From assembly GCA_902764235.1 (NCBI GenBank), contig CACWVH010000021.1, positions 1-47,744 of the forward strand: 47,744 bases of DNA. Direction: 5' to 3'. Origin of the DNA: an uncultured Ruminococcus sp. (lineage in GTDB: Bacteria; Bacillota; Clostridia; Oscillospirales; Acutalibacteraceae). Positions within the stretch are counted from its first letter, which is position 1. Each line of letters starts with the position of its first letter. Shown here piece by piece: positions 1 to 47,744 of this stretch. Position numbers and translations under genes: made by a program. The notes under the pieces are model-generated. The model did not search any database. It saw only the letters and a list, made by a program, of their open reading frames with translations, and was not told the origin of the DNA.

Positions 1-133
1 TCTCTTGTAGCAGTAAATTCTTATGATGAATTTTACCATGAACATTTAGTCTTACTTGTTTTGACTTGCTAAAACGCTGTTTTGGCACGGTCTGAATTGC
101 TTATTAGTAAGTATTAATGAAAGGAATGATTTT

Positions 134-1012
134 ATGGGTTTCTTTAACAAAAACGAAAATAATAACGGCTACACTGATCTCAGCGGTATGAGAAATAACA
201 GGAATTATTCTTCCCCTCAATACTATGATCAGAACTACAATCAGAATTATAATCAGAACTACGATCAGAATTATGGTCAATATGGTTATCCTCAGGAGTC
301 TGTCCCATTTAATCCTCAGGCATATAACGGAGCTTATGAATCGGGCATCTCCTTATCTGATTTCACACGAAATGTCTATCTTCGTATGTTTATCGGTCTG
401 ATAATAACATTCGGAATCGGTATTATAGCAGTATTCAATCCGGAAATGGTAATTAATCTTATCGGTGATAATATCGGTATTTTCCTTATTATATGTGGTA
501 TTGAAGTGATCCTTGTTTTTACACTCGGCTTTTTTATTCAAAAAATGAGCCCTGCTGCTGCAACGGCAATTTTCTATACCTATTCCATTGTCAACGGTAT
601 AACAATCGCTCCGCTGCTTGTCTTATATGATATGGGCACTGTTTTCTGGACTCTTGCAGTTACTGCCGGTATTTTCGGTCTGATGTCATTTGTCGGCTTC
701 ATTACTAAAATCGACTTGTCAAAGCTTGGTCCGATACTTCTTTTCGGTCTTATCGGTCTTATCATTTTTTCAATAATCGCCATGTTCTTTGCTATACCAA
801 TGAGCGATCTTATCATCTGCATTATCGGTATTATTCTTTTTATGGGCTTTACAATGTATGATACCAAAAAGATCAAGGCATTCTACAATGCATCTGCCGG
901 AGATCCTGACAGACAGAAAAAATCAACGATAATCGCTGCACTTCAGCTTTATCTTGATTTTGTTAACCTTTTCCTCTATATTTTAAGACTTTTCGCAAGA
1001 AACAGAAATTGA
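134..1012 (+). CDS. Bax inhibitor-1/YccA family membrane protein with Q/N/Y-rich N-terminus
   Basis: 292-residue integral membrane protein of the Bax inhibitor-1 (UPF0005/TMBIM) family. Residues from about 80 to the end form roughly seven hydrophobic helices with the family's conserved C-terminal pattern (YDTKKIK, then ALQLYLDFVNLFLYILRLF). Eukaryotic and Bacillus members act as membrane calcium leak channels; a similar role here is inference. Residues 1-70 are a hydrophilic extension unusual for the family, with a run of Y-D/N-Q-N-Y repeats at about 29-50, presumably cytosolic. The start is supported by AAAGGA at 120-125, eight bases before the ATG. The gene is monocistronic and is followed by a strong terminator. 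Confidence 0.9.
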   Translation: MGFFNKNENNNGYTDLSGMRNNRNYSSPQYYDQNYNQNYNQNYDQNYGQYGYPQESVPFNPQAYNGAYESGISLSDFTRNVYLRMFIGLIITFGIGIIAVFNPEMVINLIGDNIGIFLIICGIEVILVFTLGFFIQKMSPAAATAIFYTYSIVNGITIAPLLVLYDMGTVFWTLAVTAGIFGLMSFVGFITKIDLSKLGPILLFGLIGLIIFSIIAMFFAIPMSDLIICIIGIILFMGFTMYDTKKIKAFYNASAGDPDRQKKSTIIAALQLYLDFVNLFLYILRLFARNRN

Positions 1013-1024
1013 TATTATTATCTT

Positions 1025-1056
1025 GCCGCCTTCCCTTCCGGAGGGCGGCTTTTTTT
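1025..1056 (+). terminator. Rho-independent terminator of the Bax-inhibitor-like gene
   Basis: A ten-pair GC-rich stem (GCCGCCTTCC with GGAGGGCGGC, one G-U pair) has a 5-base loop and is followed by seven Ts. It starts 13 bases after the stop codon. Confidence 0.92.
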
Positions 1057-1216
1057 ATTGATTTTTTTTAGTGTATAGGGTAAAATATATTATACTGATG
1101 TGTTACAACTATTTTTAATCATATATGGAAACTCTGAATAGTACGGAGCTGCGGTCATACTGTGGTACGTTTAATAAACAAGACAGATGTTTCCTGACTC
1201 AGAAAGGGAGCTTAAT

Positions 1217-2905
1217 ATGAAATTTTCAGAAATGAAATATGAAAGACCTGATATGGATAAGATAAAAGATGAAGCAGACAGAATTATGAAAAGCTTTGAT
1301 TCTGCCGGAAGCTTTGATGATGCTGAAAAAGCCTTCCTTGAATGGGATAGCTTTTCGTCACATACTGATACTATGATGAGCATTGCATATACAAGGCACA
1401 GCATCGATACAACAGACAAATTCTACGATGAAGAAGTTGAATATATCGACGAAATATCACCCGTTCTTGCAGAAATGGAACAGAGCTTTACAAAGCTTCT
1501 CGTTAACAGTCGCTTCCGCCCGGAGCTTGAAGAAAAATACGGCAGCCTTATGTTCAAAAACGGTGAGATCTTTCTCAGATCCTTCTCTCCTGAGATCATT
1601 CCCGAAACACAGCAAACCAATAAGCTTGAAACAGCTTATCAGAAGCTGCTCGCCTCTGCACAGATAGATTTTGAGGGAGAAAAACGCACTATTTCTCAGA
1701 TGCATCCGTTCAAGGAGTCTGCTGATGATGATATTCGCCGCCGTGCATGGATCGAAGAAGGCAGGTTTTACAGTGAACATGAAGATGAATTGAACGACAT
1801 CTACGATAAAATGGTCAGTCTACGGGACAAGATGGCTAAAAAGCTCGGTTATGATAATTTTGTTAAGCTCGGATACCTCCAGATGACAAGAAACTGCTAT
1901 ACTCCTGAGGATATAGATAAATTCCGCAGCAGTGTTCTGAAATATATCGTTCCGATAGCAGACAAGCTTTACCGTGAACAGGCTGAAAGAACAGGAATGA
2001 GTTACCCGCTGACCTTTGCGGATGCGGCGCTGAGATTCCGTGACGGCAATCCCCTGCCTCAGGGCAGCGCTGAGGATATAATCAATACAGGACGTGAGCT
2101 TTATCACGAGCTTTCACCTGAGACCGCTGAATTTATTGATGTAATGCTTGAAAATGAGCTTATGGATGTCCTCAGCAAAAAGGGCAAGGCAGGCGGCGGC
2201 TATTGTACTGAATTTGCTGATTATAAGCTTCCGTTTATTTTCTCAAATTTCAATGGCACTGCTGATGATGTTGAGGTCATAACGCATGAGGCAGGTCATG
2301 CCTTTGCTTTTTATACAGCAAGAAATATTATTCCTTCTACTAATAAGAGTCCTACAATGGAATCCTGCGAGATCCATTCCATGACTATGGAATTCTTCGG
2401 CTGGAAAAAGAGCGATGAATTTTTCGGCAATGACAGCAGAAAATTCCGTTACAGCCATCTTTTCGGCGCTCTTACTTTTATTCCCTACGGAACTATGGTT
2501 GACCATTTTCAGCATATCGTTTACGAAAATCCTGAGCTGACTCCAAAGCAGCGCCATGATGTATGGCGAGAGCTTCTTGGTCAGTATATGCCATGGCTGA
2601 GTCTTGACGGCTCTCCCTTCTACGGCGAAGGCAAGGGCTGGCAAAGACAGATCCATATCTATGAAAATCCATTCTATTATATTGACTATTGCCTTGCACA
2701 GACTGCTGCACTCGAATTCTGGGTCATTATGCAGGAAAGCCATGAGGAAGCCTGGGAGCGTTATATGAAGCTCGTCAGAAAAGCCGGTACGCAGACATTT
2801 AATGAGCTTCTTGAAACAGCTGGTCTTAAATCTCCTTTTGAGGAGGAGGCACTGAAAGAGGTTGCCTCCGCTGCCGAAAAATGGCTCAGTGAAAACAGTC
2901 TCTGA
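1217..2905 (+). CDS. M3 family oligoendopeptidase (zinc metallopeptidase)
   Basis: 562-residue cytosolic zinc peptidase of family M3B (oligoendopeptidase type), which cleaves short peptides, as expected in a peptide-scavenging anaerobe. The zinc site is intact: HEAGH at residues 357-361 and the third ligand E385 in ESCEIHSMTMEFF, 28 residues after the first His, the spacing seen in M3 enzymes. The length is normal for the group. An in-frame ATG lies ten codons upstream (1187), but AAAGGGAG at 1203-1210 sits six bases before the ATG at 1217, so the shorter start is chosen. No signal peptide is visible. It is transcribed alone; no convincing terminator is seen before the next gene. Confidence 0.93.
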   Translation: MKFSEMKYERPDMDKIKDEADRIMKSFDSAGSFDDAEKAFLEWDSFSSHTDTMMSIAYTRHSIDTTDKFYDEEVEYIDEISPVLAEMEQSFTKLLVNSRFRPELEEKYGSLMFKNGEIFLRSFSPEIIPETQQTNKLETAYQKLLASAQIDFEGEKRTISQMHPFKESADDDIRRRAWIEEGRFYSEHEDELNDIYDKMVSLRDKMAKKLGYDNFVKLGYLQMTRNCYTPEDIDKFRSSVLKYIVPIADKLYREQAERTGMSYPLTFADAALRFRDGNPLPQGSAEDIINTGRELYHELSPETAEFIDVMLENELMDVLSKKGKAGGGYCTEFADYKLPFIFSNFNGTADDVEVITHEAGHAFAFYTARNIIPSTNKSPTMESCEIHSMTMEFFGWKKSDEFFGNDSRKFRYSHLFGALTFIPYGTMVDHFQHIVYENPELTPKQRHDVWRELLGQYMPWLSLDGSPFYGEGKGWQRQIHIYENPFYYIDYCLAQTAALEFWVIMQESHEEAWERYMKLVRKAGTQTFNELLETAGLKSPFEEEALKEVASAAEKWLSENSL

Positions 2906-3053
2906 TTAATAGCTACAGGTATTCTTATTTATACACTGCTCAATATAATCCGGCAAATTCTTTACTCAGGAAACACTGAATAAATGACATTTTGTAGTTT
3001 GAACCAATTCAGAAGTGATTCTGTGTGTGGCATTACCCCCACCCCAAACGCCC

Positions 3054-3069
3054 GATTAATGATTTAATC
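3054..3069. promoter_or_regulatory. Inverted repeat upstream of the ABC transporter pair
   Basis: GATTAA, a 4-base centre, then TTAATC lies about 40 bases before the ATPase start, in a 205-base gap. It could be an operator for a dimeric regulator. No regulator gene is adjacent. Confidence 0.4.
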
Positions 3070-3110
3070 AGCGTTTCCATAAGTATTTTCACATGAAAGA
3101 AGAATGTAAT

Positions 3111-3818
3111 ATGCAAAAGAACTTTGTTCAATTTGAAAATGTATATAAACGCTACAAGATGGGAGAAGTTACTATTACCGCAGCAGACGGTGTAAGCTTT
3201 TCCATTGACGAAGGAGAATTTGCCGTTGTTGTAGGTCTCAGCGGTGCCGGAAAAACTACTGTTCTGAATATTCTCGGCGGTATTGATAACTGTGATGAGG
3301 GCAGGATAGTCGTCGGAGGTAAGGATATCAGCCGTCTGACAGGTAAGGAGCTTGCTTCTTACCGCAGATATGATATCGGCTTTGTTTTTCAGTTTTACAA
3401 TCTTATCCCGAATCTGACTGCAAAGGAAAATGTCGAGCTTGCAACACAGATATGCCGTGACAGCATTGACGCGGAAACTGCTCTTGAAAGCGTGGGGCTT
3501 TCAGAGCGAATGAACAATTTCCCCTCTCAGCTTTCCGGCGGTGAACAGCAGAGAGTGTCTATTGCCCGGGCTCTTGCTAAAAAGCCTAAGCTTCTTCTTT
3601 GTGATGAACCGACAGGTGCACTTGATTACAATACAGGCAAAACCATACTCAAGCTTCTTCAGAATAAATGCCGTGATGACGGAATGACAGTCGTTCTTAT
3701 CACACATAATTCCGCCATCACTCCCATGGCGAACAGGGTCATAAATATGAGAAGCGGAAAGGTTATCAGCAATGCTGTTAACCCCTCCCCTGTTCCCATT
3801 GAGGAGATCGAATGGTAA
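3111..3818 (+). CDS. ABC transporter ATP-binding protein (MacB/LolD type)
   Basis: 235-residue ATPase subunit of an FtsX/MacB-type ABC system. Motifs are complete: Walker [11 protein letters not shown]-loop FQFYN, signature LSGGEQQRV, Walker B LLLCDEP followed by TGALD, and the switch His in LITHN. This subfamily drives lipoprotein release, peptide or antibiotic efflux, or mechanical signalling rather than import. An ATG at 3093 is also in frame but has no ribosome binding site; the ATG at 3111 is preceded by AAAGAAG at eight bases. It lies 30 bases before its permease partner and is surely co-transcribed with it. Confidence 0.9.
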
Positions 3819-3848
3819 TCTAATAAATTCCGCGAAATCAGGTGACTT

Positions 3849-6800
3849 ATGAAAGCGTTACAGAAAAATATTATCAAGGAAATCACCAAAACAAAATCAA
3901 GATTTATTTCTATACTTGCGATCATTGCCATAAGCACCGGCTTTTTTTCAGGTGTAAAGGCTTCAAGCCCCAGTATGCTCCGTACAGGTGAGAATTACTT
4001 TGAATCAAAGAATCTTATGGATATCAGATTGGTTTCTACCGTTGGCTTTGATGATGACGATATCCGGGCTATAAAGAACCATAAGGATACTGTTGATGTA
4101 ATGCCCGGCTATTTTTCTGACCAGATCGTTAACATCAATGATGCAGATCAGGTCGTAAGAGTCTATTCCCTGCCTGAAAAAACAGCTACAAACAGCAAGC
4201 TCATCAATGAAACAATTGTCAATGAGGGCAGATTGCCCATGGCAGAGGATGAATGTGTTCTTGAAAGCTATTACTACAATGTTGGCGGCTATAAAATCGG
4301 TGATTCTGTTATTTTCAACGAAAGCAACGGAAACAGCAAAACAAAAGATGTTCTCAGACACACTGAATACAAGATAGTCGGGTCAGTTTCGACTCCGCTT
4401 TATATTACTTATCAGCGAGGCAATACAAATATCGGCTCAGGAAGCATTGCCTTTTTCGTAATGATAGAACCTTCAGAATTCAAAAGCGAACGGTATACTA
4501 ATGTATATGTAACAACTACTGCCGGAAAAGACGGCTTGTCTCCCCTTACGGATGAATATAAGGATATGATCGCAGATCAGAAGGAGGATTACAGTAAGCT
4601 GTCGGAGGAAAGAATAAAGATCTTCAATAATACTACATATAAGGATGCAAAGAATAAGCTCAGCGATGCTGAGAAAGAATATAATGATAAAAAGGAAGAA
4701 GCCGAGGATCAGATCACCGAAAATGAAAAGAAGCTGCATGACGGAGAAAGCGAGCTTCAATCTAAGCTCACAGATGGTGAAAACAAGCTTTCAGATGGTC
4801 AGAAGGAGCTTGAAAATGGGAAAAAGGAGCTTGAATCTGCCCAAAAGGAATATACTGACGGTATCCAAAGTGCAAAACAAAAGCTGACTGACGCTGAAAA
4901 ACAATATTCCAGCGGAAAAGAGGAATATACAAACGCTAAACATACCTATGATTCAGAAATGGAAAAGGCTCAGGGTCAGCTTGATACTGCTCAGAGTGAA
5001 TATGACACACAATATAGTCTTTTCTACGGTACTATCAAGCCGCAGGCTGAAACAAAGCTGACTCTTCTGAAAGCTGCAATCGATTCCTGCAATGAGGCAA
5101 TAGAAAAAACTGAAAACAGTGTATCCGAGCTTGGAAAAAACGTTACACTCGAGGGTGAAGCGAAAAAAAGCCTGGATGAATTCAAGAATAAGCTGAGCGA
5201 ATACAAATCCAAGCTTGCAGATTATCAGAAACAGTATGACGATGGAATGAGCCAGCTTTCTGATGGTGAAAAACAGCTGACTGAAGCAAAGGAAAAACTC
5301 AGCAGTGCAAAGCTTGAATTTCAGCAAAAGAAAACAGAAGCATCTGACAAGCTCAATGACGCCCAGATCAAGCTTGACAATGCTCAGTCTCAGCTTGAGA
5401 TCGGAAAGCTTGAATATAATACTGCCATGACGACCGGTGCATTTGAGCTCCAGGCTGCTCAGTCGAAGGTCAGTCAGAGTGAACAGGAGCTGCTCAGCGG
5501 ACGTCAGGAGCTTGAAACTCAGAAAGCCTCAGGACTGAACCTGCTCAAGGGCTCAAGAGAAAAGCTTATCACCGGCAAAAACGATGCAAGGATACAGCTC
5601 AGGGATGCTGAAAAAAAACTGAAGGATGCAAGGAATTCAATAGATCAGATGAAAAATGCCAGCTGGCTGATCTATGACAGAGACGACAATCCGGGTTATT
5701 CAGGACTTGAAGAGGATGCCCTGAGAGTTGATAATATCGCTGCCGTTTTCCCGGTATTCTTTCTGTTGGTTGCAGCACTTGTAAGTCTGACAACAATGTC
5801 ACGTATGGTCGAGGAAAGACGAACTGAGATCGGTACACTTAAAGCACTCGGATATTCTGATACTGCAATTGCTTCTAAATACTTCATTTATGCGTTTTCT
5901 GCTTCCCTGCTCGGAAGTATTATCGGAGCTGTGGCAGGAATCGCAACAATGCCGTTTATTATTCTTGATACATATTCGATCATGTATACGCTGCCTCCTA
6001 CCATTCTTGTAATTCCCTGGGATGCCCTGGCGTTTTCCGCAGGGACCGGTATTCTATGCACCTGTATGGTAGCTGTTATTACCTGTCTGGGAGAACTGAA
6101 GATAAAGCCTGCAACGCTCATGCGACCCAAAGCTCCTAAACCCGGAAAACGTATTCTTCTGGAATATATCACCCCGCTGTGGAAAAGAATGAACTTTACC
6201 TCTAAGGTAACAGCAAGAAATCTTTTCCGCTATAAAGCCCGCTTTCTTATGACAGTTATAGGCGTTGCCGGATGTACGGCACTGATAATCGGCGGACTCG
6301 GACTCAAGGATTCTATCGGAGTGATCGCTGACAGACAATTCAGACAGATAACGATCTACGATGAGATCTTTGCTCTTTCAGAACCCGGGACAAAGGATGA
6401 TAATTCATATATAATGTCGAAGTTCCATTCTGACAAGCGATTCAAGGAAGCTATACTCGTAGATCAGGAATGGGTAAATATAAAATACGGAAATGGAAAA
6501 CAGATCGACCTGCGTATAGTTGTCGGTGAAGACCCTCAGGTTTTCAAAAAGATGTTTATTCTTCGTGACAGACTCTCCCATGATCCGGTAGAGCTTGATA
6601 ACAATGGTATCGTAATAAATGAACGTCTGTCACAGGTAATCGGCAAAAATGTCGGTGATAAGGTGGAATTTACTCTTAACGATAAAAAGTACACCTCCGT
6701 CATAACTGATCTGACGGAGAATTATGCAGGCAATTACATTTATCTTACTCCACAGTTTTATAAAAAGCTCACAGGAAATGAAGTCAGATACAATGTTATC

Positions 6801-7334
6801 TATACTCAGCTCACTGAGGAGGCACTCGCTGATGAACATGAGATATCCAATGAATATATGAAAATGGACGAGATCATTACTGTATCACTGCTCAAGGATC
6901 AGCTTGACGCAATTACAAGTACGCTTGATTCACTTAATGTCATTGTGCTTGTGCTTGTATTCTGCGCCGGGCTTCTGGCGGTTGTTGTGCTTTATAATCT
7001 GACTAATATCAACATTGCCGAGCGTGTCCGTGAGATCGCAACCATAAAGGTGCTGGGTTTTTACAATCTTGAAACGGCAAATTATATTTATCGTGAAAAT
7101 ATTATACTTGCTCTTGTAGGTGCTCTTGCAGGATTGCCTCTGGGAAAGGTTTTCGCATCCTTTGTCGTTCTTGAGATACAGATGGACATGGTTATGTTCC
7201 CTCAGAATGTCGAGCCTGTAAGCTATATTATCGGGTTCCTTCTGACGATTGTTTTTGCCATGTTCGTCAATTTTGCAATGTATTTCAAGCTCAGAAAGAT
7301 AAGCATGGTAGAATCCCTCAAATCAATTGAATAA
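3849..7334 (+). CDS. FtsX-like ABC permease with large extracellular coiled coil
   Basis: 1161-residue permease partner of the preceding ATPase. One transmembrane helix at about residues 17-36 is followed by an extracellular domain (about 40-235), then a charged coiled coil at about 236-600 built from repeating units such as LSDGEKQL and LTDAEKQY, then FtsX core 1 (about 630-760; EERRTEIGTLKALG after its first helix). A second helix starts near 800, and FtsX core 2 closes the protein (about 1020-1161; VREIATIKVLGF). The doubled FtsX architecture is typical of Firmicute permeases in this size class. The coiled coil is predicted to extend outside the membrane, so a reach-across-wall or partner-docking role is plausible but inferred. 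AGGTGA at 3840-3845 is the ribosome binding site. Confidence 0.88.
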   Translation: MKALQKNIIKEITKTKSRFISILAIIAISTGFFSGVKASSPSMLRTGENYFESKNLMDIRLVSTVGFDDDDIRAIKNHKDTVDVMPGYFSDQIVNINDADQVVRVYSLPEKTATNSKLINETIVNEGRLPMAEDECVLESYYYNVGGYKIGDSVIFNESNGNSKTKDVLRHTEYKIVGSVSTPLYITYQRGNTNIGSGSIAFFVMIEPSEFKSERYTNVYVTTTAGKDGLSPLTDEYKDMIADQKEDYSKLSEERIKIFNNTTYKDAKNKLSDAEKEYNDKKEEAEDQITENEKKLHDGESELQSKLTDGENKLSDGQKELENGKKELESAQKEYTDGIQSAKQKLTDAEKQYSSGKEEYTNAKHTYDSEMEKAQGQLDTAQSEYDTQYSLFYGTIKPQAETKLTLLKAAIDSCNEAIEKTENSVSELGKNVTLEGEAKKSLDEFKNKLSEYKSKLADYQKQYDDGMSQLSDGEKQLTEAKEKLSSAKLEFQQKKTEASDKLNDAQIKLDNAQSQLEIGKLEYNTAMTTGAFELQAAQSKVSQSEQELLSGRQELETQKASGLNLLKGSREKLITGKNDARIQLRDAEKKLKDARNSIDQMKNASWLIYDRDDNPGYSGLEEDALRVDNIAAVFPVFFLLVAALVSLTTMSRMVEERRTEIGTLKALGYSDTAIASKYFIYAFSASLLGSIIGAVAGIATMPFIILDTYSIMYTLPPTILVIPWDALAFSAGTGILCTCMVAVITCLGELKIKPATLMRPKAPKPGKRILLEYITPLWKRMNFTSKVTARNLFRYKARFLMTVIGVAGCTALIIGGLGLKDSIGVIADRQFRQITIYDEIFALSEPGTKDDNSYIMSKFHSDKRFKEAILVDQEWVNIKYGNGKQIDLRIVVGEDPQVFKKMFILRDRLSHDPVELDNNGIVINERLSQVIGKNVGDKVEFTLNDKKYTSVITDLTENYAGNYIYLTPQFYKKLTGNEVRYNVIYTQLTEEALADEHEISNEYMKMDEIITVSLLKDQLDAITSTLDSLNVIVLVLVFCAGLLAVVVLYNLTNINIAERVREIATIKVLGFYNLETANYIYRENIILALVGALAGLPLGKVFASFVVLEIQMDMVMFPQNVEPVSYIIGFLLTIVFAMFVNFAMYFKLRKISMVESLKSIE

Positions 7335-7350
7335 CAGATATTTATACACA

Positions 7351-7384
7351 AAAACTCTCCTGCCGTACACAGGAGAGTTTTTTT
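7351..7384. terminator. Bidirectional terminator between convergent genes
   Basis: A perfect 12-pair stem (AAAACTCTCCTG with CAGGAGAGTTTT) with a 7-base loop is flanked by As on one side and Ts on the other. It can therefore stop the permease transcript and the minus-strand transcript, whose stop codon lies at its edge. Confidence 0.93.
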
Positions 7385-8573
7385 AATCAGCTGATATCAG
7401 ATATTTTGTTATGTCTGTTCCGTATTTCAGGTAATTTCCAGCTTCAAAAGCTTTATGTTCGCTGAAAGAAGTGTCAGAAACACCTTCTGTGCTTTGACTG
7501 TCATATATTACATACGGCACAGGCTCAGAGGTCGGATAACCCTCAGTTCCTGAGCACGAAAAAGAAGAAATAAGCATTATCCTGTATTCTTCGCCCAGAC
7601 CCGAAAGACCCTCAATTACCTTTGATACAACATATTTATCTATTATTCCGATGCTTCTCAGCTTTCCTGCCGCATCTGTTTTCAAGCTGTATTCTAAGGG
7701 CGAGGAAATATGGATATATACATAATCCGTACCTCCTCTCAGACGATCAACCGCTTCTTCCGCAATTCTGCTGCTTTCAATATCTTTATAGAAAACTGAT
7801 TCCATTCCGATCAGCTCAGCAAAGCCTGAAAGACCGGTATCATTGCTTATTACTGTACCTCTGATACCATATTTTTCTATAAAGCTTACAGCTTCAGGAA
7901 CAATTCCTGCTTCAGAGATAAATATACCGCTTATCTCCTGCTTCCCTGTTTCTTTGCGTTTTTCATTCACAGCTGCATTAAAGCAAACATCATAGCTTTT
8001 CTTCATCAGGATACACAGTGGTTCTACAAAGTCTCCCTTAGGCAAAGCCTCCGTCATCTTTTTTCCTGCGTCAGGCGAATAGAATATTCCCGGATCTGGT
8101 TCCCCCTTATGCCAGATGAGAAATAATTCGCCGCAGCTGCTTACTCTGAAACTGAAAGTATCGCTGCCAAGCTTATCCGACAATAATTTGCACATTGCTC
8201 TGTTCTCTTCTTCATTCACATCTGATATACATGACAGAATGGTTTTATCCGCGTATTTTTCTTCGTCTGACAAGCTCACCGGTTTGCAGCTGAACACCAC
8301 ATCTCCCGGTGAGATACTTATGCCTCCGGCAACCGCACGAAGTGCGCTTTCTCCGAAAGCTAAGCATCTCGGATCATATCCCATAAGATACATGTTTGTT
8401 CTCAGTGTATCGGGCAGATTGACAGAATCTGTCGTTTTTGCAATACCATATTCACCTAAGCATGAAAGCCTGTCTGATGCCGGGATGCAGGCTGATGAAA
8501 GCGGAGTTTCTGTCTTTTCTTCGTGTATTATTCTTTCCGACATACCATCACAGGATATTACTGCATATTTCAT
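7383..8573 (-). CDS. Degenerate archaeal-type cofactor-independent phosphoglycerate mutase homologue
   Basis: 396 residues, collinear with the ApgM family (2,3-bisphosphoglycerate-independent phosphoglycerate mutase, alkaline-phosphatase superfamily). Recognisable family segments include ISCDGM at the N-terminus, LMGYDP (63-68), LSDEEKYADKT (101-111), LMKKSYD (189-195) and PVPYVIYD (351-358). D9 is kept, but the catalytic Ser of GSDVAN is replaced by Thr (T56 in LPDTLRTN). The metal-binding DEAGHEG segment reads SSPLEYSLKTD (290-300), and the DH of the late metal motif reads SSFSC (336-340). It is therefore unlikely to be a normal mutase and may be a pseudoenzyme or have a new role. AAAGGG lies upstream of the ATG. 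Its neighbour on the same strand is ddh. Confidence 0.8.
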   Translation of the reverse strand: MKYAVISCDGMSERIIHEEKTETPLSSACIPASDRLSCLGEYGIAKTTDSVNLPDTLRTNMYLMGYDPRCLAFGESALRAVAGGISISPGDVVFSCKPVSLSDEEKYADKTILSCISDVNEEENRAMCKLLSDKLGSDTFSFRVSSCGELFLIWHKGEPDPGIFYSPDAGKKMTEALPKGDFVEPLCILMKKSYDVCFNAAVNEKRKETGKQEISGIFISEAGIVPEAVSFIEKYGIRGTVISNDTGLSGFAELIGMESVFYKDIESSRIAEEAVDRLRGGTDYVYIHISSPLEYSLKTDAAGKLRSIGIIDKYVVSKVIEGLSGLGEEYRIMLISSFSCSGTEGYPTSEPVPYVIYDSQSTEGVSDTSFSEHKAFEAGNYLKYGTDITKYLISAD

Positions 8574-8605
8574 ATTATCTGCCCTTTCTTTTCTGAACTA
8601 ACATA

Positions 8606-8633
8606 AGCCCTTTCCGCTCATGCAGAAAGGGCT
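8606..8633 (-). terminator. Hairpin between ddh and the mutase-like gene
   Basis: Nine-pair stem AGCCCTTTC with GAAAGGGCT and a 10-base loop, 12 bases after the ddh stop. There is no clear T-run on either strand, so it may be an attenuator, a 3' stabiliser or a weak terminator. Confidence 0.45.
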
Positions 8634-8645
8634 ATATTGTGGTAA

Positions 8646-9632
8646 TTAAAGGAAATGCGCTCTGAGCTCTTCTCCGCTCTGCTCACAAAGATATGCCGGC
8701 GGAACATCAAATACGGTCCTTGCACCGGTCTGACCCTCGTCAGCCATGCGCTTTACTGCTCTTGCATATGCAATAATCACACTTGTGGTAAATTCCGGAT
8801 TTGAATCAAGCTTGAGGCTGTATTCGATAATATGATTATTCTCTTTATTCACACCTGTTTTGCCTGTCCTGAATACAAAGCCGCCGTGCGCCATACCTGC
8901 GTGATCTCGGAGAAGCTCTTCCTCACTGATGAAATGTACAACTGTATCGTAATCAGCAAAGTAGTTAGGCATCTCCTTGATCTCTTTTTCAACCCTTGCA
9001 GCATCTGCGCCTTCCTCAAGAACCACAAAGCATTCTCTGAGGTGCTTATCTCTTGTTGAAAGCTCCGGATTTTCTCCGCTCCTTACAGCGTCGAGTGCTT
9101 TTTCTATCGGAATAGTATACTGCTTTGCGTTCTTTACACCTTCAATTCTTCTTACAGCGTCTGAATGACCCTGACTTACGCCCTTACCCCAGAAGGTATA
9201 ATCCTTACCGTCGGGAAGAATAGCGTTTGCATATACCCTGTTGAGCGAGAACAGACCCGGATCCCAGCCTACTGAGATCATGCCGATCTTTCCGCCCTCC
9301 TTTGCAGCTGCGTCAACATTTGCAAAATGCTCAGGAATACGGGCATGTGTATCAAAGCTGTCAATAACATTGAAAAGCTTTGCATACTCAGGTGTCTGAA
9401 CCGGAAGATCTGTTGCACTGCCGCCGCAGAGAACCAGCACGTCGATCTTATCTGCCCACTGTTCAATTTCCTTTACGTTTACTACCGGGACATTCTCGGT
9501 CAGGATCTTTACAGTCGAAGGATCTCTTCTGGTAAATACTGCTGCAAGCTCCATATCATTTGCAGCTGCAACTGCGATCTCTGTTCCTCTGCCGAGGTTT
9601 CCATAGCCCAATATACCAATTCTTGTTTTCAT
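8646..9632 (-). CDS. ddh: meso-diaminopimelate D-dehydrogenase
   Basis: 328-residue NADPH-dependent enzyme that reductively aminates tetrahydrodipicolinate to meso-2,6-diaminopimelate in one step, supplying lysine and peptidoglycan synthesis. The N-terminal Rossmann motif is GYGNLGRG. Further family stretches are FTRRDPSTVKI, GGSATDLPVQTPEYA, DSFDTHARIPEHF, GWDPGLFSLNR, and WGKGVSQGHSDAVRRIEGV. The length is typical. An upstream in-frame ATG (9668) is rejected because AAGGAG sits just before the ATG at 9632. Presence of this route is common in clostridia and argues for mDAP-type peptidoglycan. Confidence 0.96.
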   Translation of the reverse strand: MKTRIGILGYGNLGRGTEIAVAAANDMELAAVFTRRDPSTVKILTENVPVVNVKEIEQWADKIDVLVLCGGSATDLPVQTPEYAKLFNVIDSFDTHARIPEHFANVDAAAKEGGKIGMISVGWDPGLFSLNRVYANAILPDGKDYTFWGKGVSQGHSDAVRRIEGVKNAKQYTIPIEKALDAVRSGENPELSTRDKHLRECFVVLEEGADAARVEKEIKEMPNYFADYDTVVHFISEEELLRDHAGMAHGGFVFRTGKTGVNKENNHIIEYSLKLDSNPEFTTSVIIAYARAVKRMADEGQTGARTVFDVPPAYLCEQSGEELRAHFL

Positions 9633-9758
9633 TTTTACAGCTCCTTTTTTCTTTTCTGACAGTCTCATCTGAATAATCTGTCTCCTGTCAAAGAATTCCT
9701 GTTACATTCATAAACAGGCTATTCCATGACCATATTTTAATACAATATTATTATAATA

Positions 9759-10415
9759 TTACTTACCTGATTCGTCAAGCATTTCTGAGTAGCTTAGTAT
9801 GAATTTATCCGCCGCTTTGATTATTTCTTCCTTATAAGCTTCATTGGACGGATCATATACTGCAACGGTTTTCATACCGGCTGATGAAGCACTTCTCAGC
9901 CCCTCTATTATATCCTCAAAGACAACACACTGCTCTGCACGTACACCAAGCTTTCCTGCTGTATATAAATAAATATCAGGGTTGCTTTTATTTACACCTA
10001 CCTCAGAGGTGTAGCATATTGCATCAAACAATCCGTTCATTCCGTTAAGCTCAAGACAAGGCATCAGAAGATAAGGATTATTTGATGTTGCCATGCCGAT
10101 CCTGACGCCATTTTCTCTGAGGCTCAGTATATATTCCCTTGCGAAGCTTTTTGCTTTTACATTCAGAGAATATTCACTATGTGCCATTTCAAGCCAGATA
10201 TTCATTATCTCTTCAACGCTTTCCTGAAGATGATAGGTCTCCCTGGTATAAGACGCCGCTGTTTCAAAAAACATACTGCGCATTTTATCCGTATATTCAT
10301 CTGTTACCCGGATACCTCTTCTTGCAAGAAATTCTTCATCGACCTTTGACCAGACATACATAGAATCAACAAGCGTTCCGTCAAAATCAAATATCGCTGC
10401 TTTTATGTCTGTCAT
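9759..10415 (-). CDS. HAD-superfamily phosphatase (beta-phosphoglucomutase-like)
   Basis: 218-residue hydrolase. Motif I is DFDGTLVDS with nucleophile D10 and general acid D12; motif II is the MATSN stretch; motif III is the Lys in VGVNKSNPDIY; motif IV is VVFEDIIEGLRSA. The helical cap lies at about residues 18-85, the layout of subfamily I HADs acting on sugar phosphates or similar small phosphoesters; the substrate is not evident. The start overlaps the end of the preceding gene region: GAGGAG lies inside the last codons of the membrane-protein gene and the stop and start codons are one base apart, so translation is probably coupled. Confidence 0.9.
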   Translation of the reverse strand: MTDIKAAIFDFDGTLVDSMYVWSKVDEEFLARRGIRVTDEYTDKMRSMFFETAASYTRETYHLQESVEEIMNIWLEMAHSEYSLNVKAKSFAREYILSLRENGVRIGMATSNNPYLLMPCLELNGMNGLFDAICYTSEVGVNKSNPDIYLYTAGKLGVRAEQCVVFEDIIEGLRSASSAGMKTVAVYDPSNEAYKEEIIKAADKFILSYSEMLDESGK

Positions 10416-10416
10416 A

Positions 10417-11439
10417 TCAGTACTCCTCTATTATGTAATGCTGCATTTCCCTGCCCCTGTGTTTTTTCCCGAAATCTACAACAATAATATTATCAGATAT
10501 TTCGTTATCAAATACACTTGCCCATGAAAATTCCCTGAGCTTTTCTATGCGGAATCTTCCGGTTTCGGGATGCATGATCTTCAGATAATAGATGAATCTG
10601 AAGCCGCCTGTAAGCTTCGGCTTTTTTATAAGGAAACAGGATACAACAGCATTTTTGAGTGCATTGATATCTGCCCTGCGTATCTTTTTAATGCGGTTAT
10701 TATACTTTCTTATCCTGACAGAATCAATTATCACAAGAAACACAATAACAATCACTGCATATGCAAAAACTGAAATGAAATTAATAAGTATTATTATGGA
10801 CGCTATGGCAGATACAATAAAATCTATACCGAAAATTATTCTGGCTTCCTTCAGTCTTTGCTTTTCCGATTTCAGCACATACATTATTTCCTTCTTGCTG
10901 AGCTTACTCCAGCTTCCTGATTTCGGACTATGAGTAGTAAGCCCCAGTTCTTTTTTTGAAAAGCATCGGATATTATTTTTTGAAAATCTGACCGCAAGCA
11001 TATTATCTCCGATATTGGAATACAGGAGAGTATTCTTATATGCAGGCAGCTTGAATACTCTTTTGTCTGTTCCGCCTGAAAGTCTGAAAACATTGACATA
11101 ATATGAAAATCCGTTGACAGTATACTGATACTGTTCATCTCTTGAAAAACAAGCTGCATCAGCGCATTTGATATTGCCGAAGAGAACCTGGAGGTTTTTC
11201 TTTTCAAGTGCTGAAAAAAACACAGGTATTGAAGCAGCGTATAGCACTGAAAATATCTCAAGTGCGGAAAAGCCGACAAAGAAAAAAATGAAAGCAAGTA
11301 TCACGAAAGGCAAAACAGAGTACTTGATATATTTAATTGTGCATTTCAGATTATTATGTCTTATCCCTCTTGAAAGAAGCAGTCTTTCCTTGACAGTAAA
11401 ACTGCGCCATAAAATTTCATTTTTCTCCAATGCTTTCAT
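10417..11439 (-). CDS. Unrecognised membrane protein, possibly with YcxB-like domains
   Basis: 340 residues, lysine-rich, with two pairs of hydrophobic helices (about residues 42-80 and 200-235), each followed by a soluble stretch of 100 or so residues rich in aromatic, Val and Lys residues (for example YTVNGFSYYVNVFRL, and FRFIYYLKIM near the end). The two-helices-plus-soluble-domain pattern occurring twice suggests an internal duplication. I do not recognise a family with confidence. It is first in a two-gene operon with the HAD phosphatase and has an AAGGAGG site upstream. Codon use is AT-rich compared with the core genes. Confidence 0.7.
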   Translation of the reverse strand: MKALEKNEILWRSFTVKERLLLSRGIRHNNLKCTIKYIKYSVLPFVILAFIFFFVGFSALEIFSVLYAASIPVFFSALEKKNLQVLFGNIKCADAACFSRDEQYQYTVNGFSYYVNVFRLSGGTDKRVFKLPAYKNTLLYSNIGDNMLAVRFSKNNIRCFSKKELGLTTHSPKSGSWSKLSKKEIMYVLKSEKQRLKEARIIFGIDFIVSAIASIIILINFISVFAYAVIVIVFLVIIDSVRIRKYNNRIKKIRRADINALKNAVVSCFLIKKPKLTGGFRFIYYLKIMHPETGRFRIEKLREFSWASVFDNEISDNIIVVDFGKKHRGREMQHYIIEEY

Positions 11440-11639
11440 CCTTCTTCCTGCCTCCTTTCCATAAGAATTTCAGCTGATAGAAAAAATTATCACATATTTT
11501 TATATTATTCAAGAATTATAACAGTTCTATTATTAATTATACCAAATTCGCCTGAATAATGTGCTGAATTTTGAAATAAATTAGCATTAATAACCAGTAA
11601 TAGTAAATAGTAGCAATAAAAGTTGTACAATCCGTTATT

Positions 11640-11668
11640 ATAATACAATATGAATAAAAATATGTCAA
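11640..11668 (-). promoter_or_regulatory. Sigma-A-type promoter for the membrane-protein/HAD operon
   Basis: On the minus strand TTGACA (11668-11663), a 17-base spacer and TATTAT (11645-11640). It implies a leader of about 190 bases before the ATG at 11439. It sits immediately beside dispersed repeat copy A. Confidence 0.72.
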
Positions 11669-11686
11669 CATTTTTACCCGATACTG

Positions 11687-11876
11687 CGCCGGCGCCAGCG
11701 TGACGCTGGACCCTTGATTCACGGCTTAGTCAGCCTGATAAAGTTTTTCCCGGGCACAGCCAGACTTTTTCAGCCTGAACTGCTGACATCATTTCTGCTT
11801 TAAAAGTCCCAGAATTATTTTACACTAACCCCACCATTGCCGGAGTGCCTTCTGTGTCAGTTTCACAGGGGTTCTT
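11687..11876 (+). repeat. Dispersed intergenic repeat, copy A (module 1 then start of module 2)
   Basis: Opens with GGCGCCGGCGCC-like palindromes and a perfect CCAGCGT-G-ACGCTGG palindrome (11695-11709), then module 1 from 11716 beginning GATTCACGGCTTAGTCAGCC. After the TTTTACACTAACCCC tail comes the start of module 2, CCGGAGTGCC (about 11840). The same blocks occur near 27.2, 30.7, 33.7 and 47.6 kb. It has no coding capacity. It fills most of the 492-base gap between 11440 and 11931. Confidence 0.85.
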
Positions 11877-11880
11877 TACT

Positions 11881-11920
11881 AAAAATTCCCGTATTGCATT
11901 ATTTTAAACTGCAATACGGG
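11881..11920 (-). terminator. Terminator of the TetR gene
   Basis: A perfect 10-pair stem CCCGTATTGC with GCAATACGGG (11888-11920) and a 13-base loop. On the minus strand it is followed by AATTTTT. It lies 12 bases after the regulator's stop codon. Confidence 0.88.
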
Positions 11921-11931
11921 ATGTCTGTTTT

Positions 11932-12492
11932 TTATTCAAACGCTTCAGGAAAAGCAGTGCGGATATCACTTACTATAAGCTTTGAAAGTATCGGGTATTT
12001 TAGCTCCGAGCTTTTCGCTCTTATAAAACAGAAAATATTTGTAAATATATATTCGAGCTTGATATCATTTTCTTCATTTCTTTCGATCAGCTTCTGTTCA
12101 TATATTTTTCTCATAAGGGCATCACAGAATAATTCTGCAAACATTGACCCGTCACTGTTTTCATATCCGTAGATCAGAGCATCTGCTTTCGCACCTTTTC
12201 TGTCATTGAATTCATAATAAAAATGAAAGAGAAAAGCCTCAGGATCGCTGAAAAATTCATCAAAATAACTGATATTATCAACACAGTTATTTATCTCCTC
12301 CATAAGCACCTCTGCATACAGCTCATAAATATCCTTATAATGAAGATAAAAGGTACCCTTATTTATTTCTGCTGTTCTGGCAATTTCCGTTACGGTAATC
12401 TTTTTCAGCTCTTTCTTTTCGATCAGCTCAAGAAAAACCTGCTTTATACGTTTTTTTGTTTTGACTATCCTGAGATCTGTTTTCTTTTCCAT
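11932..12492 (-). CDS. TetR/AcrR family transcriptional regulator
   Basis: 186-residue repressor-type regulator. The N-terminal helix-turn-helix is classical: ITVTEIARTAEINKGTFYLHYKDIYELY at about residues 32-59. The C-terminal ligand domain is unassigned; its C-terminal pattern resembles the TetR_C_7 group. The start is taken at the ATG 12492, with AGAGGTG seven bases upstream, in preference to a TTG at 12513. It is divergent from the activase gene and separated by 385 bases holding a 30-base inverted repeat and copies of TTGATTATT. It probably controls itself and the activase; the inducer is unknown. Confidence 0.9.
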   Translation of the reverse strand: MEKKTDLRIVKTKKRIKQVFLELIEKKELKKITVTEIARTAEINKGTFYLHYKDIYELYAEVLMEEINNCVDNISYFDEFFSDPEAFLFHFYYEFNDRKGAKADALIYGYENSDGSMFAELFCDALMRKIYEQKLIERNEENDIKLEYIFTNIFCFIRAKSSELKYPILSKLIVSDIRTAFPEAFE

Positions 12493-12504
12493 TTGCACCT
12501 CTGA

Positions 12505-12590
12505 AATAATCAACTGATATTGTAATTAGTTGATTAAACGACTTTATATTATTATCGACTATTGATTATTTTCTTGATGTTGATTATTAT
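12505..12590. promoter_or_regulatory. Palindromic operator and TTGATTATT cluster between tetR and the activase
   Basis: TAATCAACT (12507-12515) and AGTTGATTA (12528-12536) form a perfect inverted repeat of 9-base arms around 12 bases, 15 bases upstream of the TetR start codon. The word TTGATTATT recurs on the plus strand at 12562-12570 and 12580-12588 and on the minus strand at 12505-12513. A promoter toward the activase fits here: TTGATT (12562-12567), 17 bases, TATTAT (12585-12590). Confidence 0.65.
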
Positions 12591-12727
12591 TGTAGTGTGT
12601 TTATTAGTAAAAGTCAAGCGATTTTCTTTAAAAATTGGTGTATTATGGCAATAATTATATGTTACTCCGGAAATATTGATTGTTCCCCCGGCATATACTC
12701 TGTCTGTACATCATAAATTATTCCGGG

Positions 12728-12770
12728 TTGACCGAAAACGTGTATTTTGTCGGTCTGACACGATCTGACA
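12728..12770 (+). promoter_or_regulatory. Inverted and direct repeats in the activase leader
   Basis: GACCGA (12730-12735) pairs with TCGGTC (12750-12755), and CGGTCTGACA (12751-12760) is repeated as CGATCTGACA (12761-12770). These lie in the long untranslated region before the activase. They may be a second regulator site or leader RNA structure; no known riboswitch is recognised. Confidence 0.35.
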
Positions 12771-12877
12771 AATTTCATTGTCCAGCCGAAACCCTTGAAA
12801 CAAAGCGTTCAGCGTTTCCGGTTTTGTTTCTGCTTGTTCAGTCAGCTGCATATCTGGTGGGAAAAGGAGTTCAGAAA

Positions 12878-15800
12878 ATGAATAACAGCAAGGATTATAA
12901 AATCGGTATAGATGTCGGCTCTACTACTGTAAAGCTTGTTCTTACCGATAATGATAAAATACTGTTCCACAAATACATAAGGCATTTCGCAAAGCAAAGA
13001 AAAAGCATTATCAGTCTGCTTGAAGAGATCATTCCGATAATCGAGGGAAAAAAGTTCAGAGTCTGTATGACAGGCTCAGGCTCAAGGATACTGGCTGAAA
13101 AGCTTTCTGTTCCGTTTACTCAGGAGGTAGTTGCAAATTCTCTTGCACTCAAGAAGCGTTATGACAGGATCGGAACTGCTATTGAGCTTGGCGGTCAGGA
13201 CGCAAAGATCATTTTCTTCCGTGACGATGACAACGGAGAGCCTGTTGTCTATGATATGAGAATGAACGGGAGCTGTGCAGGAGGTACAGGCGCATTTATT
13301 GATGAGGTCGCTGCGGTTTTAGGCGTTGAGGACTGCAATATGAATGAGCTTGCAGAAAAAGGTACGAGCGTTTATGATATTTCCGGACGCTGCGGTGTTT
13401 TTGCAAAAACCGATATTCAGGCACTTCTTAATCAGGGCGTAAAAAAATCTGATATCGCACTGTCAAGCTATCATGCAATCGCCAAGCAGACAATAGGCGG
13501 TCTTTCCCAGGGACTTGAAATAAAAGCTCCTGTTGCGTTTGAAGGAGGTCCGCTCACCTTCCATCCGAGACTCGGAGAGGTTTTTGCACAGCGCCTTGCT
13601 CTGAAAAAAGAGGATATACTCATTCCTGAGAATCCTGAAATAATGGTTGCCTATGGCGCTGCGCTCAGTATCTCTGAAATACACGATCAGTCCGGGCAAT
13701 ACGATATACATCAGCTTATCGATATGATGAAATCAGCTGCGGATGAGGACAGCAGCTCTCACGAATCCGGTATGCTTTATTTTGAAAATGACGATGAATA
13801 TAAGGAGTTCCTTAAAAGAAATTCACACAGAGAAGCTCCGGTTTACAAGCCCATAGCCGGTGAGACTGTCAATGCTTTTCTGGGCATTGATTCCGGAAGT
13901 ACAACGACGAAGCTTGTTCTTTTGAATGAAAAGCAGGAAATAATTGATTCCTTCTATTCCTCAAACGAGGGAAATCCCCTTAATGTTGCCAAGGCTGCAC
14001 TGCTTGCAATGTATGACAAATACAAAAAGGCAGGGGCAAAGCTCAATATTGTTGCTGCGGCTTCAACGGGCTACGGAGAATTCCTGTTTTCCAAGGCTTT
14101 CCGCACAGAGGCGCATATTGTAGAAACGGTGGCTCATTCAATGGCTGCTTCAAAATTCTGCGATAACCCGACCTTTATACTCGATATCGGAGGTCAGGAT
14201 ATGAAGGCTATCTGGCTTGAAAACGGTATCATTACCAATATCGTTGTCAATGAAGCCTGTTCCTCAGGCTGCGGCTCCTTTCTCGAAAATTTTGCACAGA
14301 CTCTTAATATTGAAACAAACGATATCGCAAAAAGAGCTTTTCAGTCAAAGACACCTGCAAAGCTCGGCAGCCGCTGTACCGTTTTTATGAACAGCTCAAT
14401 CATCACCGAGCAGAGAAACGGCAAACAGCCCGATGACATCATGGCAGGTCTTTGCCGCTCTATCATAGAAAATGTATTTACAAAAGTAATCCGTGTTCCC
14501 AATATCGACTCTCTCGGCAGCAGGATCGTTGTTCAGGGAGGTACATTCCGCAATGACGCTGTTCTGCGTGCTATGGAGCAGTATGCCGGCAGAGAGGTTA
14601 CCCGTGCCCCCTATCCGGGACTTATGGGTGCTATCGGCTCTGCTCTTACTGCAATGGAGGAAGCTCAGAAGCCTGATTTCAAAAGATCCTTCATCTCATA
14701 TGAGCAGCTCAGAGCATTCACATACAAGCAGGAGGCCAATTCCCCCTGCCCCTATTGCACAAATCACTGCAACAGAACGATACTTACCTTCTCCACAGGA
14801 GAAAGCTGGGTTACAAACAACCGCTGCGAAAAAGGTGAGGTCCTCGGTGATCCGAAGGACAACAAGACAAGGGACAAAATAAAGGCTATTAATGACAAAA
14901 AGGATAAGCCTGTCAATATGTTCGAGGTACGCAAAAAGCTCATGTTCAAGGAATATCCCTATGAGCAGCTTCTTGAAAAACAGAATGTCGTTATCGGTAT
15001 GCCGAGAGTTCTGTATTTCTGGGAGGGTATGCCCTTCTGGAGTACGCTGTGGAAGTCCCTTGGCTTTGACATAAGGGTCTCTCCTGTCAGCACAAGAAAA
15101 ATCTATGAAAACGGTATTCATGCTGTTCCGTCAGATACCGAATGTTTCCCTGCAAAGCTTACTCACGGACATATACGTGAGCTTGTTAAGCTGGGCGTAG
15201 ACAGGGTATTCATGCCTATAATTGTTGTTATGCCCTCTGAAAATCCCGAGGAAACAAGCTTCTCAAGATGCGCACTTGTCAAGGGATATCCGATCGTTAT
15301 ACAGAATTCTGATAATCCTTACAGGGAATTCAATGTCAGGTTTGATAATCCTTATTTCTACTGGTATTCAAACGAGGACAGAGAAAAGCAGATCTGCGAT
15401 TATATGGAAAAGGAATTTGGCATTGACCGTGAGATATGCAAAAAGGCTGTCGGCTTTGCAGAAGATGCTCAGAAGCAATTTGACAGAGAGCTAAAAGAAC
15501 GCGGCAGAAAGCTTATTGACGATGTTACAAGAGAAAATAAATTTGCTGTTGTTATGGCCGGCAGACCGTATCATAATGATCCGCTTATCAACCATGAGCT
15601 TCCCGAAATGCTTGTCAATATGGGTGTTCCCGTTCTTACAGCTGACAGTATTCCTGAGCTTGGCAAGGTCGAGCTGAGAAAATCAAGAATAGATATCGTA
15701 AACAATTTCCATGCAAGAGTTCTCAGCAGCAGCATTGTAGCTGCAAACAACAGGAATCTTGAATATATACAGATCGTAAGCTTCGGCTGCGGACACGACG

Positions 15801-17218
15801 CTGTTCTGTCCGATGAGGTCGTTCGTATCATGAAGGAGATCAGCGGCAAGGCTCCGCTTATTCTCAAGGTTGACGAAAGTGATGCACAGGGTCCGCTCAG
15901 GATCAGGGTACGTTCATTTATTGAAACCATCGAAAGAAAACGCAGAATGAATGTTTCTTCTGAAATTCGTGAGCTACCTGATCCCTATCCTGTAAAATAC
16001 ACCAAAAAAGAGAAAAAGGAAAAAATAGTGCTTATTCCCAACAGCTCGCACGCATTCTGTCAGATAATGACGGCTGCCTTCCGTACTCAGAAGGTAAGGG
16101 CTGTTCCTCTTGAGGTCGGCAGAGAGGAAGCTATCAGACTTGGTAAGAAATACACCCACAATGATATATGCTTCCCTGCTCAGATAGTTATAGGTGAGAT
16201 CCTCGGTGCGCTTGAGAGCGGAAAATACAACAGGAATGAGGTTGCTGTCGGCATGGCAAAATACCTTGGCTGCTGCCGTCTCCCCCATTATGCGACTATT
16301 CTCAGAAAGGCTCTTGATGATGCAGGCTATGCAAATGTTTCCATTATGACAAATGATGATGTGGATCTGCATCAGCTTCATCCCGGCTTCAGAGTAAATA
16401 TGTGGACACTTCTCAATGTTTCTCTTGCACTTCCTATGATAGATGTGCTTGAGGAAATACTCAGAAAGATCCGCCCCTATGAGCTTGAGAAGGGCAGTGC
16501 GGATGCCGCCTTTGAGGAAGGTATGATATATCTTTCGGAAGGAATAGAAAAGCACGGTGCTGTGGGAGCTGTAAAGGGCTTTAAAAAAGCTCTGAAATGT
16601 CTCAGGCGTGTAAAATACGACAGATCAGTCCAGAAGCCGAAGGTTCTTATAGTCGGCGAATATTTGCTTAACTTCCATCCGGGTGCAAACGGCGATATAG
16701 AAAACTATCTCGAAAACAACAACTTTGAGATAATTGAAGCAAAGATGACGGATGTTATCCAGAAATCATATTTTTGTCAGGGTAAGCAGATAAAGGAATT
16801 CAAGGTCAAGCGTGATAAGAATACCATATTATGGTCAAGAGTTGCCAATATATTCTTTAATTTCACCCACAAATATATTGATTTTCTTGCAAGAAAGGAG
16901 CCGCTCCATGACAAGAGCATTCTGATGGATGATCTGTCCGTTGACAGCGATCCAATCATACATCATACCTTTGACACAGGCGAAGGTATACTTATCCCGG
17001 CAGAGATCATACACCATGCAAAGCATGGCTGCAAAAACTTTGTTATTCTGCAGCCCTTCGGCTGTCTGCCGAATCATGTTATCGGCAGAGGCGTCAGCAA
17101 GCGTCTGAAGGAAATATTCCCGGATATCGAGCTTCTTCCGCTTGATTATGACCCGGATGTAAGCTTTGCAAATATCGAAAACCGTCTCCAGATGCTTGTA
17201 ATGAATCAGAAGGTATGA
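12878..17218 (+). CDS. Large 2-hydroxyacyl-CoA dehydratase activase-type protein (BadF/BcrA ATPase, two domains, DUF2229)
   Basis: 1446-residue protein. It contains two BadF/BcrA/HgdC-type ASKHA ATPase domains, starting GIDVGSTTVKLVL (about residue 8) and FLGIDSGSTTTKLVL (about 332). Each has Cys motifs that bind the bridging [4Fe-4S] cluster in HgdC-type activators: NGSCAGGTGAF with SGRCGVFA, and NEACSSGCGSF with GSRCTVF. Next come CPYCTNHC (about 623), a DUF2229 region (about 700-890) and a C-terminal dehydratase-subunit-like region. Small activators drive ATP-dependent low-potential electron transfer to 2-hydroxyacyl-CoA dehydratases; the physiological target of these giant forms is unsettled. 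AAAGGAG precedes the ATG at 12878, so in-frame upstream codons are rejected. No dehydratase genes lie alongside. Confidence 0.9.
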   Translation: MNNSKDYKIGIDVGSTTVKLVLTDNDKILFHKYIRHFAKQRKSIISLLEEIIPIIEGKKFRVCMTGSGSRILAEKLSVPFTQEVVANSLALKKRYDRIGTAIELGGQDAKIIFFRDDDNGEPVVYDMRMNGSCAGGTGAFIDEVAAVLGVEDCNMNELAEKGTSVYDISGRCGVFAKTDIQALLNQGVKKSDIALSSYHAIAKQTIGGLSQGLEIKAPVAFEGGPLTFHPRLGEVFAQRLALKKEDILIPENPEIMVAYGAALSISEIHDQSGQYDIHQLIDMMKSAADEDSSSHESGMLYFENDDEYKEFLKRNSHREAPVYKPIAGETVNAFLGIDSGSTTTKLVLLNEKQEIIDSFYSSNEGNPLNVAKAALLAMYDKYKKAGAKLNIVAAASTGYGEFLFSKAFRTEAHIVETVAHSMAASKFCDNPTFILDIGGQDMKAIWLENGIITNIVVNEACSSGCGSFLENFAQTLNIETNDIAKRAFQSKTPAKLGSRCTVFMNSSIITEQRNGKQPDDIMAGLCRSIIENVFTKVIRVPNIDSLGSRIVVQGGTFRNDAVLRAMEQYAGREVTRAPYPGLMGAIGSALTAMEEAQKPDFKRSFISYEQLRAFTYKQEANSPCPYCTNHCNRTILTFSTGESWVTNNRCEKGEVLGDPKDNKTRDKIKAINDKKDKPVNMFEVRKKLMFKEYPYEQLLEKQNVVIGMPRVLYFWEGMPFWSTLWKSLGFDIRVSPVSTRKIYENGIHAVPSDTECFPAKLTHGHIRELVKLGVDRVFMPIIVVMPSENPEETSFSRCALVKGYPIVIQNSDNPYREFNVRFDNPYFYWYSNEDREKQICDYMEKEFGIDREICKKAVGFAEDAQKQFDRELKERGRKLIDDVTRENKFAVVMAGRPYHNDPLINHELPEMLVNMGVPVLTADSIPELGKVELRKSRIDIVNNFHARVLSSSIVAANNRNLEYIQIVSFGCGHDAVLSDEVVRIMKEISGKAPLILKVDESDAQGPLRIRVRSFIETIERKRRMNVSSEIRELPDPYPVKYTKKEKKEKIVLIPNSSHAFCQIMTAAFRTQKVRAVPLEVGREEAIRLGKKYTHNDICFPAQIVIGEILGALESGKYNRNEVAVGMAKYLGCCRLPHYATILRKALDDAGYANVSIMTNDDVDLHQLHPGFRVNMWTLLNVSLALPMIDVLEEILRKIRPYELEKGSADAAFEEGMIYLSEGIEKHGAVGAVKGFKKALKCLRRVKYDRSVQKPKVLIVGEYLLNFHPGANGDIENYLENNNFEIIEAKMTDVIQKSYFCQGKQIKEFKVKRDKNTILWSRVANIFFNFTHKYIDFLARKEPLHDKSILMDDLSVDSDPIIHHTFDTGEGILIPAEIIHHAKHGCKNFVILQPFGCLPNHVIGRGVSKRLKEIFPDIELLPLDYDPDVSFANIENRLQMLVMNQKV

Positions 17219-17271
17219 CCGGAATGATACACAATACTCATAGTCATCACTAACACAATTAAAATACAAGG

Positions 17272-17313
17272 CAGCGGCAGATCCTGTTTTTATGGATCTG
17301 CCGCTGTGTTTTT
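17272..17313 (+). terminator. Terminator of the activase gene
   Basis: A perfect 13-pair stem CAGCGGCAGATCC with GGATCTGCCGCTG and a 9-base loop, followed by GTGTTTTT. It may also stop the convergent minus-strand operon. Confidence 0.92.
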
Positions 17314-17388
17314 CTATTCTCTTCTTTAGTAAAAACCTGAATCAGTAACACTCAACTATAACTGCTTTCAAATATACGTAATTAAGCG

Positions 17389-18123
17389 TTATTTCAGCGG
17401 TTCATTAAAAAACAAATGAGAATAATCAAGATACTGGATTATCTCCTCATCGTTGATCTCAATACCGTAAAGCTCTGCACTGTCATCATCATTCACGACA
17501 ACATTCTTTTTATATTCCGGAACGAATACATATCTTCCTTTATCAATACGGCAGACAAGGTATTTTTCAGATTCATCCGCTCCTGCCATGCAGTTATTAT
17601 ATGCAAATGAAAAATACTCACAGCTTTTTCTGATGTCCTCTGTCTGATATTCATTCAACACCCCTTTTGATGCAATGAGCTTTTCCATGAGACTGATCGT
17701 TATTTCTGAGTTGCTGCAGCTGTAATGAGCGTGATCCTCAGGATCATTATAAACAAAAATACAGGTCTTTTCTCCGGAAACAGGTATTTCGCTTGATTCC
17801 GAGATAAATAATGCCGGCTTTTCGCCGTCGATATATATCAGATCTGACGGACGCTCTCTGCTGCTTTCATTAAAAGGTATATAGATATTTTCCCATTTAT
17901 CAGTTTTTCCGATTTTCTTCCACATTTTATCATCAGCTGTATCAAAGCCTTTCAGATATCCCTCACAACGGTAATAATGTATCCCTTTGTATTCAAAGCT
18001 GCCCTCAGGTGAATCATATATCTCGGTAATAAATGTATTTAATGCAAAATGATCTGTAACTACCATAACAACAATTACACCGAAGATCACAAGCATAGCT
18101 ATTATAAAAGCCTTATTACTCAT
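17389..18123 (-). CDS. Membrane-anchored protein of unknown function, last gene of the XRE/DUF2975 cassette
   Basis: 244 residues. A single N-terminal transmembrane helix (about 4-23, FIIAMLVIFGVIVVMVVT) is followed by an extracytoplasmic domain rich in Asp, Glu, Tyr and Ser, with no motif I recognise. The ATG at 18123 overlaps the stop of the upstream gene by eight bases (ATGAGTAA), and AAAGGGGAG lies eight bases before it; this start is better than the longer one at 18144. The overlap implies translational coupling and a shared role with the large membrane protein. It is similar in architecture, though not obviously in sequence, to the small anchored protein at 38221-38742. Confidence 0.72.
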   Translation of the reverse strand: MSNKAFIIAMLVIFGVIVVMVVTDHFALNTFITEIYDSPEGSFEYKGIHYYRCEGYLKGFDTADDKMWKKIGKTDKWENIYIPFNESSRERPSDLIYIDGEKPALFISESSEIPVSGEKTCIFVYNDPEDHAHYSCSNSEITISLMEKLIASKGVLNEYQTEDIRKSCEYFSFAYNNCMAGADESEKYLVCRIDKGRYVFVPEYKKNVVVNDDDSAELYGIEINDEEIIQYLDYSHLFFNEPLK

Positions 18124-19333
18124 CGAATGTTCTCCCCTTTCCATATGCTAAAAACTCTGACAGGCTTTCCTTGTCCTTTTCCGGAAGATACTGAAGCGCT
18201 ATCCGTTTTTCCGGCTCTGAATCAGAAATGTAGAGCGCAAAGAGAAAAATCCATTCAAGCGGCTTCATTATTATATAAACAATATCTGCTGTGACAGGCC
18301 GTCTGATAAGCTTTGCAACCGGGAAGCCGTACTTGTCATAAAAGCCTCGTACCGCCTTGTGCAGACCCGGTGTTCTTTCCTCAAGCAGCTGTTCAAATGC
18401 ATTTGCTATACAAAGCTGACGGTTCACAATAATACTATGACCTCGGCGCTTTCCTCTGCGCTGAGGACGCACAAGCTTTTTATGTCCCCCGGCGGCAACA
18501 GTACAAAGGTAATGTCCGTCACTTGGTATTCTGTCTTCTATTATATTTACAATATGCTTTGTCGGCTCACCCATCTGCGAAAGATTCCAGTCACTCGTCT
18601 GCGTCCACATTCTGACCAGAGAATCATAATCCTGACCAAACAGCATCAGCACACTAACTGTCACACCCAGCAGCGGCAGCAAAAGAAGCAGCCCATACAA
18701 CGGTAATTTTAAACTCTCAGACAGACGGCTGCGGTGTTTTTCCTTCAGATGTCTTATTCTTTCAGACCTGCTGTATTCCTCAAGCTTACGGCGTATCAGT
18801 CCTGTTGACGCTGATATAAAATTGATCGGAAAAACAGATACTAATACAGACTGAAGAATATTATTATCTGCGGTCTGTATGATCCACATTACAGATAATC
18901 CTGCCCCTGCATATATCATTGCTATGGAAAGTGCAAACAACAGCGGCGGGATTTTTTCCATATCAGATACTGAAAGCAGAAGATAACCGCCTATTCCAAT
19001 CAGAAGCATTGTAACAAATGTGTCGTAATAAGGCAGAGAGACCGGACTGTGTATGCCGTTCGACAGATCATTGTACCACATCTCAAATGAATCTGTATTT
19101 GTTACAAAGTACAACATAAAAACATATGTAAAAAATATCGACGAAAGGAAGGAAATCATTCCTACAACAGAATACAGCTTGTTTTCTTTTTCTGTCTTTG
19201 GAGTACGGAATACAGATATTATATTTACCACTGCAAGCGGTAAGGCTGCAAACAACAGATAGATCATAATAACGACTATTCCTACAAGAAATAATGCATA
19301 AATCAATTCTGATATTTCATTTATCGCTTCCAT
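18116..19333 (-). CDS. Polytopic membrane protein, possibly DUF6688 family
   Basis: 405 residues. About seven hydrophobic helices occupy residues 10-245. The soluble C-terminal part carries a conserved-looking block: GHYLCTVAAGGHKKLVRP, then GKRRGHSIIVNRQLCIANAFEQLL, then HKAVRGFYDKYGFPVAKLI and a final hydrophobic stretch near KPLEWIFLFALY. This block matches what I recall of DUF6688, a family without known function; the assignment is from memory. Third gene in a four-gene operon, 25 bases after the XRE regulator, with AAGGAA as ribosome binding site. Confidence 0.7.
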   Translation of the reverse strand: MEAINEISELIYALFLVGIVVIMIYLLFAALPLAVVNIISVFRTPKTEKENKLYSVVGMISFLSSIFFTYVFMLYFVTNTDSFEMWYNDLSNGIHSPVSLPYYDTFVTMLLIGIGGYLLLSVSDMEKIPPLLFALSIAMIYAGAGLSVMWIIQTADNNILQSVLVSVFPINFISASTGLIRRKLEEYSRSERIRHLKEKHRSRLSESLKLPLYGLLLLLPLLGVTVSVLMLFGQDYDSLVRMWTQTSDWNLSQMGEPTKHIVNIIEDRIPSDGHYLCTVAAGGHKKLVRPQRRGKRRGHSIIVNRQLCIANAFEQLLEERTPGLHKAVRGFYDKYGFPVAKLIRRPVTADIVYIIMKPLEWIFLFALYISDSEPEKRIALQYLPEKDKESLSEFLAYGKGRTFDE

Positions 19334-19358
19334 ATAAATTCCTTCTTCCGCATATTTA

Positions 19359-19592
19359 CTATTCAGTCACCTTGCTCTCATCGGCAGGGCGGTACTCAAG
19401 TATATCTCCCGGCTGACAGTCAAGCGCCTTGCACAGCTTTGCAAGTGTCGATATCTTTATTGCCTTTGCCTTGCCGTTTTTCAGAACTGAAATATTCGGC
19501 AAGGTTATCCCCACTCTCTCCGAAAGCTCTGTAACACTCATTTTTCTTTTTGCTAGCATTACATCTATATTTATTATTATTTCTCCGTCCAT
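19359..19592 (-). CDS. XRE-family helix-turn-helix regulator (YozG-like)
   Basis: 77-residue DNA-binding protein that is almost entirely one Cro/CI helix-turn-helix: INIDVMLAKRKMSVTELSERVGITLPNISVLKNGKAKAIKISTLAKLCKALDCQPGDILEY. This is the YozG-like type that is regularly encoded beside DUF2975 membrane proteins in Firmicutes, as here (37 bases downstream of it). GAGGTG precedes the ATG by five bases. It is a good candidate to bind the palindrome 5' of the operon promoter and control its own cassette. Confidence 0.92.
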   Translation of the reverse strand: MDGEIIINIDVMLAKRKMSVTELSERVGITLPNISVLKNGKAKAIKISTLAKLCKALDCQPGDILEYRPADESKVTE

Positions 19593-19629
19593 TGTTACAC
19601 CTCGTATTTTCTTCTGCTGTTAAGCTCTT

Positions 19630-20109
19630 TCATATCGTCAGGTCACTATCCTCCTGAAGCTTTGCTGCCTTCATCACAAGATGTGAAAGCGCTGCGGCAG
19701 CTACAGTTATCGAAACACCTATAAAGGTTACTATCAAAGAAGCAAGTACGATCCCCGGATGATTCATTCCGAGAAACAGATATATTATATTCATTGCAAA
19801 AAAGAAAATACTGTCACCGGCTGCAAGTACCGATATCCTTTTCAGATCGACCGCATTTTCTATACAGAAGGATTGGTCCCTGCCTATCTTATCGGATATT
19901 CTCCATCCGAAAAATAAAACAGCATAGCACGGTATTGCTGTGATCCACAAAAAAACAGCCCATGGATAATATGCAAAGGCATATTCCGGGTTTTGTTCTG
20001 CAAGCTCACTGCCAAAAACGGGTACTACAAGCAGATATATCACAAGACCGCACAGCCCGATACCTGCTATTATGAATTTCAGCCATTTTGATAAACTCTT
20101 TTGTTCCAT
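19630..20109 (-). CDS. DUF2975 family membrane protein
   Basis: 159 residues with four transmembrane helices (about 12-32, 48-68, 93-115 and 120-142) and short charged loops; the ISDKIGRDQSFCIENAVDLKRIS stretch between helices 2 and 3 is typical of DUF2975. The function is unknown, but the family is found paired with YozG-like XRE regulators and may act as the sensory or sequestering membrane partner (inference from pairing). First gene of the cassette, behind the promoter at 20267-20295. Confidence 0.88.
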   Translation of the reverse strand: MEQKSLSKWLKFIIAGIGLCGLVIYLLVVPVFGSELAEQNPEYAFAYYPWAVFLWITAIPCYAVLFFGWRISDKIGRDQSFCIENAVDLKRISVLAAGDSIFFFAMNIIYLFLGMNHPGIVLASLIVTFIGVSITVAAAALSHLVMKAAKLQEDSDLTI

Positions 20110-20266
20110 TTCTTATTCTCCTTGTCATTTAATATATTCAGCTGATTGTAAAATCACAAAAAGCTTTTATTTATACGGATTTTTGTATTTGCAGTTTTAC
20201 ATTTTTCTCCGCTTTTTCAAAGTTTCTATGGGTTTGGCTGATTCAATATATATGTTCTATGGTGAT

Positions 20267-20295
20267 ATTATAGCACCAGCTTCAATGAATGTCAA
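20267..20295 (-). promoter_or_regulatory. Near-consensus sigma-A promoter of the DUF2975/XRE cassette
   Basis: On the minus strand TTGACA (20295-20290), a 17-base spacer and TATAAT (20272-20267): both hexamers are perfect consensus. It predicts a leader of about 150 bases before the DUF2975 ATG at 20109. Such a strong promoter suggests control by repression. Confidence 0.9.
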
Positions 20296-20301
20296 TAACT
20301 T

Positions 20302-20320
20302 TTTATCGTAATACGATAAA
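20302..20320. promoter_or_regulatory. 19-bp palindrome upstream of the cassette promoter
   Basis: TTTATCGTAATACGATAAA is a perfect palindrome of 9-base arms around one base, six bases upstream of the -35 hexamer. It fits binding by a dimeric regulator; the cassette's own XRE protein is the obvious candidate. Confidence 0.75.
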
Positions 20321-20335
20321 TTATTTTTGTGTATT

Positions 20336-20364
20336 AATAAAGCGGCAGCTTTCCGGCTGCCGCT
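20336..20364 (-). terminator. Terminator of the cytidylate-kinase-like gene
   Basis: Perfect nine-pair stem AGCGGCAGC with GCTGCCGCT and a 6-base loop, 11 bases after the stop. On the minus strand it is followed by TTATTAATA, a moderate T-rich tail. Confidence 0.75.
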
Positions 20365-20374
20365 TCTGTATATA

Positions 20375-20995
20375 TTATAGCTCACACATTATTTTTGCGC
20401 TTTTTCTGATTATATCTATCGCCTGCTCCATTGTATATTCTGAGCTGTCTATGCATAGGTCATAATTTTTTGCTGATTCCCAGTCATTCCCGGTATAGTA
20501 CTTGAAATACTCACGGCGATGCTTGTCAATATCATGTATCATCTTTTCCGCATCATTTCTGGAGATTGCGAGCTTTTTCATTATATTGGTAACACATACC
20601 TCCTGAGGAGCCCAGATAAAAACTCTGAGCAGATTATGTCCGCATTCCTTGAGCGTATGATTCGCACAGCGTCCGATAATAACACAGTCGCTTTTCTCTG
20701 CGATCTCCCTTATCATCTTCTGCTGATAGCGGAAGACATTTTCTCTTGAGCTGAATCTGCGGCTCTCGGGCGGGATATCCTTTGTTGAAAAATATGTCAG
20801 CCTTTCAAAAAAACCGGGCTTGACATTTTCATCATGCATTGAAAAAAACTGAGGGTCAAGGCCGCTTTTGTCAGATGTAAGATAGATAAGATTCCTGTCA
20901 TAATAAGCAATATCCATTTCCTTGGCAAGCTTTTGTCCGATAACACGGCCGCCGCTTCCATAGCTTCGTGCGATTGTTATTACAGTATTTGGCAT
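20375..20995 (-). CDS. Cytidylate kinase-like family protein
   Basis: 206-residue P-loop protein of the AAA_26/Cytidylate_kin2 type. The nucleotide-binding loop is SYGSGGRVIGQKLA (about residues 11-24), followed by YYDRNLI; VIIGRCANHTL is at about 106-116; the lid-like FIWAP and the segment SRNDAEKMIHDIDKHRREYFKYYTG follow. The family resembles CMP kinase but is usually a second copy, often near transporters or sensors, and its substrate is not established. GGAGGG lies seven bases before the ATG. It is transcribed alone. Confidence 0.9.
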   Translation of the reverse strand: MPNTVITIARSYGSGGRVIGQKLAKEMDIAYYDRNLIYLTSDKSGLDPQFFSMHDENVKPGFFERLTYFSTKDIPPESRRFSSRENVFRYQQKMIREIAEKSDCVIIGRCANHTLKECGHNLLRVFIWAPQEVCVTNIMKKLAISRNDAEKMIHDIDKHRREYFKYYTGNDWESAKNYDLCIDSSEYTMEQAIDIIRKSAKIMCEL

Positions 20996-21257
20996 ACATG
21001 ATCCCTCCGAGGATTTATTTTATCCTATTTTACATTCATTTCCAGAATTAGTCAATAATTATTACAGAATTTTTATTATTATGATGATATTTTTATCTAA
21101 AACAACTATCCATATCATTAACTTTCAATATTTAGAATTTATTACGAATATTTTTTACAAACACACAAACAATATTACTGTCCGAAAAAATGCTTCTACA
21201 TAGCCGGACACTGTATTCTTCTGTGTTCAGCTAAAAAATACATTAAGGAGATTTCCG

Positions 21258-21758
21258 ATGAAAAAATTTATAATTCCTTTATTAGCTGTTCTCACAACCT
21301 GCATCTGTCTTGCAGCCTGCAAAACAAACGGAAACGAACAGCCAGAAAACTCACAGAATAATTCATCAGCAGTCGTATCAGATGTATCTGAGAACAAAGA
21401 CGATACAAGAACTGACGAAGCAACCGACGGCAAAGTCACAGATGAAAACGGTATTATCGGTGACGGAGATAATAAGGACAATGCAGTTTCCGATATGATG
21501 GATGATGCTGTCAGCGGTGCACAGAGCATTGCGGACAACGCCGGAGAGGGTCTCCAAAGCGCAGGCGAGGATCTTAAAAACGGTGTTGAAAACGCAGCAG
21601 ACAATGTTCGTGACGGTGTGAGCGATCTTGTTTCAGATGATGATGACGACAATGATAATGACAATGATAACGATACTGACAACGACGGCGACACTGATAA
21701 CGACAACGATAATGATAACGACGAGGAAAGCTCAAGAAATCAGCTGACAAATCAGTGA
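21258..21758 (+). CDS. Lipoprotein with Asp/Asn-rich low-complexity tail
   Basis: 166 residues. A lipoprotein signal peptide (MKKFIIPLLAVLTTCICLAAC) has a lipobox LAAC ending at about Cys21, so the protein should be lipid-anchored outside the membrane. The mature part is acidic and unstructured. A helical stretch (about residues 70-125) carries units like DNAGEGLQSAGEDLKNGVENAADNVRDGV, reminiscent of amphipathic YtxH/apolipoprotein-like repeats, and a tail of D/N repeats occupies about 130-158. No enzymatic domain is visible; cation binding or a wall-spanning spacer is possible. AAGGAG at 21245-21250 supports the start. Confidence 0.85.
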   Translation: MKKFIIPLLAVLTTCICLAACKTNGNEQPENSQNNSSAVVSDVSENKDDTRTDEATDGKVTDENGIIGDGDNKDNAVSDMMDDAVSGAQSIADNAGEGLQSAGEDLKNGVENAADNVRDGVSDLVSDDDDDNDNDNDNDTDNDGDTDNDNDNDNDEESSRNQLTNQ

Positions 21759-21801
21759 TAATTGCTTTTCATGCATTCGCTAAAAACCATAAGTATTAAT
21801 T

Positions 21802-21829
21802 CAGGCTCGGTCAATCGGGCCTGTTTTTT
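21802..21829 (+). terminator. Terminator between the lipoprotein and the 280-residue gene
   Basis: Eight-pair stem CAGGCTCG with CGGGCCTG (one G-U pair), a 6-base loop and six Ts. It makes the long in-frame extension upstream of the next gene unlikely to be translated. Confidence 0.85.
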
Positions 21830-21899
21830 ATGTAATAACCGCTTCCTTAGCTGCATAGTATTAGTAAACTCAGAATACGAAAAAGGAACGGTGAAAGCA

Positions 21900-22742
21900 A
21901 TGATTACTGTACTTAACGTCAGAAAGAAAAACGAGCTTGGTTTAAGGGACAGGCTTCTGTCGGTCATCTGTCCGTACAGGATAACAGAGCAGACAAAGCG
22001 ATCTGATGATATCTGCGTTTATGAGCTGACATATCTGCAAAGAAGAGGCAGGATCAGATATGACAAGCTTTATGACCGCTGCCGGGGAAAGAGCAAGGTC
22101 ATTCTTTGCAGCAGAGAGCTGAACCTTTTCAACACCCCCTTCAAACGCTTCAACAGTCTGTCTCTTAAAAGAGAGCTTATGAAAAACTATCTTTTTTCAG
22201 TCCTGAAAAAATGCGATATCGAACCTTACAGACTGCATATATCCTTTTACGATCCCAATGCAGAATATCCGTCCTTTGTTCAGGAACTTCTTGAATACAG
22301 CTCATGCATTACGGTTGTCACAGATATGCCGAAATTCTATGAAAACGAGGCAGGGCGCATTACAGCCGAAAACGGCGCAAACATTATTGTCAGTAACAAT
22401 ATTTCTGATCTTTATCCCTGTGATATTATCATATCCCCTGCCGTGATAAGAAAACCGATTTCCGCAGCAGCGTCAACACTGATCTTCACTACAGCATATC
22501 CGACGGTTACCGTTGCGGGTAATATTATTTGCAGGTATGATATCACCATGCCGGAGAAATACCGCAAGCTCAGACCTGACAGTATTGACGATATGTATTT
22601 TATGTCTGCACTTTATATTCTTTGCAGACAGACAGAGCTTGCAAAGCTTCTTCCGGAAAACTGCGGCGACAACAGTATACAGTATGATACGGACACCATC
22701 GTCAGACAGATCAGAGCGAAATGTCAGATCGAGGTTGTGTGA
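21900..22742 (+). CDS. Unrecognised conserved-looking protein with a possible Rossmann-like half
   Basis: 280 residues, no signal peptide or membrane helix. I do not recognise the family. The N-terminal part is basic (RKKNELGLRDRLLSVICPYRIT). The middle has alternating strands and helices, ending ITVVTDMPKFYENEAGRI, then ENGANIIVSNN, then CDIIISPAVI: the order of hydrophobic strands resembles a Rossmann-type nucleotide-binding fold but no clear glycine motif is present. Cys residues are frequent. The start is set at the ATG 21900 downstream of the terminator; AAAGGA lies 13 bases before it, and a GTG at 21891 is an alternative. Confidence 0.7.
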   Translation: MITVLNVRKKNELGLRDRLLSVICPYRITEQTKRSDDICVYELTYLQRRGRIRYDKLYDRCRGKSKVILCSRELNLFNTPFKRFNSLSLKRELMKNYLFSVLKKCDIEPYRLHISFYDPNAEYPSFVQELLEYSSCITVVTDMPKFYENEAGRITAENGANIIVSNNISDLYPCDIIISPAVIRKPISAAASTLIFTTAYPTVTVAGNIICRYDITMPEKYRKLRPDSIDDMYFMSALYILCRQTELAKLLPENCGDNSIQYDTDTIVRQIRAKCQIEVV

Positions 22743-22752
22743 AATTATTACA

Positions 22753-22840
22753 GCCCGGACAGCTCTTACTGCCCGGGCATACCATAGGTCTTATTCCGAC
22801 TTTTTAAGACTTTACAGCAGACTTACCGGTAAGGCTGCTG
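22753..22840. other. Hairpins in the convergent gap
   Basis: GCCCGG (22753-22758) pairs with CCGGGC (22773-22778). CAGCAG-A-CTTAC and GTAAG-G-CTGCTG form an interrupted 11-pair hairpin at 22815-22840. Neither has a good T-run, so assignment as terminators for the two convergent genes is tentative. Confidence 0.35.
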
Positions 22841-22856
22841 CAACATTGTAATGATC

Positions 22857-23567
22857 TCAGCACCTCTCAATTGCTACTGTTTTTTCTATATACAGTGATG
22901 TAAGATCAGCCTTATCAAGATCTTCATCAGGATGACTCTTCTTATACTCTGCTATACAGGAATCTGCATAATCAAAGTAATCGATCAGTCTGACCCTGTC
23001 TGTGTCTGATATTTCATATTCCGGATCATTATAGGCATTGAGGCACATTGTCAGAACATTGCAGAATCTGTTTATATCGTTTTCCCTGATCTCAACAGCC
23101 TTTTCTTCCTCCCAGATCAAATCAGGATCGCCGTAACCGTCATTTGCAAATCTGATAAACAATTCCTGAAGCATATGACTTTCATATTCGCCTACATATT
23201 TTGAAACCACAGCATGCCTGCTTAAATATTCATGCTGTGCATTATCATCCATACTTTCACTCTTGTTTTCATAAAGTTCATTGATATCAAAGCCTTCTTT
23301 CGCAAAAACCTCGTTACGAACCTCTTTAATATTGTTTTTTTCCTTCTCATCAATAAGCTGATAATATCTTCCTTTAATATGTGCAGATGCATCAAATTCA
23401 GGCTGAACATTAAACTTCTTTTCAGATCCGGCAATATTCCTGTTATCGGTTTCATTCATAATTGTATCAGTTTTAGCAGATGCTTCTGCAAGAAGAACAG
23501 TTGTTCCAGCCGCTGTTGCTCCTATTGCAAGTGCACAAGCAATAACTACAGCAATTCTTTTTTTCAT
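22857..23567 (-). CDS. Secreted helical protein of unknown function
   Basis: 236 residues with a Sec signal peptide (MKKRIAVVIACALAIGATAAGTTVLLAEASA, cleavage likely after ASA). The mature protein is acidic and predicted helical, with no recognised domain and a single C-terminal Cys besides two internal ones. The ATG at 23567 follows AAAGGAG by nine bases; a TTG at 23576 is rejected as too close. The ribosome binding site begins right after the stop of the interrupted lectin gene, so the two form an operon and the protein may be its partner or chaperone (inference from context). Confidence 0.78.
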   Translation of the reverse strand: MKKRIAVVIACALAIGATAAGTTVLLAEASAKTDTIMNETDNRNIAGSEKKFNVQPEFDASAHIKGRYYQLIDEKEKNNIKEVRNEVFAKEGFDINELYENKSESMDDNAQHEYLSRHAVVSKYVGEYESHMLQELFIRFANDGYGDPDLIWEEEKAVEIRENDINRFCNVLTMCLNAYNDPEYEISDTDRVRLIDYFDYADSCIAEYKKSHPDEDLDKADLTSLYIEKTVAIERC

Positions 23568-23585
23568 AACAATCAACTCCTTTGA

Positions 23586-24746
23586 TTAATAAAAATTAAT
23601 AATATAAACTCTCATATTCGTAATATGTTCATAAGCATTATCGACAACATCTACTAAATAGGCATCATTTCCTGAGGGATATCCAATCTGATATCTGATA
23701 ATACATTGTTGTGCGGTTGATGCAGTTTCTGTAACATATCCGGCAAAAAATGGTGATTCAACATTCCCTGAAATCGAGGTAATAACAACAATGCCGCCTT
23801 TTTTGGGTTTAAGAATTGAACCTGTATCACTTTTCACTTGGCTATAAGTATACTGATTATATGATACCGCATTTGAAATCCAATATTGTTTTGACTTAAC
23901 TCCGTTATACCAACTATCTGATATATCCCAGTGTGTGTAAATATCTATCAAAGAAAGCGTAGATGGTTGGTAAAAATCTTCTTTATCACAATACCAGTTA
24001 CTTGTGTTTGAATCTCTTTTGTAATGAAAACCCTCAGCACACAAGCATTGGGATGCATAATTAGTCTGTTGATAAATCAACTTATAATAATTATTTTCAT
24101 AATGGTCAAAATTCGGGTACGTCATTAATCTTCTGCCAATCTGATATCCTGAATAATCAACTCCTCTATTTACATTATAATTTACAGGTTCGATCAGCCA
24201 TTGATCACTGCCATTGTCTACAGGAGAATACTGTATAAGACTCGTGTTGCTGTAAACAGACGCACCGTTCATTTCAAGAACCTTAGTAAAATTACTTCCG
24301 TTTGTAAAAAACCTTTTTGCACCATTCCCTACATTCACTATTCTGAAAAACTGATGCACTGTATTTTCCTTGGGTGCAAGCTTAGCAAGAATTCCGTTCG
24401 CATTCTGTGCAGTTTCCATTTTTATAGCCATATCTTGAGCTAAAAATGGCAATATATGGTACAAGCCGCCAAACACAGATGAATCACCATAATAATCAAA
24501 TTTCCATATCTGATTATTTTCACCAGTATAAGTCCATTGTACAATCTGAGTGCCGTTTCCAGTGCTGTTACCCTGTAGTGTAAGATACTTGCCGCTGCGA
24601 ACATTCTTTATCAGATAATACATATTACCATTAATATCAGGATCAGCAGCAGCTCTGACATTTAATGCACTATTACAAGGCAAAAAATTTATAATTTAGA
24701 GCAATACAGACGCAATTATCAAACAAGACAAACATTTTTTAAACAT
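23586..24746 (-). pseudogene. Secreted ricin-type lectin/amidase-like protein interrupted by a stop in the signal peptide
   Basis: From an ATG at 24746 the frame reads MFKKCLSCLIIASVLL, then TAA (24698-24696), then IINFLPCNSALNVRAAADPD and 360 further sense codons without interruption. Start, stop and body are in the same frame, so the signal peptide is cut by one nonsense codon. The body has a ricin B-type beta-trefoil (YYLIKNVRSGKYLTLQGN; repeated QxW-like motifs NNQIWKF and SDQWLIEP). A C-terminal region resembles the amidase_6 family (TNYASQCL followed by conserved Trp residues) but lacks the usual Cys just before TN. It is AT-rich relative to its neighbours. Start from an internal TTG would give a protein without a full signal peptide. 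Confidence 0.78.
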
Positions 24747-25000
24747 ACCCACCACATCCTTTAATAAATAATTTTAATATAATATTATATTTATAATCGA
24801 TCAATACATCCTCCTTCCATAATAATCAGATAAAATAGAATTTAATGTTCACATTTCCTGTTTATATTATATCTCATTTGCCGCTGATTTACAATTAATT
24901 TTTTCACAAAAATCATTGATTTCATTTGTTTATTATTACAATAAATGTGAAGACCGCTTGTTCTCAGTTAAAATTATCGTGTTAATCTTATAATAAATCA
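24747..25000. other. AT-rich gap upstream of the interrupted lectin gene
   Basis: Strongly AT-rich, containing the AAAGGA ribosome binding site (24758-24763 region) and presumably the promoter of the lectin gene. No promoter matches consensus well enough to call, and I see no repeat or small gene. Confidence 0.5.
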
Positions 25001-25028
25001 AAAAACGGGGTCAGTTTTTCTGACCCCG
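25001..25028 (-). terminator. Terminator of the yerC-methyltransferase-hslO operon
   Basis: Perfect nine-pair stem CGGGGTCAG with CTGACCCCG and a 5-base loop. On the minus strand it is followed by six Ts. It lies about 20 bases after the hslO stop codon. Confidence 0.93.
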
Positions 25029-25049
25029 GATATATTTTTTAAACTTTCC

Positions 25050-25991
25050 TTACTGATTTGCAGAATCAGTATCATCTGCCTCTGCTTTTTCCTCATTATT
25101 TCTATGCTTTTCCTCGATTATCTTCTCAAGCTCGTCCTTATTGAAGCGGTAGATCTTATTGCAGAAATGACAGCTTGCCTCAGCATGACCATTTTCCTCA
25201 GCCGACGCTCTTATATCCTCATCGCTCATCATCATAAACGCCCTTTCGACCTTCTCCCTGCTGCAGTTGCAGATATAATCGATCGGCATCTCGTCAAGCA
25301 CCTCAACCTCAAAGCCCTCAAGTGCCTTGTCACATATTTCCTTTATACTCATTCCCTTTGCAAGCATTGTTGTGACAGGCTCGATCTTTGAAATATTTTT
25401 TTCTATTTTTTCGATCGTTGAATTGTCAGCACCGGGAAGAAGCTGGAGAAGAAAACCGCCGGAAAGCAATACCTCGTGGCTTTCCTTTTCAAGGAGAACA
25501 CCCAGTGCACAGACCGTCGGTATCTGCTCGCTTGAAGCAAAATAGCTTGTTATATCCTCGGCTATCTCGCCAGATACAAGCGGAACCATGCCGATATACG
25601 GCTCACCCGTACCATAGTCACGCATAACATTCAGAACGCCGCTCCTGCCGACAGCCTTGCCTACATTCAGCTTACCGTTTTCATAATATTCAGTATGACA
25701 GCCGGGATTCTGAACATAGCCTCTGACATTTCCCCTGCTGTCGCTTACTGCGATAACCGCACCAAGCTCGCTGTTGTCACCATTAACTCTGAGGGTGATG
25801 GAAGCGTCCTTCTGCTTGAGCTGTGCGCCCATTATTGAGCAGCCTGTCAGAAGCCTTCCGAGAGCCGCTGTTGCAACAGGTGATGTCCTGTGCAGCTTTG
25901 AAGCCTTGAACACTATGTTTGAAGTTTCAGCAGCAGAAATCACCACCGCACCATCAGAGGTTATACATCTTATTATTCTGTCATTACTCAT
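25050..25991 (-). CDS. hslO: Redox-regulated chaperone Hsp33
   Basis: 313-residue cytosolic holdase that is activated when oxidants oxidise its zinc-binding cysteines. The redox switch is complete: C241-x-C243 and C274-x2-C277 (CNC and CHFC). The N-terminal domain has the usual GRLLTG, GYVQNP and LSGGFLLQLLPG stretches. Last in a three-gene operon: its ATG overlaps the methyltransferase stop by four bases (ATGA), with GAGGAAG inside the upstream gene. The C-terminal acidic tail after residue 290 is slightly longer than usual. Confidence 0.96.
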   Translation of the reverse strand: MSNDRIIRCITSDGAVVISAAETSNIVFKASKLHRTSPVATAALGRLLTGCSIMGAQLKQKDASITLRVNGDNSELGAVIAVSDSRGNVRGYVQNPGCHTEYYENGKLNVGKAVGRSGVLNVMRDYGTGEPYIGMVPLVSGEIAEDITSYFASSEQIPTVCALGVLLEKESHEVLLSGGFLLQLLPGADNSTIEKIEKNISKIEPVTTMLAKGMSIKEICDKALEGFEVEVLDEMPIDYICNCSREKVERAFMMMSDEDIRASAEENGHAEASCHFCNKIYRFNKDELEKIIEEKHRNNEEKAEADDTDSANQ

Positions 25992-26734
25992 TTTCTTTTC
26001 TTCCTCACTACATAAATTTCTCTTTGAGAAGCCTTATCAGGGCTTTCAAATGACATATCGTCAAAAAGACCGGCTATTTCCATTCCGGCAGAATCCAGCA
26101 TTTCCTCCATTTCGCTGTGGGTATATGCCCGTTCTGCAAACTGCTCGGAACAGCGCACGTATTTTTCGCCGTCCGGTTCAAAAAAATCAAGAGTTATAAT
26201 AACCTTGTTATTCTTTTCATTGTAATTATTCTGCCAAGCACAGAACACTTCATCGGTATCAAATATATAGCAGTTATCTCCCAGTATCTCACGATGCTTA
26301 CAGACTGTATTTGCATCAAATATAAAAAGACCATCATCTGCCAGACAGCTGCTGATATGAATGAAAGCTTTTTTCAGCTCGCTTTTTGAAGTTATATGGT
26401 TGATGCTGTCAAGAGTGCATACGCAGGTGTCTATCTCAAAAGGCAGCTCAAGCTCCTGCATTTTGCAGCAGAAATACATGATATCAAGCTCCTGCTCAGA
26501 GCTTTTCATCTGTGCCTGAGTCAGCATATCAGTGGACATATCAGCACCCATTACATCTATTCCACGCTTTTTCAGCTCGATAGTAAAGCTTCCTGTTCCG
26601 CAGGCAAGATCAAGTGTCTTTCCGGGAAAATGATTATATCTTTCGCAAAGCTTCAGAAAATATTCAGCCTTTGCCGGATAATCAACATCCTCTGTCAGAC
26701 CATCATAATAATCGGCAAAATATGAATAACTCAT
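25988..26734 (-). CDS. Class I SAM-dependent methyltransferase
   Basis: 248 residues. The SAM-binding glycine motif is LDLACGTGSFT (about residues 40-50), followed by an acidic motif-II residue in VMGADMS and a CTLDSINH stretch in the motif-IV position. It begins YFADYYDGLTEDVDYPAKA, a common start in this group. The substrate is unknown. It overlaps both neighbours by four bases (ATGA), which ties its expression to yerC and hslO. Confidence 0.92.
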   Translation of the reverse strand: MSYSYFADYYDGLTEDVDYPAKAEYFLKLCERYNHFPGKTLDLACGTGSFTIELKKRGIDVMGADMSTDMLTQAQMKSSEQELDIMYFCCKMQELELPFEIDTCVCTLDSINHITSKSELKKAFIHISSCLADDGLFIFDANTVCKHREILGDNCYIFDTDEVFCAWQNNYNEKNNKVIITLDFFEPDGEKYVRCSEQFAERAYTHSEMEEMLDSAGMEIAGLFDDMSFESPDKASQREIYVVRKKRK

Positions 26735-27039
26735 TCGTTATCCTCCGGATTGTCATCAATCAGTCTTTCAAAGGTCAGAGAATAACCATCGCTGCCATAA
26801 TTCAATGATCGGTTAACACGGCTTATAGTAGCTGTGCTTGCGCCTGTTTCCTTGACTATATCGTTATATATCTCACCCTCGTTCAGCATCTTTGCAACAG
26901 AATAACGCTGTGCCATTGCTTTAAGCTCAGGTACTGTGCAAAGATCGTCAAAAAAACGATAGCATTCCTCTACATTTCTGAGTGAAAGAATTGCATTGAA
27001 TAAAAGGTCTGTACTTTTATTTTTTATTTTCGGATTCAT
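26731..27039 (-). CDS. yerC: YerC/YecD family TrpR-related DNA-binding protein
   Basis: 102-residue TrpR-like helix-turn-helix protein of the YerC/YecD family. Family features are FFDDLCTVPELKAMAQRYSVAKML and the recognition helix region IVKETGASTATISRVNRSLNYGSDGY. No ligand or regulon is established for the family. First gene of the operon, with AGGTGA before the ATG, behind the promoter at 27158-27186 and a palindrome at 27095-27111 that it might bind. Confidence 0.94.
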   Translation of the reverse strand: MNPKIKNKSTDLLFNAILSLRNVEECYRFFDDLCTVPELKAMAQRYSVAKMLNEGEIYNDIVKETGASTATISRVNRSLNYGSDGYSLTFERLIDDNPEDNE

Positions 27040-27094
27040 TTTAATTCACCTACATAGATTATTGTTTTTGCCGGAAAAGATTTATATGTGCAGT

Positions 27095-27111
27095 CTGCTG
27101 AGACTCAGCAG
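27095..27111. promoter_or_regulatory. 17-bp palindrome in the yerC leader
   Basis: CTGCTGAG-A-CTCAGCAG is a perfect palindrome with 8-base arms, about 56 bases upstream of the yerC start and downstream of the predicted transcription start. The 1-base centre favours a protein site over an RNA hairpin; autoregulation by the TrpR-like product is plausible. Confidence 0.6.
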
Positions 27112-27157
27112 GAAGAGCACAACAAGATCAATTTGTTTTACGGTTTAACACAATAAT

Positions 27158-27186
27158 ATTTTAACACAGAAAAGTGTAAAAATCAA
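27158..27186 (-). promoter_or_regulatory. Promoter of the yerC operon
   Basis: On the minus strand TTGATT (27186-27181), a 17-base spacer and TAAAAT (27163-27158). Confidence 0.65.
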
Positions 27187-27189
27187 TAG

Positions 27190-27530
27190 AACCGGCGCCG
27201 GCGTGCCGCCAGCGTGACGCTGGACCCTTGATTCACGGCTTAGTCAGCCTGATAAATTTTTTTTCGGGCACCGCCATACTTATTCAGCTTGAACTGCAAC
27301 AGAATAAAATTCAAATCACTATTGCCAATTATAATTTTACACTTATGCCGCCGGTGTCGCGATTCACGACTTAGTCAGCCTGATAAAGTTTTTCCCAGGC
27401 ACCGCCGGACTTTTTAAGCCTGAACTGCGTTATATTTATAATTTAAAGCATATTTCCAATTATACACTAACCCATCGTCACGCTGCCCGCAGTTCGGACT
27501 TTCTTCTGGCCCATGCTTTTATTCAGATCA
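27190..27530 (+). repeat. Dispersed intergenic repeat, copy B (module 1 twice, then a module 2 tail)
   Basis: Module 1 occurs as two direct copies, from 27230 and from 27361 (131 bases apart), each beginning GATTCACG and continuing TTAGTCAGCCTGATAAA. The first is preceded by the CCAGCGT-G-ACGCTGG palindrome also seen in copy A. From about 27489 a fragment related to the end of module 2 follows (GGACTTTCTTCTGGC). It fills most of the gap between yerC and the BspA-like gene. Confidence 0.85.
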
Positions 27531-27535
27531 TATTC

Positions 27536-27568
27536 AAAGGGTCAGCAAATCATTATTACTGCCGACCC
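27536..27568 (-). terminator. Probable terminator of the BspA-like gene
   Basis: GGGTC-A-GCA pairs with TGC-C-GACCC around a 12-base loop, 20 bases after the stop. On the minus strand only three Ts follow, so strength is uncertain. Confidence 0.5.
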
Positions 27569-27587
27569 CATCATCTGAACGCCGCAT

Positions 27588-30497
27588 TCAGATCACTGTT
27601 ACATAGCATACAGCTGTTTTTCCGTTGCTTGTCTTTACGGTTATAACAGCCTTTCCGACTGACTGCGCTGTAACTCTTCCGTTTGATACAGTCGCTATGC
27701 TTTTATCACTCGTTATCCAATCGACAGTCTTGTTAGTAGTATCAGCAGGAGTGAAAATTGATTTCAGCTGGAATTTGGTACCTTTTTTAATTGTGATTTC
27801 TTCTCTGTTCATACTGACCGATTCTGCTTCGATCAGGGTAGTGTATACTATTACTGTACACCTTGCAGACAGACCATTGCAGGACGTCGCTTTAATCGTC
27901 ACAATTCCGGGAGACTGGGCAGTTATCATGCCGTTTGACACGGTTGCGATACTTCTGTCACTCGTAGTCCATGTCACTGTTTTATCAGTAACATTTTCGG
28001 GAGCAATAACTGCTTTGATCTGCTGCTTTGTGCCCTTTTTCAGATACAAAGAGGTCTTGTTCATTACAATTGTTTCAGGCTCTACCACAGGCTCTGTTAC
28101 AAATACAACGCATGAAGCTGCTTTTCCGTTTGATGTAACTGCTGTTATAGCAGCCGCACCCGCAGCCCTTGCAGTAACGATACCGTCAATTACTGTCACA
28201 ACAGCGTTATTGCTTGAGCTCCATGTCAGCGATGCATCAGTAGTATCAAAGGGCAGGATTTCAGCCTTCAGCTTCACTGTTTTTCCGCTTTCAACAGATA
28301 TCTCTGATTTGTCAAATTTTACAGTCTCTGCATATATTATTGGTTCAGTCACTGTCACAATACATACTGCTGTTTCTCCTTTTGATGTTTTAACAGTGAT
28401 CCTTGCACTTCCGGCACCTTTTGCAGTAACCTTGCCGTCTGCAACTGCGGCCACCTGAATATTATCTGTTGACCATACGAGTTCTTCTTCAGAATCGACC
28501 TTCAGCTGAAATGTCTTTCCGATATCAAGATAAAGCTGATCTCTGTTAAGCTCAAGCTCTGAGGAGTCAGTAAGTGCTTCAAACCTTACCTCACTGTCAA
28601 GCGCATATCTTTCAGCTGCGCTTCCGGAAAAACCATATATTATGAAATCCTCATCCTTTTTATCTTCACCCGTCTCAGCATCATAGTAAAAACCAAAGGC
28701 GCCGTAGCCGATGCTTTTTACACTTTCGGGAATAGTAATACTTCTCAGACTGTCACAGTCATAAAAGCCGAAATTGCCAAGGCTTGTGCAGCTGTCAGGA
28801 ATCGGAAGCTTCCTGAGGCTTCTGCAGCCGTAGAAAGCAAAGTTATCAATAAGTGTTATTCCGCAGGGTACATTTATCTCTTTAAGACTGCTGCAGCCGC
28901 GGAACATAGCAAAGGTTATTGTAGAGGTGCTTTCCGGAATATTGACATCCGTCAGATTGACACAGCCGAAAAATGTAGAATCGCCAAAGGTTGTGACACC
29001 TTCATCTATCCTTGCGCTTTTCAGCGCTGTACAACCGTAAAATGCGCTTTTCCCGACTGTTTTCACATTTCCGGGAATTACAACATTCTGCAAATACCGG
29101 CTGCCGTAAAACGCGCCCTTTCCAAGTCTTGTTACACCTGACGGAATCGTAAAGGAACTCCCTGTTTTTCCTGCGCCATAGCAGACAAGCTTTGTCTTGC
29201 TTTTATTAAAGAGTATTCCGTCAGACGATGAAAAGCTTTTATTCCTGCTGTCAACAGTTATTTCCTCAAGACTGCTGCAATTCCAGAAGGATGTATCATC
29301 AATAGATGTTGTATTTGCAGGAACAGCTATGCTTTTCAGGCTTTTACAATCGGCAAATGCCTTTTCGCCTATTTTAGCAATTCCGGAAGGAAGTGTTACA
29401 TTATCAAGACTTTTACAGCCATTGAATGTGCAGTTTGGTATTACTGTCAGCTTTGAAGGAATGTTTATTTCTTTGAGACTCGTACAGGATTCAAAGCTAT
29501 TGTTTCCGAATTCTTCAATGCTATCTCCAAGAACAGCGCTTCTGAGTTCCGTGCAGCCTAAAAAGGTTTTGTCCGGTATACTTTTTAATCCGTTTCCCAC
29601 TGCTACAGTCTGAAGGGAGCTGCAATATGAAAAAACCCTGCTGCCAAGACTTGTAACACTGTCAGGGATGGTCAGCTCTGTAACAGAGCTGCATTCACGA
29701 AAAGCATTATTATCAATACTGACCACACTGTCGGGAATATTGATCTCCCTCAGTGATGTACAGCCGGAAAAGGCAGAGCTTCCGATTTTTACGATACTAT
29801 CGGGAATAGTCACGCTTTCAAGTCCTGTACAGCAGAAAAAGCTGCCGGCATCGATCTCTGTCATACTTTCAGGAAGCTCAATGCTTGTAAGTGAATGGCA
29901 ATATCTGAATGCACTTCTGCCGATGCTTTTCAGGTTTTTCGGCAGCCTGACATCCGCAAGGGCAAAGCAGCCGTAAAATGCTTCCTCACCGATTATCTCC
30001 ACTGAATCCGGAATTGTAACATTTCTGAGGTTGATACAGCCGTCAAAGGAATCTGTATCGATTATTGTAACGCTCTCAGGTATTTCAATATCCGTCAGGC
30101 TGCAGCAGCCATAAAAGCAATTCCAGCCGAGCTTTGTTACAGTATCTGAAATCTCCACCTCACAAAGCCTGCTGCAATTCAGAAACAGACTTTCACCTAT
30201 ATCGGTTATTCCTGTTCCAATGACAACTTTTCTGATGTTGTCATTGTTATAAAAAGGAGATTCTGTCCTTTCATAATTATACATACCGCCGCTTCCGCTT
30301 AATGTAAGTGTTCCGTCAGAGGAAAACTCATATCTGACATATTCGCCGCAGCTGCCGCTTTTAAGTATATTACTCTCAAGTGCATTTACCTGAAAACCGG
30401 CACATGAAATTACAGATGTATCTGCAAGGCACACTGTTCCGACCAATGCAGCAGCCATCAATGCAGCAAAAATCCTTTTTGTTAAAAACGTTTTCAT
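27588..30497 (-). CDS. Secreted BspA-like leucine-rich-repeat protein with four bacterial Ig-like domains
   Basis: 969 residues. The signal peptide at 1-26 or so is followed by about 20 LRR_5 (BspA/TpLRR) units of 23 residues between about residues 85 and 640, each of the form AFxGCxxLxxVxIPxSVxxIG. One unit is enlarged by about 36 residues (SSSDGILFNKSKTKLVCYG). Four Big_2-type Ig domains of about 80 residues close the protein (from about 655), the first lacking part of its core. There is no LPXTG, dockerin or membrane anchor visible. Such proteins mediate adhesion or carbohydrate/host binding in gut bacteria; the ligand here is unknown. It is preceded by its own promoter. Confidence 0.92.
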   Translation of the reverse strand: MKTFLTKRIFAALMAAALVGTVCLADTSVISCAGFQVNALESNILKSGSCGEYVRYEFSSDGTLTLSGSGGMYNYERTESPFYNNDNIRKVVIGTGITDIGESLFLNCSRLCEVEISDTVTKLGWNCFYGCCSLTDIEIPESVTIIDTDSFDGCINLRNVTIPDSVEIIGEEAFYGCFALADVRLPKNLKSIGRSAFRYCHSLTSIELPESMTEIDAGSFFCCTGLESVTIPDSIVKIGSSAFSGCTSLREINIPDSVVSIDNNAFRECSSVTELTIPDSVTSLGSRVFSYCSSLQTVAVGNGLKSIPDKTFLGCTELRSAVLGDSIEEFGNNSFESCTSLKEINIPSKLTVIPNCTFNGCKSLDNVTLPSGIAKIGEKAFADCKSLKSIAVPANTTSIDDTSFWNCSSLEEITVDSRNKSFSSSDGILFNKSKTKLVCYGAGKTGSSFTIPSGVTRLGKGAFYGSRYLQNVVIPGNVKTVGKSAFYGCTALKSARIDEGVTTFGDSTFFGCVNLTDVNIPESTSTITFAMFRGCSSLKEINVPCGITLIDNFAFYGCRSLRKLPIPDSCTSLGNFGFYDCDSLRSITIPESVKSIGYGAFGFYYDAETGEDKKDEDFIIYGFSGSAAERYALDSEVRFEALTDSSELELNRDQLYLDIGKTFQLKVDSEEELVWSTDNIQVAAVADGKVTAKGAGSARITVKTSKGETAVCIVTVTEPIIYAETVKFDKSEISVESGKTVKLKAEILPFDTTDASLTWSSSNNAVVTVIDGIVTARAAGAAAITAVTSNGKAASCVVFVTEPVVEPETIVMNKTSLYLKKGTKQQIKAVIAPENVTDKTVTWTTSDRSIATVSNGMITAQSPGIVTIKATSCNGLSARCTVIVYTTLIEAESVSMNREEITIKKGTKFQLKSIFTPADTTNKTVDWITSDKSIATVSNGRVTAQSVGKAVITVKTSNGKTAVCYVTVI

Positions 30498-30560
30498 ATC
30501 AGTTTTACCTGCCTTTATTTTAAATAGATAATTCCGGTTATTTAAACGCTTACATTCTGT

Positions 30561-30589
30561 ATTCTACCATACCACCCGTCAAAAATCAA
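30561..30589 (-). promoter_or_regulatory. Promoter of the BspA-like gene
   Basis: On the minus strand TTGATT (30589-30584), a 17-base spacer and TAGAAT (30566-30561), about 65 bases before the ATG. Confidence 0.6.
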
Positions 30590-30599
30590 CAACCGGTAA

Positions 30600-30917
30600 C
30601 TAATCCCACCGGCGTGCCGCCGGAGTCGCGACGCACTATCGCTCCGCTTACGCTGCGCTCTGGGTTCAGGACTTCCGCTTTTATTCCCGCTTTTATGTCA
30701 GTTGATTATAGCTCCTTCAAAATTCCCAGAAAAATTTTACATCAACAACTAATCCCAGCACTGACAGCGTAGTGCCTCCGCTGTCGAAATCGCAGGGGTC
30801 GCTACGCTCTTAACCACCAGCCGATAATGTCGAAGTCGTGGTTCAGGCTTTCTTCTGACCAGAATCTTTGTCTTGGTTGATTATAGTTTTTTCAAAACTC
30901 CCAGCAATATTTAACTG
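30600..30917 (+). repeat. Dispersed intergenic repeat, copy C (two tandem module 2 copies)
   Basis: Two related units, about 30600-30750 and 30751-30917, both start TAATCCCA, pass through a GTTCAGG-CTT block and GTTGATTATAG, and end near TCCCAG with an AATTTTAC or ATATTTAAC tail. The second unit matches copy D through GTGCCTCCGCTGTC, CGCTCTTA and TTCAGGCTTTCTTCTG. It occupies most of the 489-base gap between the BspA-like gene and smr. Confidence 0.8.
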
Positions 30918-30986
30918 TCAATTGATACAGCTTTATGATATAATTAAGGTAAAGCAAATGTATAGATTATTACTCAGGAGATCATT

Positions 30987-31220
30987 ATGGCATATTTTGA
31001 AGAAACAGATCTGCATGGTCTGTCAGCTAAGGACGCTAAAAAAAAGCTTGATGAAATTATGAAAAGTCTGCCGGGGGATGTTCGTGAGCTTACCGTTATT
31101 CACGGATATCACGGCGGTACAGCACTTCGTGATATGGTAAGAAGATACAAGCATCCAAGAGTTGAAAAAAAGCTGCTCGGACTTAATCAAGGCTCAACTG
31201 TTTTTATTATAATACCTTAA
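30987..31220 (+). CDS. Stand-alone Smr domain protein
   Basis: 77 residues consisting of a single Smr (small MutS-related) domain. It has the DLHGLSAKDA motif and the loop VIHGYHGGTALRDMVR, which replaces the common TGKG/HGxGxG form, and ends in a strand (STVFIIIP). Smr domains are nucleic-acid binding and often endonucleolytic; recent work links several to ribosome rescue by mRNA cleavage. AGGAGA precedes the ATG. It is 52 bases upstream of the methyltransferase-like gene and probably co-transcribed with it. Confidence 0.88.
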   Translation: MAYFEETDLHGLSAKDAKKKLDEIMKSLPGDVRELTVIHGYHGGTALRDMVRRYKHPRVEKKLLGLNQGSTVFIIIP

Positions 31221-31272
31221 AGAGTTACTGACTTTTTTAAAATATATGAAACCCGATCCGGAGTGGTGCTGA

Positions 31273-31941
31273 ATGAAAAAAATTATACCAAAAGCTTTGT
31301 TGAAATTTATGACAGGTCTTATAATGGCAGGTCTTCTTTTGTTTTTGCCGGCAGGTTCATTTAATTATACTAATGCCTGGATCTTTATTGCTGTTCTTTT
31401 CATTCCTATGCTTATTGCAGGTATCGTTTTGCTCTTTAAAAATCCGGCTCTGCTTGAAGAAAGACTTAATGCCAGAGAAACAGAAGCAACTCAGAAAGCA
31501 GTGATTGCGGTCTGTGCGGTTATGTTTATAGCAGGCTTTGTTATTGCCGGACTTAATTATAGGTTTAATTGGTTTATGCTTCCTGACCCTGCCGTTTATT
31601 CAGGCTCTGTTATATTTCTTTTATCATACATTATGTATGCTGAGGTACTGAGAGAAAACACATATCTGTCAAGAACAATAAAGGTACAGCAGGGTCAGAA
31701 GGTCATTGATACAGGTCTGTACGGAATTGTACGTCATCCTATGTACAGCGCTACGGTTATTATGTTCCTTTCCATTCCGGTTATTTTAGGCTCTTTATTC
31801 TCATTTCTTGTTTTTCTTATATATCCCTTCACTCTTGTCAGGCGAATCAAAAATGAAGAGGAAGTCCTCGAAATATCTCTTGACGGATACTCTGATTATA
31901 AAAAGCGTGTGAAATACAGGCTGATACCCTTTATCTGGTAA
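31273..31941 (+). CDS. Isoprenylcysteine carboxyl methyltransferase-family membrane protein
   Basis: 222 residues with about five transmembrane helices and the ICMT/PEMT C-terminal signature: GLYGIVRHPMYSATVIMFL, then RRIKNEEEVLEISLDGYSDYKKRVKYRLIPF. In this family the RHPMY and EE..L residues form the SAM-binding site. Bacterial members methylate unknown lipids or small molecules; true prenyl-cysteine is unlikely. A bidirectional terminator follows. Confidence 0.9.
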   Translation: MKKIIPKALLKFMTGLIMAGLLLFLPAGSFNYTNAWIFIAVLFIPMLIAGIVLLFKNPALLEERLNARETEATQKAVIAVCAVMFIAGFVIAGLNYRFNWFMLPDPAVYSGSVIFLLSYIMYAEVLRENTYLSRTIKVQQGQKVIDTGLYGIVRHPMYSATVIMFLSIPVILGSLFSFLVFLIYPFTLVRRIKNEEEVLEISLDGYSDYKKRVKYRLIPFIW

Positions 31942-31989
31942 ATCTTTATAATGCTTACGTAGTCTTAAAATAATGATACAGAGCTGCAA

Positions 31990-32031
31990 AAGCCCGGAGC
32001 GGTCACAAGATCATATCCGGGCTTATTTTTT
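31990..32031. terminator. Bidirectional terminator between the ICMT-like and GH13 genes
   Basis: AAGCCCGG pairs with CCGGGCTT around a 19-base loop. The plus side is followed by ATTTTTTATT and the minus side by TTTTGC. It sits in the short gap between convergent genes. Confidence 0.85.
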
Positions 32032-32037
32032 ATTCTA

Positions 32038-33585
32038 TCAGATTTTCATAAGAACTATAGTCTGAGGCTGCATTACAAGATAACTGCCGTTCTTTTCATG
32101 GCTGCCGATCTCAAACACTGCTTTACCGTCAAAAGCAAAGGGTGCGCTCTGCTGCTTGTCAGTAGGGTTGACTGCGATTATGAAGCTTCCCCTTTTAAAG
32201 ATGAAGGGATATTTTTCCTTGACAGCATAGATCACTTCAAAATCTCCGTCTGACTGAAGATCAGGGTTTTCATGTCTGATCGCAATTACTTTTCTGAGTG
32301 TGTTAAGTATGGAGTCAGGGTCTTTTTCTGCTGCTTCTACTGTAACAGCATTTTCTCCGTTGTCAACAGGCAGGTAAAGCTCACTTTCATCTGCTGTGGA
32401 AAAGCCGTGGTTTTTTGTATTATCCCACTGCATAGGAGTTCTTGTTCCTGTTCTTGAGAATCCGCCCTCCTTGCTTGTCAGACCTTCCATATAGCTCATT
32501 CCTATTTCATCACCATAATAAAGGAAGGGCACGCCCGGCATCATAAATATAAATGAATAGGCTATCTTTGCTTCAAGCTCTGAGAACATTCTTGTCATTC
32601 TCGGAGTATCATGGTTACAGGTAATGAAGCTGATATACCCCTTGCCCTTTGTATTTTTCAGATCCTCAAGGTATTCATCAAGGAATTTTGTTATATCGCC
32701 CTTTTCATTTTTGCCGAATACAGCCTTACATTCGCCTGTTTCCCAGTTTTTGTCACGGAAAAGTATACGATAACCATTTGTATCATGGTCAAGATAGAAA
32801 TCACTGTGGAAGCCTGCTCCGATTGAAACCTTGGGGTTGCACCATTCTGAAACAAGGGCTGCCTCCGGATATTCCTCATCAAGCATAGCCCTGACATTCT
32901 TCCATACCTTACAGGTCTCCGGCTTTTCGCCGTCCTCGTTTTTGACAAGTGAGTCTGCCATATCCACACGGAAGCCGTCACAGCCTGCGTCAAGCCAGAA
33001 ACGCATTATATCCTTGAGTGCTTCGACAGTAGCCTGACAGTCAGGGTCAGACGGAGATTTCTGCCATGCCGGATGAGTGATATTATTAAAGCCGTAATTG
33101 AGAGCCGGCTGGGAGCTGAAATAATTGACCATATAATTTCCGTCACGGTCTGTTATACCGCAAAGCAGCCTGTACTGCGGAGGCGCCTCCCATACACTGT
33201 CCGTCCAGATATATCTTCCGCTGAATTCATTTTTCTCCGGACTTTTACTTTTGAGAAACCATTCGTTCTGATCAGATGTATGACCCGGAACAAGATCAAG
33301 AAGTATTTTTATTCCCTTTTCATGTGCCGCATCAAAAAGATGTATGAGATCATCATTTGTTCCGTATCTTTCTGCTACCTTGTAATAATCCCTTACGTCA
33401 TATCCTGCATCCATAAAGGGTGAATCATATACAGGATTGAGCCATATAGCATTACAGCCAAGGCTTTTTACATAATCCAGCTTTGAAATGATACCGTTAA
33501 TATCCCCAATTCCGTCTCCGTTGCTGTCGCAGAAGGTCTGAGGATAAATTTCATAGAAAACTGCGTCCTTTAACCAATTTGGCAT
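32038..33585 (-). CDS. GH13 alpha-glucosidase/oligosaccharide hydrolase
   Basis: 515-residue cytosolic glycoside hydrolase family 13 enzyme. Conserved regions are present: DGIGDINGI near the N-terminus, ILLDLVPGHTSD (region I), DGFRVDMADSL with the nucleophile Asp at about 207, VSEW with the acid/base Glu at about 247, and CNHDTPRM with the stabilising Asp at about 326. It resembles alpha-1,4/1,6-glucosidases and trehalose-synthase-like enzymes; specificity cannot be fixed from sequence. No signal peptide is present, so it acts on imported oligosaccharides. GGAGG lies eight bases before the ATG. It is transcribed alone. Confidence 0.93.
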   Translation of the reverse strand: MPNWLKDAVFYEIYPQTFCDSNGDGIGDINGIISKLDYVKSLGCNAIWLNPVYDSPFMDAGYDVRDYYKVAERYGTNDDLIHLFDAAHEKGIKILLDLVPGHTSDQNEWFLKSKSPEKNEFSGRYIWTDSVWEAPPQYRLLCGITDRDGNYMVNYFSSQPALNYGFNNITHPAWQKSPSDPDCQATVEALKDIMRFWLDAGCDGFRVDMADSLVKNEDGEKPETCKVWKNVRAMLDEEYPEAALVSEWCNPKVSIGAGFHSDFYLDHDTNGYRILFRDKNWETGECKAVFGKNEKGDITKFLDEYLEDLKNTKGKGYISFITCNHDTPRMTRMFSELEAKIAYSFIFMMPGVPFLYYGDEIGMSYMEGLTSKEGGFSRTGTRTPMQWDNTKNHGFSTADESELYLPVDNGENAVTVEAAEKDPDSILNTLRKVIAIRHENPDLQSDGDFEVIYAVKEKYPFIFKRGSFIIAVNPTDKQQSAPFAFDGKAVFEIGSHEKNGSYLVMQPQTIVLMKI

Positions 33586-33617
33586 AATAAAACCTCCGAT
33601 TCGGGTAATTTTTATTA

Positions 33618-33646
33618 ATTATAACATAATACCTCTGTTTATTCAA
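33618..33646 (-). promoter_or_regulatory. Promoter of the GH13 gene
   Basis: On the minus strand TTGAAT (33646-33641), a 17-base spacer and TATAAT (33623-33618), about 30 bases before the ATG. Confidence 0.78.
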
Positions 33647-33666
33647 TATTATCAAAATTTTTATTT

Positions 33667-33850
33667 TCCGGAGTGCCTCCGCTGTCAATTTCGCGGGCTT
33701 CTCTTCGCTCTTACCCACAATCCAATACTGTCTAAGTTGCGGTTCAGACTTTCTTCTGGCAAAAACTTTTATGTTGGCTGACTCAGGATTTTTTCAATAT
33801 TTTGTTTAACCAACTTAAATTTCCCATACCATTTTACTGTTCAATCCAGG
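33667..33850 (+). repeat. Dispersed intergenic repeat, copy D (module 2)
   Basis: Begins CCGGAGTGCCTCCGCTGTC, whose first part is a palindrome (CGGAG-TGC-CTCCG), and continues through TCGCGGG, CGCTCTTACCCAC and TTCAGACTTTCTTCTGGC. It aligns with the second unit of copy C over about 150 bases. The rest of the gap to 34030 is AT-rich and probably holds the symporter promoter, which I cannot place with confidence. Confidence 0.8.
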
Positions 33851-34030
33851 TATTAATCGTACTTTCAACAACTTTGGTTGTTTTCTTTTCGCCTGATAAT
33901 AAGCCGACTATTTCGACAGTATAATATCAAGTGGGAAGTTTGAGTAACCAATTATTATTTTGCATTTTCTTCATTCTCAGGGAAGTATTATCCATTATAA
34001 TTCACGCATATATTTAACCGGGGTGTTGTA

Positions 34031-35395
34031 ATGGATACTTTGAAAAATATCAATTCATTTATAAACGGTATAGTCTGGGGTCCCTTCATGCTATGCATTC
34101 TGCTCGGAGTCGGTATCTTCTATACATTCAAGCTGCGGTTCTTTCAGATCAGGCATTTTAAGCTCTGGTGGAAAAAAACCTTCTGCTCAATTTTTACTCA
34201 AAGCAATACGACCGGAGGTAAAAATAAGCTCTCGCCTTTCCGTGCAATGGCAACGGCTCTTGCAGGCGCTATCGGAACAGGTAATATAGTCGGTGTTGCC
34301 GGAGCGATCTCGCTCGGAGGTGCAGGTGCGGTTTTCTGGATGTGGGTAGCTGCCGTTTTCGGAATGGCTACTATTTTTGCTGAAAATGTGCTCGGCGTCC
34401 GATACAGGGAAAAAAGAAACGGTGTCTTTGTGGGTGGACCTATGTATTACATAGAAAAGGGTCTGCACTGCAAATGGGTCGCTGTCATTTTTGCAGCACT
34501 GTGTACCCTTGCAGCACTGGGAATGGGTAATATGACTCAGGCAAATTCCGTTGCAGGAGCTTTGAAGGAAGGCTTCGGGATATCTCCTCAGATAAGCGGA
34601 ATTGTGATCGCTGCCGCTGCTGCCTTTGTGATCTTTGGCGGAATAGGAAGAATTTCGGCACTGACTGAAAAGCTTGTTCCTTTTATGGCTGTGTTGTATA
34701 TTTTTGCTGCTCTGATCGTACTTACTGTCAACTACAGAAGGATTCCCGGCGCATTTGCTGAAATAATCTGCGGAGCATTTGATTTCAGATGTGCCGCCGG
34801 TGGATTTATGGGCTACGGTATGTCGAGAGCACTGAAATATGGCATATCCAGAGGTGTGTTTTCAAATGAAGCAGGTCTCGGCAGCTCACCTATCGTTCAT
34901 GCTGCTGCGGATACTGACGATCCGTATACACAAGGAATGTGGGGAATGTTTCAGGTCTTTGTAGACACTATCGTGCTTTGTACGCTGATGGCATTATGTA
35001 TTCTGACAACCGGAGCAGATATCAGTGAGCCGGACAGCATAAAGCTCAGCACAGAAGCATTTACTTCTGTGCTCGGAAATGCAGGCAAAATATTTATCTC
35101 GGCTTCAATAGTTCTTTTTGCATTTGCAACACTTGTGTCCTGGTGCTATTTTGGCGAAAAAAGCGTTGAATATCTCAGCGGCGGACGTTTTATCGTACTA
35201 TACAGAGTTCTGTATGCAGCAGCCTCTTATATAGGCTGTATTATGAGTCTGTCCCTTGTATGGGAAATTTCAGATACGCTCAACGGACTTATGGCTGTGC
35301 CTAATCTTGCAGCCTTGATTTTACTGAGTAGTAAGATCAGATACTCTGAAATGTCTGTTGCTTGCAAAAACAAAAAGCAAGTATTACAAAACTAA
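34031..35395 (+). CDS. AGCS family alanine or glycine:cation symporter
   Basis: 454-residue sodium- or proton-coupled amino acid carrier (AGCS family) with about ten or eleven helices. Family signatures are ALAGAIGTGNIVGVAGAISLGGAGAVFWMW, GPMYYIEKG, and the block RGVFSNEAGLGSSPIVHAAADTDDPYTQGMWGMFQVFVDTIV. It imports alanine, glycine or similar. GGGGTG precedes the ATG. The substrate is not decided by sequence. The C-terminal tail is short and lysine-rich. Confidence 0.95.
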   Translation: MDTLKNINSFINGIVWGPFMLCILLGVGIFYTFKLRFFQIRHFKLWWKKTFCSIFTQSNTTGGKNKLSPFRAMATALAGAIGTGNIVGVAGAISLGGAGAVFWMWVAAVFGMATIFAENVLGVRYREKRNGVFVGGPMYYIEKGLHCKWVAVIFAALCTLAALGMGNMTQANSVAGALKEGFGISPQISGIVIAAAAAFVIFGGIGRISALTEKLVPFMAVLYIFAALIVLTVNYRRIPGAFAEIICGAFDFRCAAGGFMGYGMSRALKYGISRGVFSNEAGLGSSPIVHAAADTDDPYTQGMWGMFQVFVDTIVLCTLMALCILTTGADISEPDSIKLSTEAFTSVLGNAGKIFISASIVLFAFATLVSWCYFGEKSVEYLSGGRFIVLYRVLYAAASYIGCIMSLSLVWEISDTLNGLMAVPNLAALILLSSKIRYSEMSVACKNKKQVLQN

Positions 35396-35601
35396 CCTTG
35401 CCGACGACGAAAAAATAGTCCTCAGTGGGTGCACAGGCGAAATTGACAGGGCAGGCACTGCGGCATTTCCATACCTATGGAAATAAAAGGCGGAAGATAG
35501 TATATAATATAATTGTATATTTATGTAAAGGTCAGTGCTTGCCTTTTGACGGTGTTTTATATGGTGGGGCTGAAATATTTTTCCGAAGGCGCAGATTATT
35601 T
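35396..35601 (+). promoter_or_regulatory. Region upstream of holB with an inverted repeat
   Basis: ATTTCCATA (35465-35473) and TATGGAAAT (35476-35484) form a perfect inverted repeat with a 2-base centre. A TATAAT-like hexamer in GTATATAATATAATTG near 35505 may be the -10 of holB, but no clear -35 is seen. In-frame codons upstream of 35602 have no family similarity and are not treated as coding. Confidence 0.4.
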
Positions 35602-36561
35602 ATGATGCTTAATGAATTTGTTGGAAATGATACAGTTAAATATGAGCTTTCCAAGGCAATGGCCTCGGAAGCCTTCCCTCATGCATTGATAATTGAGGGA
35701 GCTAAGGGTACAGGCAAAAAAACTCTTGCCGGTATTATCGCATCTTACTGCGTGTGTCTTTCAGATGAAGATAAACCATGCGGCAGATGTGCAGGCTGTG
35801 TCAAGGCACTGCATAAATGTCATCCGGATATCTTTGTCATAGACGGTACTCAGCCCGGTGCACTCAGCATCGAAAATGTCAGAAAAATACGCTCAGATGC
35901 TTTTATTATGCCTAATGAAGCACCTAAAAAAGCTTATCTTATTCTTGACTGCGATAAAATGCTTGCACCTGCTCAGAATGCTTTGCTGAAAATACTTGAA
36001 GAGCCTCCTTTAAATGTAGTGTTTGTTCTGACAGTCAGCTCGGCTAATATTCTTTTGCAGACAGTTCGCTCAAGATCAAGGATATATACGCTTTACCCGC
36101 CTGATAAGGAAGAAGCCGCCGCATATCTTGAGAAGCGTTATCCGGAGATAAATCCCGGTGAACTCAATAATCATGCTGCTCTTTGCGGTGGAAATATCGG
36201 CGCTGCAATAACAGGCATAGAAGGCGGCGGAGAGGAAGCTGCTGCTCTTGCAGAAGAAATGCTGCACGCTGTTGTCAAAAGACGAAGCTATGATCTTCTG
36301 CTTCTGACAACAAGGCTTTCATCAAGCCGGGAATTTGCAGCAAAGTCTATTGATATGCTTCTCGGGCTGTCCGGTGAGGCAATCCGAGCGTCAGCCGGTC
36401 TTGATGTTACTTCTGAAGCTGCTAAAGCAGCCTCTGAAAAGCTGACTTTGGAACGTCTGTACAAGCTTGCGGATAATATTGAAAAAGCACGCGAGGTTTT
36501 GAAATCAAATGTCAACCTGAATTTTTTTGGTACATGGCTTTGTGCACAGCTTTTGGGATGA
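35602..36561 (+). CDS. holB: DNA polymerase III subunit delta'
   Basis: 319-residue clamp-loader AAA+ subunit. Features are FVGNDTVKYELSKAM, the Walker A-like GAKGTGKKTLA (about residues 34-44), a zinc module CGRCAGCVKALHKCHPD, then SIENVRKIRSDAFIMPNEAPKKAYLI, the ALLKILEEPP stretch and RSRSR in the arginine-finger position (the usual SRC Cys is Ser). It loads the beta clamp at the replication fork. The start is MMLNEFVG at 35602 because the preceding in-frame 59 codons do not match the family. Placement directly upstream of ricT is the classical Firmicute order. Confidence 0.92.
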   Translation: MMLNEFVGNDTVKYELSKAMASEAFPHALIIEGAKGTGKKTLAGIIASYCVCLSDEDKPCGRCAGCVKALHKCHPDIFVIDGTQPGALSIENVRKIRSDAFIMPNEAPKKAYLILDCDKMLAPAQNALLKILEEPPLNVVFVLTVSSANILLQTVRSRSRIYTLYPPDKEEAAAYLEKRYPEINPGELNNHAALCGGNIGAAITGIEGGGEEAAALAEEMLHAVVKRRSYDLLLLTTRLSSSREFAAKSIDMLLGLSGEAIRASAGLDVTSEAAKAASEKLTLERLYKLADNIEKAREVLKSNVNLNFFGTWLCAQLLG

Positions 36562-36660
36562 TATCAGAAAATCAGCTCCGATCGGAATATGCATAAATTA
36601 TGTATTCACTGTTTATGCTGTATCCGGTCAGACATAAGTTTATAGAATCGGAGGATAAAA

Positions 36661-37530
36661 ATGACCAGTGTTATTGGTGTAAGATTCAAGGAAGTAGGAA
36701 AGGTATATTATTTTGACCCGAACGGACTCGAATTAAAAGTCGGAGATAATGTTATTGTAGAAACAAGCCGCGGTGTGGAATGCGGTAAGGTTGCTCTTGC
36801 AAACAGAGAGCTCAGCGATGATAAGGTTACTGTACCGCTTAAAAAGCTTATTCGCAAGGCAACTGAAGAAGATCTTAAAACTGTTGAAGAAAACAGAAAA
36901 AAAGAGAAAAAGGCCTTTGCTATCTGTGAACAGAAAATTGCTCAGCATAAGCTCCAGATGAAGCTCGTCAATGTTGAATATACCTTTGACAATAATAAGA
37001 TACTCTTTTATTTCACCGCTGACGGAAGGGTCGATTTCAGGGATCTTGTCAAGGATCTTGCCTATGTTTTCAGAACAAGAATAGAGCTAAGACAGATCGG
37101 TGTACGTGATGAAGCAAAGATGCTCGGGGGACTGGGTATATGCGGCAGACCCTTCTGCTGTAATACATTTCTCGGAGAATTCCAGCCTGTTTCTATTAAA
37201 ATGGCTAAGGAACAAGGAATGTCGCTTAATCCTGTAAAGATCTCAGGCACCTGCGGAAGACTTATGTGCTGTCTTAAATACGAACAAGATGTCTATTCAA
37301 AGCTTCTGAAAAGCACTCCGAAAATCGGTGCTATCGTTGATACTCCCGACGGTAAGGGTAACGTCATTGACGTCAACCTTATTACCGGTATACTGACAGT
37401 TTCTCTGAATAAAGCACCTGATGCTGCTCCCCATACTTATAAGGTAACCGACGTCAAGGTTATCAAGGATGCACAGATCAAGCTCGAACGCTCAGAGATC
37501 GAAAAGCTTAAAAAGCTTGAAAAGGACTGA
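36661..37530 (+). CDS. ricT: RicT/YaaT PSP1-domain protein
   Basis: 289-residue PSP1 protein. In Bacillus subtilis RicT, with RicA and RicF, forms a [4Fe-4S]-containing complex that directs RNase Y processing and affects sporulation and competence. The cluster-binding Cys set is present: C161, C166, C167 (CGRPFCC) and C198, C203, C204 (CGRLMCC). The PSP1 domain spans roughly residues 65-150, and the C-terminal part is lysine-rich. GGAGG precedes the ATG. It is about 100 bases after holB. Confidence 0.95.
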   Translation: MTSVIGVRFKEVGKVYYFDPNGLELKVGDNVIVETSRGVECGKVALANRELSDDKVTVPLKKLIRKATEEDLKTVEENRKKEKKAFAICEQKIAQHKLQMKLVNVEYTFDNNKILFYFTADGRVDFRDLVKDLAYVFRTRIELRQIGVRDEAKMLGGLGICGRPFCCNTFLGEFQPVSIKMAKEQGMSLNPVKISGTCGRLMCCLKYEQDVYSKLLKSTPKIGAIVDTPDGKGNVIDVNLITGILTVSLNKAPDAAPHTYKVTDVKVIKDAQIKLERSEIEKLKKLEKD

Positions 37531-37563
37531 CAGCTGCTTCTGAAAAATGCTTTATTTACATTT

Positions 37564-37605
37564 CGATCCTCTGCCCTGTAATTTCGGGCAGCGGATCGTT
37601 ATTTT
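37564..37605 (+). terminator. Terminator of ricT
   Basis: CGATCC-T-CTGCCC pairs with GGGCAG-C-GGATCG (12 pairs, one internal mismatch) and is followed by TTATTTT. Confidence 0.85.
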
Positions 37606-37620
37606 CAATATTATGGATAA

Positions 37621-37644
37621 GTATACATATCAGTATACATATCA
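37621..37644 (+). repeat. Tandem 12-bp repeat upstream of the tRNA promoter
   Basis: GTATACATATCA occurs twice in perfect tandem, 24 bases before the -35 of the tRNA promoter. Confidence 0.9.
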
Positions 37645-37667
37645 TTTAAAAAAATTTCAGAAATCTA

Positions 37668-37696
37668 TTGACAAAACAGAAAATCTATGATATTAT
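37668..37696 (+). promoter_or_regulatory. Promoter of the tRNA-Thr/tRNA-Tyr unit
   Basis: TTGACA (37668-37673), a 17-base spacer and TATTAT (37691-37696), about 33 bases before the tRNA-Thr 5' end. Confidence 0.88.
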
Positions 37697-37728
37697 ATAT
37701 GAGTCGTCAGATGACGCAAAGTTAATAA

Positions 37729-37801
37729 GCTGGTGTAGCTCAGTTGGTAGAGCAGCTGATTTGTAATCAGCAGGTCGGGAGTTCGAGTCTGTCCACCAGC
37801 T
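37729..37801 (+). tRNA. tRNA-Thr (anticodon TGT)
   Basis: 73 bases without CCA. The acceptor stem is GCTGGTG with CACCAGC and discriminator T. The D-stem is GCTC with GAGC, the anticodon stem GCTGA with TCAGC with loop TTTGTAA, and the T-loop TTCGAGT. The T-stem (GGGAG with CTGTC) has one G-G mismatch at 51-63 and one G-U pair. Confidence 0.95.
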
Positions 37802-37812
37802 CTTTTAAAAAC

Positions 37813-37838
37813 AAGCCTACTGTTACCGGTAGGCTTTA
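37813..37838 (+). other. Hairpin between the two tRNAs
   Basis: AAGCCTAC pairs with GTAGGCTT around an 8-base loop, followed by only TATA. It may be a processing signal or a partial terminator. Confidence 0.45.
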
Positions 37839-37843
37839 TATAT

Positions 37844-37924
37844 GGGGGAGTTCCAGAGCGGTCAAATGGGGCAGACTGTAAATCTGTTGCTTCGGCTTCG
37901 GTGGTTCGAATCCGCCCTCCCCCA
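37844..37924 (+). tRNA. tRNA-Tyr (anticodon GTA)
   Basis: 81-base class II tRNA with a long variable arm and no encoded CCA. The acceptor stem is GGGGGAG with CTCCCCC and discriminator A, the anticodon stem CAGA with TCTG with loop carrying GTA, and the T-loop GGTTCGAATCC. It belongs to the same transcript as tRNA-Thr. Confidence 0.95.
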
Positions 37925-38065
37925 TAAACGCCCCTCGTCTAACGCCGAGGGGCTCAATGAATAATGAATAGTGAATAATGAATAGTTTATAATATTGCTC
38001 CGAGGGGCGTTTATGTATTATTCGTTATTCATTATTCATTATTCATTTTTCATTATTCATTAAAA
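37923..38065. repeat. Nested inverted repeat with AATAATGAAT-type arms after the tRNAs
   Basis: CATAAACGCCCCTCG (37923-37937) and CGAGGGGCGTTTATG (38001-38015) are perfect 15-base inverted arms. Inside them GCCCCTCG with CGAGGGGC (37930-37953) gives a terminator-like hairpin. The interior carries tandem TGAATAATGAATAG units, and their reverse complements (ATTATTCATT) follow at about 38016-38060, so large alternative structures can form. Confidence 0.85.
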
Positions 38066-38076
38066 ATGAGGTAAAC

Positions 38077-38154
38077 TGTACCCAAGAAACTGGACACGCA
38101 ATCTTTAGTAAATTCGTGTACCGTCCCCTGTAAACCGGACACGCAAATCTTTTG
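38077..38154 (+). mobile_element. Two same-orientation fragments resembling IS3-family ends
   Basis: TGTACC...CTGGACACGCA (from 38077) and TGTACCGTCCCCTGTAAACC followed by GGACACGCA (from 38117) are 40 bases apart and in the same orientation. TGTACnG-CCCC...GGACA resembles the terminal inverted repeats of many IS3-family elements. No transposase is present, so these are at most remnants. Confidence 0.4.
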
Positions 38155-38182
38155 ATGTCCCGAAATCAGACAGGCAGCCTAT

Positions 38183-38217
38183 AAAACCGTCCCGATGAAA
38201 CACCGGGACGGTTTTTT
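38183..38217. terminator. Terminator of the small anchored-protein gene
   Basis: Perfect 12-pair stem AAAACCGTCCCG with CGGGACGGTTTT and a 9-base loop, with T-runs on both strands, immediately after the minus-strand stop codon. Confidence 0.92.
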
Positions 38218-38220
38218 CAT

Positions 38221-38742
38221 TCAGCCGTACATTTCTCCGAGCGTAGTATCAAGGGAAAGCTGTCTGCATTCTAAACCCTCCGGCTTTGAATGATGATGTG
38301 CGCTCGGATCATCACAGAAGATACTTCCACGAGTGATTTTTTTCTCAGGAATATCCTGAACCGAATAACACAGATGATCCAGCGACAGATTATCTATTCC
38401 ATGATACTTCATTGCCTGAAAAACAGTTGCTTTTTCGGCAGCTTCTTTCCTCTCAGATTCTGAAGCATTTTCATCAGGTGCCCAGACAAGATACTCCCCA
38501 TAATAATCCTGAGTTTTATTTGTAATCAAGCCATTCTCAATACGATAATGGGTATCCTTGCAGGCAAAATCTATTGTTGTTATATTTGTCTGATCGACTT
38601 CTGAATCATATCCGATCAATACTCCTATAAGGCTATCCAGAAATACAAATCTCAGAAGGAAAAAACCTGTAAATACCAATATACAAACTATAATTATCGC
38701 AATGGTGACTGAATTTTTCTTATGTTTCACTGATGAGTTCAT
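38221..38742 (-). CDS. Small membrane-anchored protein of unknown function
   Basis: 173 residues. A basic N-terminus and one transmembrane helix (about 12-34, VTIAIIIVCILVFTGFFLL) are followed by an extracytoplasmic domain with a His cluster (AHHHS, about 147-151) and two Cys pairs candidates. I do not recognise a family. It has its own terminator and is bounded upstream by a minus-strand copy of the dispersed repeat. The start is taken at the first ATG, although a clear ribosome binding site is weak (GGGGGAAG). Confidence 0.72.
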   Translation of the reverse strand: MNSSVKHKKNSVTIAIIIVCILVFTGFFLLRFVFLDSLIGVLIGYDSEVDQTNITTIDFACKDTHYRIENGLITNKTQDYYGEYLVWAPDENASESERKEAAEKATVFQAMKYHGIDNLSLDHLCYSVQDIPEKKITRGSIFCDDPSAHHHSKPEGLECRQLSLDTTLGEMYG

Positions 38743-38804
38743 CTTTTAACTTCCCCCGAATTTTTTTAATCTAATTATATTTTATAGCACTTCTATTGTC
38801 AAGC

Positions 38805-38875
38805 GCCCGCAATTTTGACAGCAGAGGCACTCCGTTCTATGTCGGCTGGTTTTAGTTTATTCAAAGCTCTCTGAA
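38805..38875 (-). repeat. Dispersed intergenic repeat, degenerate copy F (module 2, opposite orientation)
   Basis: Read on the minus strand it contains CGGAGTGCCTCTGCTGTC followed by AAAATTGCGGGC, matching the start of module 2 in copy D with a few changes. It sits in the gap between sigG and the small anchored-protein gene. Confidence 0.6.
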
Positions 38876-38921
38876 CAATCTAAATATCGAACTATATAAT
38901 ACACCCTTTTATAATTTTCGA

Positions 38922-39710
38922 TTATCCTTCCATTTCCTTGCGTATTCTGAGCATTGCCGTTTTTTCAAGTCTTGAAACCTGTGCCTGACTTATCCCGATT
39001 TCATCAGCAACCTCTGTCTGTGTCCTGCCCCGAAGATACCGCAGAGTCAGGATATTTTTTTCCCTTTCGCTAAGCTTTTCTACCGCCTCACGCAGAGCAA
39101 TCTGTTCAAGCCACTTTTTATCATCTGTTTTATCACCAAGGGTGTCCATTACAAAAACCGTATCTGTCCCGTCTGAATATACCGGCTCATATATTGAAAC
39201 CGGATCAACGATCGATTCGAGTGCGATAACTACATTTTCCGGACTACTTTCTATCTCCTTTGCAATCTGATCTATTGTAGGCTCTCTGCCTGTTCTTGCC
39301 GTGATCTGTTCCTTTGCCTGCATTGCCCGGTATGCCGTATCCTTTATTGAGCGGCTCACACGCAGCGGACTGTAATCCCTGAGATGCCGTCTGACCTCTC
39401 CGATTATCATAGGAACTCCATAGGTCGAGAATCTTACATCAAGCTCCGGATTGAAATTATCTATCGCCTTTATCAGACCGATACATCCGACCTGAAAAAG
39501 ATCGTCAGGGTTCTCTCCCCTGCCTGCGAATTTCTGTATCACACTCAGAACAAGCAGCAGATTTCCGTTTATCATTTCTTCTCTTGCCTTCTGACTTTCC
39601 TGTTCTGTTCCGTTTTTTATTATACGCAGCAGCTCGGTTTTCCTTTGCTCCGGAATAGCTTTGAGCTTTGCTGTATTAACACCACATATCTCAACCTTGT
39701 TAAATGCCAC
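38922..39710 (-). CDS. sigG: Late forespore sigma factor SigG
   Basis: 262-residue sporulation sigma factor. The N-terminal NKVEICGVNTAKLKAIP tag is diagnostic for SigG. Region 2 (GRGENPDDLFQVGCIGLIKAIDNFNP) and the core-binding/melting segment RFSTYGVPMIIGEVRRHLRDY are intact, as is the region 4 helix-turn-helix RTQTEVADEIGISQAQVSRLEK. It directs late forespore genes, so the organism has or recently had an endospore programme. The most likely start is GTG at 39710, seven bases after GGAGGT; the in-frame TTG at 39716 is too close. A 45-base inverted repeat covers the start (see findings). Confidence 0.95.
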   Translation of the reverse strand: MAFNKVEICGVNTAKLKAIPEQRKTELLRIIKNGTEQESQKAREEMINGNLLLVLSVIQKFAGRGENPDDLFQVGCIGLIKAIDNFNPELDVRFSTYGVPMIIGEVRRHLRDYSPLRVSRSIKDTAYRAMQAKEQITARTGREPTIDQIAKEIESSPENVVIALESIVDPVSIYEPVYSDGTDTVFVMDTLGDKTDDKKWLEQIALREAVEKLSEREKNILTLRYLRGRTQTEVADEIGISQAQVSRLEKTAMLRIRKEMEG

Positions 39711-39753
39711 AGTCAATACCTCCGTTTTTGCTTTTAACGAAAGTATTGACTGT
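39709..39753 (-). promoter_or_regulatory. Leader hairpin over the sigG start codon
   Basis: ACAGTCAATAC (39709-39719) and GTATTGACTGT (39743-39753) are perfect 11-base arms around 23 bases. In the mRNA the 3' arm contains the GTG start and touches the GGAGG site, so folding would restrict initiation. Dampening of sigG translation by a leader hairpin has been described in Bacillus subtilis. Confidence 0.7.
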
Positions 39754-39810
39754 TTTTTTATCTTTATTCATATAAAAAGCGGTTATTCTTTCATCCCGCT
39801 TTGAGAAATA

Positions 39811-39854
39811 GAAAAGACGGTATACAGTGCTTTACTGCATACCGCCGTTTTTTA
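39811..39854. terminator. Terminator after pnp, probably bidirectional
   Basis: CGGTATACAG (39818-39827) pairs with CTGCATACCG (39835-39844), continuous in minus-strand RNA through one G-U pair. On the minus strand TCTTTTC follows; on the plus strand TTTTTTATTT follows. Confidence 0.82.
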
Positions 39855-39858
39855 TTTA

Positions 39859-42048
39859 TCAGTCATTGTGATTGTTTCTTCTGCCGCCTCTGAAGCCGCC
39901 GTTTCTCGGACCTGACGGTCTGCGTGCAGGAAGCTCATTCTCGGGTGTAAGACCCTCAACCTCGATGAGAGCTTCTCTTCTTGAAAGATTGAGTCTGCCC
40001 TTATCATCAATATCAAGCACCTTGACTATAATAACATCGTCAACATTAACAACATCTGTTACCTTGTCTGTGCGCTTGACATCAAGCTGTGATATATGGC
40101 AAAGTCCTTCCTTGCCGGGAGCTATCTCTACAAATGCACCGAAATCCATCAGTCTTGTAACTCTGCCCTTGAAGATGGTGCCAGGCTCGGGATCCTTTAC
40201 GATAGTATCTACAATGGTCATCGCCCTGTTACAATTATCAATATCAAGACCGCTGACAAAAACATGACCGTCCTCTTCGATATCTATCTTGACATCACAT
40301 TCAGCACAGATCTTCTGGATAACCTTTCCGCTTGAACCGATAACCTCACGAATCTTGTCAACAGGAATAACTGTTGAAAGCATCTTCGGAGCATACTTTG
40401 AAAGCTCTTTTCTCGGCTCCGGAATAGCCTTGAGCATTACCTCGTCAAGGATATAATCTCTTGCCTTGTGTGTCTTATAGAGTGCTTCCTTGACCATGTC
40501 AGGTGTAAGACCGCTGATCTTGAGATCCATCTGGATCGCTGTGATACCCTCATGTGTACCTGCAACCTTGAAGTCCATATCTCCGAAGAAATCCTCAAGG
40601 CCCTGAATATCTACCATTGTCATCCAGCGATCGCCCTCGGTGATAAGTCCGCAGGAAATACCTGCAACAGGAGCCTTGATCGGTACGCCGGCATCCATAA
40701 GTGAAAGTGTGCTTCCGCAGATAGAGCCCTGTGATGTAGAACCATTTGATGAAAGAATCTCAGATACAAGACGGATAGTATAGGGGAACTCTTCCTCTGA
40801 CGGAATTACCGGGACGAGTGCTCTCTCAGCAAGTGCACCGTGACCGATCTCACGTCTGCCGGGACCTCTTGAAGGCTTTGTCTCGCCGACAGAATATGAC
40901 GGGAAATTATAGTGATGGATATATCTCTTTGAAGTCTGATCGTCGATACCGTCAAGTGACTGCTTGTCGCTGATGGAGCCGAGTGTTGTAATTGTAAGTA
41001 CCTGTGTCTGACCTCTTGTGAAAAGTCCTGAACCATGTACTCTCGGAAGTATGCCGACCTCAGAAGCAAGAGGACGCATTTCGTCCATCTTTCTGCCGTC
41101 AACTCTCTTCTGCTCATCAAGCAGCCAGCGGCGTACAACAAACTTCTGTGTCTTATACAGACATTCGTCGATCTTTGCCTCCTGATCGGGGTAGATCTCA
41201 TCGAATTTTTCATGTACGCTGTCATAGATCGGCTTGAGTCTTTCGTCACGGATCTTCTTGTCATCTGTGTCAAGAGCTACCTTGATATCCTCAATCGAGA
41301 ATTCCTTGATTGCCTCAAACATCTCATGGTCAGGCTCATTGCTCGGGTATTCAAATTTAGCCTTGCCTATCTCAGCCTGTATTCCCTTTATGAACTCTAT
41401 GATCTTCTGGTTTGCCTCGTGACCTGCCATGATACCGCTGTACATAACATCATCGGGAACGATGTTTGCGCCTGCCTCGATCATTGCGATCCTGCTGTCT
41501 GTTGAAGCAACGGTTACAGCCATCTGGGAAACCTCTCTCTGCTCCTTAGTGGGATTGATGATGAATTCACCGTCAACGAGACCTACTGAAACAGCTGAAA
41601 TAGGACCATTCCACGGAATATCAGAAATGCTCAGCGCAATTGAAGTACCGACCATTGCTGCGATCTCAGGAAGGCAGTCCGGGTCATACGCCATGACTGT
41701 ACAAACGATAGAAACATCATTTCTCATATCCTTCGGGAAAAGAGGACGGATAGGTCTGTCAATAACTCTTGATACGAGTATAGCCTTTTCAGAGGGTCTG
41801 CCCTCTCTTTTGCCGTATGCGCCCGGAATCTTTCCGAGAGCATACTGCTTCTCCTCAAAATCAACTGAAAGCGGGAAGAAATCCACACCCTCTCTCGGCT
41901 TTGCTGATGCTGTTGCAGCAACATGGACAACTGTTTCGCCGTAGCGTACAAAGCATGCGCCGTTTGCAAGCTGTGTTGTTTTGCCTGTTTCTACAACAAG
42001 CGGTCTGCCTGCAAATTCAGTTTCAAATTTTCTGTAATTTTCAAACAT
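39859..42048 (-). CDS. pnp: Polyribonucleotide nucleotidyltransferase
   Basis: 729-residue PNPase, the 3'-5' phosphorolytic exonuclease of RNA decay. Two RNase PH domains are present (the second with GRRKMDEMRP-like RVDGRKMDEMRPL, FTRGQTQVLT, GRREIGHGALAERAL and STSQGSICGSTLSLMDAGVPI). A KH domain (IREVIGSSGKVIQKICAE) and an S1 domain (GTIFKGRVTRLMDFGAFVEI) follow. The tail is Arg/Gly-rich (RRPSGPRNGGFRGGRRNN). GGAGGAAAG precedes the ATG. It lies downstream of rpsO in the conserved rpsO-pnp order. Confidence 0.97.
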   Translation of the reverse strand: MFENYRKFETEFAGRPLVVETGKTTQLANGACFVRYGETVVHVAATASAKPREGVDFFPLSVDFEEKQYALGKIPGAYGKREGRPSEKAILVSRVIDRPIRPLFPKDMRNDVSIVCTVMAYDPDCLPEIAAMVGTSIALSISDIPWNGPISAVSVGLVDGEFIINPTKEQREVSQMAVTVASTDSRIAMIEAGANIVPDDVMYSGIMAGHEANQKIIEFIKGIQAEIGKAKFEYPSNEPDHEMFEAIKEFSIEDIKVALDTDDKKIRDERLKPIYDSVHEKFDEIYPDQEAKIDECLYKTQKFVVRRWLLDEQKRVDGRKMDEMRPLASEVGILPRVHGSGLFTRGQTQVLTITTLGSISDKQSLDGIDDQTSKRYIHHYNFPSYSVGETKPSRGPGRREIGHGALAERALVPVIPSEEEFPYTIRLVSEILSSNGSTSQGSICGSTLSLMDAGVPIKAPVAGISCGLITEGDRWMTMVDIQGLEDFFGDMDFKVAGTHEGITAIQMDLKISGLTPDMVKEALYKTHKARDYILDEVMLKAIPEPRKELSKYAPKMLSTVIPVDKIREVIGSSGKVIQKICAECDVKIDIEEDGHVFVSGLDIDNCNRAMTIVDTIVKDPEPGTIFKGRVTRLMDFGAFVEIAPGKEGLCHISQLDVKRTDKVTDVVNVDDVIIVKVLDIDDKGRLNLSRREALIEVEGLTPENELPARRPSGPRNGGFRGGRRNNHND

Positions 42049-42143
42049 TGATCTTTCCTCCGTTTTTTGTTTTTTCAGCCCCGGATAATATCTGACTATC
42101 CGGCTCTGTTTTTCCAGAGGAGCTTACCGGTCTGTACCAATGC

Positions 42144-42197
42144 ATAATTCATAATTCAAAGCATACAAGCTGTTATACACTTTGAATTATGAATTAT
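42144..42197. repeat. Perfect 18-bp inverted repeat between rpsO and pnp
   Basis: ATAATTCATAATTCAAAG (42144-42161) and CTTTGAATTATGAATTAT (42180-42197) are perfect arms around 18 bases, about 100 bases upstream of pnp. In RNA this gives a long AU-rich hairpin in the pnp leader. Confidence 0.9.
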
Positions 42198-42267
42198 AAA
42201 CCGCATTGTGTGACCGACCCGCTGACTCCTCTGTGATGTACCCGAAATAATTCTTTAAAGGAATTGA

Positions 42268-42295
42268 AACAAGGCAGTCTGCGAAACAGACTGCC
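42268..42295 (-). terminator. Probable terminator or attenuator after rpsO
   Basis: Perfect nine-pair stem GGCAGTCTG with CAGACTGCC and a 5-base loop, nine bases after the rpsO stop. On the minus strand TTGTTTC follows, a short T-run, so some read-through into pnp is likely. Confidence 0.65.
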
Positions 42296-42304
42296 CCATA
42301 ACAA

Positions 42305-42568
42305 TTATTTACGGATACCGAGTCTTGCGATGATTGAACGATAACGCTCGATGTCTACCTTGATGAGGTAATTGAGAAGGCTTCTTCTCTGACCGATCAT
42401 CTTAAAAAGGCCTCTTCTTGAGTGGTGATCCTTTTTATGAGTCTTGAGGTGCTCAGTGAGGTCTGCAATTCTCTTTGTGAGAATAGCGATCTGAACCTCG
42501 GGTGAACCTGTGTCGCCCTCATGTGTAGCGTACTCTTTGATGATAGCATCCTTTTCTTCTTTAAGCAT
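42305..42568 (-). CDS. rpsO: 30S ribosomal protein S15
   Basis: 87-residue primary 16S rRNA-binding protein. The sequence from [34 protein letters not shown] through [14 protein letters not shown] to [25 protein letters not shown] is typical S15 and full length. The ATG at 42568 has AAAGGTGG nine bases upstream; the 17 in-frame codons further upstream belong to a structured leader. Downstream is pnp. Confidence 0.97.
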
Positions 42569-42701
42569 TGTGTTATCCACCTTTACTGTAATATATTTGC
42601 CTTCGCCCACTACCGGCAAGCAAACACCGGTACCATCTCAGTCAAGGGCGTGTGGATTCCTGTATTCAGGCTTCTCCCCAAGACCGGGAACGGGCTCAAC
42701 G
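42569..42701 (-). promoter_or_regulatory. Structured rpsO leader, candidate S15 autoregulatory RNA
   Basis: About 133 bases of leader. TACCGG and CCGGTA (42611-42632) form a hairpin nested inside CGCCC with GGGCG (42604-42650), and CCTG-tatt-CAGG forms another (about 42659-42670), giving a multi-helix fold just before the ribosome binding site. S15 represses its own mRNA through leader RNA in several bacteria; a match to a named leader family was not tested. Confidence 0.6.
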
Positions 42702-42707
42702 CTGATT

Positions 42708-42736
42708 ATTATAACATATTATTTACCGCTTGTAAA
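42708..42736 (-). promoter_or_regulatory. Promoter of rpsO
   Basis: On the minus strand TTTACA (42736-42731), a 17-base spacer and TATAAT (42713-42708). Confidence 0.85.
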
Positions 42737-42771
42737 GTGATATATTCAAATTTTTATCGTTATTTCGTTCC

Positions 42772-44382
42772 TTACTCTGTATTATTAAGCAGATTGCGGC
42801 AGGCAAGAAATATTCCGGCTGATACTATTAAATTCCACAGGAACATAGGTCCGCCAAGCAAAGTCGTTGCAATATATCCGAACTGTCCGGCAAAGCCTGA
42901 CAGAACCACAAGTCCGGCAATTATTCCCGGAAGTGCCGTCATAACTATCATCGAGATATAGAAGGTTATGAAGATACCGCCTGTACTGTCAACACCTACA
43001 AGTCTTTGCGCGAGTATATTTGCAGCTATATACAGCGTTCCGAAGCTTCCGTATGTAAACATTGAGACGATTATGTCTATCGGCTGTCCTCCCGCTGCAA
43101 ATGCAAGCAGACCAAAGGTGATGATTCCGTCTGTATAAGGCTTGATAAGCCCTGTTGCTGCTGCCATGACCAGCTTTTTGACAGCTCCGTCAGGTATAAG
43201 ATAGATATACGGCTTTGTCAGCTCCTTTACCCAGTCGCCCGAGGCACTGAAAAAGAACTGTACATATGCAAGTATGACCATTGCCGCAAGATAAATGATC
43301 GTCGGCTCGATACCGGGCTTTGCCTGCTTTATACCGAAGGTGATGACAAATCCTACAAACAGCAGTACAAAGGTATTGATATTGAAAAACATGAATCTTG
43401 AACGTCTGCTGCCTTCAAGAAGATGCTTATGAAAAATTGCTGTCGCACCTTTTCCTCTTCTGACTCCCCTTTTTCTCAGCTTGATCTCCTTATTGCCAAG
43501 CATGACCTTGTCAGAGAACTTTCCCTCACGGACAGCCTCTCTGAACTCCTGATAGCTTTCAGCCTGAGACAATACATCCTCGTAAAAATCAAGCCTTGTA
43601 AGCACCAGCGTCAGCACAGAGAAAACAGCACAAAGCAGGGTCAGAGAACCGAATACTATCATCTTTATGATATCCGCTTCAAGGATACCGAATACAAGCC
43701 CGTGCATCCATCCGATGAAGGGAATATATTCAAGTGCAGGCAGGGATATTGCTGCGAAAAGATTTTCAACGGATATGCCCTTCACAAATGAGTAGATTAT
43801 CACTGTTCCCAGTGCGGAGAACGCCATTGCGTAAATAATATATTTCATTACGCTTGCACGTACCGGATGTGTGCTTGCAAGGCAGAATATCATCAGCGTA
43901 ACAAGCTGCACCATTACAAGCATCAGCACGATACCAAGAATAAGTATCACAGTCTGTTCCACTGTCATACTGAACATTTTTATTATCATTCCGCCGTATG
44001 CCGCAAAGGTCACAACAAGCACAAGCATTGTAGCAAGCTGACGGCCTACTCCGTATATCAGCACACGCTTGGGCGATACCGGCGCAACAAACATATTGTT
44101 TACATCGCTGAGTGAAAAAAAGCTTGTCCCTGAGCTGAGCCCCTTCAGAAGCACCGGAATGCTTATGAAAAAAAACACAGCAAGATATGCTCCGGACAAA
44201 AGTCTGGGATCGCTCCATATTTCCGAGCTGCCGAGATCGCCTCCTGCGGTATATCCTCTTATTGCTCCGTACAGCATACTTACTGCAACAAATGCATATA
44301 GCAGGAATTTAAGCGGATGACGCAGGGTATCTATAATTTCATTTTTAATTGTTTTTCTCAGAAGATATGATATTGCTCCCAA
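42772..44382 (-). CDS. ABC exporter permease (putative ABC_export family)
   Basis: 536-residue membrane protein with about twelve hydrophobic helices, partner of the ATPase encoded just upstream. It starts GAISYLLRKTIKNEIIDTLRHPLKFLLY, and has SLSDVNNMFVAPVSPKRVLIYG, a pattern shared with Firmicute ABC_export permeases that I recall as PF16962-like. The cytosolic linker at about residues 280-315 is strongly basic (MLGNKEIKLRKRGVRRGKG). A GTG at 44391 is also in frame, but GGAG abuts it; the TTG at 44382 sits seven bases after GGAG and is preferred. The substrate is unknown. Confidence 0.8.
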   Translation of the reverse strand: MGAISYLLRKTIKNEIIDTLRHPLKFLLYAFVAVSMLYGAIRGYTAGGDLGSSEIWSDPRLLSGAYLAVFFFISIPVLLKGLSSGTSFFSLSDVNNMFVAPVSPKRVLIYGVGRQLATMLVLVVTFAAYGGMIIKMFSMTVEQTVILILGIVLMLVMVQLVTLMIFCLASTHPVRASVMKYIIYAMAFSALGTVIIYSFVKGISVENLFAAISLPALEYIPFIGWMHGLVFGILEADIIKMIVFGSLTLLCAVFSVLTLVLTRLDFYEDVLSQAESYQEFREAVREGKFSDKVMLGNKEIKLRKRGVRRGKGATAIFHKHLLEGSRRSRFMFFNINTFVLLFVGFVITFGIKQAKPGIEPTIIYLAAMVILAYVQFFFSASGDWVKELTKPYIYLIPDGAVKKLVMAAATGLIKPYTDGIITFGLLAFAAGGQPIDIIVSMFTYGSFGTLYIAANILAQRLVGVDSTGGIFITFYISMIVMTALPGIIAGLVVLSGFAGQFGYIATTLLGGPMFLWNLIVSAGIFLACRNLLNNTE

Positions 44383-44466
44383 ATTTATCACTCCGTTTCA
44401 GGCAAAACGCCCGACTCAGTGCATCCCGACAGATCTTTTCAAAGGATATCCACTGATATTGTCCGA

Positions 44467-45183
44467 TCATTCTTTATTATCACTATTATTCTTTTCTGTT
44501 ATACTGAAGAAAAGCTCTTCAAGATTTTCTCCGCTTTCTTCAACAAATTTTCTTGTTCTTTCGGCTTCTATCCTGCCGTTCATCATTATAAATACCCTGT
44601 CCCATATATCCTCTACGCTTTCAAGCATATGGGTAGAGATAATAATAGTAGTACCCTTTGCCTTCAGCTCGCTGAGCATTGCTTTAAGCTCCTTTATGGC
44701 ATGGGGATCAAGACCTACAAGAGGCTCGTCAAAAAGTATGACTCTCGGATTTATCAGCATTGCACAGCAGATACTGATTTTCTGCTGCATACCCTTTGAA
44801 AGCTCCTTTCCCAGCTTATCACGCTTGTCTGTAAGCTCAAGACGGCGCATAAGCTCATCTGCACGATCCTCCCAGTTTTCAAGGCTGTATGCTCTGGCAA
44901 TGAATTCCATATGCTCCCACACTGTCAGCAGCTCATATGGCGCAGGTATCTCAGGAACATATCCGAGTATTTTTTTCGCATCAGTGCTTTTATTATTGAA
45001 GCCGCAAAGCTCTATCTCTCCTTCAAAGCGAAGAAGCCCGGCTATGCATTTTATTGCTGTTGATTTTCCTGCTCCGTTCGGTCCTGCAAGTACAGCAGTT
45101 TCTCCATCATTAACCATAAAGCTCAGATTATCATTTGCTACAAAACGATGATATTTTTTTGTGAGATGAGATACATTAAGCAA
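44467..45183 (-). CDS. ABC transporter ATP-binding protein
   Basis: 238-residue ATPase. Walker A GPNGAGKST, Q-loop YVPEIP, signature LSKGMQQK, Walker B VILFDEP followed by LVGLDP, and the switch His STHML are all present. This belongs to the two-component exporter type (CcmA/NatA-like) and pairs with the permease 84 bases downstream. A TTG start at 45183 after GAGGAAGTGGA is the best candidate. It is 35 bases after deoD and may be co-transcribed with it. Confidence 0.9.
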   Translation of the reverse strand: MLNVSHLTKKYHRFVANDNLSFMVNDGETAVLAGPNGAGKSTAIKCIAGLLRFEGEIELCGFNNKSTDAKKILGYVPEIPAPYELLTVWEHMEFIARAYSLENWEDRADELMRRLELTDKRDKLGKELSKGMQQKISICCAMLINPRVILFDEPLVGLDPHAIKELKAMLSELKAKGTTIIISTHMLESVEDIWDRVFIMMNGRIEAERTRKFVEESGENLEELFFSITEKNNSDNKE

Positions 45184-45217
45184 AATTATCCACTTCCTCT
45201 TTCAGATTGATTGAGCT

Positions 45218-45916
45218 TCAGACCGTACCCAGCGCAATTTTGACCATATCATCAAAGGTAGTCTGGCGCTCCTGCGGACTGCAGGAAAGACCTGTAAGCG
45301 GACAATCAGAAATAGTGCATATGCAAAGAGCTTTTTTCCCGGCTCTTGCCGCATTATAATACAGTGCAGCACTTTCCATTTCTGTTGCAAGCACTCCCAT
45401 CCTTTGCCACTTTGCAAGAGTGCCTGATTCATCATAGAATGTATCGGTGCAAAGCAGAGTACCTACATGAACTTTAATTCCGAGGGAAGCAGCGCTGTCA
45501 TCCGCTCGTCTGAGAAGCTCATATGACGCAGCAGCGACCGGATCAAACGGCATTCCGAACTGTCTTGCATAGGTCGAACCGGTACAGCTTGCAAGTCCTA
45601 AAACAACGTCACGCAGCCCCAGCTTATCGCTTACGGCACCTGCGGTTCCGATACGGATGATACTGTCAACATCATATTCATTGAAAAGCTCATATGAATA
45701 AATACCCATTGACGGCATACCCATACCGCTTGCCATGACTGTAATTTCTTTATCATTATATATGCCTGTATATGCATACATTCCCCTGACTTCATTTACA
45801 AGCCTTGCATTTTCAAGAAAATTTCCGGCGATATACTTTGCTCTCAGCGGATCTCCCGGCATCAGGACTGTTTTTGCTATCTCGCCTTTTTCGGCGCTGT
45901 TATGAGGTGTTGACAT
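45218..45916 (-). CDS. deoD: Purine-nucleoside phosphorylase
   Basis: 232-residue hexameric-type nucleoside phosphorylase that splits purine (deoxy)nucleosides with phosphate for salvage. The substrate-loop residues are in place: LMPGDPLRAKYIA, MASGMGMPSMGIYSYEL, RIGTAGAV, and ATEMESAALY; ISDCPLTG supplies the catalytic Asp in the family's SD pattern. The ATG at 45916 follows GGGAGG by seven bases; an earlier in-frame codon at 45940 is rejected. It sits between the acidic membrane protein and the ABC exporter genes on the same strand. Confidence 0.96.
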   Translation of the reverse strand: MSTPHNSAEKGEIAKTVLMPGDPLRAKYIAGNFLENARLVNEVRGMYAYTGIYNDKEITVMASGMGMPSMGIYSYELFNEYDVDSIIRIGTAGAVSDKLGLRDVVLGLASCTGSTYARQFGMPFDPVAAASYELLRRADDSAASLGIKVHVGTLLCTDTFYDESGTLAKWQRMGVLATEMESAALYYNAARAGKKALCICTISDCPLTGLSCSPQERQTTFDDMVKIALGTV

Positions 45917-45979
45917 AGTTATTCCTCCCAAAATAATCAAAGCTGTTCATCCGGAGAAAAGATCAGTATTCAAAGTGGC

Positions 45980-46600
45980 TCAGTCAAGACTTTTTTCTGC
46001 ATGATACTGTCTGTTCACCTTATAGACCGTCACTCTGCTTCCCGGCTCCAATTCTTCCCATCCGTCCTCATACCATTCTACCATCGGACAGAACTGCTTT
46101 TCTTTTTCAGACCATACTTTAAGGCAGCGTGCGTTTTTGCTTGTCAGGAATTTTTCAGTAATTACTCCGTCGAAAGCACCATACTTGCTCATAAAGATCT
46201 GATAGATCTGTATTCCGGAATAAGCCAGTCCGACTACCGGAAGAATATAACCATATACCGGGGCAGATTTGAATATCATAAATGCTCCTACAGAAAGAGA
46301 GATTATCAGCAGAATACCTCCGAAGAAGGCACACGAGAACATATTTTTCTTTTTCTGGATTTCAAGCTCCTTATCTGTCAGTTCACGGTAATTAAGCTCT
46401 TTAACATCCGTTCTGTACTGACGATAGTTTTCATCATCGCCCTCATCCTCCATGTAATTGTCCAGAGCCTCACTGCCTGAAATACTTACACCATTATCGG
46501 CATCAGCATTATCATCAGCAGAAGCAGGTGAAGTATTTTCATTAGCTTCTGTATCGTTATTATCTAAAAGCTCCTTTTCAAAATCATTTTCGTTTGACAT
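45980..46600 (-). CDS. Acidic-headed membrane protein of unknown function
   Basis: 206 residues. Residues 1-75 are very acidic and low in complexity (EANENTSPASADDNADADNG). Two transmembrane helices lie at about 91-111 and 117-138, and a C-terminal soluble domain of about 65 residues contains WSEKEKQFCPMVEWYEDGWEELEPGSRVTVYKVN, which looks like a small beta domain. I do not recognise the family. AGGAGG precedes the ATG at 46600. It is 63 bases upstream of deoD. Confidence 0.75.
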   Translation of the reverse strand: MSNENDFEKELLDNNDTEANENTSPASADDNADADNGVSISGSEALDNYMEDEGDDENYRQYRTDVKELNYRELTDKELEIQKKKNMFSCAFFGGILLIISLSVGAFMIFKSAPVYGYILPVVGLAYSGIQIYQIFMSKYGAFDGVITEKFLTSKNARCLKVWSEKEKQFCPMVEWYEDGWEELEPGSRVTVYKVNRQYHAEKSLD

Positions 46601-46679
46601 ATAGACCTCCTGTTTTAACAATTATTTTTCTTTAAGCTGCATTCCCTGATTACGGGATGCTTTTGCCTGCTTATTATTA

Positions 46680-47402
46680 TTATTCTTCCTCTTCCTCAAA
46701 TTCTTCCATATCCTCAGTCGGGATAAGCTCTCCGGTCAGGAATTCTATTGAGCGCTCGATACTATCCTTTGTACCTGCCCAGTTATTGCTGCCGATACTG
46801 CGGTAATCAGTCATTGATGCAAAATGATGAACATCCTCTGTAAGCTTTTTAATATATGTACCTGTTAACCTTGAGGTTTCCTCATAAAATGCCTGATAGC
46901 TTTTTCCGAGACCCTTCTGGTCGATATTCATAAGAAGATAAAAATGCTCAAGGCAGATAAACTGCTGTTCAGAATAAAGCTGACGGAATTCCGGCTCACT
47001 TATCCACATTGCATGGACAATACGTACCATATTCTCCATATTCTGTTTTAAATCACGGCAGATAAAGCAGTCCCCGAGCATTGCACCAAGGGCAGCCATT
47101 TTCTTCTTGTCAGGCTTTTTCGGCGGAACAACAGGCACAAACTGTTCCGAGATCTGCTGAAGATGACTCTCAAGTATCAATGCATTTGAAAGTCGCTTTC
47201 CCAGACGCACCATTTGTTCAAAATGGCGGAAGCAGAAGCCCTGTTCATTTGTTTTTATCCTGACGCTCGGTTCCATCATAGCAGAGCCGGTTATATATTC
47301 AGCCTTTCGTTCCTCGAGCATTTCCCTCATTCTGCACATAGGACATCTGTCCTTAGGCAAAAAAACATCATTCACCGGTATACTGCAAATATTTTCCTGC
47401 AT
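46680..47402 (-). CDS. DUF6062-like protein with two CxxC...CxxH modules
   Basis: 240-residue cytosolic protein that matches my recollection of DUF6062 (unknown function). Two metal-site-like modules have almost identical spacing: C20-x2-C23 with C57-x2-H60, and C112-x2-C115 with C150-x2-H153. The C-terminus is very acidic (MEEFEEEEE). Zinc or iron-sulfur binding is inferred from the residues only. The ATG at 47402 follows AGGAAG by eight bases; a GTG at 47411 is rejected. The downstream hairpin before the next gene is weak, so coupling is uncertain. Confidence 0.78.
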   Translation of the reverse strand: MQENICSIPVNDVFLPKDRCPMCRMREMLEERKAEYITGSAMMEPSVRIKTNEQGFCFRHFEQMVRLGKRLSNALILESHLQQISEQFVPVVPPKKPDKKKMAALGAMLGDCFICRDLKQNMENMVRIVHAMWISEPEFRQLYSEQQFICLEHFYLLMNIDQKGLGKSYQAFYEETSRLTGTYIKKLTEDVHHFASMTDYRSIGSNNWAGTKDSIERSIEFLTGELIPTEDMEEFEEEEE

Positions 47403-47579
47403 ATTTCTCACTTCCTTATATTATTCAGTGCTGCACATAAAAGTATGTTCCTGATATTTTATAGTCTGATTATCAACAAAACAAATTGTAAGAAATGATA
47501 TTAATCAGACTTTAGTTATAAATTATATTATACAATATGTCAACAAAAAAGTAAACAGCGGTACGTAAAAATTATAATC

Positions 47580-47744
47580 AGCGGAGTGCCTCCGCTGCCG
47601 CGATTCACGGCTTAGTCAGCCTGATAAAGTTTTTCCCGGGCACCGCCATACTTATTCAGATTGAACTGCATCAGAGTCAGAATTCAAAAACCATCGCCAA
47701 TTATAATTTTACACTTACAATTATAATCAGCATAACCAACCCCC
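47580..47744 (+). repeat. Dispersed intergenic repeat, copy E (module 1), cut by the window end
   Basis: Starts with the palindrome GCGGAG-TGC-CTCCGC (47581-47595), then module 1 from 47602 (GATTCACGGCTTAGTCAGCC, CTGATAAAGTTTTTCCCGGG, CACCGCCATACTTATTCAG). It ends with CCAATTATAATTTTACACTT, the same tail as copy B. It closely matches copy B over about 115 bases. The preceding part of the gap (47403-47579) is AT-rich and presumably holds the DUF6062 gene's promoter. Confidence 0.85.

Follow-up and report, generated by a model that had tools for sequence, protein, structure and literature searches.

Small mosaic repeats in a Ruminococcus genome lie mostly upstream of promoters in a single orientation

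The known small interspersed repeats of bacteria such as REP and BOX are described as gathering behind genes, where they do the least harm (PMC3733652, PMC3116915, PMC6006769, PMC3049150; statements on these reports refer to the portions consulted). REPs carry a GTAG/GTGG or a CGTC tag, and the GTAG class is associated with RAYTs; they are mostly found close to 3' ends, in the gaps of unidirectional and of convergent genes; the CGTC class has its tag at one end, a stem of 8-9 bp and a loop of 4-5 bases (PMC3733652, PMC3116915, PMC6006769). In Streptococcus pneumoniae, gaps between convergent genes are enriched in BOX, RUP and SPRITE, and BOX is modular with variable internal modules (PMC3049150, in the portion consulted). 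In the neisserial mosaic elements (NIME), furthermore, dRS3, a 20-bp repeat with 6-bp inverted arms (ATTCCC(N8)GGGAAT) and the target of a filamentous-phage integrase, is combined with cassettes of 30-160 bp into intergenic mosaic arrays (PMC3898611, in the portion consulted).

Here, we describe a repeat family in 47,744 nt of an uncultured Ruminococcus sp. (contig CACWVH010000021.1, assembly GCA_902764235.1); this whole stretch is called the window. The source genome (G000; 3.23 Mb, assembly about 91% complete) was compared with a sister genome (G013) and with a second lineage (G011, rated 100% complete). A first-pass annotation of the window had proposed two dispersed modules in at least five gaps. 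Module 1, which starts with GATTCACGGCTTAGTCAGCC, was indeed confirmed at 11716, 27230, 27361 (one mismatch) and 47602, and module 2 at about 30766 and 33667. Partial forms of module 2 were also found near 11840 and 27489 and, reversed, at 38805-38834, but at about 30600 a CCGGCGTGCCGCCGG head is followed by a third body (B) rather than by the partial form proposed. Two modules are thus too few: the copies in G000 fall into at least four bodies (A-D) with several tails and several head types, and the family, while present in the five gaps, reaches beyond the annotated interval to the whole genome and, as regards its head, through much of the genus.

A typical unit is composed of a hairpin head, a linker, one exchangeable body and a tail. 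The head has in most units a 6-bp GC stem and a TGC/TGA loop and is often truncated; the linker is mostly of the GTCGC or ACCCTT type (linker-side letters: ACCCTT, TGTCGC, GGTCGC and similar), and the tail ends in TTTTACAC followed by four bases. The palindromic hairpins and the TTTTACACTWA tail of the first-pass annotation are real. By computation, the DNA hairpin of the head is unusually stable, and its pairing is kept across 61 distinct heads (53% Watson-Crick cells vs a shuffled mean of 45% and maximum of 51%). Units are concatenated head-to-tail in mixed order into arrays, which are arranged in the window with the neighbouring promoters as follows.

11640..11668, minus strand: promoter match of the leftward gene 10417-11439, faced by array 1; -35 TTGACA 11668-11663, -10 TATTAT 11645-11640
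11687..11829, plus strand: array 1; half-hairpin arms 11687-11694, head CCAGCGTGACGCTGG 11695-11709, body A 11716-11783
to 11829, plus strand: tail of array 1, type T2, ending in TTTTACACTAAC
11840..11871, plus strand: partial unit with a C-type head remnant (CCGGAGTGCCTTCTGTGTCA...), by eye; a weak direct repeat was also detected
27192..27345, plus strand: array 2, unit 1; head CCAGCGTGACGCTGG 27209-27223, body A 27230-27297, tail T1 27299-27345
27192-27208, plus strand: arms of an older CCGGCG-type head in unit 1 of array 2
27346..27428, plus strand: array 2, unit 2; 5'-truncated head (TGCCGCCGGTGTCGC), body A 27361-27428
27457..27522, plus strand: end of array 2; tail remnant (TTATACACTAAC, by eye) and 3' fragment of body C
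30561..30589, minus strand: faced by array 3; probable promoter (-35 TTGATT, -10 TAGAAT) of the BspA-like LRR gene 27588-30497, which runs leftward
30609..30742, plus strand: array 3, unit 1; head CCGGCGTGCCGCCGG 30609-30623, body B 30633-30690, tail end TTTTACAT+CAAC
30763..30915, plus strand: array 3, unit 2; degenerate C-type head, body C about 30796-30869, tail
33618..33646, minus strand: TTGAAT-17-TATAAT, by eye; probable promoter of the alpha-amylase gene 32038-33585, which runs leftward
33668..33793, plus strand: array 4; C-type head CGGAG-TGC-CTCCG 33669-33681, body C to about 33772
38805..38834, minus strand: reversed fragment of C-type head and body, an exception to the orientation rule
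47515..47543, minus strand: faced by array 5; promoter (-35 TTGACA, -10 TATAAC) of the DUF6062 gene 46680-47411, which runs leftward
47579..47717, plus strand: array 5; head CAGCGGAGTGCCTCCGCTG 47579-47597, body A 47602-47669, tail T1 to about 47717

The automatic promoter match for the array at 33668 was false, sitting within the head, and was replaced by the better one found by eye. The flank of the promoter at 11640..11668 and the promoter of the DUF6062 gene are conserved in G013, and in the G013 gap matching that of the reversed fragment, a normally oriented head precedes a B-like stub.

With its small inverted repeats and exchangeable cassettes in intergenic arrays, the family is NIME-like, but ATTCCC(N8)GGGAAT is absent from its heads, and docking at promoters in one orientation is not reported for the neisserial elements in the portion of PMC3898611 consulted. 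Like REP/BIME/REPIN, it consists of high-copy short intergenic palindromes with hairpin DNA and arrays; unlike GTAG REPs, however, it lacks GTAG/GTGG where the head meets the linker and, by eye, a recurrent tag on the promoter side, and unlike CGTC REPs, its head has mostly a 6-bp stem and a 3-base loop without a terminal CGTC. Compared by description, BOX, RUP and SPRITE are also small repeats of a Gram-positive host, and BOX shares the modularity, but the present family is almost missing from convergent gaps. As for the MITE traits, namely terminal inverted repeats and a target-site duplication, the two unit ends (hairpin head and TTTTACAC tail) are unlike each other, and no regular duplication was seen, the one junction repeat being a TGCCG noticed by eye in the window. 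No named family was matched, in agreement with the first-pass annotation: Rfam gave only two tRNAs in the window, and one unit (27205-27360) had no plasmid or known-phage match. The suggestion of a structural element was not supported at the level of RNA; RNAalifold gave no structure for 130 A bodies, and one whole unit folded no better than shuffles (z of -1.1 and +0.23).

The repetition is beyond chance, since the 20-base start of module 1 has 131 matches in G000 with up to two mismatches and its reversed control none; at the same threshold, it occurs 12 times and once in two relatives and is absent from the remaining 37 of the 40 genomes searched. The head pattern is more widespread (44 of 64 genomes of the genus), with 166 matches in G000 and a maximum of 180 per genome. 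In 507 kb of G000, where genes were taken from our own gene caller, none of the 76 head-pattern matches was inside a called gene and all 98 matches of body A were intergenic, so that the claim of copies only between genes holds for this body. The modules make up about 12% of the non-coding DNA in the examined stretches, which had been selected for holding copies (of body A in the case of the 40 stretches of G000). Similarly, 40 of the 60 contigs sampled from G013 had a previously listed element or a match to a window gene (the other 20 were arbitrary). The per-gap occupancy in G000 and G013 is therefore inflated by this selection, but the orientation figures should be unaffected. Of the 20 stretches of G011, 18 were first contigs and two had a gene match.

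The main feature, which the first-pass annotation had missed, is docking in a fixed orientation: most arrays of G000 border a sigma-A-type promoter on its upstream side and turn their head to the -35 box, and convergent genes hardly ever have an array between them. In co-directional gaps, 37 of 38 arrays were antisense to the genes and one was mixed; 20 of 37 divergent gaps were occupied but at most 1 of 47 convergent ones (0 or 1 by different counts). All 65 arrays with a single orientation were oriented with the gene that they face, which is trivial for divergent gaps. A sigma-A-type promoter adjoined the head in 52 of 65 flanks, as compared with 10% in dinucleotide shuffles, and a strong promoter was lacking in the other 13; this count covers facing arrays whose flank is 70 nt or longer, and the four dropped from the 69, with less than 70 nt between body and start codon, had no promoter match. 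When tested by the head pattern, after removal of duplicated heads and of heads flanked by less than 80 nt, with N or lying within 400 nt of a neighbour, promoters were found outward on the head side in 37 of 50 cases, on the opposite strand in five and on the body side in two. The distance from the arm to the -35 box is variable in G000 and G013 (0-38 nt, one of 71 nt, and four arrays without an arm word); an exact target at the -35 box was accordingly rejected, notwithstanding the enrichment of GG before it (21 of 78 arrays in the two genomes vs 6 of 105 array-less promoters from the same stretches). Replication direction was also unsupported as a cause of the orientation, given that 53 of the 65 arrays match the local majority strand and the 12 running against it still face their gene. 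Nor do the arrays mark a regulon: the 64 faced genes span 150 Pfam families, the commonest with three members, and form no functional class.

The position pattern is partly repeated in G013, where a promoter was beside the head in 25 of 30 arrays vs 12% in shuffles (arrays with less than 70 nt of flank were dropped and not tallied). Three of ten co-directional arrays pointed the wrong way, and the convergent gaps were unoccupied (0 of 30), a depletion that is not significant (p 0.14). Among five orthologous sites, G013 was occupied at four, with different contents, and the fifth held 105 nt of unrelated sequence and is not a clean empty site. In G011, 52 body matches were found, none of them by the body HMMs of G000, and the G011 HMM found none in G000; nonetheless, the frame and the orientation bias are kept. 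Counted by body, co-directional arrays of G011 were antisense in 12 cases, mixed in three and sense in none (6 antisense and 2 sense by head pattern alone), and 1 of 26 convergent gaps had a body. At 30 single loci, 27 of which were from other species, the bias was weak or absent: five co-directional heads were antisense and four sense, one was in a convergent gap and four were inside genes, and promoters were on the head side in 9 of 26 cases, on the opposite strand in three and on the body side in five.

We consider it about evenly balanced whether these repeats are REP/NIME-like small mosaic mobile elements that dock upstream of promoters. The head hairpin would be recognised by a trans-acting enzyme as single-stranded or cruciform DNA, and new units would enter just upstream of promoters in a single orientation or, alternatively, within or next to a head that had docked there earlier. 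Such entry would be expected to produce half-hairpins next to the promoter, heads lacking their 5' part where units join, and sites that persist while their contents turn over. Upstream supercoiling, bound RNA polymerase or simple tolerance might cause the landing at promoters. The mobility proposed by the first-pass annotation is likely, while neither a clean empty site nor a regular target-site duplication was seen, and the transposases searched were Y1 and IS110 only. Transposition need not be current, because the closest relative elsewhere shares at least 98% identity for only 4 of 94 A units (90-98% for 47). Alternatively, DNA of any origin might have been retained by selection in one direction upstream of promoters, as an insulator against read-through or supercoiling or as a booster of activity; we regard this as possible but rather unlikely. 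The orientation and promoter adjacency in G000, the return of the orientation bias in G011, whose bodies are unrelated, the sites persisting in G013 while contents change and the hairpin preserved across head sequence types would all be consistent with such a cis-element. Nevertheless, the bodies differ freely, the faced genes have no class in common, many promoters in the same stretches have no array (the 105 controls), and the distribution is patchy: 34 of 64 genomes have 0-3 heads, and the head is dispensable because some nearly complete genomes of the genus have none.

Spread without any enzyme, by template switching and recombination at GC hairpins, with promoter edges merely the places where such DNA survives, appears still less probable to us. 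At 47 junctions with the tail motif, the next head was perfect in 17, partial in 22 and of other form in 8; the partial heads, the 13 of 60 junctions without the tail motif, some of them fused by eye at short homologies, and a slippage run of CGCTTACGCTC units inside one C body point in this direction. This would leave unexplained, however, the fixed orientation in co-directional gaps and the avoidance of convergent gaps, in which survival should be easiest; the 12 of 65 arrays against the local majority strand also speak against it. Hairpin DNA, mosaic arrays and as many as 180 short intergenic palindromes in a genome might suggest classical REP/REPIN moved by a RAYT (Y1) transposase, but this is very improbable. 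No Y1_Tnp was found in G000 or in the seven genomes with at least 100 heads, Y1 and head abundance were not associated over 64 genomes (Fisher p 1.0, Spearman -0.04), the linker side has no GTAG/GTGG, and the gap preference is opposite to the reported REP position. A Y1 gene might be missed in single genomes because assemblies are incomplete, but a resident Y1 (RAYT/IS200) transposase is not the mobilising enzyme. IS110, present in two of the seven head-rich genomes, was likewise rejected as a partner for want of association. An autonomous gene-carrying copy was also sought among 18 genes of G000, G013 and G011 with arrays within 500 nt on both sides; among the matches listed, which cover 25 of 53 families, they share no enzyme family, the commonest domain being Big_2 (5 of 18), and one of them has a phage-integrase domain.

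The Ruminococcus family behaves in the opposite way to REP and BOX, shunning gaps without promoters and docking upstream of promoters in one direction. It does so in two lineages whose bodies are unrelated, and it may represent a hitherto unrecognised type of repeat by which promoters are used or targeted. If insertion choice is responsible, a bacterial element recognises promoters, and a new enzyme would be implied; if selection is, an unrecognised upstream element is present at many genes of some rumen bacteria. Going further, one may speculate, with considerable doubt, on a class of mobile DNA that lands one-way at the upstream border of active promoters and would be the bacterial counterpart of retroelements that seek promoters. 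A hairpin-DNA enzyme of an unrecognised kind would move it, and it would keep its frame (hairpin head and TTTTACAC tail) within the genus while its cargo is replaced. The word composed of the hairpin and ACCC also occurs in environmental viral contigs, which hints at a carrier outside the genus.

The module copies reported by the first-pass annotation were confirmed in the window at the places given for them, and the same repeat was found to be dispersed over the genome, of which the window is a single contig (3,233,545 bases in 254 contigs, about 91% complete). Indeed, the 20-base start of module 1 has 131 matches (59 + 72, at most two mismatches) and its reversed control none. The repeating unit is composed of a hairpin head, a linker, an exchangeable body (A–D; modules 1 and 2 are bodies A and C) and a tail (T1–T5), and units joined head to tail form arrays. 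With profile HMMs built for 40 stretches of this genome (507,126 bases including the window), bodies A, B, C and D gave 98, 34, 22 and 8 matches, with B and C partly overlapping; 145 non-overlapping units remained (98 of A, 20 of C, 19 of B and 8 of D). Tails T1–T4 were recurrent in these bases, and T5 was matched once.

The arrays are mosaics, in which successive units combine differing bodies and tails. The motif TTTTACAC was present at 47 of 60 junctions between units, where the next head was a perfect hairpin in 17, a partial one in 22 and other sequence in 8; the four bases after the motif leaned with the tail type (TTAC in 18/28 for T1, and TAAC or GAAC in 15/28 for T2, whose matches overlap those of T4 in this count). 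For 81 of 94 A units, another stretch holds a relative spanning 110 nt or more (at ≥90% for 51, at ≥98% for 4). We also noticed a tandem run of CGCTTACGCTCCGCTTACG within a C body (L032, a fetched stretch, minus strand, ~10605–10760), a sign of replication slippage within the array.

Most heads consist of a 6-bp stem capped by a loop of three bases. Among 130 A units (86 from this genome and 44 from the sister genome G013), a perfect hairpin whose loop is three bases long (TGC in 43, TGA in 28) precedes the body in 77 and is missing from 53, the chief stems being CCGGCG/CGCCGG, CCAGCG/CGCTGG and GCAGCG/CGCTGC. In 61 distinct heads (unfiltered, fixed offset), Watson–Crick cells amounted to 53% versus 45% after shuffling (maximum 51%) and fell to 24–31% when the heads were slid by one or two bases; the hairpin is therefore conserved while its sequence changes, although this signal is modest. 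Five heads folded as DNA gave z-scores of −2.4 to −4.9; no consensus RNA fold was found for body A, and one whole unit folded as RNA on either strand was unremarkable.

All 98 body A matches in the stretches examined were intergenic by our own gene caller. In terms of gene orientation, arrays in occupied codirectional gaps were antisense to both genes in 37 of 38 cases and mixed in one, and 20/37 divergent gaps were occupied versus 0/47 convergent ones (Fisher p = 1.5e-9; 1/47 with the first HMM set and also by head pattern, 0/47 being from the second set). The head therefore faces the start of a gene at 69 of 71 array ends, trivially so for divergent gaps. Of the facing arrays, 65 have a flank of 70 nt or more, and in 52 of these flanks a strong TTGACA-N17-TATAAT-like promoter was found, as compared with 10% of dinucleotide shuffles; four facing arrays with shorter flanks gave no match. 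The −35 box lay 20–49 nt from the body, i.e., 0 to ~28 nt past the head, in 38 of these 52. Counted by head pattern, promoters were directed outward on the head side in 37/50, on the opposite strand in 5/50 and on the body side in 2/50. At many promoters, half-hairpins (e.g., CCGGCG, CCAGCG) occupy the interval that separates the promoter from the outermost head. Among 64 faced genes that were scanned, no class dominates; tRNA synthetases, a GTPase with an EF-Tu-type domain, GidA, acetate kinase and LRR/Big_2 surface proteins are all represented. A second palindromic repeat (16 end words in 507 kb) sits in several arrays between promoter and outermost head:

L043, ~8100–8350, and L024, L036, L053, L054 and other fetched stretches: palindromic repeat with ends CACGGAAATCAA and TTGATTTCCGTG

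The sister genome G013 (86% identity over the first gene region to be compared) has a promoter in 25/30 flanks versus 12% of shuffles, no occupied convergent gap among 30 (p = 0.14 on its own), and seven codirectional arrays facing a gene start and three not. Along ~40 kb of shared synteny, four of five sites occupied in our genome are occupied in G013 too, with other contents at the same promoter edge, and the fifth holds 105 nt of unrelated sequence there. The reversed fragment at 38805 of the window is an orientation exception, its counterpart in G013 being a normally oriented head. Elsewhere, the sister genome has ~400 nt (L113, 4697–5096) matching no module where the window has ~2 nt (42763–42766).

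With two or fewer mismatches, the module 1 start was found in three of 40 genomes (our own, G013 with 12 copies and G019, another relative, with one). With up to three, eight of 64 genus genomes matched (148 in our own, 27 in G013), the other six having one or two matches each and controls likewise single matches in five genomes. Exact matching of a degenerate form hit only the rumen MAGs RUG573 and RUG11828 (five stretches) in the named genome collection and nothing in viral contigs, and one tested unit matched neither plasmids nor known phages. In the relative G005 (77%), 214 kb gave one weak B match and no A, C or D body; three CCAGCGTGACGCTGG heads adjoin promoter-like sequence there, each interrupted by N or by the end of a contig. 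Another relative, G011, rated 100% complete, has its own body family (52 matches in 385 kb) and three T2-like tails; bodies of our genome were not found in these 385 kb, nor did the G011 body HMM find anything in our genome. Its codirectional gaps were antisense in 12, mixed in three and sense in none (six antisense and two sense by head pattern alone), 1/26 convergent gaps was occupied, and promoters lay on the head side in 9/15 and on the opposite or body side in none. The picture was noisier at 30 single loci, of which 27 are from other species (codirectional: five antisense, four sense; one convergent; four heads in genes), and promoters at the 27 lay on the head side in 9/26 versus 3 on the opposite strand and 5 on the body side; several of these genomes have one match only, some within genes, and such matches may thus not be elements.

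We read these repeats as a hairpin-headed, REP/NIME-like mosaic family docking upstream of promoters; their mobility, a mobilizing enzyme and the cause of the docking are what we infer. A mobile passenger, for which we consider the chances about even, is favored because the repeats are dispensable (absent from nearly complete genomes), their bodies are replaced and there is no regulon. Persistence of sites and orientation would also fit a cis-element under selection, which seems to us rather improbable. The nearest known architecture is the dRS3/NIME array (PMC3898611). REPs lie mainly between unidirectional and convergent genes and, in those species for which positions were plotted, near the 3′ end of the gene upstream (PMC3733652), and BOX, RUP and SPRITE are enriched in gaps between convergent genes (PMC3049150). 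No description of the present repeats was found under Ruminococcus, REP/mosaic, promoter/orientation or hairpin-letter themes in a literature coverage mostly outside subscription papers. As for enzymes, Y1_Tnp occurs in 17/64 genus genomes and shows no association with heads over the 64, and the seven genomes that carry 100 or more heads all lack it; IS110 occurs in 13/64 and in two of those seven.

The head pattern SCRGCGTGMCGCYGS was found in 44 of 64 genus genomes (up to 180 copies; 0–3 heads in 34) and its reversed control in none. Order-wide, 230/394 genomes carry one or more matches, in most cases few, a level at which controls often have some; a handful have 15–26 (controls 0–4). G160, of another family, has 88 heads, 76 of them on four contigs (C3, C10, C14, C28), possibly mis-binned Ruminococcus contigs or an island. 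The head word followed by ACCC (SCAGCGTGACGCTGSACCC) occurs at 76 places (71 distinct) in 68 environmental viral-collection stretches (L264–L331), where two control patterns gave none; 16 of the 71 directly follow a stop-codon triplet, and promoter docking and the TTTTACAC tail were both seen in 0/73. Another head word, CCGGCGTGCCGCCGGKGTC, occurs in five such stretches, a count made without control. A hairpin word is shared between Ruminococcus heads and viral stretches, across distant hosts. In the window itself, TTATTCATTATTCATT was also noticed to form an AT-rich repeat, both inverted and direct, at 37956–38062, close behind two tRNA genes.
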